From: Thuidium tamariscinum
Taxonomy: Eukaryota; Streptophyta; Bryopsida; Hypnales; Thuidiaceae
Length of the DNA: 64,000 nucleotides
Assembly: GCA_947034885.2 (NCBI GenBank)
Contig: OX344749.2
Span: forward strand, 45,227,682 to 45,291,681
Direction: 5' to 3'
In this document: piece by piece, positions 1-64,000 of the stretch
Layout of the letters: the number at the start of each line of letters is the position of its first letter
How positions within the stretch are numbered: the stretch's first letter is position 1
Position numbers and translations under genes: made by a program
Notes under the pieces: model-generated
The model's database searches: none
What the model saw: the letters and a program-made list of their open reading frames with translations, nothing else
What the model was told of the DNA's origin: nothing

Positions 1-1813
1 GTTTTGTGGAGCAGGTAGAAACTTTCTATGCGGTGGGGTCTCCACTTGGAATGTTCTTAGCACTTCGGAATATACGAATAGGTTTAGGAGAAGGCAAGGA
101 GTATTGGCAAGACGAAGGCATCGATGAAGAAATGCCAGCCTGCCGCCTTTTGCTAAATATTTTCCACCCTTATGATCCGGTGGCATACAGGTAAGCAAGC
201 TTTCGTAAAGTCGAGTATGATACAAATTGTGGAGATGAAATATTTTCTTCCATGTGCTTTCGCTGTCACTCACTTCCTCTAATTGTTTGATGCAGACTAG
301 AGCCGCTTGTCTGTAAGGAATATGTCGACCAGAAACCTGTATTCATCCCTTATCATAAGGGAGGCAAGCGCATTCATATCGGACTGCAGGTATTGCACTC
401 TCGATGTGAGCTCGATGTTTTCTGTTTAACTTCCGATGTGTCAGTTTTGTTTATTGTCTCGAAGCGATATGCATTGTATACGCTTGATTATTGAATTTTG
501 AACCACCCTGAGTTTATTACACCTACACTATTGCTTCGCAGGAGTTCGGTGAGGATCTGAGCATGAAATCTAAGGCATTTGTGAACTCCATCGGTGCTGT
601 TGGGGTAGGTCTATCTTTATTCGGGGACTAGTTCACTTTTCTTTACTTCGAACACAATATATTTTCTGTGATTATACATGTAAGGCGAGGTTCCTGTGCG
701 AGTCTCTGCTGATGAAAGTTGCCACATCCAATGTCGCTAATCGTTGTGATGGACAGACTCGAGTGGCTCATGCATTTACTTCAAGGAAAGATGACAGTCT
801 AACAGGTACTCCATTTGACTTTGAACACTCTTTTAACTTTCTTACACTTTATTATGCCGTATCGCCACATTGGATCTTATTGAGGAGCCTATCTTACCCA
901 CTTAAGGTTGATGATCATTGCATAGTCGATGGGCATGGTGAATGAGTGTATCTTAGAATGTTGGGTTTTATGGAGGATTCGTTCCACTTACATGATTGGT
1001 GGATGCTGCTTTTGGGTGGGTGCAGAAGAGGAAGAAGAGAGAAATCGGAAGAAGCTTAAAACTTACGGACAAAAGGTCATGGAGCGCCTCACAGGAACTC
1101 CAGAAGGACGCATTGACAACATGCTACAGGTTAGGAAGTTCAACCACGAAGGTCAATCGCGTCATATTTTTGACTGAGACGAAACTTCACTGTTGTGTTG
1201 AGACCGAACATTGAAATGCTTTTGTGAATGACCTTAATGGATTCTTGAATTAATTTACCGATACTGGTCACGCACTACCGTAATACTAGTTGTGGTCTCG
1301 TACTTGCTGTAGGATGCCACCTTTGAGCATCAGTATATATCTGCAATCAGCTCCCACACGTAAGTTTCGTTTTTCCCTTGATGTTATAATTGCTCCTGCT
1401 CGTGCTCCTGCTCTTGGACCGATTTTATCATCTAGTTCAATTCGAATGACGCTCATGTTCATGCAAGTTTTAATAGATCAAGTGCTGTGATTTGATGGAA
1501 CAGGTCATATTGGCAAGACCCTGACACAGCGCTCTTCATTCTGAAGCATCTTTACCGTGATATCTCCCTGGAACCAGAGTCTGACAATGCTCCAACCATG
1601 GAAGTGCTTCGTGGTGAGATCGTTGACGATAGCAGTGATGATGAGGTAGTGCAACCAGACAGTACCACTGCAAACTCATCCTCTGTGCTGAGTGCTCAAG
1701 ATGACTGGGATTCTGGTGATGACGACTCGACGTCAACATTCTTCGTGAAAGAGGATTGGATTCCAGCGTTGTCTGATCAACAAACCAAACCCAACTCTAA
1801 CCGGACCGTGTAA
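1..1813 (+). CDS. SGR2: DDHD-domain phospholipase A1, SGR2-like (3' part, seven exons)
   Basis: This is the C-terminal part of a DDHD-family phosphatidic-acid-preferring phospholipase A1. In plants SHOOT GRAVITROPISM 2 is the known member; it acts at vacuolar and endomembranes in gravity sensing. The 5' end lies outside the window. Exons that join in phase with GT/AG borders are 1-190, 296-389, 542-604, 685-805, 1026-1129, 1313-1359 and 1504-1813 (stop TAA at 1811). The first exon holds the family's GSPLG block and NIFHPYDPVAYR; the next gives LEPLVCKEY and PYHKGGKRIHIG. A charged EEEEERNRKK stretch precedes LTGTPEGRIDNMLQ, and the end holds SSHTSYWQDPDTALFILKH, typical of DDHD C-termini. An acidic tail of about 75 residues follows. 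The exon reading is seen in the sequence; the SGR2 assignment rests on family resemblance. A SEC23IP-like paralogue is the main alternative. Confidence 0.8.
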
Positions 1814-2241
1814 ATAATCACAGAAGCTTACGAGAATTCATTTGCAACGGTAGTCTGCACAATACTAAGCACATTTGTATCATCATTCTTAGATTCTGGG
1901 ATGACGTCCAACCTTCTCCGAATCACTTGTACAGATGCCACTCAGAACGATCATTGAAATTATAGGTTGAGGTGGCAATGTGAGTAAATTCACAACGGGT
2001 GCTCGGTTAGAACATCCAGATTCCCGTTCAAACTTCCGATTTAAAATCTCGTTTCAAGTCCACGGTAACCGGTCTGCCGTTTTGTGTTAGAGCATGCCTA
2101 CCTTAAAGTCTGATCTTGATGAAATGCCAATCTTGGCAAAAAAGCAGTTCTAGACTTCAACTTCACAGTTTAGTATGCTTTGAACTTTTCAGTTTACCGT
2201 CAGAAACCTCTGTTGAAAAATTTGAGGATGGATTAACTCCA
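1814..2241. other. Downstream flank of the SGR2-like gene
   Basis: Contains the 3' UTR and flank of the gene above. No ORF or repeat that I can support. Confidence 0.5.
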
Positions 2242-3210
2242 TTAACCCCTCACCGCCCAAGAGGACCAAAAGTGTCCATGGAGTTAGACTCAAAGTGCTG
2301 TAACTTTTGCATCCAATGTCCAAATTCATTGAAACTTGTTGGAAAAGTTGCGCATTCTAATCTAGTTCTTATAGAATAAATTTCAAATCAATATAAGAAA
2401 TATGGAGTTTTTGAGAGCCATTCAAAGTTCACAGGTTCATTTGGATGCAGCACACTGCATTGTGACTGCTGCAACTTTGGGGGATTGTATCTTTTTCATA
2501 AAATCTTTTTTTTTGATAAAATTTGTTTTTATTTGTTCCCCTCAAGGTCTAGTTATTGTGCTAAAATTTTCATGCCAATCCAAGTTGTTTTGAATGTTTG
2601 GGAGCAATTCGAAGTTCAAAATCTAGACATTTTTGCATTTCAATCAACTTTGGCAGCTCATAACTTCTTCATACATGATTGCTTTTCAATAATATTTGTT
2701 GGAAAAGTTTCACTTACTAATCTATTTTGTGTGGCTAAAATTTCAGATCCACCGAAGATGTTTTGAGTGACTGAGAAGCATTTTGGTAGAAGGAGCTTCA
2801 GCCACAATTGTGATTTTTTCATCTTTTTTCACTGTTTTTTGACATTTCAAATCCATTTTTCAAACAAAATGAGTGATTTTTATGAATTTTTTTTCTACCT
2901 CAGTGTTTATATTATGGTTTTGAATCACTTTGTAGTTTAATGTTTTTTCATTTGAGTTGGTTTAGAAATCCAATTTCACCTCCAAATGTGTTTTTAAGAA
3001 AATTTCAGCACCTTTTCTGAACACTAAAACATTATAATCTTTCAATCTATACGGTCAAATGACCCCAAATTTGTTCCACACCATCTAAAACATGCACACT
3101 ACAAAATTGTACGGTTGAGATCTTCATACCTTACTCTAATTTTGACTTTTCAGACTTGCAAAGGCTGGCAGTTTTTAAGCATGGTTGGACCTTGGGCGGT
3201 GAGGGGTTAA
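2242..3210. mobile_element. TTAA-flanked inverted-repeat element (piggyBac-like MITE)
   Basis: TTAA at 2242-2245 and again at 3207-3210 brackets a perfect 16 bp terminal inverted repeat, CCCCTCACCGCCCAAG at the left and its reverse complement at the right. The interior is AT-rich and non-coding. TTAA borders with ends starting CCC are what piggyBac elements show, but no transposase is present, so the superfamily is inferred. Several other elements in the window share the TTAA-CCC end. Confidence 0.7.
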
Positions 3211-3594
3211 GGTAGAAGCACCTAAATGGGATACTTACCCTAGATCTCTTGATCTTGAGGCTGTATAGAGAGAAAAATGATGTGCATTTGTTAGGCAATG
3301 GTTAAGAACCAAGAAAAATAGTTTCATATTTTTTTTGAGCTTGTATGAATGTAATGTGAATTTTTAAAAACAATTGTGTATATGCACCTATTGTGGACAC
3401 TAGACTAATATCAAAGTGGGTACATAAACATATAAAAGTGACACATTCTAACTTTGAATCCCACGTAGATAATTGGCTATTTCTTGGAAGAATGACAACT
3501 TCTTAGAACTTCACTTGTCTACTTTAAATCCCACATTTCTTCTTTGGGTCTACCTGCATTTGGATTTTGGTTCTTTTCTAGGTGTTTGTGAACT

Positions 3595-3929
3595 ACTAAG
3601 GTAGAAGGTCCTATAATGGACCATCTAAGGACTGAAACTGAATTTCAGGGAAGTAAAACTTCTATAAATATTTTTCAGCAAATTTTCCTTGAAAGACAAG
3701 TAGGATTGACATCTAACCCAATTTGTTTCATATTTTTTGGAGCTTTGTGGAATTAGTTATCAAATTTTGAAGTTGAAGTGGCATAGGGCTCTAAAATGGA
3801 GCAGTGCCTAAAATGTACACAGTTTTTACACCACTGAAGGCTATGAAAAAGAAACATGTACAAACTGTTCACATTTAAGATAAGGCTCCATTTTAATGCC
3901 CGCTCCATTTAAAGACCTCCTACCTTAGT
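3595..3929. mobile_element. Small inverted-repeat element (MITE), unclassified
   Basis: The ends are ACTAAGGTAGAAGGTC (3595-3610) and its inverted partner at 3914-3929 with one mismatch. The interior is non-coding. A diverged inverted copy of the interior lies at about 50430-50771, which supports a dispersed repeat. No clear target-site duplication was found. Confidence 0.6.
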
Positions 3930-6210
3930 GTTTTATTTGGATGTTGTTACCTTTTCTTCAAGAACTAATGAATGGATTACACTCAGCTAGTTACCAAAAA
4001 ATAATTTTGAAGGATTAAAGTTTTGTTGTAAGTTAATAATGCCAATTCCAATTAGTGTTAAGTTTACGTCTAATAATGGGAAACCAAGCTAATGTAGCAA
4101 CACCAAAAATGATCAATCAATCTTATGCTAAAGAGCAAGTGAAATCTTGCAAGGCATTTTTGCCTCATGTTTTTGGTATTCCTTGAACCTTCATGGTGTG
4201 ATAAGGCATGGAGAGAAGAGTGGCATTACAACCATTACTTCGTAGAAAAGTGGGAGGTAGGTGGTTGTTAGAAAGTGCCTAATATTGATTGGAAATGAAG
4301 ATTGAGAGAATTTTAGGCATTCTCGCCAACTTCAACTTTAAAGGGCCCATTAGGAATGAGTGGTTTTTAGAGTAGCTAGCAATTAGTAGGATGTGCCCAT
4401 CAATTATCATAGGGTCCATTAAGGAAGAGTTGTCTCTCAAAGTAGACAAAAATTAGTAGAATGTCACCCATTAATTAATATTTCCATCAATTCTATAAGC
4501 TTGAAATAATTGGGACAACTAGGGACATGTGATTGCTTAAGAAAGTCAAAGAATGTTGTCCAACACTATAATTGTTTGCGGACTTCTTGGGCTCTCTAAT
4601 GTTCACATAAATAATTGCCTTGCCTTTTGTCCCTTACAAACACTATAATGTCTTTAGAAGCCAAAATTTTTTTTTTCTTGTTAGGTAGTATTTCAAATTC
4701 AAAACTTTTACTTCCTTCCTAGTGTTTTGTAGTAATGGAGGTTCAAACTAGGTAATAATATTTCAATAAGAGGATAAGGAGAATTACTTTATCTTTCTTA
4801 ATTACATAGGATATAGAAAATGTGATTTACCGCACTTGCAACAATGCAAGTGATATGTGCACTATAAGAAAGTAGGTCCTTAATCAAGAGAAGATGAATA
4901 CACTTATATTTATTATGAAAATTTTGTCTTGGAATATGTTCATTTGGCAATTCTCTAAACAACAATCAATGTAATTGTGTTGATTTGACCAAAAAAATTT
5001 CATAGTTAATTCAACAATCCATTCAACATCCTCAAAGTAGAATTTAAACCTCCTTTTGGTATAGTAAAATGACTTTTTTCAAAAAAATTTGAATTAAATT
5101 TTTTTTGAAATAAAGCTTAATTTCATCATCAAATCTTTTTTGAGATTTTGAGCCTCCAATTGAAAGTTATGGGCAAATTTAAGAGAAAACATTTTAAATT
5201 GTTAAAGAAAATGTTCCTTCCAACCCCTTTATGATATTTGTCCATAAATTTAGATTGGATGCTCAAATTCTCAAACAAATTTTTGGAGATGAAAGTTAAT
5301 TTGAATTTCTACATTCATTTAGTTCAAAGTTTTCTAAAAAGAGATATTCTACATTGCCTAAATGAATATGAAATTATACTTTAATTACAATTCCTACTTT
5401 AATTCGACTAAACTAAAAGCTAATGAGCTCCTACTAATTACCATCAATGTGTTGGTTGTACCCTATGGATGAGGTGTACATTGATGTCACAATCCTATCT
5501 ACATGATGGGTGTGTTGATGTAGTAGCTTTCCTTGTGATACAAATTTTGCCTCAGTAGCAATCTATGTGGTGAGTTTTTGGAAATAATAATAATTCAACC
5601 AAATTCAAAAATAAAATCAATATAAAAGTATTGGTTACTTTTCAAACCAAAATGTTACAACCAACTATCCTAACTAATATATATGAATTAATTTTCAAGC
5701 TTCCAATCAACTCCCAAATTCTGTAAAAAACCCAATTGTTAACTTGCAAGTTGAAGAAAATCACAATGGACAAGTGGAAGGTATCTATAGCTAAAAGATG
5801 GTACTCTAAGGTTGAAATCACATTAGAAACTTAATAGCAAAGTTGCTTTGCTAAAATTCTTTTTCATGTGAAAGATTCTTTAGAATCTCATTATTAAAGT
5901 GGTAGCGAAATTCATTTTTCCTTTGACAACTATGTAGAGAAAGAAGATGATCATGTATATCTTTTTTGTAATTCTATGAGAGGTTTTACAAAAAGTTTTG
6001 AAATTTTCTAATATCTAAAAGATATCTTTTCAAATAGTCAATTGCTTTCACTTATAACAGAAAATTTCTAGAAATTACTTAGGTTGTTAAAAAATGTCAC
6101 TAAAAATTAGAGGAATTTTCTTTAAATTAATGAGACACTCCACAAAGTTTCAAGACATTTTTATAACTAAAAGGGCTTGAATTGGTAGAATTCTCTATTT
6201 ATCGACAAGT
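3930..6210. other. AT-rich intergenic DNA
   Basis: No coding region recognised. A CACTATAAGAAA motif near 4859 resembles a CACTA end, but no partner was found. Confidence 0.5.
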
Positions 6211-6767
6211 TTAACCCTTTAGAGCTTAGCATGCCAATTTTGGTTCTTTTAAATTGAATTTTGAGAATTGGAACACTCTCTTGGCCTTAGTTGCTCGAGG
6301 TATAAACAAGATGTGAGGGCATGGGTATTCCACTTCCAATGAGCCATTGGCCATCAAATTTGGAGCAATGATAATTTGTCTATGGCAATTTGAAGTTGGG
6401 AATTTTAGAGTTTCAAGATGCACTATGGAACATGTTTCTCTATTGAATTTACTTGTGTATAACTAAAGAGAGCATGCCAACTCCACCATAATGTTCAATA
6501 TAATGAACTCTATTTTCAATAAAATTTCATGGTAAAGTGAGATTTTTTGTAATTACTATGATTTTTCAAAGACATAAACTTTAAAAAATCGTATAAATTT
6601 CATTCTTTTTTCCAAAAATAAATTAAAAATCACATTAGATAGAAGATATGAATACTTATTTGTAGAATAATAATAATTTTAATTAAATTATAAAATTTTA
6701 ATATGCAAATTTGATTCTAGAAGAATTCAAGAGGTTGCTTGGGGCTCCTTAGGCCCTAAAGGGTTAA
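6211..6767. mobile_element. TTAA-flanked inverted-repeat element
   Basis: TTAA at 6211 and 6764 encloses ends CCCTTTAGAGC and, inverted, CCCTTTAGGGC. The element is about 560 bp and non-coding. An extra orphan end (TTTAGGGGTTAA) lies at about 6920-6931, possibly from a broken relative. Confidence 0.6.
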
Positions 6768-7663
6768 AGATTACAATGCACTTTGACTGATCATTTTTAA
6801 GCATATCAAATGGAAATGAGGTCAAAGTGGGTTCCTTGCTTACTCCTTCATATGTATTAGGACCTTACATAGTTAGCTTTAAAAGAAAAGCCAATTTCCA
6901 AAAGTTCAAATTTTACTACTTTAGGGGTTAAGTTGGTGATAGTTTTCAATGAGTTTTTCACAAAGAAAAAGGGAAAGCAAAGCATCCAAACCAAAATGAC
7001 CTTCTAAAGCCAATAATACAATCTATTTGTAATTTGGAGTCTTTATCCAAAAATTAAAAGTGTATTTCAACAATAAATGTGATTTAAAAATTTCATTGTA
7101 GAAAATAAAGGGTAAGAAATCTAAAAATCTCAAGTTTAAATAAGGGAGCGAAAGCCTTTAGGAGTAGTTTCAAAGACCCATCCTTCTGTACCCTGCCAAG
7201 CAAAAGAGAGGTGGTCTTGTGAACTTTGAAAATTCAAAGTATATTCATAGTGTCAAAAAATTTCAAATCAACTTAGTTCGGTATACTGTTGGTATTGCTA
7301 AGTCAACACCCCAAACACAAAAAAGTGGTGGTTTGGGGAGTTCGTTACCTCCCGTAAGGGAAGAACCAACCACAACGGACTCAAAGCTGAATAATAAAAC
7401 GTAGAAACCGTGCTAAATCGCAATTTCTTGATCAACAAGCACAGCCTAACTTACCCACTTTAGGACGGCTCCAATTTCTCTTGAAAAACAATCAATTCAA
7501 AAGATCAACTGCAATGAACGATCAGCTCAGAAGCTGAAAAAAGTCAACATAAAAAATCCAGATTCGGAGACCGCAAATTTTCGACATCTGAATGGGAGCT
7601 TGTCGGATGGCCCATCGAAAGAGAAAATACACATTGACACCATTTAAGACAGCATCGCCTGAG
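6768..7663. other. AT-rich DNA outside the left palindrome arm
   Basis: No gene recognised. It ends at the outer border of the large inverted repeat. Confidence 0.5.
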
Positions 7664-8108
7664 ATAATCAAACAACAGACACAGTACACAATAAACAAAT
7701 ACATCGCAAGCTGACAACTGATCGCCGACAATGGCATGGGATAGGAAACACAAAAGACATGAGAAAACAGCAATGACAAGAGGCATTGCTGCAGCATTGC
7801 GATTTGATACAGGTTCAAACTTTAGATTGGGCAACCAATGCCACTCAAAGAGGCCGGTATATTCTCTATAGTCAATTGTATGATAGTAACTAGTGCCAGC
7901 TCCGACGCTCATTCGCCGCTGGCAACAATGGGTTCTACGACGGCCACCTCCATCCACCACGGTGAAGCACAGGCACCGCCAATCAGGGCCTCAAGCCGTA
8001 TACAAACGATTCCTAAGTTGGACTACTATGGACAAGCCTGTCGGGAGCAAGGCAAGGAAAGGAAAGGGGGGGGACATGAAACAAGAAGAAAACAAAAGAA
8101 CCGAAGCT

Positions 8109-11100
8109 TCACCGGAACTGGATGGACACCAGCGGCACGTCCAGATCTTCCCCTTCGTCATCCTCGCACGCGACCACGATGTCGAAATGCCGACGGTTCG
8201 GGGGAACATCCACTTTCGCGATGTCCCTCGCCAGGTCCGACACCTTCTTGCCCATCCGCTCGCGGTGCTTCGGGAAAATGTTGTTGTACAATAAAGACTG
8301 GCCACAAGAAATGCTGTACGCAGTCAAACCCCGCGCTTCGAACCATTCCAACAACTGCTTCAGAGTCAGGTCGCCGGAAATGATCCAACGGTCCCAAATC
8401 GACCACTTCAGCTCTTGGTGCGAGAAAGACTTCGGAGGCACGGGCTCCGCCATCGAAAACAGGGGGAGCGCCAAATTCGCGAACGTGTTCCGGTAACGCT
8501 CCACAGGGTGACCCGAGATGGCCTTGTACAGCTCCAAGCACACCAGCCCCGTGGCCATCGCCGTGGTCGTCGCGATCGCAGGAATGATGCGACCGGCGAT
8601 GAACTTCGCCTTCAGCTTGTCCACCTCGGGGACGCTGTAGTTCCGCGCGCGCATGTTCGCCAGACCGGCGATCAGGTCCATGTGGAAGTTCGTGTCGTCG
8701 TCCTTCTCGAACGTCACGGGATTCATCTTGAAACCGCCGGGAAGCTTCTTCACGCCCTCCTCCAGAGCGCTGATCAAAACCTCGATCTGGGAATCGTCGT
8801 CCAGCGTCGACGGGTGCAGAGTCGTCGCCTTCTCGTCGGTCACGATCCTCACGCCCTGCTTCGGAGCGAACTCGGGGAGCTTCACACGGTCCACGGCCTC
8901 CGACATCTGCTTCGCATCGTAAGCCCACGCGGGAACCGAGATACCGTAAGTGGTGGCGCGCAAAATCGCGGCCGAAGCCACGAAAGACAGGTACGAAGGG
9001 TCCGACGACGTGAACTGCAGAGGCTTCGGGAAACGCTTCGGGGCCGACCAAAACGGCAAACCGCTGCTCGTCGTGGCATCCTCGGGGAACGTGAACGTCA
9101 GCTGCTTCACTCGGTTCGCGAAATAGTCCTCGAAGCGAGCGCGCGCCCACGTAATGCACTCCTCGAACGTCGTGCAACGCTCCGTCACCAAGCACTCCAC
9201 CACGCGCTCCAAAAGCTCACGCGCTTGGGCGTCACCGGCGTTCTTCACAGAGCTCTTGTACTCCTCCGGTTTCGACAAAAACGCGTTCGCCTCCGCGGGG
9301 GTCTTCTCCAGCAAACCTTCGAACTCCGAACGCGCCCAAGTCAGACAATGGTCGATGTTGTGAGGAAACGAATGCACCGTGCACATCGGCGCCTGCTTCT
9401 CGGGAGGGTCGCGCGAAGCGCCGTAATTCTCCGTCAGATTCGGGATCACCACCTGCGTGTTGCACTTCGTGCCCAACGTACCCGACTCCAGCAAAGGCTT
9501 CTGGAAGTACACGCACCGAGAGTCGATGTACAAACGCGCGTTCACGTTGTCCAAAGCGTTCACCACCAAGTCCAGGCCACCCCAAAACGTGTCGTCGAAC
9601 ACGTTCTCCGTGTTCGGACTCACGCGATTCTGCAACGCCACCGCACGAAAAGAAGGGTTGATGGCTGCGGCTGACGACGACGCCACCGTCGACTTCGCCT
9701 GACCGATGTTCCAGTCGCGGAAAAGGAACTGACGGCTCAGGTTGCTCTTCTCGATCACGTCGTCGTCCGTCACGGTCAGACTGCCTTGCGGACCACAAGC
9801 CACACCCATCAGGGCCAGGTTCTTCAGAAACTCGCAACCCAGCGCACCCGCACCCACCAGAAAAAGCTTAGACTCCTCCAGCTTCTGCTGCAACTTGGAA
9901 CCGAACACCGCGATCTGCGCATCGTAACGACCATTCAAAGGCTTCACGTCCTCGGGAGTCAGGGGCTCCAAAGGAAGAGACTCCACCGAGTCGAAGTAAA
10001 AGAACTGGAACAGAGGATGGAACTTGCCGGAGCAAGCCTTCACCACCTCCTGACCCACAATGCCGCCGAACATCGCAGCCATCGGACTCAACACCGCTCG
10101 GGAACCGCTGCCCAAAAGCCTCACCACGGACTCGTCGATGCTCTCCACCTTCTGGTCGATGGGCAGACCCTCGTTGATACGGTGCGCGATCGACACCAAG
10201 CGGCTGCCATCCGAGTCGGACGCCGGTGCAGGAAAACGACCGCTCTCCGCACGGAACGCATCCAAAGCCTGGAACGCCACATGCAGCAAAGGAGGACGAT
10301 CGAACTTCGCGAAGTCGCTCAGCAGAAACTCGCCGGGACTCTCCAACGCCTCGCGAAGAGGACGGAACTTCAGCACCTTCGGAAGCTTCACCTGGGTCAC
10401 AATGCCGCCCTTCTCGTAAGAACCGTAACCGCTCGTATCCTCCTCCAACAGAAAAGAATACGGACGCGTCCCCTTCACGCGACGAGGCTTCCCGTCGTTC
10501 AGCTCGCGCATCCCATGCACCTCGGAGAAAACCACAAGGTCACCGTCCTGCAATTCCACACGCTCGTCGTCCACGCAAGTCACCAGCGCCGGATGGTCGT
10601 TGCTGATGGACGCGATGATCCCCGTGTGGGGCTCCTCGCCGTCCACATCCACCACGGTGAAAGAAGGACCGAAGTCGCAGAACACGGACCCGAACACGCC
10701 GCGGATGTCCGCCTTGATGAACGCGATCGCAGGCTCCTGCCGGTGGCAGAAATCGTCGATCTCCACAGCCTTCTCCAAAGAAACGTCAGTCAAAACCACC
10801 ACCTGGTGGGCGGACAGCAACTCATCCGTCAACTCGCCCGTGCTGGTCGTCACCAACACCGCCGTGTTCAATTCCTTCAGCTTCTCCGCGCACGCCAAAG
10901 CACGGTTCTTACCCACGTCGGACTCCGTCAGATAAAACTGCGAAGACAGGTCCCACAGCTCCACGCTCCCGCTGTCGTGCAGCGTGACGGACTTCACGCC
11001 GGCCAGGATCACGTTCTTCGCCACCTCCACGCCCAGGCCCTGCAGACCGGACACCAGCACGTGAGCGCCGAACAGCCGACGCATCGTCTCCCGACCGTAC

Positions 11101-11306
11101 ACGGCCAGCTGCCGGCTGTGCAGATCCTCGTCGATCTCCACCTCCATGGGGCCGCTGCTCTTGGCCGGCGCCATGACGATGGAGTGCTGAGCCTTGGCCA
11201 CGCCGACCACGCTCCCGCTCGGGGAGGACTCCACGCGATGGTTCTTCAGCAAGCTCAAGTCGCTCCCCAACTCTGCCTCCACAGGGTCTCTCTTTTTAGG
11301 CAGCAT
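8109..11306 (-). CDS. UBA1: Ubiquitin-activating enzyme E1 (left copy)
   Basis: E1 adenylates ubiquitin with ATP, forms a thioester with it and passes it to E2 enzymes in the cytosol and nucleus. The 1065-residue protein has the usual plant E1 length. I start it at MLPKKR (11306), the conserved plant N-terminus, although the frame stays open 27 codons further upstream. Visible blocks: the first ThiF repeat opens at [20 protein letters not shown] (from about residue 58); the active adenylation nucleotide loop GAGALG is at 485-490, followed by [20 protein letters not shown]; the catalytic cysteine is C642 in KQAPMCTV; the C-terminal ubiquitin-fold domain ends VPLVSIQFR. The coding sequence has no intron and is GC-rich, unlike its AT-rich surroundings. 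The protein is identical to that of the right copy. Both copies look intact. Confidence 0.97.
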
Positions 11307-11456
11307 GTAGCAAGACGGCGGAAAAGACCACGCCTTCTCCTGGGACTTCCACGCTCTCACGCATGCCGCGATCCCAATGGCAAGCAAGCGCGACGGGCTT
11401 TCCCAGACCCGTCAAACCCTACACACCATCGACCCTCCGACTCCGAATCCTCAACC

Positions 11457-11934
11457 CTGCACCCACACAACAGAGATTCAGCACGCGCAAACCGTCAGGT
11501 GCATGGCTAGTGGAGAAGAAGGCGTCCCGGGGGCCCGGGAAGACGGAATCCGGGAAACCAGAACTAAAACTCACACGACATGCAAATCCCGCCAACGATA
11601 CCGCGCGTATCAAAATCACCGCGGCGTGCGCCACCAACTCAACCACGAAGCAGGCGACCGCACGACACCACCACACAGGCACTCCACGAAGAACGAAACG
11701 TCAAAATTAGGGTTTCACAAACCCCGGTTCCAAATACTAGCAACCCGCTCCGTCCATCGAACCAAGCCGCCCAATTCGAACACGGACACATCACACACGC
11801 ATCAAACGGAAGCAATCACGAATGATCACACACACACGATCCAAACGCCTCGAGGAATCTCGATAATCGGCCTCCTCATTCGACAGCGCACTGGAAAAAA
11901 ATGGAATTCAACCACGACAGACGCGGCAGCGTAC
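11457..11934 (-). other. Putative 5' UTR intron of the left E1 gene
   Basis: This is the mirror of 27657-28134. Reading the minus strand, a GT donor after CGCCAG and an AG acceptor after TGTGGGTGC enclose 478 bp upstream of the start codon. Leader introns are common in plant ubiquitin-pathway genes. It is predicted from splice motifs only. Confidence 0.45.
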
Positions 11935-12190
11935 CTGGCGACGACGATCGAAAGCTCCGCAGCAGCAGCAACAACTGGAGCCTCGCTCCGCTCACTCGCG
12001 CGCCCGCAGCGAAGAGAAGTGTCACTTGGCAAACGGGAATGCGCTGGCCCCTTGGCTAGGAGGTAACGTTTAGAATTGGCTGAGCGACCGAACCCTAATT
12101 TGGGGACCCAGTAGTCACAGTATTTACACCAGAGCTCCCTGGTCAAGCTCTCGAGAAGCTTCCGCTTTGCACTTTCGTCTGCCCTCGGTG

Positions 12191-12425
12191 AGAGCCTCGC
12201 CTGCCTTGATCTTACTCTCTGTTTCTTGTGGTGAACTGAGTTTGCGAAGTCACCCAGCTCCAGCTTGGCCGCCACGTATTTCGAATTTCCTTGGAAAGGG
12301 CGAATTTCTGGTGGGGCTTTCAGTCGGGCGTAAGGCAAACAAGAGTCCGCTCATTCAATACACAACTGAAGGCACACTGCCAGGCCAATATTTTCTGAAC
12401 AGTTTGAGTGGAACCTGCAGTGGCT
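12191..12425 (-). repeat. Segment upstream of E1 with a third copy in the spacer
   Basis: This is the mirror of 27166-27400. The same segment, diverged and with a ~35 bp gap, occurs at 21720-21945. It is probably a dispersed repeat or shared leader; I do not recognise a protein in it. Confidence 0.6.
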
Positions 12426-12490
12426 CTCGTACAGATGAAATAAGGCAGAATCTCCTATACTCTATCAGGCAATTCTGGAATAGATCATGA

Positions 12491-13803
12491 GGAATATGAG
12501 TGTATGCAAATTGTTCCTATGTAGAAAGATGAGAAATATGGGGATTCTTTTGTGGGTCAAACCTTCTATATTCAACTTTTAATTCATTCATTCAAAGTCT
12601 TAGAGACGTAATGGCACATTTCCCAATGCTAAGAACATTCAGAATAAAAAATGATTTATAAAATAATTTTTTAAGAAAAAAATTATTTTTAAATGTTATT
12701 ATCTATTGTGGCAATCTTTATGCCACATCAAATTGCATATGTGTCAAAGTTCCCACAGTGTTCCCACAATCACGAACTAACATATTCTAATCGGCAAGAA
12801 AAACATCTAATGACCACTTTAATATTGAAATTTCTCCTTAGCTAATTTTTGTGGGAGAGGATAAAAACAGTAATAATAATTAATTAACTTGTTGTAAATC
12901 TCATATTTATATATTTGATTATAATTTAAAGAAAATAATAATATTTTAATTTACTAAAACTACTTTTCAATAAAATTTAATACTACATAGTAAACTTGTA
13001 GTGGACTATTGGTCAAGTTATGAAAACATTTGTTTATTTGTTTGCCTTTTAGACAAAATATGCTCTCATATCCAACAATGGTTTGTTCTCGATTGACCCA
13101 CTACACTAAACATGTCCTCAAATCCAACCTAATTACTAGATAATTACAAATATAGGTTGATTAGTCAAGCTAAAAGCTATATAAAGATTGCCTCTCTAAA
13201 CTTCCAACAATTGAAGGGAGGCAAAAAGGTCCATCTATCAGACTTGATGCTTTGACAAGAACTTTCTAGAAGGCCACCTTTTGCCCAAAATTAGACTCCC
13301 TTTAGCTAGATTCTATCTCTACAAAGGCAAAATTTTGAAGAACAATATTATTCCCACAAAAAGTGTGGTGGGAACTAACGGGACAAGGTAGATTGTAACT
13401 TGTGATTTGGTAATCAATAAAGCTGTGTGTAATTCATGAAAGTATGGCTTGTCTGTAGCTTTTGCATTTTGTTTTGTTGTTTAGAATAATAGCTTATAGG
13501 GGACCTACAAACCTGTCTAGATTTGTTTTTTTCCTCGAAACATAGGGTAGAGGCTAGAAGGGTGGCTAGAGGCTTTAGAGCATACCTCCAAGCAATGAAA
13601 ACATGGTGACTATCCCAAAATTAAAGCTCTAGTTAACTAATGAAACAAGCTCTAGGTTTGCAAATTCATTACACTAGAACTAAATGGCTTGTCCACAACA
13701 ACTAAAATTATCCAAAATGAGTCATTTACAATTGTGGACGACATGTAATCATTATGGCAAATCATTTAGGGCATGATTGATTTCTTCTAAAATTATAAAG
13801 ACC
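12491..13803. other. AT-rich non-coding DNA in the left arm
   Basis: No gene recognised. The mirrored stretch is 25788-27100. Confidence 0.5.
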
Positions 13804-14091
13804 ATTAGGAGGGATTTGAGGGCTGCAAAGGGCCGTTTCCGGACTATTCCCGAAATTGGTCTGGGAACGGCAGGCCGCTGGTCAGTATTTAAAAATAAAA
13901 AATAAAAATTTGGGTCCTGAAATATGAAAAAAAGTCCAAAAAAAAACTTTTTTTTTCGAAAAAAAGAAGTCGATGATGTGGCACGGTCTCGACTACATCG
14001 GATTCCAGGAGAACTGCATTCCCGCGGCTGTTTTCGCAATTTCGGGCTGTGGGAACTCACAGGCTCCCAGAGCCCTCAAATCCCTCCTAAT
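13804..14091. mobile_element. MITE with GGAGGGATTTGAGGGCT ends (left copy)
   Basis: About 290 bp bounded by GGAGGGATTTGAGGGCT and its inverted partner, with TTA on the left and TAA on the right. The interior contains a poly-A/T run and GC-rich flanks. The TTA/TAA context suggests PIF/Harbinger, but the borders are palindromic, so the target-site duplication is ambiguous. A related end sits near 62808. The ~100-codon ORF across it is not a gene. Confidence 0.6.
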
Positions 14092-14841
14092 GCAATGAAA
14101 TGATTGTTGTTGACCTGATTGTTAATAGTGGCAAATCTTAACATCTATGGCTACTTGATGACACTGATTTTCTAAAAGTCATTTGTTGGATTAACATTCA
14201 CTTCATGTTTAACCAATAAATTATTAGTACCATTATGCTAATGTTAAGATTATAAATTTCTATCAATATAACTCAACATCAATTTTAATAGCTATTTTCA
14301 ATGTTGATTCACTCCAAAACATTTAATATTGTCTAAGTTTTTATGTTTTACAATGATAGAAACATGACATTTGGATGGCATTAACTTTTAATTTTGTTCA
14401 CATTTGAATGTTTATTCTAAACTACCCAATCAACTATATGTGGTCAATTTGATAGTTTAGACTCTTTTTTGTATGGGTAGTCAAACTTTTTTACTCATTC
14501 TAATAAAAGCTTGAGTAGTTTTGAAGGTTAATTACTAATTACATTCATTTTTCATTGAAAAAATATATATTTGATTGTTGAGAGGTCTTTAAAGGCATAA
14601 ATGTATTGTTAGTGGAGGATAACCTTGTCAATTTTACTTCATTTCTTTGCTTTTCATAAAGCTTGCCGATTTCACTTAATTTGAGATCTAAGAAATTGCA
14701 CTTGTCCATTTGCTTTGAAATTGGTCTAAGTAGAAAGAGTATAGTGTTTTTGTAATTCTTACCATTGAAAATTCAAACATGCAAGTCTTGATTCCAGGCA
14801 ATTTGTGATTTCTACTTGTAGAAAAAAATTACATTTCAACA

Positions 14842-17794
14842 CACTAGTAGAAAGCCCTATTTTTTTAGACAAGGGCGTGAACATGCGTTATGTTGAATGA
14901 AACATCACACACATCTATTGTGCATGTCTAGAGAAATCCGTCAAGTTCGACAAGCTAAAAACATAAGAAATTATGGAAAAACATGCCCTGTTTTTAGAGC
15001 AACATCATAGAAAACATGGACAAAGAAGTTGTCAAAAGTGTGCCATTTGGCAGCCATGTAAGCACCATGCAAGCAAATAGTGCCACATGGGATTTTTGGG
15101 CACCTCACAAAAAATTTTAGAAAATTTTGAGAAGATTTTAATATTGTTTTTAGCAATGTCAACTGAGACGTCTAGAAAAATTTCAGCTTTGTTTTTAGCA
15201 ACATCAACTTAAACACCTAGAAATTTTCTAAAACATCAATTGGTGCATCCCACGGAGCAGGCAAGATTGGTGCAAATTAATTAAATAATAATAATAATTT
15301 TTCATTATCAATTAATTAATTAATTATGATTTAGTTCATTATTAATTAATTAATCATTCAATTCATTCAATTAATTAATAATTATTTAGTTCATAAATAA
15401 ATAAATAATTTTTCATTTCATTATTGATTAATAATTATTTAGTTCATTATTAGTTCATTAAATAATTATTCAATTCATTATTAATTAATTATTAACTAAT
15501 TAGTTTATCATTTATTTGTAAGAATGAAGATGAAAGAGGTCATATTTATATCTATGTTCTACCCTTGTGGAGACAAAAGATATGGGATAACTGGAATGAA
15601 CTCAATGAAGAAACTTAACCATTGTAAATCTTAGATGTTGTTATAGAAATTGTTTCGAATGTTGTTTTAGATGTTGTTGCAAACATATGGATGTTTTTTC
15701 AAACAATCTACTTTGAATACAGTTCTTGTTTAACCCTTTAAAGACCAATTGAAATTGTGTTGTTTTAGCAATATAGTGATTTTAGGTAGCTCACTATAAA
15801 TAATTTTTTTTTTCTTTGAAATTTTTAGGCTATATGAAAACAAGGTTTTTTCTTAATGCCTAGCACTTTTCAAAAACTTTGACTACATGGTTAAAAAATT
15901 CTTATATGATATGTAACTTTTTTTTAATCAAGCAATCTGGACAAATAAACAAAAATCACTTTTTCCATAAACAAAAATTTGGAATTGTTTTTTCAAATTT
16001 TTACACGAGAGGAAATCTTTGAATCATTTTGTTTTGATCAATGAGATGGAAGTTATGAGTTTTAGTTTTGGGTAGTTATAGATTTTCAACTTTAAAATAA
16101 ACTTTGAAGTTCTTTATTTAACTCAAGTTTTCAATTTATCTTGAAAAAAAATTATTTCTTAGAGTTAGATTGTTTATTAAAACAATAAAACCATTGGAAC
16201 TGATTTTTTTAAATTTCATAACTAAATTCTTAACAATGTATTATTTTGAATTGTTCTCTACTTCTTTTTATTTACTATTTTTTTCCTATATGTTGTACAA
16301 TTCCAAATGATCTTAAAATTTTCAAGCATGTAGATAGCTTGCCTATAAAAATGAATCCAAAAAAGCACCAACAATATGGAGAATTTTTCTTACAAATGTG
16401 ATCTTGGAAAGCATAGCTTCCTTGTTTTTTGGAGGGTCAAAAAAGAATTTTTATCAATTCAAATGCTAATATCTTGCAATCTAAATAGTGAAATATTTTG
16501 AATTCTTTTCCCCACATCTTCTCAAATCAACACACAACAAGATTGTATGGTTATATATTTCTAAAAATATTTTTTTCCTAAAATTTGGTATTTGTACTAA
16601 GAATGACTAATTTTAGAGAGGTTTTGGCAAAAACATAGTCAAGAAATTTCAGGGGTTAATATATCCCATATGAGTTATTGCACAATGGGGTCCCAATGAA
16701 AATGGCGTTTTGGGATCCGCAGTGAAAATAATTTTAGCTCTGTCAACTTTGATAACCTTCCAAAGATCCGAGACCTCAAAAATTGATATTCTCCTATGAA
16801 TTTTTTTACAACATTATTTGTAAGTGAATAATGTGTAACGGTGAAAAACATTTTACTACTTCCAACTTTGATACCCTCCCAAGGATTGAGTTCTTTTTTT
16901 AGCCATGAAATTTTTGGCATGAAATAAAATCTATGTTTTTAATATGTGTGAAAAATTTCAAGGTCAAAAGATTAATTTAAAAAAAGATCTTTGAAATCTC
17001 CCAACAAGCATAGTTTTGAGAAAATTTTAACAATTGCCAACTTTGACACCCTCCCAAGGGCTAAAAAATTGGTTTCTTACCATGAATTTTTATTTTGTGA
17101 AGTTAGCTCTATGTTGATAATAAGTATTCTAAATTTCAAGTTCAAACGATTAATTTACATCTACAATCTTAAGAACCTCATGATGAAACATTAAAATCTT
17201 TCAATCCATAGGTGGTACTGCTGTGTTTTCTTCTCCTAAGTAATATCTAACATCTCATTGCTTAGTTTGTATGGATACATAAATAAAAAATTTAATGTAG
17301 CCTATTATAAAGTGAAGTTGTTGTACACTTAAGAAGCAATACCTAGAAGCTTAAGAAGGCTTCAGCCAAAAAACTATTCAAGTGGGTCAGAAATAGGGAA
17401 TAATTTTGAAATTTTACCTTCTGTACCCATCCATATTATTTCAAAAAAAGAAGATGTGTAAGAACTACCCCTCCACAGTGTTTGGAAGCTTGGTCAGCGT
17501 TTTACCCCCCTTCCCTAGGTGCTTTTCTGAACTTACTTGTAGTAGAGGCAGCCGATGTGGCAGTAACCTGTTTTGAAGTGCATTAAAGAAAATGCAACTA
17601 TGTTGTAGCACTTGTTGTCTGCAACAAGGATGTTGCATAGAACAGAAACCTGTTTTTCTAATGACATGTAGTCATTCAAGAAAACATCGAACTGAATTAT
17701 TTTTCTGAGCCCAATATGCCATCTTCCACATTATGTCTTCAGAAACTACCTTGTTTTCTTCAAACATCCAAAAAAACAAGGCTTTCTACTAGTG
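14842..17794. mobile_element. CACTA (En/Spm) transposon, non-autonomous, intact ends
   Basis: Starts CACTAGTAGAAAGCC at 14842 and ends with the inverted partner at 17794. A 3 bp target-site duplication ACA lies on both sides (14839-14841 and 17795-17797). Subterminal repeats of the GCAACATC/GATGTTGC kind are visible. No transposase ORF was found. The left palindrome arm ends inside it at 17604, so only this copy keeps both ends. A TTAA-flanked element is nested within. Confidence 0.85.
15730..16659. mobile_element. TTAA-flanked element nested in the CACTA element (left copy)
   Basis: TTAA at 15730 and 16656 brackets a ~930 bp AT-rich element. Its interior is homologous, in the same orientation, to the element at 47434-48395: compare 15905-16150 with about 47600-47850, and 16240-16400 with about 47975-48110. 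That independent copy supports the borders. The terminal repeat is imperfect here. Confidence 0.65.
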
Positions 17795-18193
17795 ACAATT
17801 GCAAGGTAAATTATGTAATGAGTTTGTTATGATAGCTTCTTATGTGAAATTGGGTGTGAAATTAAGTTTTTTGGATGTACATTTTTGTATACTAACACTC
17901 TTTGTAGTTGTTCATATCACCTCCAATCCCATAAAACTTTTATATGCTAATTTTTGAAACATTGTGGCAAAAATAAACATACTAAAAATTAAAAAATGAA
18001 TGTATTTTTGTTATGATCTCACAACTCCTATGCAATTTCACACTCAAAATTGATACATACACTCTAATAAAAAAGCTCCTTAAGCATCTACATGGTTGGA
18101 TTTTTGGAGAAAAAACAATCTACTTCAATGGAGATAACTACAAGCCAAAGTTCTTTTTTCATATTCAAAACAAGCTTAGAAAGGTTTTGGCAT
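17795..18193. other. Spacer DNA next to the CACTA element
   Basis: AT-rich; nothing recognised. It is part of the unpaired spacer between the palindrome arms. Confidence 0.5.
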
Positions 18194-19149
18194 TTAACCC
18201 CTAAATGTTGAAGCCCTTTTTTTTAGCTTCTTGGAATTTCATCTAAATTGAACAAAAAACCAAAATTTTGATATGCTTTTTGATATGCTTTTTGATATGC
18301 TTTATCAATTTTCTTAAAATTGTAATTGTACAAATTCAAACTAGACATGCAAGAGATCACTTAGTTAAAGAAAATACAACATTATCACTTATGAATTGAA
18401 AGATTATATTGTTTGATCATGAGGGTGTTAAAATTGCAAAAGTGACTTGCAATCTTTCAATTCTATTTTCACATGTCAAATCTAAAAAGTTGGTTACCAA
18501 AAAAATATGAGGTTGAAGGGCCTAAAATGCATAACCCCAATCAATTTACAACTTTTCAAAATCTACTTTACAATTTTCTTAAATGAATTTCTAATGTGAT
18601 TTTGTATCCAAAATCTAGTGTATTTGAGGCTCATTTATAGAGCCCTTAAGACTACATTAGGAAAAATTTGGTCCCTGAAAGAGCCCATGAATATACTACC
18701 ACAATCATGGTGTAATTAGGGAAAAAAAATATTTTTCAGAAAAAGAATTTATTAATTAAAAAAATGAAAATTCCAAAATGACAGGGCACAAGTGTGACCA
18801 CATCACATGTGACAAGTTTCCCTTTTTATTTATTTATTTTTGCTAATTTCTTTTTCTAAAAGTTTGAATTTCTTTTATATTCGCATTGCATTGCAAAACA
18901 ACTTGTTTCAAGGTTCAAATTTTTCCTAATGTAGAAAGTCAAGATTGCAATGGGTACCATTGCACAAAATCTTAAATAGAAAAACCATAATAAATTATTT
19001 TCACAATTGGATATTAGATGCTTAAACTAGACTTTGAAAAGAATACTTCTAATATATAAACTACAAAAATAGTGCCTTGGTTAGGTTTTATTTAGCTTGA
19101 AAAGTTTTTGAAACTCCACATTCTAATGCCTTGGGCATTTAGGGGTTAA
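18194..19149. mobile_element. TTAA-flanked inverted-repeat element in the spacer
   Basis: TTAA at 18194 and 19146 with ends CCCCTAAATG and its inverted partner CATTTAGGGG. About 950 bp, non-coding. Contains three tandem copies of a TTTTTGATATGC-type motif near 18270-18302. Confidence 0.65.
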
Positions 19150-19935
19150 GTTGGTAAAACCTGAGTAGGGCAAGGTACTGGAGATAACGAGAAGAGCAAT
19201 TAGGAAGCCAAACCAAAGATCATTCGTGGGTCTCACCGTGAGGTCGAAGTCTCAAGCTATGTACTAGTAATCCCGGAACTAGTTTATAGAATTTAGTGTA
19301 ATATGCTACATAGTTTAGGGGATTTAGTGCAATTTGCTACCTTCAAGATAAAAAAGCATCAACTTTGGCTATCTTGAGAAAAAGTGGCATTAAAAAAATT
19401 AAAAAAGAAAGGATTTTGCAAGTTGTAAAGAATAATGGGGAGTATTAATACCCATAATTCACTACAGAGATGCTAATTCCAATGTAGAGTAAGTAACAAA
19501 TTGGCTATCAAATTCTATTGGTTGTTGAAATCTTAACTAAAATTTAATTTTTTCAAGGATTTCTTCCTATAGAGATTTAGCTACTGAAAATTTTTAGTAG
19601 CAATGGAGCGAAATTTAGCCAGTTTTGTGAATGTTGCTATGCACCCATCCCACTGGAGATCATCAATGTCTTCATGCTCGGAAAAGTACAAGGTCAAAGT
19701 GCAAGATGCAAGAAAAACTAAGAAATCAACAACCCTCTGCCACTTATCAAGAAACTCATAGGCTATATCAAGTGATGGCACTTCTCGTCACAAAGAAAAG
19801 TTGTTGCATCTGAAGCATTTGCTACGCTTCATAAAAAAAAACGCTTCGTGAAATTGAAACAGTGTACACAGCTATGAGTATTGGTAACCACTCTGTTATA
19901 GAAGATACTAGGGTGGCCCGTGCTGTTGCCATGGT
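19150..19935. other. Spacer DNA without recognised features
   Basis: No ORF of interest and no recognised repeat. Confidence 0.5.
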
Positions 19936-20296
19936 CTAATTTTTTTCAAGTATAGAAACTTCAAAATTCAATAATTTTCATGCCGTAGGTTGGAACACCA
20001 TGAATCAAAGCCCGTGCACCCCTCCTCGCCGAGGGCTTTCCGATGGTACCAAACACGCACCCGGGGGACTCACGGTCCAGGAGATCTCAACGTAACAAAC
20101 AAACAAACAGAATAAATAATTTTCTAATTTTTTTAATATGTAGAAACTTCAAAATTCAATAACTTTCATGCCGTAGGTTGGGACACCATGAATCAAAGCC
20201 CGTGCACCCCTCTTCACCGAGGGCTTTCCGACAGTACCAAACACGCACCCGAGGGACTCACGGTGCGGGAGATCTCAACGTAACAAACAAACAAAA
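19936..20296. repeat. Two tandem ~175 bp repeat units with ACAA-rich tails
   Basis: Units 19936-20110 and 20124-20296 are about 90% alike by eye. Each runs from a CTAATTTTTT start through GCCGTAGGTTGG and CGAGGGCTTTCCGA to a CAACGTAACAAACAAACAAA tail. A moderately GC-rich body with a short simple-repeat tail resembles a SINE. No tRNA-derived A/B boxes were confirmed, so the class is open. Confidence 0.55.
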
Positions 20297-21719
20297 CTTT
20301 TCTGGTACATCCCTAGATCGGGCACTGATCTGATCACCTCTGTACTTGTTGAGCATGCCACTTTAACTATTTTGAATCAGCACCTATATTGTCTATCATT
20401 TTGTCATGACAGCCAAATATCATTATGAGCAAGCCTATATTCCACAATTTTCACTTTTCTATTGCAAAACAAACCCATGTGGTCATGAACTCAGTATCTA
20501 ACCATTTGTCATATAGACTATCAAATCAATTTCGAAAATAAGATCCCAAAGCACTTATGAAGTTCCACAGCTAATCTAATACAATGTGGAAGGTCCAGGT
20601 AGAGCAAGAAGTATAGCTGCAACATGAGAGTTTAGGTTACAGAGTGAATTGAAGCTTGCTTGCATAGCTCCTAGAGGATGTGAACTTCACCTGTACCCAT
20701 CCCACCACATGACAACGAATTGGAATGTTAATGAGGTACAGCAGGTGTCTACAGTTCACATCGCGTGTTATTGCCTTCACTAGGAGCAAACATACCCACA
20801 AACTTTAATCAAACATTTTCAAGAATACACAGCTCCTCTGTCAACCTGGTTGCAAGTAGGACGTTGTGAAGAAGTTGCCATCGTGAAGCTCTGTAAATCC
20901 CAGTGTGTCACAACAATAGCTCTGTAGCAATTAAGCAAGGTGCTACTGATTTCCCAACTAGCCTTGTGAGATACCAAACTACTGTTTGTGAAGCACTTCT
21001 GTAGTCACCTCAGACTGTAATGCTGTTCCTGATAAGCTTGGGTCATGGCCGATACAACTTACTGCTTGCTTTCAACCATACCCTTGGCTGGGTATCAATG
21101 TACCTCAGAAAAACTGTCGTCAATATATTGATTGAATCATTGATTCAATTTAAATTGACGTTGCTTAATTGTCTCTGGTTGAACTTTGTCTGATTCCAGT
21201 GACAGTTGTACTCATAATACTGCATATTACTATTCATTGCTTCATGTATTAGTACTAGTCAGGAAGCTAAACTGTCCTGTATTGAACGTTTGGAATTCAA
21301 GCAGCTTAAGAATAATCCTACATCTTAAGCAAAATGGTGGCTTCCTGAGCTTAAGAGCTGACAGGAAACTTAATGGGTGTAGCTATCTATCAGTCCTAGG
21401 TACCTCCATAATATTCATGGGTGGGAGGGTGGGATCTGATAATCTTTCTCTCTGGGATAAAATTTAATTTAATAGCAACTTCTTGTTTTGAATCTAAGTC
21501 TAGTAAAATATTTTTAGTAACCTTTACTTCCATCTTTAATAGGACTGGAAGCAGGAACTTTCATCAAGCGAAAAAACAGGGTTTAAGCTTGAAGCAATGT
21601 GCTGGACGGACGGACAAACAAACAAACAAACAAACAAACAGCGTATATCTTCATAGGGGGATCGGAACCACGAAATCTCCCATTCCACTTCAGCTAACTT
21701 ACCGTATGGCCATTTTTGA
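20297..21719. other. Spacer DNA with an (ACAA)n microsatellite
   Basis: No gene recognised. A clean (ACAA)n run lies at about 21613-21640. Confidence 0.5.
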
Positions 21720-21945
21720 AAGTACCAAGTATTCTGAGGGTCACTGCAGGTTCCACTCAAAATGTTCAGAAAATATTGAATGAGCGGACTCTTGTTTGCC
21801 TTACGCCCGACTGAAAACCCCCACCAGAAATTCGCCCTTTCCAAAGAAATTCGAAATACGTGGTGGCCAAGTTGGAGCTGGGTGACTTCCCAAACTCAGT
21901 TCACCACAAGAAACAGAGAGTAACATAAAAGCTCACCAAGGGAGT
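21720..21945 (+). repeat. Diverged third copy of the E1 upstream segment
   Basis: Matches 27166-27400 in the same orientation. Shared blocks include TTCAGAAAATATTG, GAGCGGACTCTTGTTTGCC and GGTTCACCACAAGAAACAG-like sequence. It has many substitutions and lacks ~35 bp. It ends about 40 bp before the inner breakpoint of the right arm. An RNA- or DNA-mediated dispersed repeat seems likely. Confidence 0.65.
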
Positions 21946-21986
21946 AAACAGAGAGTAACATAAACAAAGAGTAACATAAAAGCTAA

Positions 21987-24749
21987 AACATAGTTGCATT
22001 TTCTTTAATGCACTTCAAAACAGGTTACTGCCACATCGGCTGCCTCTACTACAAGTAAGTTCAGAAAAGCACCTAGGGAAGGGGGGTAAAACGCTGACCA
22101 AGCTTCCAAACACTGTGGAGGGGTAGTTCTTACACATCTTCTTTTTTTGAAATAATATGGATGGGTACAGAAGGTAAAATTTCAAAATTATTCCCTATTT
22201 CTGACCCACTTGAATAGTTTTTTGGCTGAAGCCTTCTTAAGCTTCTAGGTATTGCTTCTTAAGTGTACAACAACTTCACTTTATAATAGGCTACATTAAA
22301 TTTTTTATTTATGTATCCATACAAACTAAGCAATGAGATGTTAGATATTACTTAGGAGAAGAAAACACAGCAGTACCACCTATGGATTGAAAGATTTTAA
22401 TGTTTCATCATGAGGTTCTTAAGATTGTAGATGTAAATTAATCGTTTGAACTTGAAATTTAGAATACTTATTATCAACATAGAGCTAACTTCACAAAATA
22501 AAAATTCATGGTAAGAAACCAATTTTTTAGCCCTTGGGAGGGTGTCAAAGTTGGCAATTGTTAAAATTTTCTCAAAACTATGCTTGTTGGGAGATTTCAA
22601 AGATCTTTTTTTAAATTAATCTTTTGACCTTGAAATTTTTCACACATATTAAAAACATAGATTTTATTTCATGCCAAAAATTTCATGGCTAAAAAAAGAA
22701 CTCAATCCTTGGGAGGGTATCAAAGTTGGAAGTAGTAAAATGTTTTTCACCGTTACACATTATTCACTTACAAATAATGTTGTAAAAAAATTCATAGGAG
22801 AATATCAATTTTTGAGGTCTCGGATCTTTGGAAGGTTATCAAAGTTGACAGAGCTAAAATTATTTTCACTGCGGATCCCAAAACGCCATTTTCATTGGGA
22901 CCCCATTGTGCAATAACTCATATGGGATATATTAACCCCTGAAATTTCTTGACTATGTTTTTGCCAAAACCTCTCTAAAATTAGTCATTCTTAGTACAAA
23001 TACCAAATTTTAGGAAAAAAATATTTTTAGAAATATATAACCATACAATCTTGTTGTGTGTTGATTTGAGAAGATGTGGGGAAAAGAATTCAAAATATTT
23101 CACTATTTAGATTGCAAGATATTAGCATTTGAATTGATAAAAATTCTTTTTTGACCCTCCAAAAAACAAGGAAGCTATGCTTTCCAAGATCACATTTGTA
23201 AGAAAAATTCTCCATATTGTTGGTGCTTTTTTGGATTCATTTTTATAGGCAAGCTATCTACATGCTTGAAAATTTTAAGATCATTTGGAATTGTACAACA
23301 TATAGGAAAAAAATAGTAAATAAAAAGAAGTAGAGAACAATTCAAAATAATACATTGTTAAGAATTTAGTTATGAAATTTAAAAAAATCAGTTCCAATGG
23401 TTTTATTGTTTTAATAAACAATCTAACTCTAAGAAATAATTTTTTTTCAAGATAAATTGAAAACTTGAGTTAAATAAAGAACTTCAAAGTTTATTTTAAA
23501 GTTGAAAATCTATAACTACCCAAAACTAAAACTCATAACTTCCATCTCATTGATCAAAACAAAATGATTCAAAGATTTCCTCTCGTGTAAAAATTTGAAA
23601 AAACAATTCCAAATTTTTGTTTATGGAAAAAGTGATTTTTGTTTATTTGTCCAGATTGCTTGATTAAAAAAAAGTTACATATCATATAAGAATTTTTTAA
23701 CCATGTAGTCAAAGTTTTTGAAAAGTGCTAGGCATTAAGAAAAAACCTTGTTTTCATATAGCCTAAAAATTTCAAAGAAAAAAAAAATTATTTATAGTGA
23801 GCTACCTAAAATCACTATATTGCTAAAACAACACAATTTCAATTGGTCTTTAAAGGGTTAAACAAGAACTGTATTCAAAGTAGATTGTTTGAAAAAACAT
23901 CCATATGTTTGCAACAACATCTAAAACAACATTCGAAACAATTTCTATAACAACATCTAAGATTTACAATGGTTAAGTTTCTTCATTGAGTTCATTCCAG
24001 TTATCCCATATCTTTTGTCTCCACAAGGGTAGAACATAGATATAAATATGACCTCTTTCATCTTCATTCTTACAAATAAATGATAAACTAATTAGTTAAT
24101 AATTAATTAATAATGAATTGAATAATTATTTAATGAACTAATAATGAACTAAATAATTATTAATCAATAATGAAATGAAAAATTATTTATTTATTTATGA
24201 ACTAAATAATTATTAATTAATTGAATGAATTGAATGATTAATTAATTAATAATGAACTAAATCATAATTAATTAATTAATTGATAATGAAAAATTATTAT
24301 TATTATTTAATTAATTTGCACCAATCTTGCCTGCTCCGTGGGATGCACCAATTGATGTTTTAGAAAATTTCTAGGTGTTTAAGTTGATGTTGCTAAAAAC
24401 AAAGCTGAAATTTTTCTAGACGTCTCAGTTGACATTGCTAAAAACAATATTAAAATCTTCTCAAAATTTTCTAAAATTTTTTGTGAGGTGCCCAAAAATC
24501 CCATGTGGCACTATTTGCTTGCATGGTGCTTACATGGCTGCCAAATGGCACACTTTTGACAACTTCTTTGTCCATGTTTTCTATGATGTTGCTCTAAAAA
24601 CAGGGCATGTTTTTCCATAATTTCTTATGTTTTTAGCTTGTCGAACTTGACGGATTTCTCTAGACATGCACAATAGATGTGTGTGATGTTTCATTCAACA
24701 TAACGCATGTTCACGCCCTTGTCTAAAAAAATAGGGCTTTCTACTAGTG
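21987..24749. mobile_element. CACTA transposon, truncated mirror copy
   Basis: The CACTA end corresponding to 14842 is present at 24749. The other end, 190 bp beyond the breakpoint in the left copy, is missing, and unrelated spacer sequence follows. It is therefore a duplicated fragment and not an independent insertion. Confidence 0.85.
22932..23861. mobile_element. TTAA-flanked element, mirror copy
   Basis: Reverse complement of 15730-16659, duplicated with the arm. Confidence 0.65.
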
Positions 24750-25499
24750 TGTTGAAATGTAATTTTTTTCTACAAGTAGAAATCACAAATTGCCTGGAAT
24801 CAAGACTTGCATGTTTGAATTTTCAATGGTAAGAATTACAAAAACACTATACTCTTTCTACTTAGACCAATTTCAAAGCAAATGGACAAGTGCAATTTCT
24901 TAGATCTCAAATTAAGTGAAATCGGCAAGCTTTATGAAAAGCAAAGAAATGAAGTAAAATTGACAAGGTTATCCTCCACTAACAATACATTTATGCCTTT
25001 AAAGACCTCTCAACAATCAAATATATATTTTTTCAATGAAAAATGAATGTAATTAGTAATTAACCTTCAAAACTACTCAAGCTTTTATTAGAATGAGTAA
25101 AAAAGTTTGACTACCCATACAAAAAAGAGTCTAAACTATCAAATTGACCACATATAGTTGATTGGGTAGTTTAGAATAAACATTCAAATGTGAACAAAAT
25201 TAAAAGTTAATGCCATCCAAATGTCATGTTTCTATCATTGTAAAACATAAAAACTTAGACAATATTAAATGTTTTGGAGTGAATCAACATTGAAAATAGC
25301 TATTAAAATTGATGTTGAGTTATATTGATAGAAATTTATAATCTTAACATTAGCATAATGGTACTAATAATTTATTGGTTAAACATGAAGTGAATGTTAA
25401 TCCAACAAATGACTTTTAGAAAATCAGTGTCATCAAGTAGCCATAGATGTTAAGATTTGCCACTATTAACAATCAGGTCAACAACAATCATTTCATTGC

Positions 25500-25787
25500 A
25501 TTAGGAGGGATTTGAGGGCTCTGGGAGCCTGTGAGTTCCCACAGCCCGAAATTGCGAAAACAGCCGCGGGAATGCAGTTCTCCTGGAATCCGATGTAGTC
25601 GAGACCGTGCCACATCATCGACTTCTTTTTTTCGAAAAAAAAAGTTTTTTTTTGGACTTTTTTTCATATTTCAGGACCCAAATTTTTATTTTTTATTTTT
25701 AAATACTGACCAGCGGCCTGCCGTTCCCAGACCAATTTCGGGAATAGTCCGGAAACGGCCCTTTGCAGCCCTCAAATCCCTCCTAAT
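25500..25787. mobile_element. MITE with GGAGGGATTTGAGGGCT ends, mirror copy
   Basis: Reverse complement of 13804-14091, duplicated with the arm. Confidence 0.6.
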
Positions 25788-27100
25788 GGTCTTTATAATT
25801 TTAGAAGAAATCAATCATGCCCTAAATGATTTGCCATAATGATTACATGTCGTCCACAATTGTAAATGACTCATTTTGGATAATTTTAGTTGTTGTGGAC
25901 AAGCCATTTAGTTCTAGTGTAATGAATTTGCAAACCTAGAGCTTGTTTCATTAGTTAACTAGAGCTTTAATTTTGGGATAGTCACCATGTTTTCATTGCT
26001 TGGAGGTATGCTCTAAAGCCTCTAGCCACCCTTCTAGCCTCTACCCTATGTTTCGAGGAAAAAAACAAATCTAGACAGGTTTGTAGGTCCCCTATAAGCT
26101 ATTATTCTAAACAACAAAACAAAATGCAAAAGCTACAGACAAGCCATACTTTCATGAATTACACACAGCTTTATTGATTACCAAATCACAAGTTACAATC
26201 TACCTTGTCCCGTTAGTTCCCACCACACTTTTTGTGGGAATAATATTGTTCTTCAAAATTTTGCCTTTGTAGAGATAGAATCTAGCTAAAGGGAGTCTAA
26301 TTTTGGGCAAAAGGTGGCCTTCTAGAAAGTTCTTGTCAAAGCATCAAGTCTGATAGATGGACCTTTTTGCCTCCCTTCAATTGTTGGAAGTTTAGAGAGG
26401 CAATCTTTATATAGCTTTTAGCTTGACTAATCAACCTATATTTGTAATTATCTAGTAATTAGGTTGGATTTGAGGACATGTTTAGTGTAGTGGGTCAATC
26501 GAGAACAAACCATTGTTGGATATGAGAGCATATTTTGTCTAAAAGGCAAACAAATAAACAAATGTTTTCATAACTTGACCAATAGTCCACTACAAGTTTA
26601 CTATGTAGTATTAAATTTTATTGAAAAGTAGTTTTAGTAAATTAAAATATTATTATTTTCTTTAAATTATAATCAAATATATAAATATGAGATTTACAAC
26701 AAGTTAATTAATTATTATTACTGTTTTTATCCTCTCCCACAAAAATTAGCTAAGGAGAAATTTCAATATTAAAGTGGTCATTAGATGTTTTTCTTGCCGA
26801 TTAGAATATGTTAGTTCGTGATTGTGGGAACACTGTGGGAACTTTGACACATATGCAATTTGATGTGGCATAAAGATTGCCACAATAGATAATAACATTT
26901 AAAAATAATTTTTTTCTTAAAAAATTATTTTATAAATCATTTTTTATTCTGAATGTTCTTAGCATTGGGAAATGTGCCATTACGTCTCTAAGACTTTGAA
27001 TGAATGAATTAAAAGTTGAATATAGAAGGTTTGACCCACAAAAGAATCCCCATATTTCTCATCTTTCTACATAGGAACAATTTGCATACACTCATATTCC
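25788..27100. other. AT-rich non-coding DNA in the right arm
   Basis: Mirror of 12491-13803; no gene recognised. Confidence 0.5.
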
Positions 27101-27165
27101 TCATGATCTATTCCAGAATTGCCTGATAGAGTATAGGAGATTCTGCCTTATTTCATCTGTACGAG

Positions 27166-27400
27166 AGCCACTGCAGGTTCCACTCAAACTGTTCAGAAAA
27201 TATTGGCCTGGCAGTGTGCCTTCAGTTGTGTATTGAATGAGCGGACTCTTGTTTGCCTTACGCCCGACTGAAAGCCCCACCAGAAATTCGCCCTTTCCAA
27301 GGAAATTCGAAATACGTGGCGGCCAAGCTGGAGCTGGGTGACTTCGCAAACTCAGTTCACCACAAGAAACAGAGAGTAAGATCAAGGCAGGCGAGGCTCT
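27166..27400 (+). repeat. Segment upstream of the right E1 gene
   Basis: Mirror of 12191-12425 and related to 21720-21945. It lies just 5' of the GC-rich leader of the E1 gene. Confidence 0.6.
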
Positions 27401-27656
27401 CACCGAGGGCAGACGAAAGTGCAAAGCGGAAGCTTCTCGAGAGCTTGACCAGGGAGCTCTGGTGTAAATACTGTGACTACTGGGTCCCCAAATTAGGGTT
27501 CGGTCGCTCAGCCAATTCTAAACGTTACCTCCTAGCCAAGGGGCCAGCGCATTCCCGTTTGCCAAGTGACACTTCTCTTCGCTGCGGGCGCGCGAGTGAG
27601 CGGAGCGAGGCTCCAGTTGTTGCTGCTGCTGCGGAGCTTTCGATCGTCGTCGCCAG

Positions 27657-28134
27657 GTACGCTGCCGCGTCTGTCGTGGTTGAATTCCATTTTTTTCCAG
27701 TGCGCTGTCGAATGAGGAGGCCGATTATCGAGATTCCTCGAGGCGTTTGGATCGTGTGTGTGTGATCATTCGTGATTGCTTCCGTTTGATGCGTGTGTGA
27801 TGTGTCCGTGTTCGAATTGGGCGGCTTGGTTCGATGGACGGAGCGGGTTGCTAGTATTTGGAACCGGGGTTTGTGAAACCCTAATTTTGACGTTTCGTTC
27901 TTCGTGGAGTGCCTGTGTGGTGGTGTCGTGCGGTCGCCTGCTTCGTGGTTGAGTTGGTGGCGCACGCCGCGGTGATTTTGATACGCGCGGTATCGTTGGC
28001 GGGATTTGCATGTCGTGTGAGTTTTAGTTCTGGTTTCCCGGATTCCGTCTTCCCGGGCCCCCGGGACGCCTTCTTCTCCACTAGCCATGCACCTGACGGT
28101 TTGCGCGTGCTGAATCTCTGTTGTGTGGGTGCAG
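27657..28134 (+). other. Putative 5' UTR intron of the right E1 gene
   Basis: CGCCAG followed by GTACGC gives a donor at 27657, and a TGTGGGTGCAG acceptor ends at 28134. The stretch is T/G-rich with stops in all frames, and the leader on both sides is GC-rich. It is predicted from splice motifs alone; the start codon at 28285 follows in the next exon. Confidence 0.45.
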
Positions 28135-28284
28135 GGTTGAGGATTCGGAGTCGGAGGGTCGATGGTGTGTAGGGTTTGACGGGTCTGGGAAAGCCCGTCG
28201 CGCTTGCTTGCCATTGGGATCGCGGCATGCGTGAGAGCGTGGAAGTCCCAGGAGAAGGCGTGGTCTTTTCCGCCGTCTTGCTAC

Positions 28285-31200
28285 ATGCTGCCTAAAAAGA
28301 GAGACCCTGTGGAGGCAGAGTTGGGGAGCGACTTGAGCTTGCTGAAGAACCATCGCGTGGAGTCCTCCCCGAGCGGGAGCGTGGTCGGCGTGGCCAAGGC
28401 TCAGCACTCCATCGTCATGGCGCCGGCCAAGAGCAGCGGCCCCATGGAGGTGGAGATCGACGAGGATCTGCACAGCCGGCAGCTGGCCGTGTACGGTCGG
28501 GAGACGATGCGTCGGCTGTTCGGCGCTCACGTGCTGGTGTCCGGTCTGCAGGGCCTGGGCGTGGAGGTGGCGAAGAACGTGATCCTGGCCGGCGTGAAGT
28601 CCGTCACGCTGCACGACAGCGGGAGCGTGGAGCTGTGGGACCTGTCTTCGCAGTTTTATCTGACGGAGTCCGACGTGGGTAAGAACCGTGCTTTGGCGTG
28701 CGCGGAGAAGCTGAAGGAATTGAACACGGCGGTGTTGGTGACGACCAGCACGGGCGAGTTGACGGATGAGTTGCTGTCCGCCCACCAGGTGGTGGTTTTG
28801 ACTGACGTTTCTTTGGAGAAGGCTGTGGAGATCGACGATTTCTGCCACCGGCAGGAGCCTGCGATCGCGTTCATCAAGGCGGACATCCGCGGCGTGTTCG
28901 GGTCCGTGTTCTGCGACTTCGGTCCTTCTTTCACCGTGGTGGATGTGGACGGCGAGGAGCCCCACACGGGGATCATCGCGTCCATCAGCAACGACCATCC
29001 GGCGCTGGTGACTTGCGTGGACGACGAGCGTGTGGAATTGCAGGACGGTGACCTTGTGGTTTTCTCCGAGGTGCATGGGATGCGCGAGCTGAACGACGGG
29101 AAGCCTCGTCGCGTGAAGGGGACGCGTCCGTATTCTTTTCTGTTGGAGGAGGATACGAGCGGTTACGGTTCTTACGAGAAGGGCGGCATTGTGACCCAGG
29201 TGAAGCTTCCGAAGGTGCTGAAGTTCCGTCCTCTTCGCGAGGCGTTGGAGAGTCCCGGCGAGTTTCTGCTGAGCGACTTCGCGAAGTTCGATCGTCCTCC
29301 TTTGCTGCATGTGGCGTTCCAGGCTTTGGATGCGTTCCGTGCGGAGAGCGGTCGTTTTCCTGCACCGGCGTCCGACTCGGATGGCAGCCGCTTGGTGTCG
29401 ATCGCGCACCGTATCAACGAGGGTCTGCCCATCGACCAGAAGGTGGAGAGCATCGACGAGTCCGTGGTGAGGCTTTTGGGCAGCGGTTCCCGAGCGGTGT
29501 TGAGTCCGATGGCTGCGATGTTCGGCGGCATTGTGGGTCAGGAGGTGGTGAAGGCTTGCTCCGGCAAGTTCCATCCTCTGTTCCAGTTCTTTTACTTCGA
29601 CTCGGTGGAGTCTCTTCCTTTGGAGCCCCTGACTCCCGAGGACGTGAAGCCTTTGAATGGTCGTTACGATGCGCAGATCGCGGTGTTCGGTTCCAAGTTG
29701 CAGCAGAAGCTGGAGGAGTCTAAGCTTTTTCTGGTGGGTGCGGGTGCGCTGGGTTGCGAGTTTCTGAAGAACCTGGCCCTGATGGGTGTGGCTTGTGGTC
29801 CGCAAGGCAGTCTGACCGTGACGGACGACGACGTGATCGAGAAGAGCAACCTGAGCCGTCAGTTCCTTTTCCGCGACTGGAACATCGGTCAGGCGAAGTC
29901 GACGGTGGCGTCGTCGTCAGCCGCAGCCATCAACCCTTCTTTTCGTGCGGTGGCGTTGCAGAATCGCGTGAGTCCGAACACGGAGAACGTGTTCGACGAC
30001 ACGTTTTGGGGTGGCCTGGACTTGGTGGTGAACGCTTTGGACAACGTGAACGCGCGTTTGTACATCGACTCTCGGTGCGTGTACTTCCAGAAGCCTTTGC
30101 TGGAGTCGGGTACGTTGGGCACGAAGTGCAACACGCAGGTGGTGATCCCGAATCTGACGGAGAATTACGGCGCTTCGCGCGACCCTCCCGAGAAGCAGGC
30201 GCCGATGTGCACGGTGCATTCGTTTCCTCACAACATCGACCATTGTCTGACTTGGGCGCGTTCGGAGTTCGAAGGTTTGCTGGAGAAGACCCCCGCGGAG
30301 GCGAACGCGTTTTTGTCGAAACCGGAGGAGTACAAGAGCTCTGTGAAGAACGCCGGTGACGCCCAAGCGCGTGAGCTTTTGGAGCGCGTGGTGGAGTGCT
30401 TGGTGACGGAGCGTTGCACGACGTTCGAGGAGTGCATTACGTGGGCGCGCGCTCGCTTCGAGGACTATTTCGCGAACCGAGTGAAGCAGCTGACGTTCAC
30501 GTTCCCCGAGGATGCCACGACGAGCAGCGGTTTGCCGTTTTGGTCGGCCCCGAAGCGTTTCCCGAAGCCTCTGCAGTTCACGTCGTCGGACCCTTCGTAC
30601 CTGTCTTTCGTGGCTTCGGCCGCGATTTTGCGCGCCACCACTTACGGTATCTCGGTTCCCGCGTGGGCTTACGATGCGAAGCAGATGTCGGAGGCCGTGG
30701 ACCGTGTGAAGCTCCCCGAGTTCGCTCCGAAGCAGGGCGTGAGGATCGTGACCGACGAGAAGGCGACGACTCTGCACCCGTCGACGCTGGACGACGATTC
30801 CCAGATCGAGGTTTTGATCAGCGCTCTGGAGGAGGGCGTGAAGAAGCTTCCCGGCGGTTTCAAGATGAATCCCGTGACGTTCGAGAAGGACGACGACACG
30901 AACTTCCACATGGACCTGATCGCCGGTCTGGCGAACATGCGCGCGCGGAACTACAGCGTCCCCGAGGTGGACAAGCTGAAGGCGAAGTTCATCGCCGGTC
31001 GCATCATTCCTGCGATCGCGACGACCACGGCGATGGCCACGGGGCTGGTGTGCTTGGAGCTGTACAAGGCCATCTCGGGTCACCCTGTGGAGCGTTACCG
31101 GAACACGTTCGCGAATTTGGCGCTCCCCCTGTTTTCGATGGCGGAGCCCGTGCCTCCGAAGTCTTTCTCGCACCAAGAGCTGAAGTGGTCGATTTGGGAC

Positions 31201-31482
31201 CGTTGGATCATTTCCGGCGACCTGACTCTGAAGCAGTTGTTGGAATGGTTCGAAGCGCGGGGTTTGACTGCGTACAGCATTTCTTGTGGCCAGTCTTTAT
31301 TGTACAACAACATTTTCCCGAAGCACCGCGAGCGGATGGGCAAGAAGGTGTCGGACCTGGCGAGGGACATCGCGAAAGTGGATGTTCCCCCGAACCGTCG
31401 GCATTTCGACATCGTGGTCGCGTGCGAGGATGACGAAGGGGAAGATCTGGACGTGCCGCTGGTGTCCATCCAGTTCCGGTGA
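28285..31482 (+). CDS. UBA1: Ubiquitin-activating enzyme E1 (right copy)
   Basis: The encoded 1065-residue E1 is identical to that of the left copy and uncoupled from any neighbour. The ATG at 28285 is chosen because MLPKKR is the plant-type N-terminus. The adenylation loop GAGALG is encoded at 29737-29754, the catalytic cysteine codon (C642) at 30208-30210, and the stop is at 31480. Upstream lies a GC-rich leader with a probable intron; downstream is a T/C-rich 3' flank without a poly-A tract, so there is no sign of a retrocopy tail. Because both arms contain the leader and flank, both copies could be expressed from the same promoter sequence. Confidence 0.97.
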
Positions 31483-31972
31483 AGCTTCGGTTCTTTTGTT
31501 TTCTTCTTGTTTCATGTCCCCCCCCTTTCCTTTCCTTGCCTTGCTCCCGACAGGCTTGTCCATAGTAGTCCAACTTAGGAATCGTTTGTATACGGCTTGA
31601 GGCCCTGATTGGCGGTGCCTGTGCTTCACCGTGGTGGATGGAGGTGGCCGTCGTAGAACCCATTGTTGCCAGCGGCGAATGAGCGTCGGAGCTGGCACTA
31701 GTTACTATCATACAATTGACTATAGAGAATATACCGGCCTCTTTGAGTGGCATTGGTTGCCCAATCTAAAGTTTGAACCTGTATCAAATCGCAATGCTGC
31801 AGCAATGCCTCTTGTCATTGCTGTTTTCTCATGTCTTTTGTGTTTCCTATCCCATGCCATTGTCGGCGATCAGTTGTCAGCTTCGATGTATTTGTTTATT
31901 GTGTACTGTGTCCGTGTTTGATTATTTTGTTTTGTTTCTGTTTATATCTCACTTGGATGCCGTCATCAAATA

Positions 31973-32062
31973 CTCCCTCTGTCCCACTGAAAGCTTCCTA
32001 TTTAGGCTGATGTAAAGTCTTTGCAGGAAGAATTTGGGAAGCTTTTAGTGGGACAGAGGGAG
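31973..32062. mobile_element. Stowaway MITE (Tc1/mariner type)
   Basis: 90 bp with ends CTCCCTCTGTCCCACT and its inverted partner (24 bp repeat, one mismatch), flanked by TA on both sides (31971-31972 and 32063-32064). CTCCCTCYGTCCC is the Stowaway signature. It lies 46 bp outside the right arm border and is absent from the left side. Confidence 0.9.
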
Positions 32063-32064
32063 TA

Positions 32065-33254
32065 TTCTCTTTTGATCTTGGCTGATGCCGGCGGACACCT
32101 ACTCAGGTGTCTGAAAGTTGCTCTCTCCTAATCAGATTTTCTGTTGGTTTAGTTCGCCCGGAGATTAGCACCCCTCCTGAGATTTTCTTCTTGCCGAAAG
32201 TGACGTGTGGGGTGGAGCCTTGTGAATCAGTGGGCTGACGCCAATGCTGCATGCTTCTTTGACCTGTCCGCAATGTTAAGATGGATAGGGCAGCAGGTTC
32301 GCTTTGTGTCGGGAATTTCATGGGTTTAGTCGTTGGGTCCAGTCGAAATTTTGGGCAAGCTGCCCGTGAATTGTGAGGTAGTGGAATTGGGGAAAAACCC
32401 GTTTCCAATTTGAAAACATTAGAAAAATAACGGTGGAAAAGTTTCTCATTTTAGGATGACACCAGCAAATAAGTTGTCTTTGACTATTCTAGAGTGCTAT
32501 GCGGAATAAATGTGCTTTGTACATTTTGACAGAATTGGGTGAGAGTTAAGTTAACAACCACCTAGCTTATGCAATTTCTTTGACTTTGTGAACTTGTTTT
32601 GTTGAATTTTGAATGGCCAACATTGAGAATATTGTGCTTCATTCGCTTAAATCTTGGGAACAATCATCACTCAATTTCTTTCTCATGTTCTTGGTAGCAA
32701 TTGAACTACATAAAATTGATGCGCACTTGCAGATAATGTTGTATACTATGTCATGTAATGTCATTACCAAATATACAACGCTAAATGTAAAAGGCATTTC
32801 TATCTTAGAGCTTTATTCCACTTTTATAGTGCTAAGAAAGGTTGGCATAAGGGCAAAACACCCATTCCTGCACCAGTTCTTTATAGAGGACTGTAAATTC
32901 ATCCAAATGTGTCAATAGACTTTTCTTAATGTGTTTGTCACATGTATGATTGTAATTTGATGACACAACTGAAGGACTCATAGGGAAATTTGGTTGACTG
33001 AGTGTTGATTTTTGCAGGGTTTAGTTTTGGAGCACCTACAGGACGGTTCCACAAGTCTAGGGAGACAACACTTTGAAAATTTGCAGAAATTACATATTGT
33101 ATCTGAAAAATCTAATTTTTTTTTCAATATTCATGATTTTCACTCGCTAATACTAGAAAATTTTCATTTTTAGAAAACAGTACCTCCAACTATGCTGAAT
33201 TCCTTATTTGGACGGTTTTAGATGTTTCCACTGTAAAGAGTCCCACTTTTCCAC
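32065..33254. other. Intergenic DNA
   Basis: No gene or repeat that I can support; a 101-codon minus-strand ORF near 32100-32400 has no recognised motif. Confidence 0.45.
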
Positions 33255-33450
33255 CACTATAAGAAACTTGTGTTTTAGATGACGGATTTTAGGTGACATC
33301 CAATGATGCAACCCGTGTTTTTATGTTCAAACTAACGTTCGCCATAACATCAAGATGTTATGGCGGACGTTAGTTTGAACATAAAAACACGGGTTGCATC
33401 ATTGGATGTCACCTAAAATCCGTCATCTAAAACACAAGTTTCTTATAGTG
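33255..33450. mobile_element. CACTA-type hairpin MITE
   Basis: A 196 bp near-perfect palindrome starting CACTATAAGAAACTTGTG and ending with its inverse. It is flanked by the 3 bp duplication CAC (33252-33254 and 33451-33453). The arms differ at one base near the centre and leave a loop of about 2 nt. CACTA ends and a 3 bp duplication define the superfamily. It has no coding capacity. Confidence 0.88.
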
Positions 33451-33899
33451 CACGCAGCTAGCTATTGAGAATCTGCCATATCAGCTTCAAAATCCTACTA
33501 TACCATTATGGATATGACAATTGTGACGATTCAAAAGTATCAAGTAAGATCGATCCAATGCAACTGCAATTGTGACAGTATGCCTATCCATCAAATTCAT
33601 AACGCACGTTTATATTTGAACGTTTTTGTTCCCAAAAGGCCCTCAAGAATGTGTCTTGAGTTACAAAACTGTCCACCAGTATTGGAACTATTGTCCCCGC
33701 TCGAATTAATAAAGCTAAAAAAATCACATGTTCCAAGACACTACAAGTTGCAATTTCTCTATTTTAAACAAAGAATTTTCATCGCCAGAGTATAGTACAA
33801 AAATAACAGCGTCCATTGGCTTCAATACAGTACAATACCTCTCAAATGAACATGGTTTTCCATCGATTTCAGTCTAATTACAAGTTACAATCAAATGTC

Positions 33900-35668
33900 C
33901 TACAAATCTCCTCTCTGCACTTGCGGAGCCGGAGCAAAAACCCGTTGTAAAACATCTTTTACCATCTTGACAATCGCCTCCAGATCGGTTGGACCCAACC
34001 GTAGAACGTCTCGCAACAAGTCTCCCTCTAAAACCTCTCGTTGAATTGCCAGCACAAAGTTCCGGATTGCACCCTGTTCCAAAACATCGACGCACCATGA
34101 CTTCAATGTTATTTTGATGCTCCCAAGGTTAATAGGCAGCGTCTCAAAAAGGCCACACAAAAGTAAAGAGGTATCAAAAGAAACAGGTTTCTATAAAAGA
34201 TAAAAACGAAAGCAGGTAGGGGAGAGAACGAAGAGGTGGAACTACTCACATCAATGTCAAAAATCGAGAGTAAGTTGCCCAATGCGGACTTTGCGACGGC
34301 AAAAGCTCTGGAGTAATTTCTGGCCAGCCACTGCAGGCGTTCATTGTCAGATCCAAGCTGGGTCAGCTCCTGTACGATGGACGAAAGGTCAGAAAGATGA
34401 CCCATGGCTTGGGAAACTCCTATTCCCCGGGACGCAGATTGCGAGAAGAAGTAGTTTGTGACGTAGTCCCAACTCATTGTGCCTACGCCAGTCCACCACT
34501 GCAAACTATTCCCAAGCGTAGTCGCTATGCTTCTGGCTCTCTCTGCACCTGAAGCACAGACAACATGATTTGACGAGTTAGTGATGGGAGCAGTATTAGC
34601 AAGATTTTCTCACCGGGCATACGGTCATAGCAAATTTGTCTATGACATGAAGTTCAAGAACACCCTGCACCCTCTGAAACGGGATGAAAATAAACCAAAA
34701 AACTGACACCTTGATTTGGAAGCACTCCCTGAATTGGCGTGCAATAAACATCCCTGACAATTCGTTGTGCAACGTAAACTCAGTTTGAACAACTGAGACC
34801 TCAAACCAATAAGTCATTGTCTTCACAGGTGAGCACTTGTGTCTAATTTTGCTTTAACTTTGCTTGACTTGCTCTAATTTGGCATGAACACGCGCTATTG
34901 TTGCGACTAGTATTCAAGAATGTTAAGTACTACATCGAAAACGTGGTACATAATCCAGGCGCACTCACTTCACTCCAATTCAATCTCTCGAAATGTCAAT
35001 ACTCTATCAAGCAAACATTATCCCTAAATTTACAGCAACACATAGCACATTGACGTCGAAAATAGAGGCAGCGGAACCGAAAATACAGAATGGGCAGAAT
35101 GGTCACAGCAAATCCCTAAACAAAACCAAAGCAATCATTCCTCTCAAACCGACACCAAAAATCATCCAACATTCAAAAACGAGTGGAATATCCCAATCAA
35201 AAAAACTCCAAACCCTAATTCTCTGAAACCCCGATCAATCAAAACGGTTCGAACAAGCCCAATTACCAGCATGATCCCCCGCGCTACGCGTGCCAGAAGC
35301 GATCCGAGTGAAGAGCGATTGCAAGGCGACTCAAAATTTCCGAAAAAAACAACACTCCAAACCTCCAAACCCTAAACTCTCACTAACTCCTAAAACCCCG
35401 AAACAATCAAAACGGTTCAAACAAAGCCATTACCAGCATGATCCCCGCGCGCGACGCGTGCTGAAGCGAGTCGCGTGAAGAGCGATTGCAAGGCGATGGA
35501 GAGCGAGCTAAGAGTGGCAATTATCGCCGCTGGAGCAGCCCAAGCCGCACCCACAGCAGCATTTGGACCACCTACGCTGTCGGTGCCAGTGTTTGCAGAG
35601 ACGGAGATCGGAAGAAGCACCAAGCCCAGCGGCAGCAGCAACAACAGGGGCGCAGCAAGTCGTCGCAT
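33900..35668 (-). CDS. Unrecognised 274-residue protein with a signal-type N-terminus, three exons
   Basis: Proposed exons are 35668-35434, 34548-34250 and 34190-33900 (stop at 33902-33900). They join in phase with GT/AG borders and total 825 nt. The N-terminus MRRLAAPLLLLLPLGLVLLP then ISVSA looks like a signal peptide or membrane anchor, with a second weak hydrophobic stretch (AAPAAIIATLSSLSIAL). The middle exon holds SMSWDYVTNYFF-like aromatic sequence, then GHLSDLSSIVQELTQLGSDN, a helical region. The last exon ends DLEAIVKMVKDVLQRVFAP. I do not recognise the family. Support that it is real: clean splice phases, and a later duplicate of its 3' exon. The exact acceptor of exon 3 could instead be about 50 nt further in, also in frame. 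Confidence 0.6.
35217..35496. repeat. Tandem duplication of the exon 1 end of the unrecognised gene
   Basis: 35217-35330 and 35388-35496 share CGGTTC-AACA-AGCC, TTACCAGCATGATCCCC and GAAGAGCGATTGCAAGGCGA. The unit contains the end of exon 1 and its splice donor, so a second potential donor lies inside the intron. Identity is about 85-90% by eye. Confidence 0.65.
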
Positions 35669-36022
35669 CGTGGAAGCCACTTGCAAGCCAAACTTTCAAC
35701 AATGGTGAGTTCTCGAAGCGAATTCGAAGGGGAGTAATTGGAGAATTGGGTTGCGGTGGAAGTAGAAGATGGATTGCGGAAAGGAGTGGGTTGTTGTGGG
35801 ATTTGGGGAAGGATTTGAATTTGGTGAGTGTCGGTGGAAATGTCGCGTGGACGACGGTGGCGCGGGACACGCGTCTGGTTCTCGTTCGTTGGTTTTAGAC
35901 TGGGAAATGGCGGTCTTCCGAACTTGCAGTGCACCACACTCTTGCTCTGCCCTGAACTCAAGAGCCGAGCTAAGGTAGCAACACCCATAACTGTCAAGCT
36001 AATTATAAACAATTTAGCATAG

Positions 36023-39000
36023 TTGGAGGTATTTTTTTAGATAAGATAAAAATATTTTTAATATATTAGTAATTGAAAATTATAAATTTTCAAAAAAATT
36101 ATAAATTTTGGATAAGGCATCTAATTTCTATGAATTTTTAAAGAGAAACTCCCAAGGGCATCTTAAATCGGACTTTAGTGAAGTTATCTTGATTTTCACA
36201 CCAAAATTTTAAAAAATCATATCCCACCAACAACAATTAAGCATGGTGATGGTTTCAAGATATTCTTAGGGATACTTTAACAATGTCAAAGAATGGGTAC
36301 ACTAATGGTTATGGGTATTGCAAACTTAGATGCGGATTTAGTAAAGATGAAATTTACTAATAATTGGTAGGATTGCCCCCCCTAAAAAATTGAACTTTTA
36401 TCTCACTTATTAATGGTGAACTTCACAAGCCCCAACTCCACAAGTAATTTGACTTTAAGCCATGTAGAATCTATTCATTTCAAGAGCCAAATTGAATTCC
36501 AAAAAGCCAATCCAAGTGACACCTACACTACATTACTTTGTAAAAAGGAAGAGTAAATTGTTGCACACTCTAGTCTACAAGTATTGTAACATCTATATTA
36601 TAAATGATGAATGGATGATGAAAAGAAGGTTTCAAATTGATGTTTTGTCCAAATTCTTTCTCACTCATTCAAAGTTATGTTTGAATTTTCAAAAGATAAT
36701 CATTCTTTGTGACTAAGTTGAATACATTGAGGCAAATGATATATTTATATGAAAAATATATATAAGCAAAAAAAGGCAAAAAAATATGAAATTTAAAAAA
36801 ATAATAAAAAAATAAAAATAAGGCATTGATGGATTAATCTTTAACTATAGGGCCTTATTACAAAGGTAGCTATCCCAATATCAATTTCTAAGATAAATAG
36901 ATGTATTTTTCATTCTACTATTTTCATAGAAGTCTTTCATCAAATATTAGTCTTGCAAGTCCTTATATGAGATTAGAATAGATATCTTAATGTAGGTAAA
37001 ATGGTTACTTTGCTTCTATACAATGGTATAAAAATCTCATTTGTTTTCCATGCAAGACAAATTTTTAAGAAGGTAAGAGAAATCATAAAATTTGATTTCT
37101 AAATAAAAGTATAAATTTGTTATGAACTATTGAAATTATGCCACTATCGAAATCACGGCACAATTACCCTAAGATTGAGAACCCTACCAAAAGCAGTACT
37201 GACAAAGTACATCATAGTTGTTATAGTACTTGTTGATACTAATTACAATGTATATTTTGGAATCCAAAGTTTTCATTATTTTTAATCAATTATTTTTTAT
37301 AGTAGTTCTATATTCAAATGGCAAAGCTTTTTATTGTGGTCATTGACTTGCTCTATTATTGTCAATCAACACTTTATCTATAGCTATTATTCATTGAATT
37401 GCTGTTCAAATCTCAATTATTTAAGAATGTCTACTTTAAATGGAAGCCATGGCAAATGTGTATGTTTTTAAATCTATTTGGAATGTAAAAAGAGTCTTCA
37501 ATGGATTCATGTACTTTAATATTATGTATATATGCAATGATTGTATGCTAATTAAAGTGGATGATGAATGTTTTTAAGAATTTACTTTAGAAACTAGTAA
37601 AAAAAATGAAGAATATCCAACCATATTAAATATAGAATTTGTTCACATGTTGGAGAAGGATAATGACCTATTTAGAAACTATCCTATTAGTATAATAAGT
37701 TTATTCCAAGGGAAACGATCAAGTAGGAAATCTATGCTAAATGGACTAATATTTAAAATAGATGATACAATTCCAAAATAGAAAACCATGACACAATTTG
37801 GAAATTAGTAGCTACTCAAACTACAACGACATTGCACCTCCAATTTGATTCAAATTTTATAACCTCATAGAGTTTTCCAATTTGAATTCACTACTTCCAT
37901 ATATAGCTTCACACTGCACAAATTGGAATCACATACATGTCATTTACTAACATCCAACTTGAAAATTGCATCAATCACATATTCAAACAATTCCATGCAT
38001 CCCCAATTTGTATTATTCACAAGCAAACAATACCACACTGGCACATAGTCACCTAACTTGGGCATTAATTCAAATTGCATTCACTTCTCAAAAGATTTTA
38101 AAATCACAATCATTTATTCCACACAACACCAACTTGAATTTTAATCATCTCATATTAAGCCAATTGGTGAATAATTCACCATTATACAACTTAATCATCT
38201 CATCCTATTAGTTCTTTCTCCTCTTCAAGATCTCCAATTTGGAACTACAAACACCACACATTCATGATAATACACTCAGTGCACATACATACATCCCAAT
38301 TATGAAAACACAATTTTTTTTTTTTAATTACGTTGCACAATGGATTGGGACTCAATTAGAACTTCATCAGACAGTGAAAAACAACAAGAGAAAAATGGAC
38401 TTAATAGAGAATAAAAAATTGGCAGCTAGCATAGTAGATAAGATGATCTTTGTTAGATTTATCTTTCTAACTCAAAATACACCCGACTACTACATTGCTT
38501 GCATCCGCATATATGTGGAAAGGTTCACTCCAATTTTGTGACCCTAAAACAAGAGTTGTGACAAATTTTTCTTTTAATTTTATAAATGCCTAGATTGTTT
38601 ATTGAGTATATACATTTGTTGTGATATTTATAAGCTAAATTACAAAAGATTCAACAAAAATTATTAAAATTATTAACCTTTGAATTCCAAAGCTATAAAA
38701 CATAAAGTAATGTAAACTTTTTTAGAGTTTTAAGAAAATCACACATTTCAACAATTTTTTCTAAAAACTTTTGTATAACATCACAAAACAAATTTTTCTC
38801 TATAAGAAGTTATTTTAGTAATCATTTGAAGGCATCTTCATAATTTTTCAAACTTTTTATGTTATTTAATCATTAGTTGAAATTGTTTTCAAAGTTACCA
38901 TTTTTCCAACTAGGAAAATAAATTTTCAGAATGATATGTATTTGCACTCTTTGAAATATAGAATGATTGTAAGGAAGAATTTGAAAATTTTAGAGGACAA

Positions 39001-40413
39001 ATGTTGGAAAGTCAACACAAAAATCTTAGGAATGAAATTAGATATGTTTGTTGCATACACTGTTGGCAAAAATAAAATGATGAGAATTAACTAAAATGGG
39101 GTGTTTGAGTAACTAAGAACAAATCCTTTGCATTTGTATTAAAATTCTCACAATTTAGATACAAACAATAAGTTGCATTATAGAAATGACTTGGAAGAAG
39201 CTCTACATCACCAATTGGATTACATGAATTTTTGTTATTTGTGACTACGACATTAATTTACCAAGGTCATACTATTTGAAAATCAATGAGATCATTATAT
39301 TTTAAAGTATTAATGCATCATACAAATTCCCACAAAAATAAAAATATAATGACATTGATTTTGTACCCAAATAATTGTGGGGCTTAACATGCCTAGGCAT
39401 TTAGGATACCCTCCAAAATGCTTTTTTAATTATTGTGCCTAATTATTATTGTTAAACTAGTAAAAAATTTATATTTCTTTTATTGGCAAATGAAAGGAGG
39501 TTCAGATGCACCAATGAATGTGGCATTTTCATACCATATGCAAATGTTATGAAGGGTTATATTCTTTTTGGATAGAGGTTTTAGAATTATCTCTTCCTTA
39601 TAGTTAGAATCATTTTGAAGATGTACTCAAAGTAATGATGGTGGTTTTGGGTTAGTGGTGAATCTAAGGCATCGACCATAATTCTACACCCTCGTTGATG
39701 GGACAAATAAGAATAATTGTAGGTCTTTTCATAGGCATATCTTTTGTCTATTTAGACAATGTTGCCATATATGATAAAGGATTTAGTAGCTTAGAATTCA
39801 ACCTTGTGACTCTAAGACTAGAGTACTTGAATAGTAGGTTTATCACTTTGGTACCAAATATTTCATTAATTCCTAAAGTCTCACAACCATTTTATTTTGT
39901 CAAAAAAACACATAGAACTACCACTTCTTCTATGCTCATCTAAGGAATAAAAAAGAATTTGTTTTTAGAACTATAGAATCTTCTACTTAACTTGTCTCAT
40001 ATAATGTGGGAAATTTTTTATGAAATTTTATGAAATTTTATATTTTACTACATAGATAAAAAGATATTAACATTCAAAGCAAAAGATTTTTTTTTCCATG
40101 AAGATACTTTGATTGCCCATAAACAAGAGCCTCTATAACTTTCACATCACTTTAGAATCCAAATGTAATGAATCAAAGATTCCCATTTGCACAAAATTGT
40201 AATCACGAGAAAAAATATTACATTATTTTTCTTTAATTTTGTATGGATTTTTTTTACTGCCCATTTTCTCCCATTTTGAGGTTTTTGTGGCATAATTTTT
40301 GCTCTTGAGCTTTGATTGAAGTAACTTTATATTTTGAAATAGCTAATAAGTACTTCTATATTTTCAAAGAAATTGAGCTTACTTTACTGGTTAAAGTTTA
40401 AAAATAAGCTTGA
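36023..40413. other. Long AT-rich intergenic DNA
   Basis: No gene recognised; only short ORFs without motifs. Confidence 0.5.
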
Positions 40414-41135
40414 GGGTGATTGCAAGAAACACCTGCCGATTTTGTCGCGTTTGGCCTATTTTTTCGAGAGTACTTTAAAATTAGAAAATTAATTTAAAAT
40501 TTTTTTGAAAAATATGAATAGTGTATATACCTCTAAGATGAAGGTTTTCACCAAAGGAAATGGATAGAAAAATTCTCTAAGTAGGAGAACTTGAAAAGTG
40601 CCAAACCTCCAGAAAATACATATCTTCATGTTTTAATTAGGAAAAAATAGTAAAAATAGATATTTTCAAAAAATAAAAAGTGTCAATTTGCAACAACTTT
40701 ATGGAGATGGTCATTCACAAAAAAAACCACCAAAATAATATTTTTTATATTTCAAAATACAAGCAGAAGGAAGCTCACTTTGTAGACCTCCACACTACAT
40801 AAAATTAACTATTTTTAAAAATCCTTCCCTAGAGAGATAGAAGTCTATTAGAAGACCATCTCATCCAAATTTCATCTTAAAATCATTAAAAAAAGGTACT
40901 CCATAGTACTAAAAATCCCTAAACTGCCAAGTGTGACATCCAATTGGGGTCTATTTTTAGATAGTAAAATATTTTTGAAAATTATGAAAAAATTAGGGAA
41001 GGCTTATGATAGTTATGAGTACCTTTTCTACAAATCTTGAGTCAATCGGAGCCAAAACACAAAAGTTATGGCCAAAAAACAAATCAGCACACATAGTGTG
41101 ACACAAAATAGGACAAGTGTTTCTTGCAATCACCC
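40414..41135. mobile_element. MITE with GGGTGATTGCAAGAAACAC ends
   Basis: The 19 bp left end and its inverted partner (ending CACCC at 41135) match exactly. TTGA occurs directly outside both ends (40410-40413 and 41136-41139), a possible 4 bp target-site duplication. The interior is AT-rich and non-coding. The superfamily is unclear. Confidence 0.6.
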
Positions 41136-41856
41136 TTGAGTACTTCAAAATATTGGACAAATAACCTAAAATTTCTTTATACCTTTCAAATGAATATTTC
41201 GAGATCCATCTAATTATGTTTATTTTTCACTTAATTTAGATTTTCAACTCTAAAACAACTACTAACCTTAAGCATGAATTTCTTACATGGCCTTAAAAAT
41301 CACCTAATATGTGTCTAGTAAAGAGAAGACAAGGTATTCATATTAGTGGGATGGTAGGTCTGGGTAAAGCAACCCATGTTGGATATGTAAGAATTCAACT
41401 ATTCATAGTGAAGTCAAAGCAAAAATTGTCTTTATAGTAGAATTTCAAACTTCATTTTGCTCTAATAAAATAAATTTTTTCCAAAACTTCAAACTACGAT
41501 AATGTGGAATTTTTTAAAAAAACTCCAAAACTCCAAAAATCTATTTGAAATTTCAAGCCTCCATTCAAAAGTTATAAAGAAATTTTAGAGTACCGAAATG
41601 AGGTTTAAAATTTTAATTTAATCACAATTCCTAATCATAACTTGACTAAGCTATTGAGTCCCTACTCATCCTAATTTACATATATGTTCTACCTCCAATG
41701 TTTAAGAAGCTTGTCTTTCCCTTTCCTCTAACACCTATGTAAATGACACTCAAAGTTCAATTGTCAAGTATACAATGAACTACTTTGAATGTAATGCTAA
41801 ATTTCTTAAAATCAAAATATCATTAATTTAATAATTAAATTTCACATTCCTATCTA
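41136..41856. other. AT-rich intergenic DNA
   Basis: Nothing recognised before the duplicated gene fragment. Confidence 0.5.
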
Positions 41857-42568
41857 AGCTAGCTATTGAGAATCTGCCATATGACCATATCAGCTTCAAA
41901 ATCCTGCTATACCATTATGGATATGACAATTGTGACGATTCAAGAGTATCAAGTAAGATCAATCCAATGCAACTGCAATTGTGACAGTATGCCTATCCAT
42001 CAAATTCATAACACACGTTTATATTTGAACGTTTTTGTTCCCAAAAGGCCCTCAAGAATGTGTCTTGAGTTACAAAATTGTCCACCAGTATTGGAACTAT
42101 TGTCCCCGCTCGAATTAATAAAGCTAAAAAAATCACATGTTCCAGGACACTACAAGTTGCAATTTCTCTATTTTAAACAAAGAATTTTCATCGCCAGAGT
42201 ATAGTACAAAAATAACAACGTCCATTGGCTTCAATACAATACAATACCTCTCAAATGAGCATGGTTTTCCATCGATTTCAGTCTAATTACAAGTTACAAT
42301 CAAATGTCCTACAAATCTCCTCTCTACACTTGCAGAGCCGGAGCAAAAACCTGTTGTAAAACATCTTTTACCATCTTGACAATCGCCTCCAGATCGGTTG
42401 GACCCAACCGTAGAACGTCTCGCAACAAGTCTCCTAAAACCTCTCGTTGAATTGCCAGCACACAGTTCCGGATTGCACCCTGTTCCAAAATATAGACGCA
42501 CCATGACTTCAATGTTATTTTGATGCTCCCAAGGTTAATAGGCAGCGTCTCAAAAAGGCCACACAAAA
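41857..42568 (-). pseudogene. Truncated duplicate of the 3' exon of the unrecognised gene
   Basis: Matches 33456-34168 in the same orientation at roughly 95% by eye. It covers the 3' flank and most of exon 3. Differences include an 8 bp insertion in the flank, a 3 bp in-frame deletion (EVLEGDLL becomes EVLGDLL) and a CAG-to-TAG change that ends the frame early (at about 42326). Exons 1 and 2 are missing. The duplication is several kb from its source and starts beside the hairpin MITE in the source copy. Confidence 0.8.
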
Positions 42569-42885
42569 GGCCACACCAACTAACAATTGACAACAACTGA
42601 CAAATTGGTCCTGTAATTGGGCCGCAATTGAAGAACCGAGAGTACCCTAGAAGCGCCTCTTCTTCAAGCGCCTCTTCTTGGTGTCTTTAAAATCCCTCCA
42701 TGCATCCCTCCTGGTTTGAAGATAACTGGCGTTTTCTGGCGTGGAAATACTGATATATAAAATTATTAGCTAATAAATAGTCTCACATTGGGGTTAAAAG
42801 GTTGACGGGCGTGTGAAGACATTCTTGCTTTTATATGTGCTGCGTCAAACGAGGTCTTAAATAAGAGTAAGAATAACTCACTCTT
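42569..42885. other. Intergenic DNA
   Basis: Contains AAGCGCCTCTTCTT repeated twice near 42651-42675 and an AGTCTCACATTGGG motif. No gene recognised. Confidence 0.4.
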
Positions 42886-43033
42886 GAATTACCCCCTGCA
42901 AATATTCTTCCCAATCAACTGCTTCGACAACAGCAGCCTCCTGTGGAGTCACAACAGCCTCCTCAGGACAACAACGCGCATCTGACCCAGGATGATGCTT
43001 GCAAAATCCAAAGCCCATCAACGAGCACCTGTT
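42886..43033 (-). CDS. Possible terminal exon with a Cys/His cluster
   Basis: The minus strand reads CNRC, nine residues, then KHHPG and RCC, followed by an acidic tail ending DWEEYLQGVIQE and a TGA. A TTTAG acceptor precedes it. The Cys/His spacing could bind zinc. No partner exons were found, so this may be an orphan exon of a captured or broken gene. Confidence 0.3.
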
Positions 43034-43140
43034 GCATAACTAAACTCAAAAAGGCGTAGAAACGCGAATTACAGAAAACCCGGGTACAACACGCAGTTAA
43101 AATCATATCCGCGTAACACAGGGTTGTGCGGACTCTACGT

Positions 43141-43480
43141 CTTTTGTAAAATTACGCCCAAAATCCGGACGTCCAGACGTCCGGTAGCAGCGGGCGTAGC
43201 GGACGTTGGGTAAAACGGCAGACGGCCAAATTACTGTGGCGGACGGCGTTTTTCCCGGCGGACGGGCTGTCGGACGTCGAGTACGGGGAAGCGGGACAGT
43301 CGGGGGGCCCGTTGAATTTGTGCGGACGGCGGGCAGACGGTGTGTATTGTGACGGATGGCGGGAATTTTGGCGGACGGCATGGCGGACGGGAGGACCGAC
43401 AGGCGGATGCAATGGCGGACGGGCGGTCCGTTGGCAGACGGGGCAGCGGAATGGGCGGACGGCGGACGGCTTTAGACAGA
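43141..43480. repeat. GC-rich GGCGGACGG-type repeat block 1
   Basis: Dense, irregular repeats of GCGGACGG and variants (GGACGTCC, GGCAGACGG) in otherwise AT-rich DNA. The ORFs on both strands are low-complexity products of the repeat, not genes. Confidence 0.7.
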
Positions 43481-43590
43481 CCCCTTTTTATTTTTCAACC
43501 CTCAACCTTGGGTCTTAGGGGGGCTCATAGTGTCCTTTAACATTCACATATTTATTAAGATTCACGTTCGTGTACCTACAACGTCCTAAG

Positions 43591-44990
43591 CGAATTTGAG
43601 AGATATATTCAATTGTGACTAATGCCCTTTGAAACATTAGTCACAGTAGTCACAATTTAGTATATTAGTCACAACTTTTATATGGGCAACTAAAACTTTC
43701 TAAATTTTTTTATACATGCTTGGCATGATGAGGGACTCCTTCTTGAAAATTTTCAAAGGTAAAGGACACTTTTAGAATTCTGTGCAATTTTTTGATGGTT
43801 TTGATTTACAACCCAAAAAGAAATAAAATTGGAGGTCACTCGTCCAACTTCAAACACCAATATGCTTCCTTAGGATGCATTGGAAGTATTTGGAGATTTT
43901 AAAAAAAAATTGAAATTGAGAAGGCTAGGAATTTCGGAAATATGTTCAATTGTGACTAATGTGACTAATGCTCTTTGGGGCATTAGTCACATTAGTCACA
44001 ATTTACTATATTAGCCACAACTTTTGCATGGGCAACTAAAACTTTCTAAATTTTTTTATACATCCTTGGCATGATGAGGGACTCCTACTTGCAAATTTTC
44101 AAAGGTAAAGGACACTTTTAGAATTTTGTGCAATTTTTTGATGATTTCGACTTACAACCCAAAAAGAAATAAAATTCGAGGTCACTTGTTCAACTTCAAA
44201 TGTCAATATGCTTCATTAGAAAGCATTAGAAGTATTTGGAGATTTTCAGAGAAAATTGAAATTGAGAAGGCTAGGAATTTGGGAGATATGCTCAATTGTG
44301 ACTAATGTGACTAATGCTCTTTGAGGCATTAGTCACATTAGTCACAATTTACTATATTAGCCACAACTTTTGCATGGGCAATTGAAATTTTCTAAATTCT
44401 TTTCTAAATGCTTGTCATGATGTAGGACACCTACTTGCAAATTTTCAAAAGCAAAGGACACTTTTAGAATTTTGTGCAATTTTTTGATGGTTTTGACTTA
44501 CAACCCAAAAAGAAATAAAATTTGAAGTCACTTATCCAACTTCAAATGTCAATATGCTTCATTAGGATGCATTAGAAGTATTTGGAGATTTTCAAAAAAA
44601 TTAAAAAAGAAAAGGCTAGAAATTTGGGAGATATGTTCAATTGTGACTAATGTGACTAATGCTCTTTGGGGCATTAGTCACATTAGTCACAATTTAGTAT
44701 ATTTGCCACAACTTTTGCATGGGCAAATAAAATTTTCTAAATTCTTTTATACATGCTTGGCATGATGTAGGACACCTACTTGCAAATTTTCAAAAGCAAA
44801 GGACACTTTTAGAATTTTGTACAATTGTTTGATGGTTTTGACTTACAACCCAAAAAGAAATAAAATTGGAGGTTACTTGTCCAACTTCAAATGTCAATAT
44901 GCTTCATTAGGATGCATTAGAAGTATTTGGGGATTTTCAAGAAAAATTGAAATTGAGAAGGATAGGAATTTAGGAGATATGTTCAATTGT
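43591..44990 (+). repeat. Tandem array of four ~343 bp units, each with a hairpin
   Basis: Units begin near 43615, 43947, 44290 and 44640. Each starts with an inverted repeat of TTGTGACTAATGTGACTAA around a CTCTTTGGGG-like loop, shorter in the first unit. It is followed by conserved text such as CATGATG-GGACTCCTACTTGC and CAACCCAAAAAGAAATAAAA. No coding potential. Confidence 0.85.
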
Positions 44991-45290
44991 CGGACCTCTG
45001 GCGTCCGCCTCGAGTCGTCCGACGACAGGCCCGTCCGCCTCGGAAGTTGTCGGCCGGACTTGGCGTTCGACAGCCCCGCTATGCATCCGCCCTTCCGATG
45101 TCCTCGTCCGCCTTGCCACCACCCAACGTCCGCCCTACCGAGTGCCGACTGCCCTACTGACTTCGCCGTCCGCCCTTCCGACCGCCCAGCGTCCGCCCTT
45201 TGGCCCTGCCCGTCCGCCCTAATGACCGAGTGGGCGTTCGACAAAGGCGTCCGCCCTGCCGACCGACTAACCTTTGCCGAAGACCGCTTA
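44991..45290. repeat. GC-rich CGTCCGCC-type repeat block 2
   Basis: The same motif class as block 1 (reverse complement orientation), between the tandem array and the inner part of the arm. The 170- and 163-codon ORFs across it are repeat artefacts. Confidence 0.7.
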
Positions 45291-45395
45291 GATTTTAAGT
45301 CCAAACTCAACATTGGATTCCACAAGTGAAAACTTGACATTGGATTCCACAAGTCCAAACTCGACATTGGGTTCCTAGAAGTCATATTTAAAGCT

Positions 45396-46773
45396 TTAAC
45401 CCTTAAAGGACCGTCAATATACTTTCACCAAAAGCGCTCCAAAAGACCAAAACTGCCATTTCTAGTACAAGTACCAAAATTTTTGGAAAAAAACTTTTTT
45501 TGACATATCTGACCGTAGGATATTGTATTATATAGTATCAAAAACATGTAGTAAAAATTTCAAACATTTCCACTGAGTGGATTGCAAGATATAAGCATTC
45601 AAATTAACTAAAATCATTTTTTTGACTCTGTGAAAAGCAAGGCAGGTGCACTTCACAAGCTCACATTTCTATGAAAAAATGACCTAAATGGTGGTGCTTC
45701 TTTGGATTTGTTTTCCTAGACAAGTTGGGCACATGCTTGAAAATTTTCAAATCATTTGGAATAGTACAACATATAGGAAAAAAATAGTAAGTATGTAGTA
45801 GTAGAGAATGATTAAACATACTAAATTATTTATAGTTGAAATATGGAATTGAAAATTTCCAATCCCAAATTCTCAATGGTCAAAAATTTGAAATGTTGTA
45901 ATAATGTATCTACATCTTACGATTTTATTTTTCTAGAAATCATAAATTAATCTCTTTTGAAAGAATTTGTAATTCTAGAAAATTATAATGATACCAGTCT
46001 TAAATATTGGAAATTGTCAATATCAATAGTTGAAATTTAGCTGATTCAAATTGTTCCAAACACAATGACATACCTCCCATGAGAAAGGAATATTCAAATT
46101 TAATGGAATTCCAATTGAAATTTGAAATCCTAGAGGATCATTCACTTTTGGTCCTTCAGGGGAAACATGTGATTTGTGCTAGTACCTGCGGGCTAAAATT
46201 CAAATTTGATCCTCGTTTTTACAAACTTCTTCAGAAGATAAAAAAGTTGATTAACTTTCATGGAATGTAATTTTTTTCACAATTGATGCCCAAGAGCAAC
46301 AATTATGATCCAATGAACTCAAAGTATTGAAAGTAAGGGACGGGGGGTTGAAAATAGCTAGAACAATCTCAACATTGAGATTATTGTGTTTCAATCCCAT
46401 GTTAGAGCTATTAATGATTTAGTTTTTCTTTCAATCTTGGACTTACTTGTACTTAACTATTTTTTGAATAATGAAAATCAAGCCTATCTTTCTTGAAATT
46501 TTTGTCTTAGACTTTCAACTCAATTCTAAGTTCTTCAAATTCCTTCAAATTTTTTAATTCAAGGTCCATACTCCATAGTTCCAAAAAATTCCACGAATGG
46601 TGGTCAAAGTCATCTGATATTTTTACCACATTATCCTAGATAAATAAAGTACAAGATCCTACGGTAAGATCCCAAGAGAAGTATTTTTTTGGTTTTCTTA
46701 TAGTGAACGCAGCAAAAATGGCAGTTTTGAGTGGTTTGTAACAAAAAAATGGCCTTGGTCCTTTAGGGGTTAA
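45396..46773. mobile_element. TTAA-flanked element, probably chimeric
   Basis: TTAA at 45396 and 46770 with ends CCCTTAAAGGACC and inverted GGTCCTTTAGGGG. The AAAACTGCCATTT motif recurs inverted near both ends. The first 532 bp mirror 47866-48395; the rest does not, so two elements may be joined at the palindrome breakpoint. Confidence 0.6.
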
Positions 46774-47433
46774 CAATATAGGGAGAGATTTATAACCATA
46801 TTTTATTGCAAGACATTCTCAACTCTCAAATTGTAACTTGTAAGGGCCTAATATTTCAATTTCTAAACAAATTAGAAAAATGTATCACCATACTTTCTAC
46901 AATTCTACAGTTGGAAGATGATGACATTCAAGATTGCATAAGAGGATGAGTCAAATTTGAAAATGATGCAATTATACTTGAAAAAAAATTTGAAAATGTG
47001 AAAAATTATAAAATCTTTCATTTGAATGTAAGTGAATTTGTGAATGTGAATATGAAGGAGTGTACTTCAAATAATTTTATCCCTTACTAGTTTGCATTTC
47101 GAAATATGTAAAGAATATATATTTTTTCTATTAAAGTAGGGTGTATACATTTTTTAATTAATAATGTGTTGAATCCTTGGATCATTCATCAATTTACTTT
47201 CACTATTTATTATTTTATATGACACCCATAATGCAAAAATGATGAAGAAGCTTGGGTTTAGGGTTTAGAATTTAGGGTTTAGGATTTGGACTTGTCTACA
47301 CTCTATAGAAGTAGACGTCGATGCTATTTGGATAGGGTGTAGGGTTTAGGACTTACTTTCTTTAAATGTGCATAATGAAACTCAATTTCACACATACATT
47401 GAACATTGGATGCTTTTTCCAACACTTCCCATT
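46774..47433. other. Centre of the second palindrome
   Basis: Unpaired AT-rich DNA with degenerate TTTAGGG repeats at about 47253-47290 and 47335-47350; nothing else recognised. Confidence 0.5.
47253..47350 (+). repeat. Degenerate telomere-like TTTAGGG repeats
   Basis: Several TTTAGGG units (plant telomere motif) with mismatches; short and decayed. Confidence 0.5.
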
Positions 47434-48395
47434 TTAACCCTTAAAAGACCGCACTGTTTTTTTGGGATGTATAGAAATTTTGGGCAGGTACCTACGAGTG
47501 GGGACTTTTAGATCAGAGGCTGAAATTTGAATAGAATGTGGGGGCAAGGAAGATCTTTCATATGCAACAAATTTTCATGACATTTGAAAATACAAGTCAA
47601 AAGTTATAGCCTAATATGTTATTTTTTTTCATAACTGGGCATTTCATGCAAATCAGAGAAAATCACTTTTTTCATAAACAAGAATTCCACAAATTGATTT
47701 TCTAGAATTTCGTATATGCGTGAAGTTTTGAATCATTCCATTTTGATGAATGAGTCAAAAGTTATGTGGATTTTTTGTTTTTGGTCAGTTTTGGATTTAC
47801 TACTCTAAAAATAAACTTCGAAATCCTTTATCTTACCCAATTTTCAATATTCTTGGACAAAAAAAAAATCGTAGGATGTAGATACATTATTACAACATTT
47901 CAAATTTTTGACCATTGAGAATTTGGGATTGGAAATTTTCAATTCCATATTTCAACTATAAATAATTTAGTATGTTTAATCATTCTCTACTACTACATAC
48001 TTACTATTTTTTTCCTATATGTTGTACTATTCCAAATGATTTGAAAATTTTCAAGCATGTGCCCAACTTGTCTAGGAAAACAAATCCAAAGAAGCACCAC
48101 CATTTAGGTCATTTTTTCATAGAAATGTGAGCTTGTGAAGTGCACCTGCCTTGCTTTTCACAGAGTCAAAAAAATGATTTTAGTTAATTTGAATGCTTAT
48201 ATCTTGCAATCCACTCAGTGGAAATGTTTGAAATTTTTACTACATGTTTTTGATACTATATAATACAATATCCTACGGTCAGATATGTCAAAAAAAGTTT
48301 TTTTCCAAAAATTTTGGTACTTGTACTAGAAATGGCAGTTTTGGTCTTTTGGAGCGCTTTTGGTGAAAGTATATTGACGGTCCTTTAAGGGTTAA
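47434..48395. mobile_element. TTAA-flanked element, family of 15730-16659
   Basis: TTAA at 47434 and 48392, ends CCCTTAAAAGACCG and inverted CGGTCCTTTAAGGG. At 962 bp it is close to its 930 bp relative in the first palindrome, with homologous interior in the same orientation. The inner breakpoint of the palindrome (47866) lies inside it. Confidence 0.7.
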
Positions 48396-48501
48396 AGCTT
48401 TAAATATGACTTCTAGGAACCCAATGTCGAGTTTGGACTTGTGGAATCCAATGTCAAGTTTTCACTTGTGGAATCCAATGTTGAGTTTGGACTTAAAATC
48501 T

Positions 48502-48801
48502 AAGCGGTCTTCGGCAAAGGTTAGTCGGTCGGCAGGGCGGACGCCTTTGTCGAACGCCCACTCGGTCATTAGGGCGGACGGGCAGGGCCAAAGGGCGGAC
48601 GCTGGGCGGTCGGAAGGGCGGACGGCGAAGTCAGTAGGGCAGTCGGCACTCGGTAGGGCGGACGTTGGGTGGTGGCAAGGCGGACGAGGACATCGGAAGG
48701 GCGGATGCATAGCGGGGCTGTCGAACGCCAAGTCCGGCCGACAACTTCCGAGGCGGACGGGCCTGTCGTCGGACGACTCGAGGCGGACGCCAGAGGTCCG
48801 A
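48502..48801. repeat. GC-rich GGCGGACG-type repeat block 3
   Basis: Exact mirror of block 2 by ORF translation. Confidence 0.7.
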
Positions 48802-50180
48802 CAATTGAACATATCTCCTAAATTCCTATCCTTCTCAATTTCAATTTTTCTTGAAAATCCCCAAATACTTCTAATGCATCCTAATGAAGCATATTGACAT
48901 TTGAAGTTGGACAAGTAACCTCCAATTTTATTTCTTTTTGGGTTGTAAGTCAAAACCATCAAACAATTGTACAAAATTCTAAAAGTGTCCTTTGCTTTTG
49001 AAAATTTGCAAGTAGGTGTCCTACATCATGCCAAGCATGTATAAAAGAATTTAGAAAATTTTATTTGCCCATGCAAAAGTTGTGGCAAATATACTAAATT
49101 GTGACTAATGTGACTAATGCTCCAAAGAGCATTAGTCACATTAGTCACAATTGAACATATCTCCCAAATTTCTAGCCTTTTCTTTTTCAATTTTTTTTGA
49201 AAATCTCCAAATACTTCTAATGCATCCTAATGAAGCATATTGACATTTGAAGTTGGATAAGTGACTTCAAATTTTATTTCTTTTTGAGTTGTAAGTCAAA
49301 ACCATCAAAAAATTGCACAAAATTCTAAAAGTGTCTTTTGCTTTTGAAAATTTGCAAGTAGGTGTCCTACATCATGCCAAGCATGTATAAAAAAATTTAG
49401 AAAGTTTTAATTGCCCATGCAAAAGTTGTGGCTAATATAGTAAATTGTGACTAATGTGACTAATGCCCCAAAGAGCATTAGTCACATTAGTCACAATTGA
49501 GCATATCTCCCAAATTCCTATCCTTCTCAATTTCAATTTTTTTTAAAAATCTCCAAATATTTCTAATGCATCCTAATGAAGCATATTGACATTTGAAGTT
49601 GAACAAGTGACCTCGAGTTTTATTTCTTTTTGGGTTGTAAGTCAAAACCATCAAACAATTGTACAAAATTCTAAAAGTGTCCTTTACCTTTGAAAATTTG
49701 CAAGTAGGAGTCCCTCATCATGCCAAGGATGTATAAAAAAATTTAGAAAGTTTTAGTTGCCCATGCAAAAGTTGTGGCTAATATAGTAAATTGTGACTAA
49801 TGTGACTAATGCCCCAAAGAGCATTAGTCACATTAGTCACAATTGAACATATTTCCGAAATTCCTAGCCTTCTCAATTTCAATTTTTTTTTGAAAATCTC
49901 CAAATACTTCCAATGCATCCTAATGAAGCATATTGACAATTGAAGTTGTACACATGACTTCCAATTTTATTTCTTTTTGGGTTCTAAGTCAAAGCCATTA
50001 AAAAATTGCACAAAATTCTAGAAGTGTCTTTTGCTTTGTAAAATTTGCAAGTAGGTGTCCTACATCATGCCAAGCATGTATAAAAAAATTTAGAAAATTT
50101 CAATTGCCCATGCAAAAGTTGTGGCAAATATACTAAATTGTGACGAATGTGACTAATGCCCCAAAGGGCATTAGTCACAA
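48802..50180 (-). repeat. Mirrored tandem array of ~343 bp hairpin units
   Basis: Four units in inverted orientation to those at 43591-44990, each with the TTAGTCACATTAGTCACAA hairpin. One unit has a substitution (GACGAATG) and the last is cut after the hairpin. Confidence 0.85.
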
Positions 50181-50429
50181 ATGACAAAATTCCTTTTGCG
50201 GGGTCCTGAAAAATTCATGGCAATTTTAATTAAAATTATGACATGGACAAATCGTGATTCAAAAATGTCATTAATCCCAAAAGGATCCCCCAAATGCACT
50301 TCAAAATACGAAATACTTGTCCCTAAAGGAATGTCAAAAATCAAAATCTTCATCATTAATTTTTTTTGAAGAAAACCAACTTATCAATCTTTTTGTTAAC
50401 TTTTTCAAGTAATCAAGTACATTGTTCCA

Positions 50430-50771
50430 AAATTTTATTGTAAATTTCCCCACCAATTGCAAGTTCAATGTGCCTAAAATTGCCCACTTTCTCAATTGTA
50501 CGCTACTTGTACATGTTGCTTTTTGTAGCCTTCAGCAATGTACAAAGGGTGTACATTGCAGGGGTGGGCGTTTTCAAAGCCCTATGCCCTTTCAACTTCA
50601 AAAATTCATAACTAATTCCACAAAACTTCAAAAATTATAAAACAATTTCGGTTAGATCTCAACTCCACTTGTCTTTCAAAGGCAATTTACTGGAAAATAT
50701 TTTAAGACGTTTCCCCTCCCCAAAATTCAGTTTCAGCTCTTAAATGGTCAATTTATTGACTAGTTACCTTA
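50430..50771. repeat. Diverged inverted copy of the 3595-3929 MITE
   Basis: The reverse complement matches 3600-3880: AGCTGAAACTGAATTT, GACAAGTGGAGTTGAGAT, TTTTGAAGTTGAAAGGGCAT and GCTGAAGGCTACAAAAAG align with counterparts there. The termini have decayed. Confidence 0.6.
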
Positions 50772-50809
50772 TATGGTGAAAAGTTTTAATTTTTTTTCAA
50801 ACATTCTCA

Positions 50810-51070
50810 TCAGGGTCGATGCGGACGCCATCACGGACGCGTGGCGGACAGGATCGCGGTCGGGGCGGACAGGCGGTTGGACGGGACCTCCGATGCCGGC
50901 GGTTGGGGTGGACGGGCGGTCGGATGGGACCTCCGACGCCGGCTGCCAGGGCGGCCGTCCGCCTCAGTTTTTTACCGGGCGCAGTAAATACAGGAAATTC
51001 AAATGTCACAGGACGTCCGCGGGGTGCCGGACGCGGACGCGGATGCCCGGACGTCCGGACAGCCCTGGCG
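50810..51070. repeat. GC-rich GCGGACG-type repeat block 4
   Basis: Fourth block of the GCGGACGG motif class, with two near-identical ~60 bp subrepeats (GGGACCTCCGAYGCCGG). It abuts the 3' end of the Rab pseudogene, where the C-terminal coding sequence should be. Confidence 0.7.
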
Positions 51071-51658
51071 TAACATCCACGTCATCTGCAATGCACTCAT
51101 CTGGTTTTTTTTATCTCAGCAGCCATCGTCATGAAAGCCTGTTCCATGTTCGTAGCATTCTTTGTACTCGTCTCCAAAAAAGGAATTCCAACCTCGTCGG
51201 CAAAAGCCTGGTACAAAGAACGAGCATTTTGTTGCCATTCAAATGGGACCCCAGTGTAGACTGAAAAACAATAACAGGAGGCGAGCGTAGATCGAGGAAA
51301 CCGCTGAACAAGAAAGTATGAACATCCACGCACCTTCGCGGTCGCATAGTCAACCACCTTCTTAGATGCAAGATCGGATTTGTTACCAACGAGCAGCTTG
51401 TGCACATTCTCACTGGCATAACGGTCAATCTCGTTCAACCATTGCTTCACATTGCTGAAGCTCTCCTAGTCTGTAACATCGTACACAACTTGCATGGGGA
51501 CAACAAAGCATCTTCCGTTTTAAGTTATCTACATGGGAATACCATAATATAAAACTCGCTGAGCCCTTTCATATATAAGCTCCTACACCCTGAAGAGACC
51601 CTTCGCGTCACATTGGCTTGTCGCCACTATGGAAAATGATTGGGAATCCGATAGTTTG

Positions 51659-54483
51659 CACTACAAGAAATGGGGGTATATATGACTTCAGTATATGACT
51701 GTTAGGGAGTCATTTATTCGAAAAATGACTTCACAGTGACTCCAGGCTCCGAGTCATTGTGGACAAGTCATTCTTTATATGACTGCGTTTGTATTAGCAC
51801 CATCTGAATCTACCTTGGATGAAAATCGATGACAAGGTCCACGTGGCAAGGGACGGTTTGGGGCAAGTGGTATGGAAAAAGGCGGGCATCTGCCCACTTT
51901 CCTGAAAATTTTGGGACTTAGGTGTCCACGTCAGAGTCATCCACAGTCACGGACGAGTCGGGTCTGAGTCATAGACCTGCTGATGTGGACGACCACGTCA
52001 GCGGTTTTTAAGTCATTCTGAAGTTGCGACTCAGTTATTAAGAAGCTGATGTGGATTGCCATCTCAGAGTCATTTTGAAGTCACTGTGCAGTTGCGATAA
52101 TGTCAGTGAACAGTCTAACTAGTCTGGCATGTCAATACATTTACAGAGTCGTTTTGAAGTCACTGTGCAGTTGTGATAATGTCAATGAGTAATCTGACTA
52201 GTCTGACATGTCAGTACATTTAAAGAAATGTTTTTTTAGTCATGATGGAGTTTTTGCATTTTGTAAATGGATTGACATGTGGCAAGTCATTTTATAGTCA
52301 TTCTAAAGTTACATATAAGCACATTCAAAGTATTACAATGATTTACCATATACAATATGCCATACATAATTATACACCATACACAATATGCCATACATAA
52401 TAAAAAATCATACAATACACCATACAACATATTTGATACATGTATCACATGGCTTCTTAAAGCACTTAGTGTGTGAGTATCAAGAGATGAAATGAGAAGC
52501 TCTTTATAGGATTGGGATAGTAGAAGGCAAGACAAACCATTTGGGATATATAAAATGCAGGAATTGATGGCCTTACAGTAGCACCAAAGTCGTGTTCAAG
52601 TCATATAGGAGTAGTTATAACACCTAAAACTAAAGAATGACTTGAACGTGACTTATTGAAGTGATTTTATAGTCATAGAAGGGGATGTAGTCATGGTCGT
52701 TCCAACGGCTACATTGTGACCATTGTACTTGCCTTCTAATGTGCATGTCCTTAACTGCCAACAACTCATAATATTAATTGACTTTCCGTGTATAGGAAGT
52801 GGAGGAATGAATTAGACCAAAATCCAAACACCCTAGCACTCTCTGATTGGATTCAACGGACAATGCAAAATGCAAACATGGACTTGAGGAATCTAATTGA
52901 TTGAGATGGATTGCTTTTTACTAAGCAAGAAGCCATCGTTAAGGGCCACTCAGTACGGACGAGTCCTTGCATTTGGTAATCAGTTTCGAGTAGAAGACAA
53001 CCAAACAACCCACTTGTTGATCTACAACAATGGAATAGCTTCCGTTTTTCAGGAGCACTCAGAGAATGGAGATGAATCGACTGCGAACTATGTAGGAATT
53101 TTGAAAGACGTGTTGGAGCTAGATTATGGTACATTGAGCATGCGTATCATTCTATTACCCTGTGAGTGGGTGAAACCCCAAGACAGTCGAGGGAATCCAG
53201 CATATACACGGGATGAGTTTAGATTCTTTGTGGTGAACTTTTGGCACAAGCTACCTCGCCTATCTGAGCCCTTCATATTCCCAAGCCAAGCAACACAAGT
53301 ATTCTTTTCAAATGTTGTAGGTAGACCCGGTTGGAAAGTAGTGTTGCAAAAAGAGGCCCAAGCAAGACATGAAGTTTTGGACACAATAGACGCAGTCATC
53401 TCTACAAGAAGTGAGACTCCAGGCTTGAGAGCACCTAATAGCTTTCCTGATCGTGAAGAGGTGGTTAATCTAGTTGGAGCCATGGAGTTGACTGAGCAAG
53501 AGAACTTATTAGCTCATGGGGAGTATTAGGACCAAAGTGTCACATTGGTCTAGCTTAAGTACACCTTTAGTGGCGCAGTGTTTGCAACACTCTATCATGC
53601 ATGAGGTGTTTGTATAATCTGAAGACGAAATAACATTTCTTCTGTATTCAGTTTCTTGACCAAATCTTAGCATTTGTGGCAGTATTTGCGCATTCAAACA
53701 TGTGTTGCCCAGAAGTCATGGGAAGTCATTCCTTAGTTGTACTACAGTAGTGTACCAGTCATTCTTAAGTTTCAGTGGAGTCGCCCTTGACTAGAAAATG
53801 TATAGAAGGAGGAAACTCAGGTAGCAACTAATGTACGTTATACAGGAAGTCTCGTGAGATGTACAACATTAGTGTATGTTCTTCGTGTATATCTGTACAT
53901 GCTTAAAATTTTTTCCTAAAGTGCTGCCTCGACCAACTAAAATGCTTGCTCTTCTTTCACTTTGACAGTCACATGGCAGTCATTCTACAGTAACTTCTGT
54001 CCACATCAGCAAGAAGGAGCAAGCAGACCTTGAAAAGCTTAGAATCTACAAAAAGTATAGAAAACATCTTTGAAGTAATTTCTTAGTAATTCCCAAGTCA
54101 TTCACAGTCGCATTCTAGTAGCAATACTGCGACTGCATTCCACGTCAGCATGCTGCCCTGCCCGCTTTTGCAAAAAAAATACCATTGGGTGGTCCCATAG
54201 ACCCTTCAGTCATTTCTTAGTCATGAAAAAGTAAAGCGTAGTCGGATTAAATGACTGCATGAACACTATGACGTCAACACAGATGAAAGTCCACTAGACC
54301 TTGCCACTTCAAGTTAGTTACATCCAGGAGTTGCAGAAAATGACTTGCAAATGACTCTAGAACTACTTCGGACCCACTAGTGGTGCAATTATGGAAGAGT
54401 CAGTCATTTTTGAGTCACATCGGACAAGTAGTCATATACCAGTCATTTGCTGCAGTCATATATACCCCCCATTTCTTGTAGTG
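51659..54483 (+). mobile_element. CACTA (En/Spm) transposon with a DUF4216-like ORF
   Basis: Starts CACTACAAGAAATGGGGG at 51659 and ends with the inverted partner at 54483. The 3 bp duplication TTG is at 51656-51658 and 54484-54486. Both subterminal regions are full of AGTCATT/TGACTTC motifs, which fits binding sites of a CACTA subterminal protein. At 2825 bp it is too short for a full Tnp2 transposase and so probably needs a helper. Confidence 0.92.
52906..53529 (+). CDS. DUF4216-like ORF of the CACTA element
   Basis: About 207 residues from the first ATG. The block NYVGILKDVLELDYG, then IILLPCEWVK, FFVVNFWHKL and PFIFPSQATQVFF resembles DUF4216, the domain found downstream of the Tnp2 transposase domain in plant CACTA elements. 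The transposase core is absent. The frame is uninterrupted, which suggests a recent deletion derivative; upstream exons could exist. Function beyond transposon association is unknown. Confidence 0.65.
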   Translation: MDCFLLSKKPSLRATQYGRVLAFGNQFRVEDNQTTHLLIYNNGIASVFQEHSENGDESTANYVGILKDVLELDYGTLSMRIILLPCEWVKPQDSRGNPAYTRDEFRFFVVNFWHKLPRLSEPFIFPSQATQVFFSNVVGRPGWKVVLQKEAQARHEVLDTIDAVISTRSETPGLRAPNSFPDREEVVNLVGAMELTEQENLLAHGEY

Positions 54484-54926
54484 TTGGTACATTATCCGTT
54501 TAAAACAGTGCCGAACGAGATGACAGTTTCTCTGCTATATAAATCTAATGCAATCAAAAATCCTTTCTGGGAGGTTCGAACTACAGCCATCGGGGGTTGG
54601 TGAAGTTTCCCATGTGCGCACAGGACCCCAAACGCTAGCACCAACTTCCCAGGGCAAACTTGAACACGCCACTTACAATGATTCCGTGGGCACCACAGTA
54701 GTAGCTGCTTGTGATTGTCTTGAATCTTTCTTGATCAGCGGTATCCCACTGCATGTCCACAAACCAGACCCAATCAACAGCCCAGCTCATTCGGGAAATA
54801 TGGAAACTTTTCTTAAAAAAACTTCGAATGCATATCAGCATATCTCGAAACATCTACAACACGTGAAAAGTCGCTTACAATATGTAGCTTGATGGTCTTC
54901 CCGTCCAACTCCACAATACGGATTTT

Positions 54927-55791
54927 CCGTCAAAACCATAACATAAGCAACCAAATCCTTCAGACTGTTTATACATACAAGTGCGACCAAGTAATCACAA
55001 TCGCCTACAAATGTAGAGTGATCGGACCATGAAAGGGAATTCCAAAAAGTAATTTAAAAATGCAGCTATAGACACTGCAAGCAACCTGCTTCTAGGGCAA
55101 GGCGTTCCAATTTTTGTGCAACACTCATGGGCGTATTGTACGATGCACAAGAAATAGCGATCAACGATCTCTCAAATCAGCTAACAACATTGCCAGAAAA
55201 AATATGCTCTCAGCATACGCATAAAACCACCATCATCAGACCATCATTCTTACCTTTACACCTAGGGTTTCCGGATATTGCGGAGAGGGCGCTCCCCACC
55301 AATTTTCAGTTTTTTGAGCTTTTCCGACCTGTTTTTTACGGCGCTTTCATCTGCGTTGGCAGCGGGAGGCCCAAAGGAGCAGATTGAGAGGTTTTGGGCT
55401 GTTTTTGGAGAGGTTTTGAGCCGCAGAAGCTGGGATTGTGTCGCGGATCCAGGGAGCGCACTCTCTCGGTACCTGCACGCGGCGATTTCTCAGAGCAGTG
55501 GCGGGACTGGAGTGGATCAGAGCGTAGCATCTCAGCTACGCCTCGCTGCCAAGTTTCCGCAACCCTCTTGCGATCTTGGAAATTAGGGTTAGAGGTTAAA
55601 ACACTTGGCAGTTTTCCTTGTTCTGTCCCTCTTCTAGGGATCCAAGGCGCTCAGTACTTGCAGAGTGTCAATTTCGTGCTATAGTACTTGCTCCAGCACA
55701 GTACTTTGACATCAGGCTCACTTGAGAGCGAAGCCGCCGTCCTTTGCACGGAGCAACCGCTTTTGTCTGTACTCCGGTTTTCGGGGCCATT
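54927..55791. other. Region between the Rab remnant and LINE ORF1
   Basis: Part of it is likely the LINE 5' leader (GC-richer from about 55270). Short ORFs have no motifs. The LINE 5' end was not located. Confidence 0.4.
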
Positions 55792-58700
55792 ATGGAAAAT
55801 GCGCAAGTACTCAACCTCCCAGATGAACTGGGAGCAGGATGGAAGGCCACAGAAATGCTAATCAGGCCATATTCTGAGGTCTTATAGCAGCTGCAAGAAC
55901 AGCAGCAAACTGGAAACACAAAGCAAGGGTTTGGGGCCTCAAACCCTAACCCTAACAGTGGAATTCCTGAAAATTCCGCGGGGGAGAGCTACCCAATCAT
56001 TGACAGATCTTGGAAACTAGAAAAGACATTCACAGAAGAGCAGATTCTAAGCATCCGGGGTGCTCAAGAAGAACTGCATGCCAAACTCGTGGTAGAGAGA
56101 GCCATTGGCCAATCTCCAGGATATGCGGCAATATTGAAAATTCTGAAAAAGAGATTCGAGAACACTCTCGTCTCGGTTCAAAACATGGCAAGAGGCCATT
56201 TTACAGTCGAATTCACCACGAGAGAGGCAGCAGTGGAAGCTGCAGCCCTCACAATCATCGAGGGGGAACGAAAATCGTTGCAAATCTTCCCGTGGAAGAA
56301 AGATTTCTCCCCAGATAACCCGTCTAGCACTCTGGACAATGGTTACATTATAAGAATTCAGTTCCTGGCACTGGATCCAGTGCTGCGTACAGAGACATGG
56401 CTGAAATCCATAGCCTCTATGGTAGGAGAAGTGCTAATGGTGGAGGGCAGAGAGCAAGCTCTCAAGCAACCGGGAGGCCCGTTGATTACAATCCAGGTTA
56501 TGGACATCAGCAAACTCTCAAGTTGCATTACGTTGCAGGTTCCCAGCGATTCAGGAGTAACCTCGTCGGAGCAGGAGGTCAGTTACTCGGGGCTCCCGAA
56601 CCAATGCAACAGATGCAGGAAGTTCGGGCACAACGCCATCAACTGTCCCCTGAATAAGGAGAAACCCAAGCAGACAAGACCAGGAGACAAACAAGATAAC
56701 CAACAGCAGGTGACAGAAGAGGATGCAGGATTCACAGAAGTCAAGAGTAAGAAGAAAAAGAAGCCTCGCACCCGATTTCCACCCCAGACCAAATGGCAGC
56801 AGAAGCAAGCGGAGGAGCCGGCTCAGATCCCGTCCAAGACTTAGGAGACAGCGCCCCCCAAGCAAAAGGCAGCATCTGAAGGCTAGCCCAAGCAGCGCAA
56901 TGACAACAACTCACAGACCAAGAAGCCATCAGAGAGTCATGCGCCGAGTACACAGAGAAAGCTCCGCAGCTCAAGTCGCAAGGAGTAGGAGATCGAACGT
57001 AGTGAGCAGCAAGAGCAACATTAGCTGACTCCAATGGCGGTAGATCAGCCAACCGCTTCCCCGAATCAGGTTAGCCGAGAACCTGACCCAACAGCAGACC
57101 ATATGGAGATCGACTCACAAGGAAGTAAGAAGGTCCAGCCACAGGAGGGAGGCAAGGCGGACAGTGACTAGAGGGGCGTAGTGTAGAACAGACCTCGCAT
57201 CAAACCCCAGGGCGCTGCGTTCAGACAAAACCAAGGTGCAAGCAATACAGGAGGTGACACCCCCAAAGCATTGGTGCTGGCAACGCGATAGGGGAAGACA
57301 TCCCAAACAAACAGCTCCTCCCCACTAGGAATCAAGAGCAGGACATCCCAAGGAGCAAACACGAAGGAGAGTCAGAGGATACGAATGTAAGAGGCCACGG
57401 ATTTAACCCCACTAGAAATCCAAGGGTACTTGCAGACTAGAGAGAAGAGGAGCTCGAGTCACACCTCTCTCCAAAGACAAGGGATAGAAGGGAGCAAGAA
57501 AGAGATGGCCCAGGAGCGCAACATTACAATCAGGCATGAGTCCAAAGAGGTCTCATCTACCTATGAGAATCCAGGGCGCAAAAAGGAACAACAGGTGGTG
57601 GAAACGGAACACACAGAGGTCTCCTCCAAATACGAGGCCGCAGGCAGCTCGCAGGACCCGAGACCCGAGAGTGCACCCTGGAGCGCACCCGGGAATGCAC
57701 CCTGGAACTCGCCGTGACACATACTCAGGGAGCAGAACCGGAGCAAACGAACCAGACAGCTATCCAGGAGACCCCTGATACCTCGAACTCGCAACGCATC
57801 ACAAGGGAACGGAGAGTAGAGGTGACACGAGAGTACTTGGAGGGTAATACGGTGGAACGTTGTGTGGAAATCACCATGGAATGCAGAGGTGAGGTAAACA
57901 CAGGGAACAGGAGAACTGAGGAGGCCCCGAAGGAGAGATGGAGCCTGAAATGCATCATGGCAGTAGAGGCAGCGAAGAGTAACCCGTCAGCTCCCATAAT
58001 TCAGGAAATAGTGGAGGAAGCTCCAGCCCCCTTAGCCATTTTGCTCACCCCCAAGGGATGGCAGGAGGATGACTTTCCACCACTGGAATCCCCTCCTCCT
58101 AAGCACTGAGCCTCGAGGAAGAAAGGAGCACAGATAGGTGAGGACGTGGGGCAGGACAAGTAGAAAACCAGCAGGTCCTCATCATATGTTACCTCGGATT
58201 GGTGGGAGGTTTGGCCTGCAGACTTGCTAGATACTACTTTCCAAATCTACCCCCCTCAAGAATCAAAATCTGCCACACAACACCTCTCTTTCTGGCCGAT
58301 TCTAGAAAGGACACAAGGAGGAGGAGATGAGGTGCTACTGGCCTCAAGAAGGGGTCACGACCGATTCATACCCGCTCCCTTATCGGTACAGTTTAAGCAG
58401 GAGGGGCTTACAATAGATTACATTAAGGACACCGTCCTCTCGGCGCTTCAAGAGTTTGTCACCCATGCGCTCAGGGATCCCATCAGAATTTCTGATTGGG
58501 ATGACATAGCATGGTTTGGACGATGGGACGGAGAGGGGGACACACAGGAGCTTACGATTTTAGCAGTAATACGCGTCCCGGAGGATACAAGCTGCAAGAA
58601 GAAACTCGCGTGGAAATGGAAGGACACCTCAGTGGTGGAACACTTATCCCCATTCCACGGAAGAGCCAAAGCCAATGCTTTACTTTTGGACTGGGCAGGC

Positions 58701-58859
58701 CTTTACACCTCTGAGGCTGAAGAGATAGCATGGACCCCGAGACAACAAGCCTCCCCGCGCCAAAAAGGGAAGCGAGCAAGGCGAGACGAACCAGAGACCT
58801 CCATTTTAGCCTTAGTGGCGATGGAGATCTCCACATGTGACGGGAGTTCAATCCTATGA
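55792..58859 (+). pseudogene. LINE ORF1 (DUF4283-like, CCHC zinc knuckle), with nonsense mutations
   Basis: The ATG at 55792 (MENAQVLNLPDELG) opens a frame with the DUF4283-like RNA-binding region (HFTVEFTTREAAVEAAALTI, then LQIFPWKKDF) and a CX2CX4HX4C knuckle CNRCRKFGHNAINC at codons 272-285. A long hydrophilic Gln-rich region follows. After a frame shift near 57715 the frame runs through EDDFPPLESPPPKH, a TGA (58107) and a further ~250 codons (DDIAWFGRW, VEHLSPFHGRAKANALLLDW) to 58859. In-frame TAGs are at 55885, 56842, 56884, 56986, 57022, 57169, 57184, 57289 and 58161, with TAA at 57388 and TGA at 57715 and 58107. Reading the last 250 codons as part of ORF1 is my inference; they could be a separate ORF. 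Confidence 0.75.
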
Positions 58860-61800
58860 TGATGGACCTGAACATCACGATAGCTATCCTAAACATCAGA
58901 GGAGCAGGGGTAGGCTCCCAAGGTTCACAAAAACAGGTGCACATTCGCAGAATCTTTGAGAGAATGCAGGATGCCACGAACATAATCCTAATCCAGAAGC
59001 ACTGGATGTCGGACTCACGATGCGCTCGAAAATGTCCCAGCCTCCCCTTTCAAGGAGGATTCAGAGCTTGGAACCCAGCCTTGAGAAGTCAAGGAGCGAG
59101 GGAGAGATGGAGAGCCGGTACAACGATTCTCTTGTTGAAACAAACAGCGAGCAGACTGTCAGAGCATAAAACGATGGTATAGGGTAGAGCCCAATTTGTT
59201 TCGATCAAGACCGACGCAGGTTTGATCATTTTGATAATCAACGTGTACACTCCCTCGTCATCCTCCAACAGGACTGAGCTCTAGAACGATATGGTGAATG
59301 CAGACATCCCAAGAGACTTATTCATGCTCGGAGGAGACCTGAACATGGTAGAAAACACAGGAGACAGAACCGGCAATAGCCAATCTTGTACCACTCCCAA
59401 TAGGATGGAGAAAGCAGCTTGGGCAAGGCTTTTAAACCACTACGGCTTGGAAGATCCTTGACTCTTGGATTCAGTTTTTAAGCCCTCTGCCCTCAAATAT
59501 ACCTGGGATAATAGCAAACAGGGAGCAGATCACAGAATGGCCAGAATAGACAGGTTTTATATCTCCTCGGTGCTTGGGACGCAAGGAGGAAAACTCACTA
59601 TCCATCCTATCACCAAAATATCATACCACAGTCTGGTACAACTGAGGCTTTTCTCCTCAGTTAAAACATCTAAAAGGTCGTCCCCATTCTTTGTGGAAAC
59701 ACTGAAGAAGAAAGAGGCTCGGGACAGGCTATCAAAAGTCTGGAGAGATCAGTCGAGAACAGACCTGTCTACCTCACACCTCGAGCAGATCTCAACGGCC
59801 CAAGCGAGAGTGAGAGCCAAAGCTCAGAAGATACAAAAGGAAGCCAAGGCAGCGCGTTTCTGTGGAGAAAACAGGGCCCTGCGGATCATCTCGGAAGCTG
59901 AACAGACGCTGCAGGTACACCCAGGAGATCTAGACGTTTCAGCTGCCCATGCCTTCAATTCGGCCAAATCCAGACTACAGGAGTCAACCTTGGAGGCCCT
60001 CGAAGCACAATACCACTTAGTCTCAGCTAAGTGGTTAAGAAATGGAGAGAGATGCACGAAAGAGTATTTCAACGTCTTTAAGGACGTACACCACAGGGTT
60101 AGTATTCCTCAGCTCCAACATAACAGCAGCCTTATCACCAAGCAGCAAGATAAGATGCAGTGCATTACGGACTATTACAGGAAGTTGTATGCCGCAGATT
60201 CAGATACTCCATAGGTGCAGGAAGCTAGAAAGAAGGTTATGGAGAGTATCCCGAGAGATGTGCTCCCGAAGCACAACTTGGCACTTCAAAGCGAAGTTTC
60301 ACTCGTAGAGCTAAGGGAAGCCATAACGGAGCTCACCTCCGGCAGAGCTCCGGGAGAGGATGGCATCCCGACCGATTTCTTCAAGTTGTGCACGGAGGAG
60401 ATTGAAGGCGAGGTGTTGCTTGCAATAAGGGAGGCTTTAGGATCGAGAGTGCTTACACGGGACCACAACAAGGGCATCATAACACTCATCCCCAAGGGAG
60501 GAGACGGAACTCAGGTGAAGAACTATAGGCCCATCACATTGCTTTCCTCCTTTTACAAAATTGTAGCTAAGATTCTGGTTAGGAGATTACAGAAGATTCT
60601 CCCCGAAATAATACGGCCAAATCAAACCGGGTGTGTTAGAGGCAGGAGTATCATGGACAATATTTTTTTGGCCCAGGAGGCAATGCATCACGTTGAGAAA
60701 ACAGGGCAGGACCTGGTGCTACTATTACTTGACTTTGAGAAAGCCTTCGACCATATATCCTGGCCATTCATGAGAGATGTCATGGAAAAGAGAGGTTTTC
60801 ACCCCGATTTCATTAAGGGAGTTATGTCCCTCTATGCATCCCCAACCTCAGCAATTCTAGTAAACAGAGAGCTTAGCGAGAGTCTGAACCTTTCCCGCTC
60901 AATCCGTCAGGGCTGTCCATTAGCACCCTTCCTATTTATATGTGTGGTGGATGCCCTGGGCTTTATGCTTGAAGATAAAGCTTACAGTATTCAGAGTTTT
61001 AGACTCCCGAATGGGAAGACAGTTACGGACGCCATGTTTGCTGATGACGCATCCATGTACCCCCTAGGAACAAAGAAAAACCTCAAAAGACTAGAATCTC
61101 TCCTCGAGTTATACTGCCTGGCCTCAGGATCTAGGATAAATTGGAAGAAAACCAGAGCAATTTGGGCTTCTAGGAACGCTCAAAATTTTACTTGGGGGCA
61201 GGACTTGGGCCTGTAGTGGATTCCCCATGGCTCAGGCGTTAGATATCTCAGACCGCTAGTCGGCTTCCACCTTCAGAAGGATGCGAACACGGAGCCCTTA
61301 CTGGACATGCTGAAGGCCAAGCTACGGAACTAGGCCACCAAAACTATTTCCCAATCGGGAAAAGTTTTGATTTGCAATCGGGTCTTGCTGGCCTCGTGTT
61401 GGTACATTGCCACATGTTGCGGAATTTCTTCCAAGGTCTATGGGAAAATCAGAAGCATGATAGCGCAATACATGTGGACAAGGAAAGGAGAGGGGAAAAT
61501 TGCAACCAGAGTGAGGTGGGCTACATGCATTCTTTCAGTCTCCAAAGGAGGTCTGGGTATTACGGATCCTTACCTTCAAACGCAGGCTCTCCTCGCGAAA
61601 ATGGTAGTTCGCAGCCTTACACCCGGGAATGAGCCCTGGAAAGCCCTCATGAAATATAGACTAGACCAAGGAAGACCCATGGGAGATTCCAAATGGCACA
61701 GATCGCCGGCTTGGCTTTTCTTTAGTCCCGGGCTTAAAAATGAGGACCATTCTCCTTTGGTAGCCTCTTGCATTAAGGCGTTTATATCGATTAAAGGAAA

Positions 61801-62737
61801 TCTGCTTCAGAAGCAGCCAGAGATTCTCACGGAGATTTTGAGGCAACCTTTATTCGGTAATCCTATGATCAAGGAAGCGGAGGATACAGCCTTGGGATTT
61901 GGAAGGAATAAAGGCCTCCACCTCTGGGCGAGAGAAGGTCTAACACAAATTCAGCACTTTTGGGATACGGCCCAGAGTAATTGGATAAACAGCGCACAAA
62001 TTCAGAGGAGAATATCGAGGCACGGAGCAGTCACGGAGAACAGGAGAAGTAGAAGACTAATGATCATTAGCCACATTCCTTGGGAGCCCCGAGCGTATCC
62101 CCCGAGGAGCACTGTTGCCTGGTTCAGAGCTAAGAGAAGTAGTAAGATATTCTTTCATAACAGGGACTCCGGAGAGGTGAGGAGCTATATGGGGAACATC
62201 AACTCGGAATTCTTATCCGAGGACGATGTGCAAACCCCTCTCCCGGAAACAGACCTGCTCCCAATTCGCACAGTGAAATGGTCAGCCCACTGCCAATCAT
62301 TCACAGAATGCAATCCCTCCTCCCCGCCTCAAGCGCCGGATTCATTATGGCATCTCAGGAATGCGCAGTTGCAGGACCTTCCCTGGGACCCGGGAGAATG
62401 GAAATGGTAGGAGATGGAAGGGTTTAAGAAGACAGGTTTTTACAGTTACACGGTCAGGAGAGGATGTGCCACAGGGATGGAACGAAGAGATGAGATACCC
62501 ATCGGCATACAAACACTAAGGAATCAGGACTTCACCCGAGAGCGGATATGGTTCACATACAGACTCTTGTGGCACAGAGCGAGGCCGAGGAAACCGACTA
62601 TGCTCCTGTGGCAGATATTAAACAGGGAATTGTTACTGGAGACTAGCTTCGCAAGCGCATACTGTGAGTCCCTGATTCGTCACCAGGGACTCACGGGTTC
62701 TTTTTTTGAATTCCTACATAAACTAAGGCATAATTAG
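58856..62737 (+). pseudogene. LINE ORF2: APE endonuclease and reverse transcriptase, with nonsense mutations
   Basis: Opens MMMDLNITIAILNIRGAG at 58856 and stays in one frame for 1294 codons. Endonuclease motifs: NIRG, QKHW at 47-50 (a lysine where the catalytic glutamate is expected), GGDLN at 159-163 and ARIDRF from 229. Reverse transcriptase: VKNYRPITLLSSFYKIVAKI, NQTGCVRGRSIMDNI, LLDFEKAFDHI at about 625, RQGCPLAPFLF and the catalytic FADD at 728-731. TAG stops lie at 59180, 59282, 60212, 61214, 61331 and 62408, and TGA at 59459. The RT core itself (60215-61213) is uninterrupted. The element cannot make full-length ORF2 without readthrough. Confidence 0.9.
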
Positions 62738-64000
62738 GCTTATAAAACCCATAAAAGGGCATTAAACCGGTATCGGCATTACACATACCAATGTGCCATT
62801 TGGTCATTAGGAGGGATTTAGGATAGTTTACATCCAAAACGGGCCTTGTCTTAGCTAAATAGACGCCAAACTGATGGAGATGTGCAGGATTAGGGTAAGA
62901 AGCCTAAGAAGGCCCTGTCTAAGCTAGAAAGTCCTCATAGGGGGATCGAGGAGGAATCCCCCACTCCCCATAGCATCGAAGAGAATACGGACGAAATACT
63001 AACCTTGAAATGCAGGTACCGAGCGATTTCCTAATTCTAGGAGCACACAGTAGGGATGCAGATTTGCATCCAAGTGGAGGGATCCCATGGGTGGTTCCTT
63101 CTAAAGTTTGGGAATTTCCAACATTGTTTGGATATTTTCCCAGACGGTCAACCGCGGTAGACTTTGGATGGGAATTGGAAAGAATATCCCAAAGTGCGAT
63201 AAAATCCCACTAAAAATCCGGCGAGGCGGTCTCACACCAACGGAGCGCTTCCCCAAGTTTCAAGACAAACCGATAGTTGGAGGATCCCGAATCGGCGACA
63301 TTCCTCCCCAATTGATAAATTAAATGGCGGAAGCTGCAGTTGACCGGCGTACCAAGGCCATACGACATCGGAACGAAGCCTATCTTGGGTCTATTCCTAC
63401 CCCCTTCCATCTACTTAGGAGATTGGTGAAGGTTTGGGGTCCAAAATTGCCAAACTCCAAAAGTTGGGAATTTATCCCAACTTCGACCCCAGCTTACATC
63501 AAGATTCCTTGAGAATTTGGACATATTATGAGGGATGAGAGGTTTTCCGTAGGCTAATTATGGCCTTCCGGACCCAATGGCGCAATTCGTTTGCCATTCG
63601 GAGCTAAACTTCAAAAGTTAGCCTTTTGGGGACAACACATGGAGGAGAAATGAGGGTTTAAGGCCCCCCAATGCTTTTTTAGGGAGTTTGGGCCCCAATG
63701 GCCGTGGGGAACATGTAGGGAACACGTGGGGAATTCAGGGCACATGTGGGAGCAAGTACCACCTCAAAAAATTAGTGGAGGTGGCTCCAAGTGCTTGGTG
63801 TAAATAATTTCAAATTAAGTAAGTGGGAACACATGAGAACTTCTCCCATGTGAGAACTTGTAGATTTTGGGGAAGGTAAATTAGGTGGTTTTGCAAGTTC
63901 TTGTAAGGTTAGGTAAAATTTGAATTTCTCAATTCAAATTGTGTAGATTTTAGGTGGATAATTAGACTTGGGATGGGTAAATATGTATGGACCTCTTAAA
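62738..64000. other. Non-coding end of the window
   Basis: A TTAGGAGGGATTT motif at about 62807 matches one end of the MITE at 13804. No gene recognised. Confidence 0.45.

Follow-up and report, generated by a model that had tools for sequence, protein, structure and literature searches.

A perfect inverted duplication of a ubiquitin-activating enzyme E1 gene in Thuidium tamariscinum and its possible origin by one-sided break repair

Gene-bearing palindromes and break repair in plants

Neighbouring inverted plant genes that form a palindrome have been reported in Arabidopsis Cvi, namely the VIM4-VIM2 and PAI4-PAI1 pairs (PMC13213937). The VIM4-VIM2 genes lie head to head and were traced to an old inverted duplication. 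The palindrome yields small RNAs, and the authors connected these with reduced expression of the methylation pathway in question (PMC13213937). In Salix purpurea, the W palindromes have arms of about 20 kb around a short spacer, carry genes and show an average identity above 99%; several genes, four related arms, indels and evidence of conversion were reported for them, and they lie in a sex-determining region (PMC7023750).

The locus described here, a palindrome of the moss Thuidium tamariscinum with a ubiquitin-activating enzyme (E1) gene in each arm, is likewise a plant palindrome made of neighbouring inverted genes, and its genes are arranged head to head as in VIM4-VIM2. In contrast to the Salix purpurea W palindromes, it contains one gene, an arm identity of 100% and the signs of one directional copy event. 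Small RNAs from VIM4-VIM2 and PAI4-PAI1 arise by read-through over a short intergenic gap (PMC13213937), whereas the assembled spacer of the E1 locus measures 4.4 kb. By analogy, VIM4-VIM2 would be the nearest functional parallel. Among the top-ranked open-access literature matches listed, none described an E1 gene in a palindrome, and the E1 palindrome is an unusually legible example of gene-bearing palindromes already known.

Several repair systems are also comparable to the E1 locus. Homologous recombination in plants can be limited to one side of a break (Puchta 1996, cited in PMC5078815), and the E1 locus would resemble that case in combining recombination on one side with end joining on the other; however, the former was a transgene-targeting experiment, and the latter would be a natural event in which about 9.9 kb was rebuilt in inverted orientation. 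In Arabidopsis, fillers templated by the flanks are reported as the mark of polymerase theta (PMC6071589, PMC10923293). The filler at the E1 joint also holds copies of the break flank, but it ends a long copied tract, is partly traceable and has polymerase theta as its presumed enzyme. The foldback inverted duplications of yeast are inverted and break-induced, like the E1 palindrome as read here, but they have short inverted repeats at their centre and arise via a dicentric chromosome (PMC10622511), whereas the arms of the E1 locus are held apart by its spacer and both outer flanks are still in place. Mitotic conversion tracts in rice are long, with a mean of 30-50 kb (PMC8016264), and homologous repair in somatic plant cells is described as proceeding mainly by synthesis-dependent annealing (PMC6923311).

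Extent and gene content of the palindrome

The window, that is, the whole stretch of DNA analysed, spans positions 45,227,682-45,291,681 of contig C1 and contains 64,000 bases without N; the assembly comprises 363.2 Mb in 19 contigs. An earlier note on this DNA had claimed a palindrome with a constant coordinate sum of 39591. Base-level comparison of arm 1 (7708..17604, minus strand) with arm 2 (21987..31883, plus strand), in which base i was set against base 39591-i of the window, bore this out as one unbroken perfect run, with 9897 of 9897 bases matching, 0 mismatches and 0 indels. The same comparison placed the spacer between the arms at 17605..21986 (4382 bp). Two long near-identical inverted arms around a spacer are thus present, as in an inverted segmental duplication, and this one carries a gene. 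Self-BLAST of the window gave 9946 columns at 99.96% identity, which is longer than the perfect arms because about 44 bp past the outer edge are still homologous, though diverged. The inner junctions at 17604 and 21987 and the outer borders had been placed correctly within a base by the earlier note; identity does not, however, extend to the outermost 44 bp. The palindrome exists in the assembly, and a perfect match of 9.9 kb is not a product of chance. Searches of the window for tRNAs and against Rfam gave no matches, and among 76 pattern matches obtained by searching GTDB genome contigs for relatives, 0 was a relative.

Each arm carries a single-exon E1 coding sequence of 1065 aa, located at 28285..31482 (plus strand) in arm 2 and at 8109..11306 (minus strand) in arm 1, the latter being the exact reverse complement of 28285-31482. 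The translations are the same in both arms, as the earlier note had claimed, because the underlying arm DNA is identical; the introns mentioned in that note are not borne out for the coding frame, as none interrupts its 1065 codons in either arm. The two E1 genes stand head to head and point apart, and the perfect arms extend about 6 kb upstream of the E1 coding frames. Pfam and PDB comparisons were made on the arm 2 copy. The 1092-aa open reading frame at 28204-31482 contained ThiF (two stretches), E1_FCCH, E1_4HB, SCCH and UFD, its residues 77-1089 aligned to the solved UBA1 structure 9mc4, and a 10-residue stretch of the E1 aligned to IPICTLKNFP of 9mc4. With two ThiF halves, FCCH, 4HB, SCCH with the catalytic Cys, and UFD, the arm gene is predicted to be a ubiquitin E1 of the UBA1 kind. 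A pseudogene was considered and is not supported, as the frame is open and all domains are present. Third codon positions are 80% GC.

Direction of copying and the borders of arm 2

Transposons of the CACTA (En/Spm) type are defined by inverted tips of CACT(A/G) and a 3-bp target duplication. The element at the inner edge of arm 1 (14842..17794, 2953 bp) has this structure: the first 15 bases are identical in its two tips (CACTAGTAGAAAGCC) and start with CACTA, and ACA is found on both sides. A scripted search gave no duplications of 5 bases or more outside the tips. The element lies with 2763 bp in arm 1 and runs on with 190 bp into the spacer. When positions 17500-18100 were used as a query, the first ~295 bases matched a repeat family; 40 of the 1299 candidates were scored, and the window itself was among these 40. 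All seven of the seven copies fetched from elsewhere in the genome crossed 17604 and reached 17794-17796; the right tip ended at the same base in six of them, and the seventh match stopped 3 bases short. With a second query, for which 40 of the 4477 candidates were scored, most copies of the repeat began at 14842. About 30 genome places, paired by eye among the matches listed, were common to the two queries and lay 2-4 kb apart, and both ends therefore belong to one element.

The arm 2 copy of the element (21987-24749) stops 190 bp short of the far end and so has no second tip; leaving aside the tip repeat, the missing 190 bp have 17605-17794 as their sole place in the window. Since a complete element with its target duplication cannot come from a truncated one, arm 1 and the spacer represent the older state, with arm 1 as the original and donor and arm 2 as the derived copy. 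The reverse order, with arm 2 as the original, is ruled out by the complete CACTA element across arm 1 and the spacer. A 73% match between 17164-17312 and 18288-18436 was also considered as arm homology and was rejected; its arm side lies within the CACTA element, and we interpret the match as a fragment of a related transposon.

Two diverged pieces of E1 sequence enclose arm 2. On the outer side, the left tail (7664..7707, minus strand), which is homologous to the E1 3' flank and lies outside the perfect arm, differs from the right tail (31884..31925, plus strand, 42 bp) by 1 substitution and two 1-base indels with the extra bases in the left copy, 41 bases being identical; homology then ends. 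On the inner side, a 188-bp piece of the E1 upstream region (21736..21923, plus strand, as the arm 2 E1) lies inside the spacer and ends 63 bp before the start of arm 2. Compared with 12203-12428 of arm 1, it showed 94.3% identity in a stretch of 159 columns that reaches 21932 and 93.0% in one of 43 columns, with 6 substitutions in 180 aligned bases and two gaps. In genome searches, the E1 3' end with the right flank matched just the two arm-end places (2 of 2 candidates scored), the left flank just itself and the end of arm 2 (2 of 2), and the upstream piece just the spacer and the two arms (3 of 3). Dispersed repeats are consequently not supported as the source of the outer 44 bp, both flanks of which match only these two places in the genome, and of the upstream piece, which matches only in the spacer and the arms. 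The pooled divergence of the two pieces is 7/222, or 3.2% (6/180 and 1/42), plus indels, against 0/9897 in the arms (Fisher p ~2e-12). Confidence intervals are wide, at 1.2-7.1% for the upstream piece and 0.1-12.6% for the 3' flank piece, and a common age of both is therefore compatible with them rather than proven. The two pieces are ordered and oriented as the ends of an E1 gene would be, and they are probably the relic ends of one older inverted E1 duplicate whose body is gone.

Between the upstream relic and arm 2 lies a filler of 63 bp (21924..21986), or 54 bp if counted from 21932, where the BLAST alignment ends; the exact match of the relic ends at 21923. In part, the filler repeats sequence from the end of the neighbouring relic. 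The 19-mer of 21911-21929 recurs at 21946 and the 17-mer of 21917-21933 recurs at 21968, both being found nowhere else in the window; 11-13 bases of the relic end are repeated in the filler. The filler stretches CATAAAAGCT and CACCAAGGG had no match of 11 bases or more outside the filler within the window, and the untraced portion of the filler has one 13-base match in the window, far off at 60859. When repeated 9-mers were counted in 75-base windows, the joint reached the top score of 20, in 2 of 63,926 windows (21910-21911), and three other places reached 18; the repeat score of the filler thus leads the window only narrowly. These repeats suggest that the filler was partly copied from the relic end, with polymerase theta as its putative maker. 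A 4-base match lies one base away from the joint, and the end of the copied tract has hairpin potential (z -3.4, 0 of 200 shuffles folding as well); the match and the hairpin potential give weak support to a break-repair reading. One border of arm 2 is thus homologous (the outer one, diverged) and the other non-homologous (the inner one, in the CACTA element with filler), which is the pattern of a one-sided invasion.

Proposed origin, rival explanations and possible effects

Perfect arms, a polarity from arm 1 to arm 2, two E1-specific diverged pieces and a repeated filler can be read directly from the DNA. We give a probability of roughly 0.53 to the reading that arm 2 goes back to a break in an old inverted E1 duplicate, repaired by a one-sided invasion into arm 1, with copying of about 9.9 kb and end joining. 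An older inverted E1 duplicate would have stood head to head with the original gene, on its right, and its body would have been lost via a double-strand break. The right broken end, carrying the E1 3' flank, would then have undergone strand invasion into arm 1, at the homologous 3' end of the intact E1 gene there. Synthesis would have copied about 9.9 kb, through the E1 gene and its upstream region and into the CACTA element, stopping at 17604. Finally, polymerase theta-like end joining would have linked the new end to the left break end (near 21923) through a partly self-templated filler. Such a repair is expected to yield a perfect palindrome whose homologous outer side keeps a diverged tail and whose inner junction is abrupt and marked by filler; outer homology together with an end-joined inner side fits a one-sided invasion. 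We infer that a single repair event made arm 2. The diverged homology of 42-44 bp outside the arm is short for strand invasion, if it was all the homology used.

The main biological rival is symmetrical long-term conversion, in which an older full-length palindrome was kept identical by repeated gene conversion between its arms and only the outermost 44 bp escaped. Such conversion has been reported between the arms of plant palindromes (PMC7023750), and the diverged homologous tail at the outer edge has the look of an unconverted edge. However, identity is perfect up to the inner edge, where a diverged fringe would be expected and is absent, and this reading gives no account of the piece of E1 upstream sequence that ends 63 bp before arm 2. 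The edge pieces are about 3% diverged, and no tract boundaries were seen within the arms. We consider recurrent conversion unlikely. The earlier note had named gene conversion as a possible cause of the arm identity; a directional overwrite of an older diverged E1 duplicate, from arm 1 to arm 2, agrees with that proposal, whereas ongoing symmetrical conversion is not favoured and keeps its place as a rival.

Misassembly, the other cause that had been raised, would mean that two inverted E1 copies, or a single one, were present and that one arm was filled or polished from the other. A collapsed consensus does produce arms that are fully identical over 9.9 kb, long reads are reported to suffer from artificial palindromes (PMC6218980), and an assembly effect could still have erased some true differences between the arms. 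In a collapse, the change from one copy to the other should fall within homologous sequence, but the inner joint lies off homology, inside a transposon and with filler, while the outer border is a diverged tail and E1-specific pieces stand at both borders of arm 2. These non-homologous, filler-bearing and E1-specific features make misassembly less likely, and we regard it as improbable, to about the same degree as recurrent conversion, without dismissing it. Far less probable than either is a one-step replication template switch at a site without an older E1 duplicate, in which the diverged E1 pieces would be stray fragments. The abrupt inner junction with its 4-bp match and filler agrees with such a switch, and stray E1 pieces do arise by themselves, since another fragment exists on C2, where 331 bp match at 97.6% DNA identity and the matched frame contains a stop. 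Nevertheless, two stray fragments flanking arm 2 in E1 order and orientation would have to be a coincidence.

Under the repair reading, with rates of 1.3e-8 and 6.5e-9 substitutions per site and year, the older E1 duplicate would be about 1.2-2.5 million years old, and the copying of the arm would have taken place at most about 12-23 thousand years ago (95%). The very recent event suggested by the earlier note is in accordance with the 0/9897 differences between the arms, given a correct assembly. The intron-free E1 coding frame, the derived state of one arm and the lack of another close E1 in the genome search are additions to what that note had described. It is a tentative proposition, held with less confidence, that the only close E1 copy of the genome overwrote its own diverged inverted paralog by one-sided break repair within the last ~10-20 thousand years, and that the arms can template or silence each other. 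Donor, recipient, homologous side, joined side and the apparent remains of the overwritten copy are all legible in one sequence, so that a repair route making such palindromes becomes testable.

E1 is the first enzyme of ubiquitin attachment. A search of the whole assembly with the E1 protein, in which 20 of 20 candidates were scored, gave 14 matches. Both arms matched at 100%, and no other close E1 was found by this search in the assembly beyond the two arms and the C2 fragment; the event would therefore change the dose of E1 or, via small RNAs, lead to its silencing. The functional effect may be a higher E1 output, both identical, divergently oriented genes contributing, or silencing by small RNAs of the kind seen at VIM4-VIM2, and with that precedent silencing would be as plausible as a higher dose. 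The remaining matches included three short, weak ones and a strongly diverged E1 on C4, which is spread over several exons at 34-50% per match and has kept the catalytic-cysteine stretch.

E1-related sequences on other contigs

The fragment matched by the E1 protein on contig C2 of the source assembly (locus L023, positions 4086-4416) was 331 bp long and showed 97.6% identity to the E1 coding region, with one TGA inside the translated match. The locus matched on contig C4 (L024, G000:C4:22672500-22682499) held a second E1 sequence, multi-exon and strongly diverged, in which a catalytic-cysteine stretch was present. The largest exon of this sequence (298 aa) scored 235 bits against E1 6nya and 215 bits against UBA1 6dc6.

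CACTA-type elements and repeats

The segment at 51659-54483, whose tips read CACTACAAGAAATGGGGG, is probably a CACTA element, and a DUF4216 reading frame lies within it at 52897-53529. Another CACTA-tipped element, at 33255-33450, was palindromic when judged by eye and adjoined a direct repeat (33456-34163 and 41857-42569, 96.4% identity). A second inverted repeat in the window was formed by 43609-45932 and 47859-50184, which shared 97.2% identity over 2.3 kb, and each of its arms contained four tandem copies of a 346 bp unit near the outer end.

Retroelement and miniature element

Remains of a LINE-like retroelement occupied 56089-61216, with one reading frame matching DUF4283 and another matching reverse transcriptase. 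Immediately beyond arm 2 of the main palindrome, at about 31970-32065, was a miniature element with TACTCCCTCTGTCCCAC tips, which we take to be Stowaway-like.
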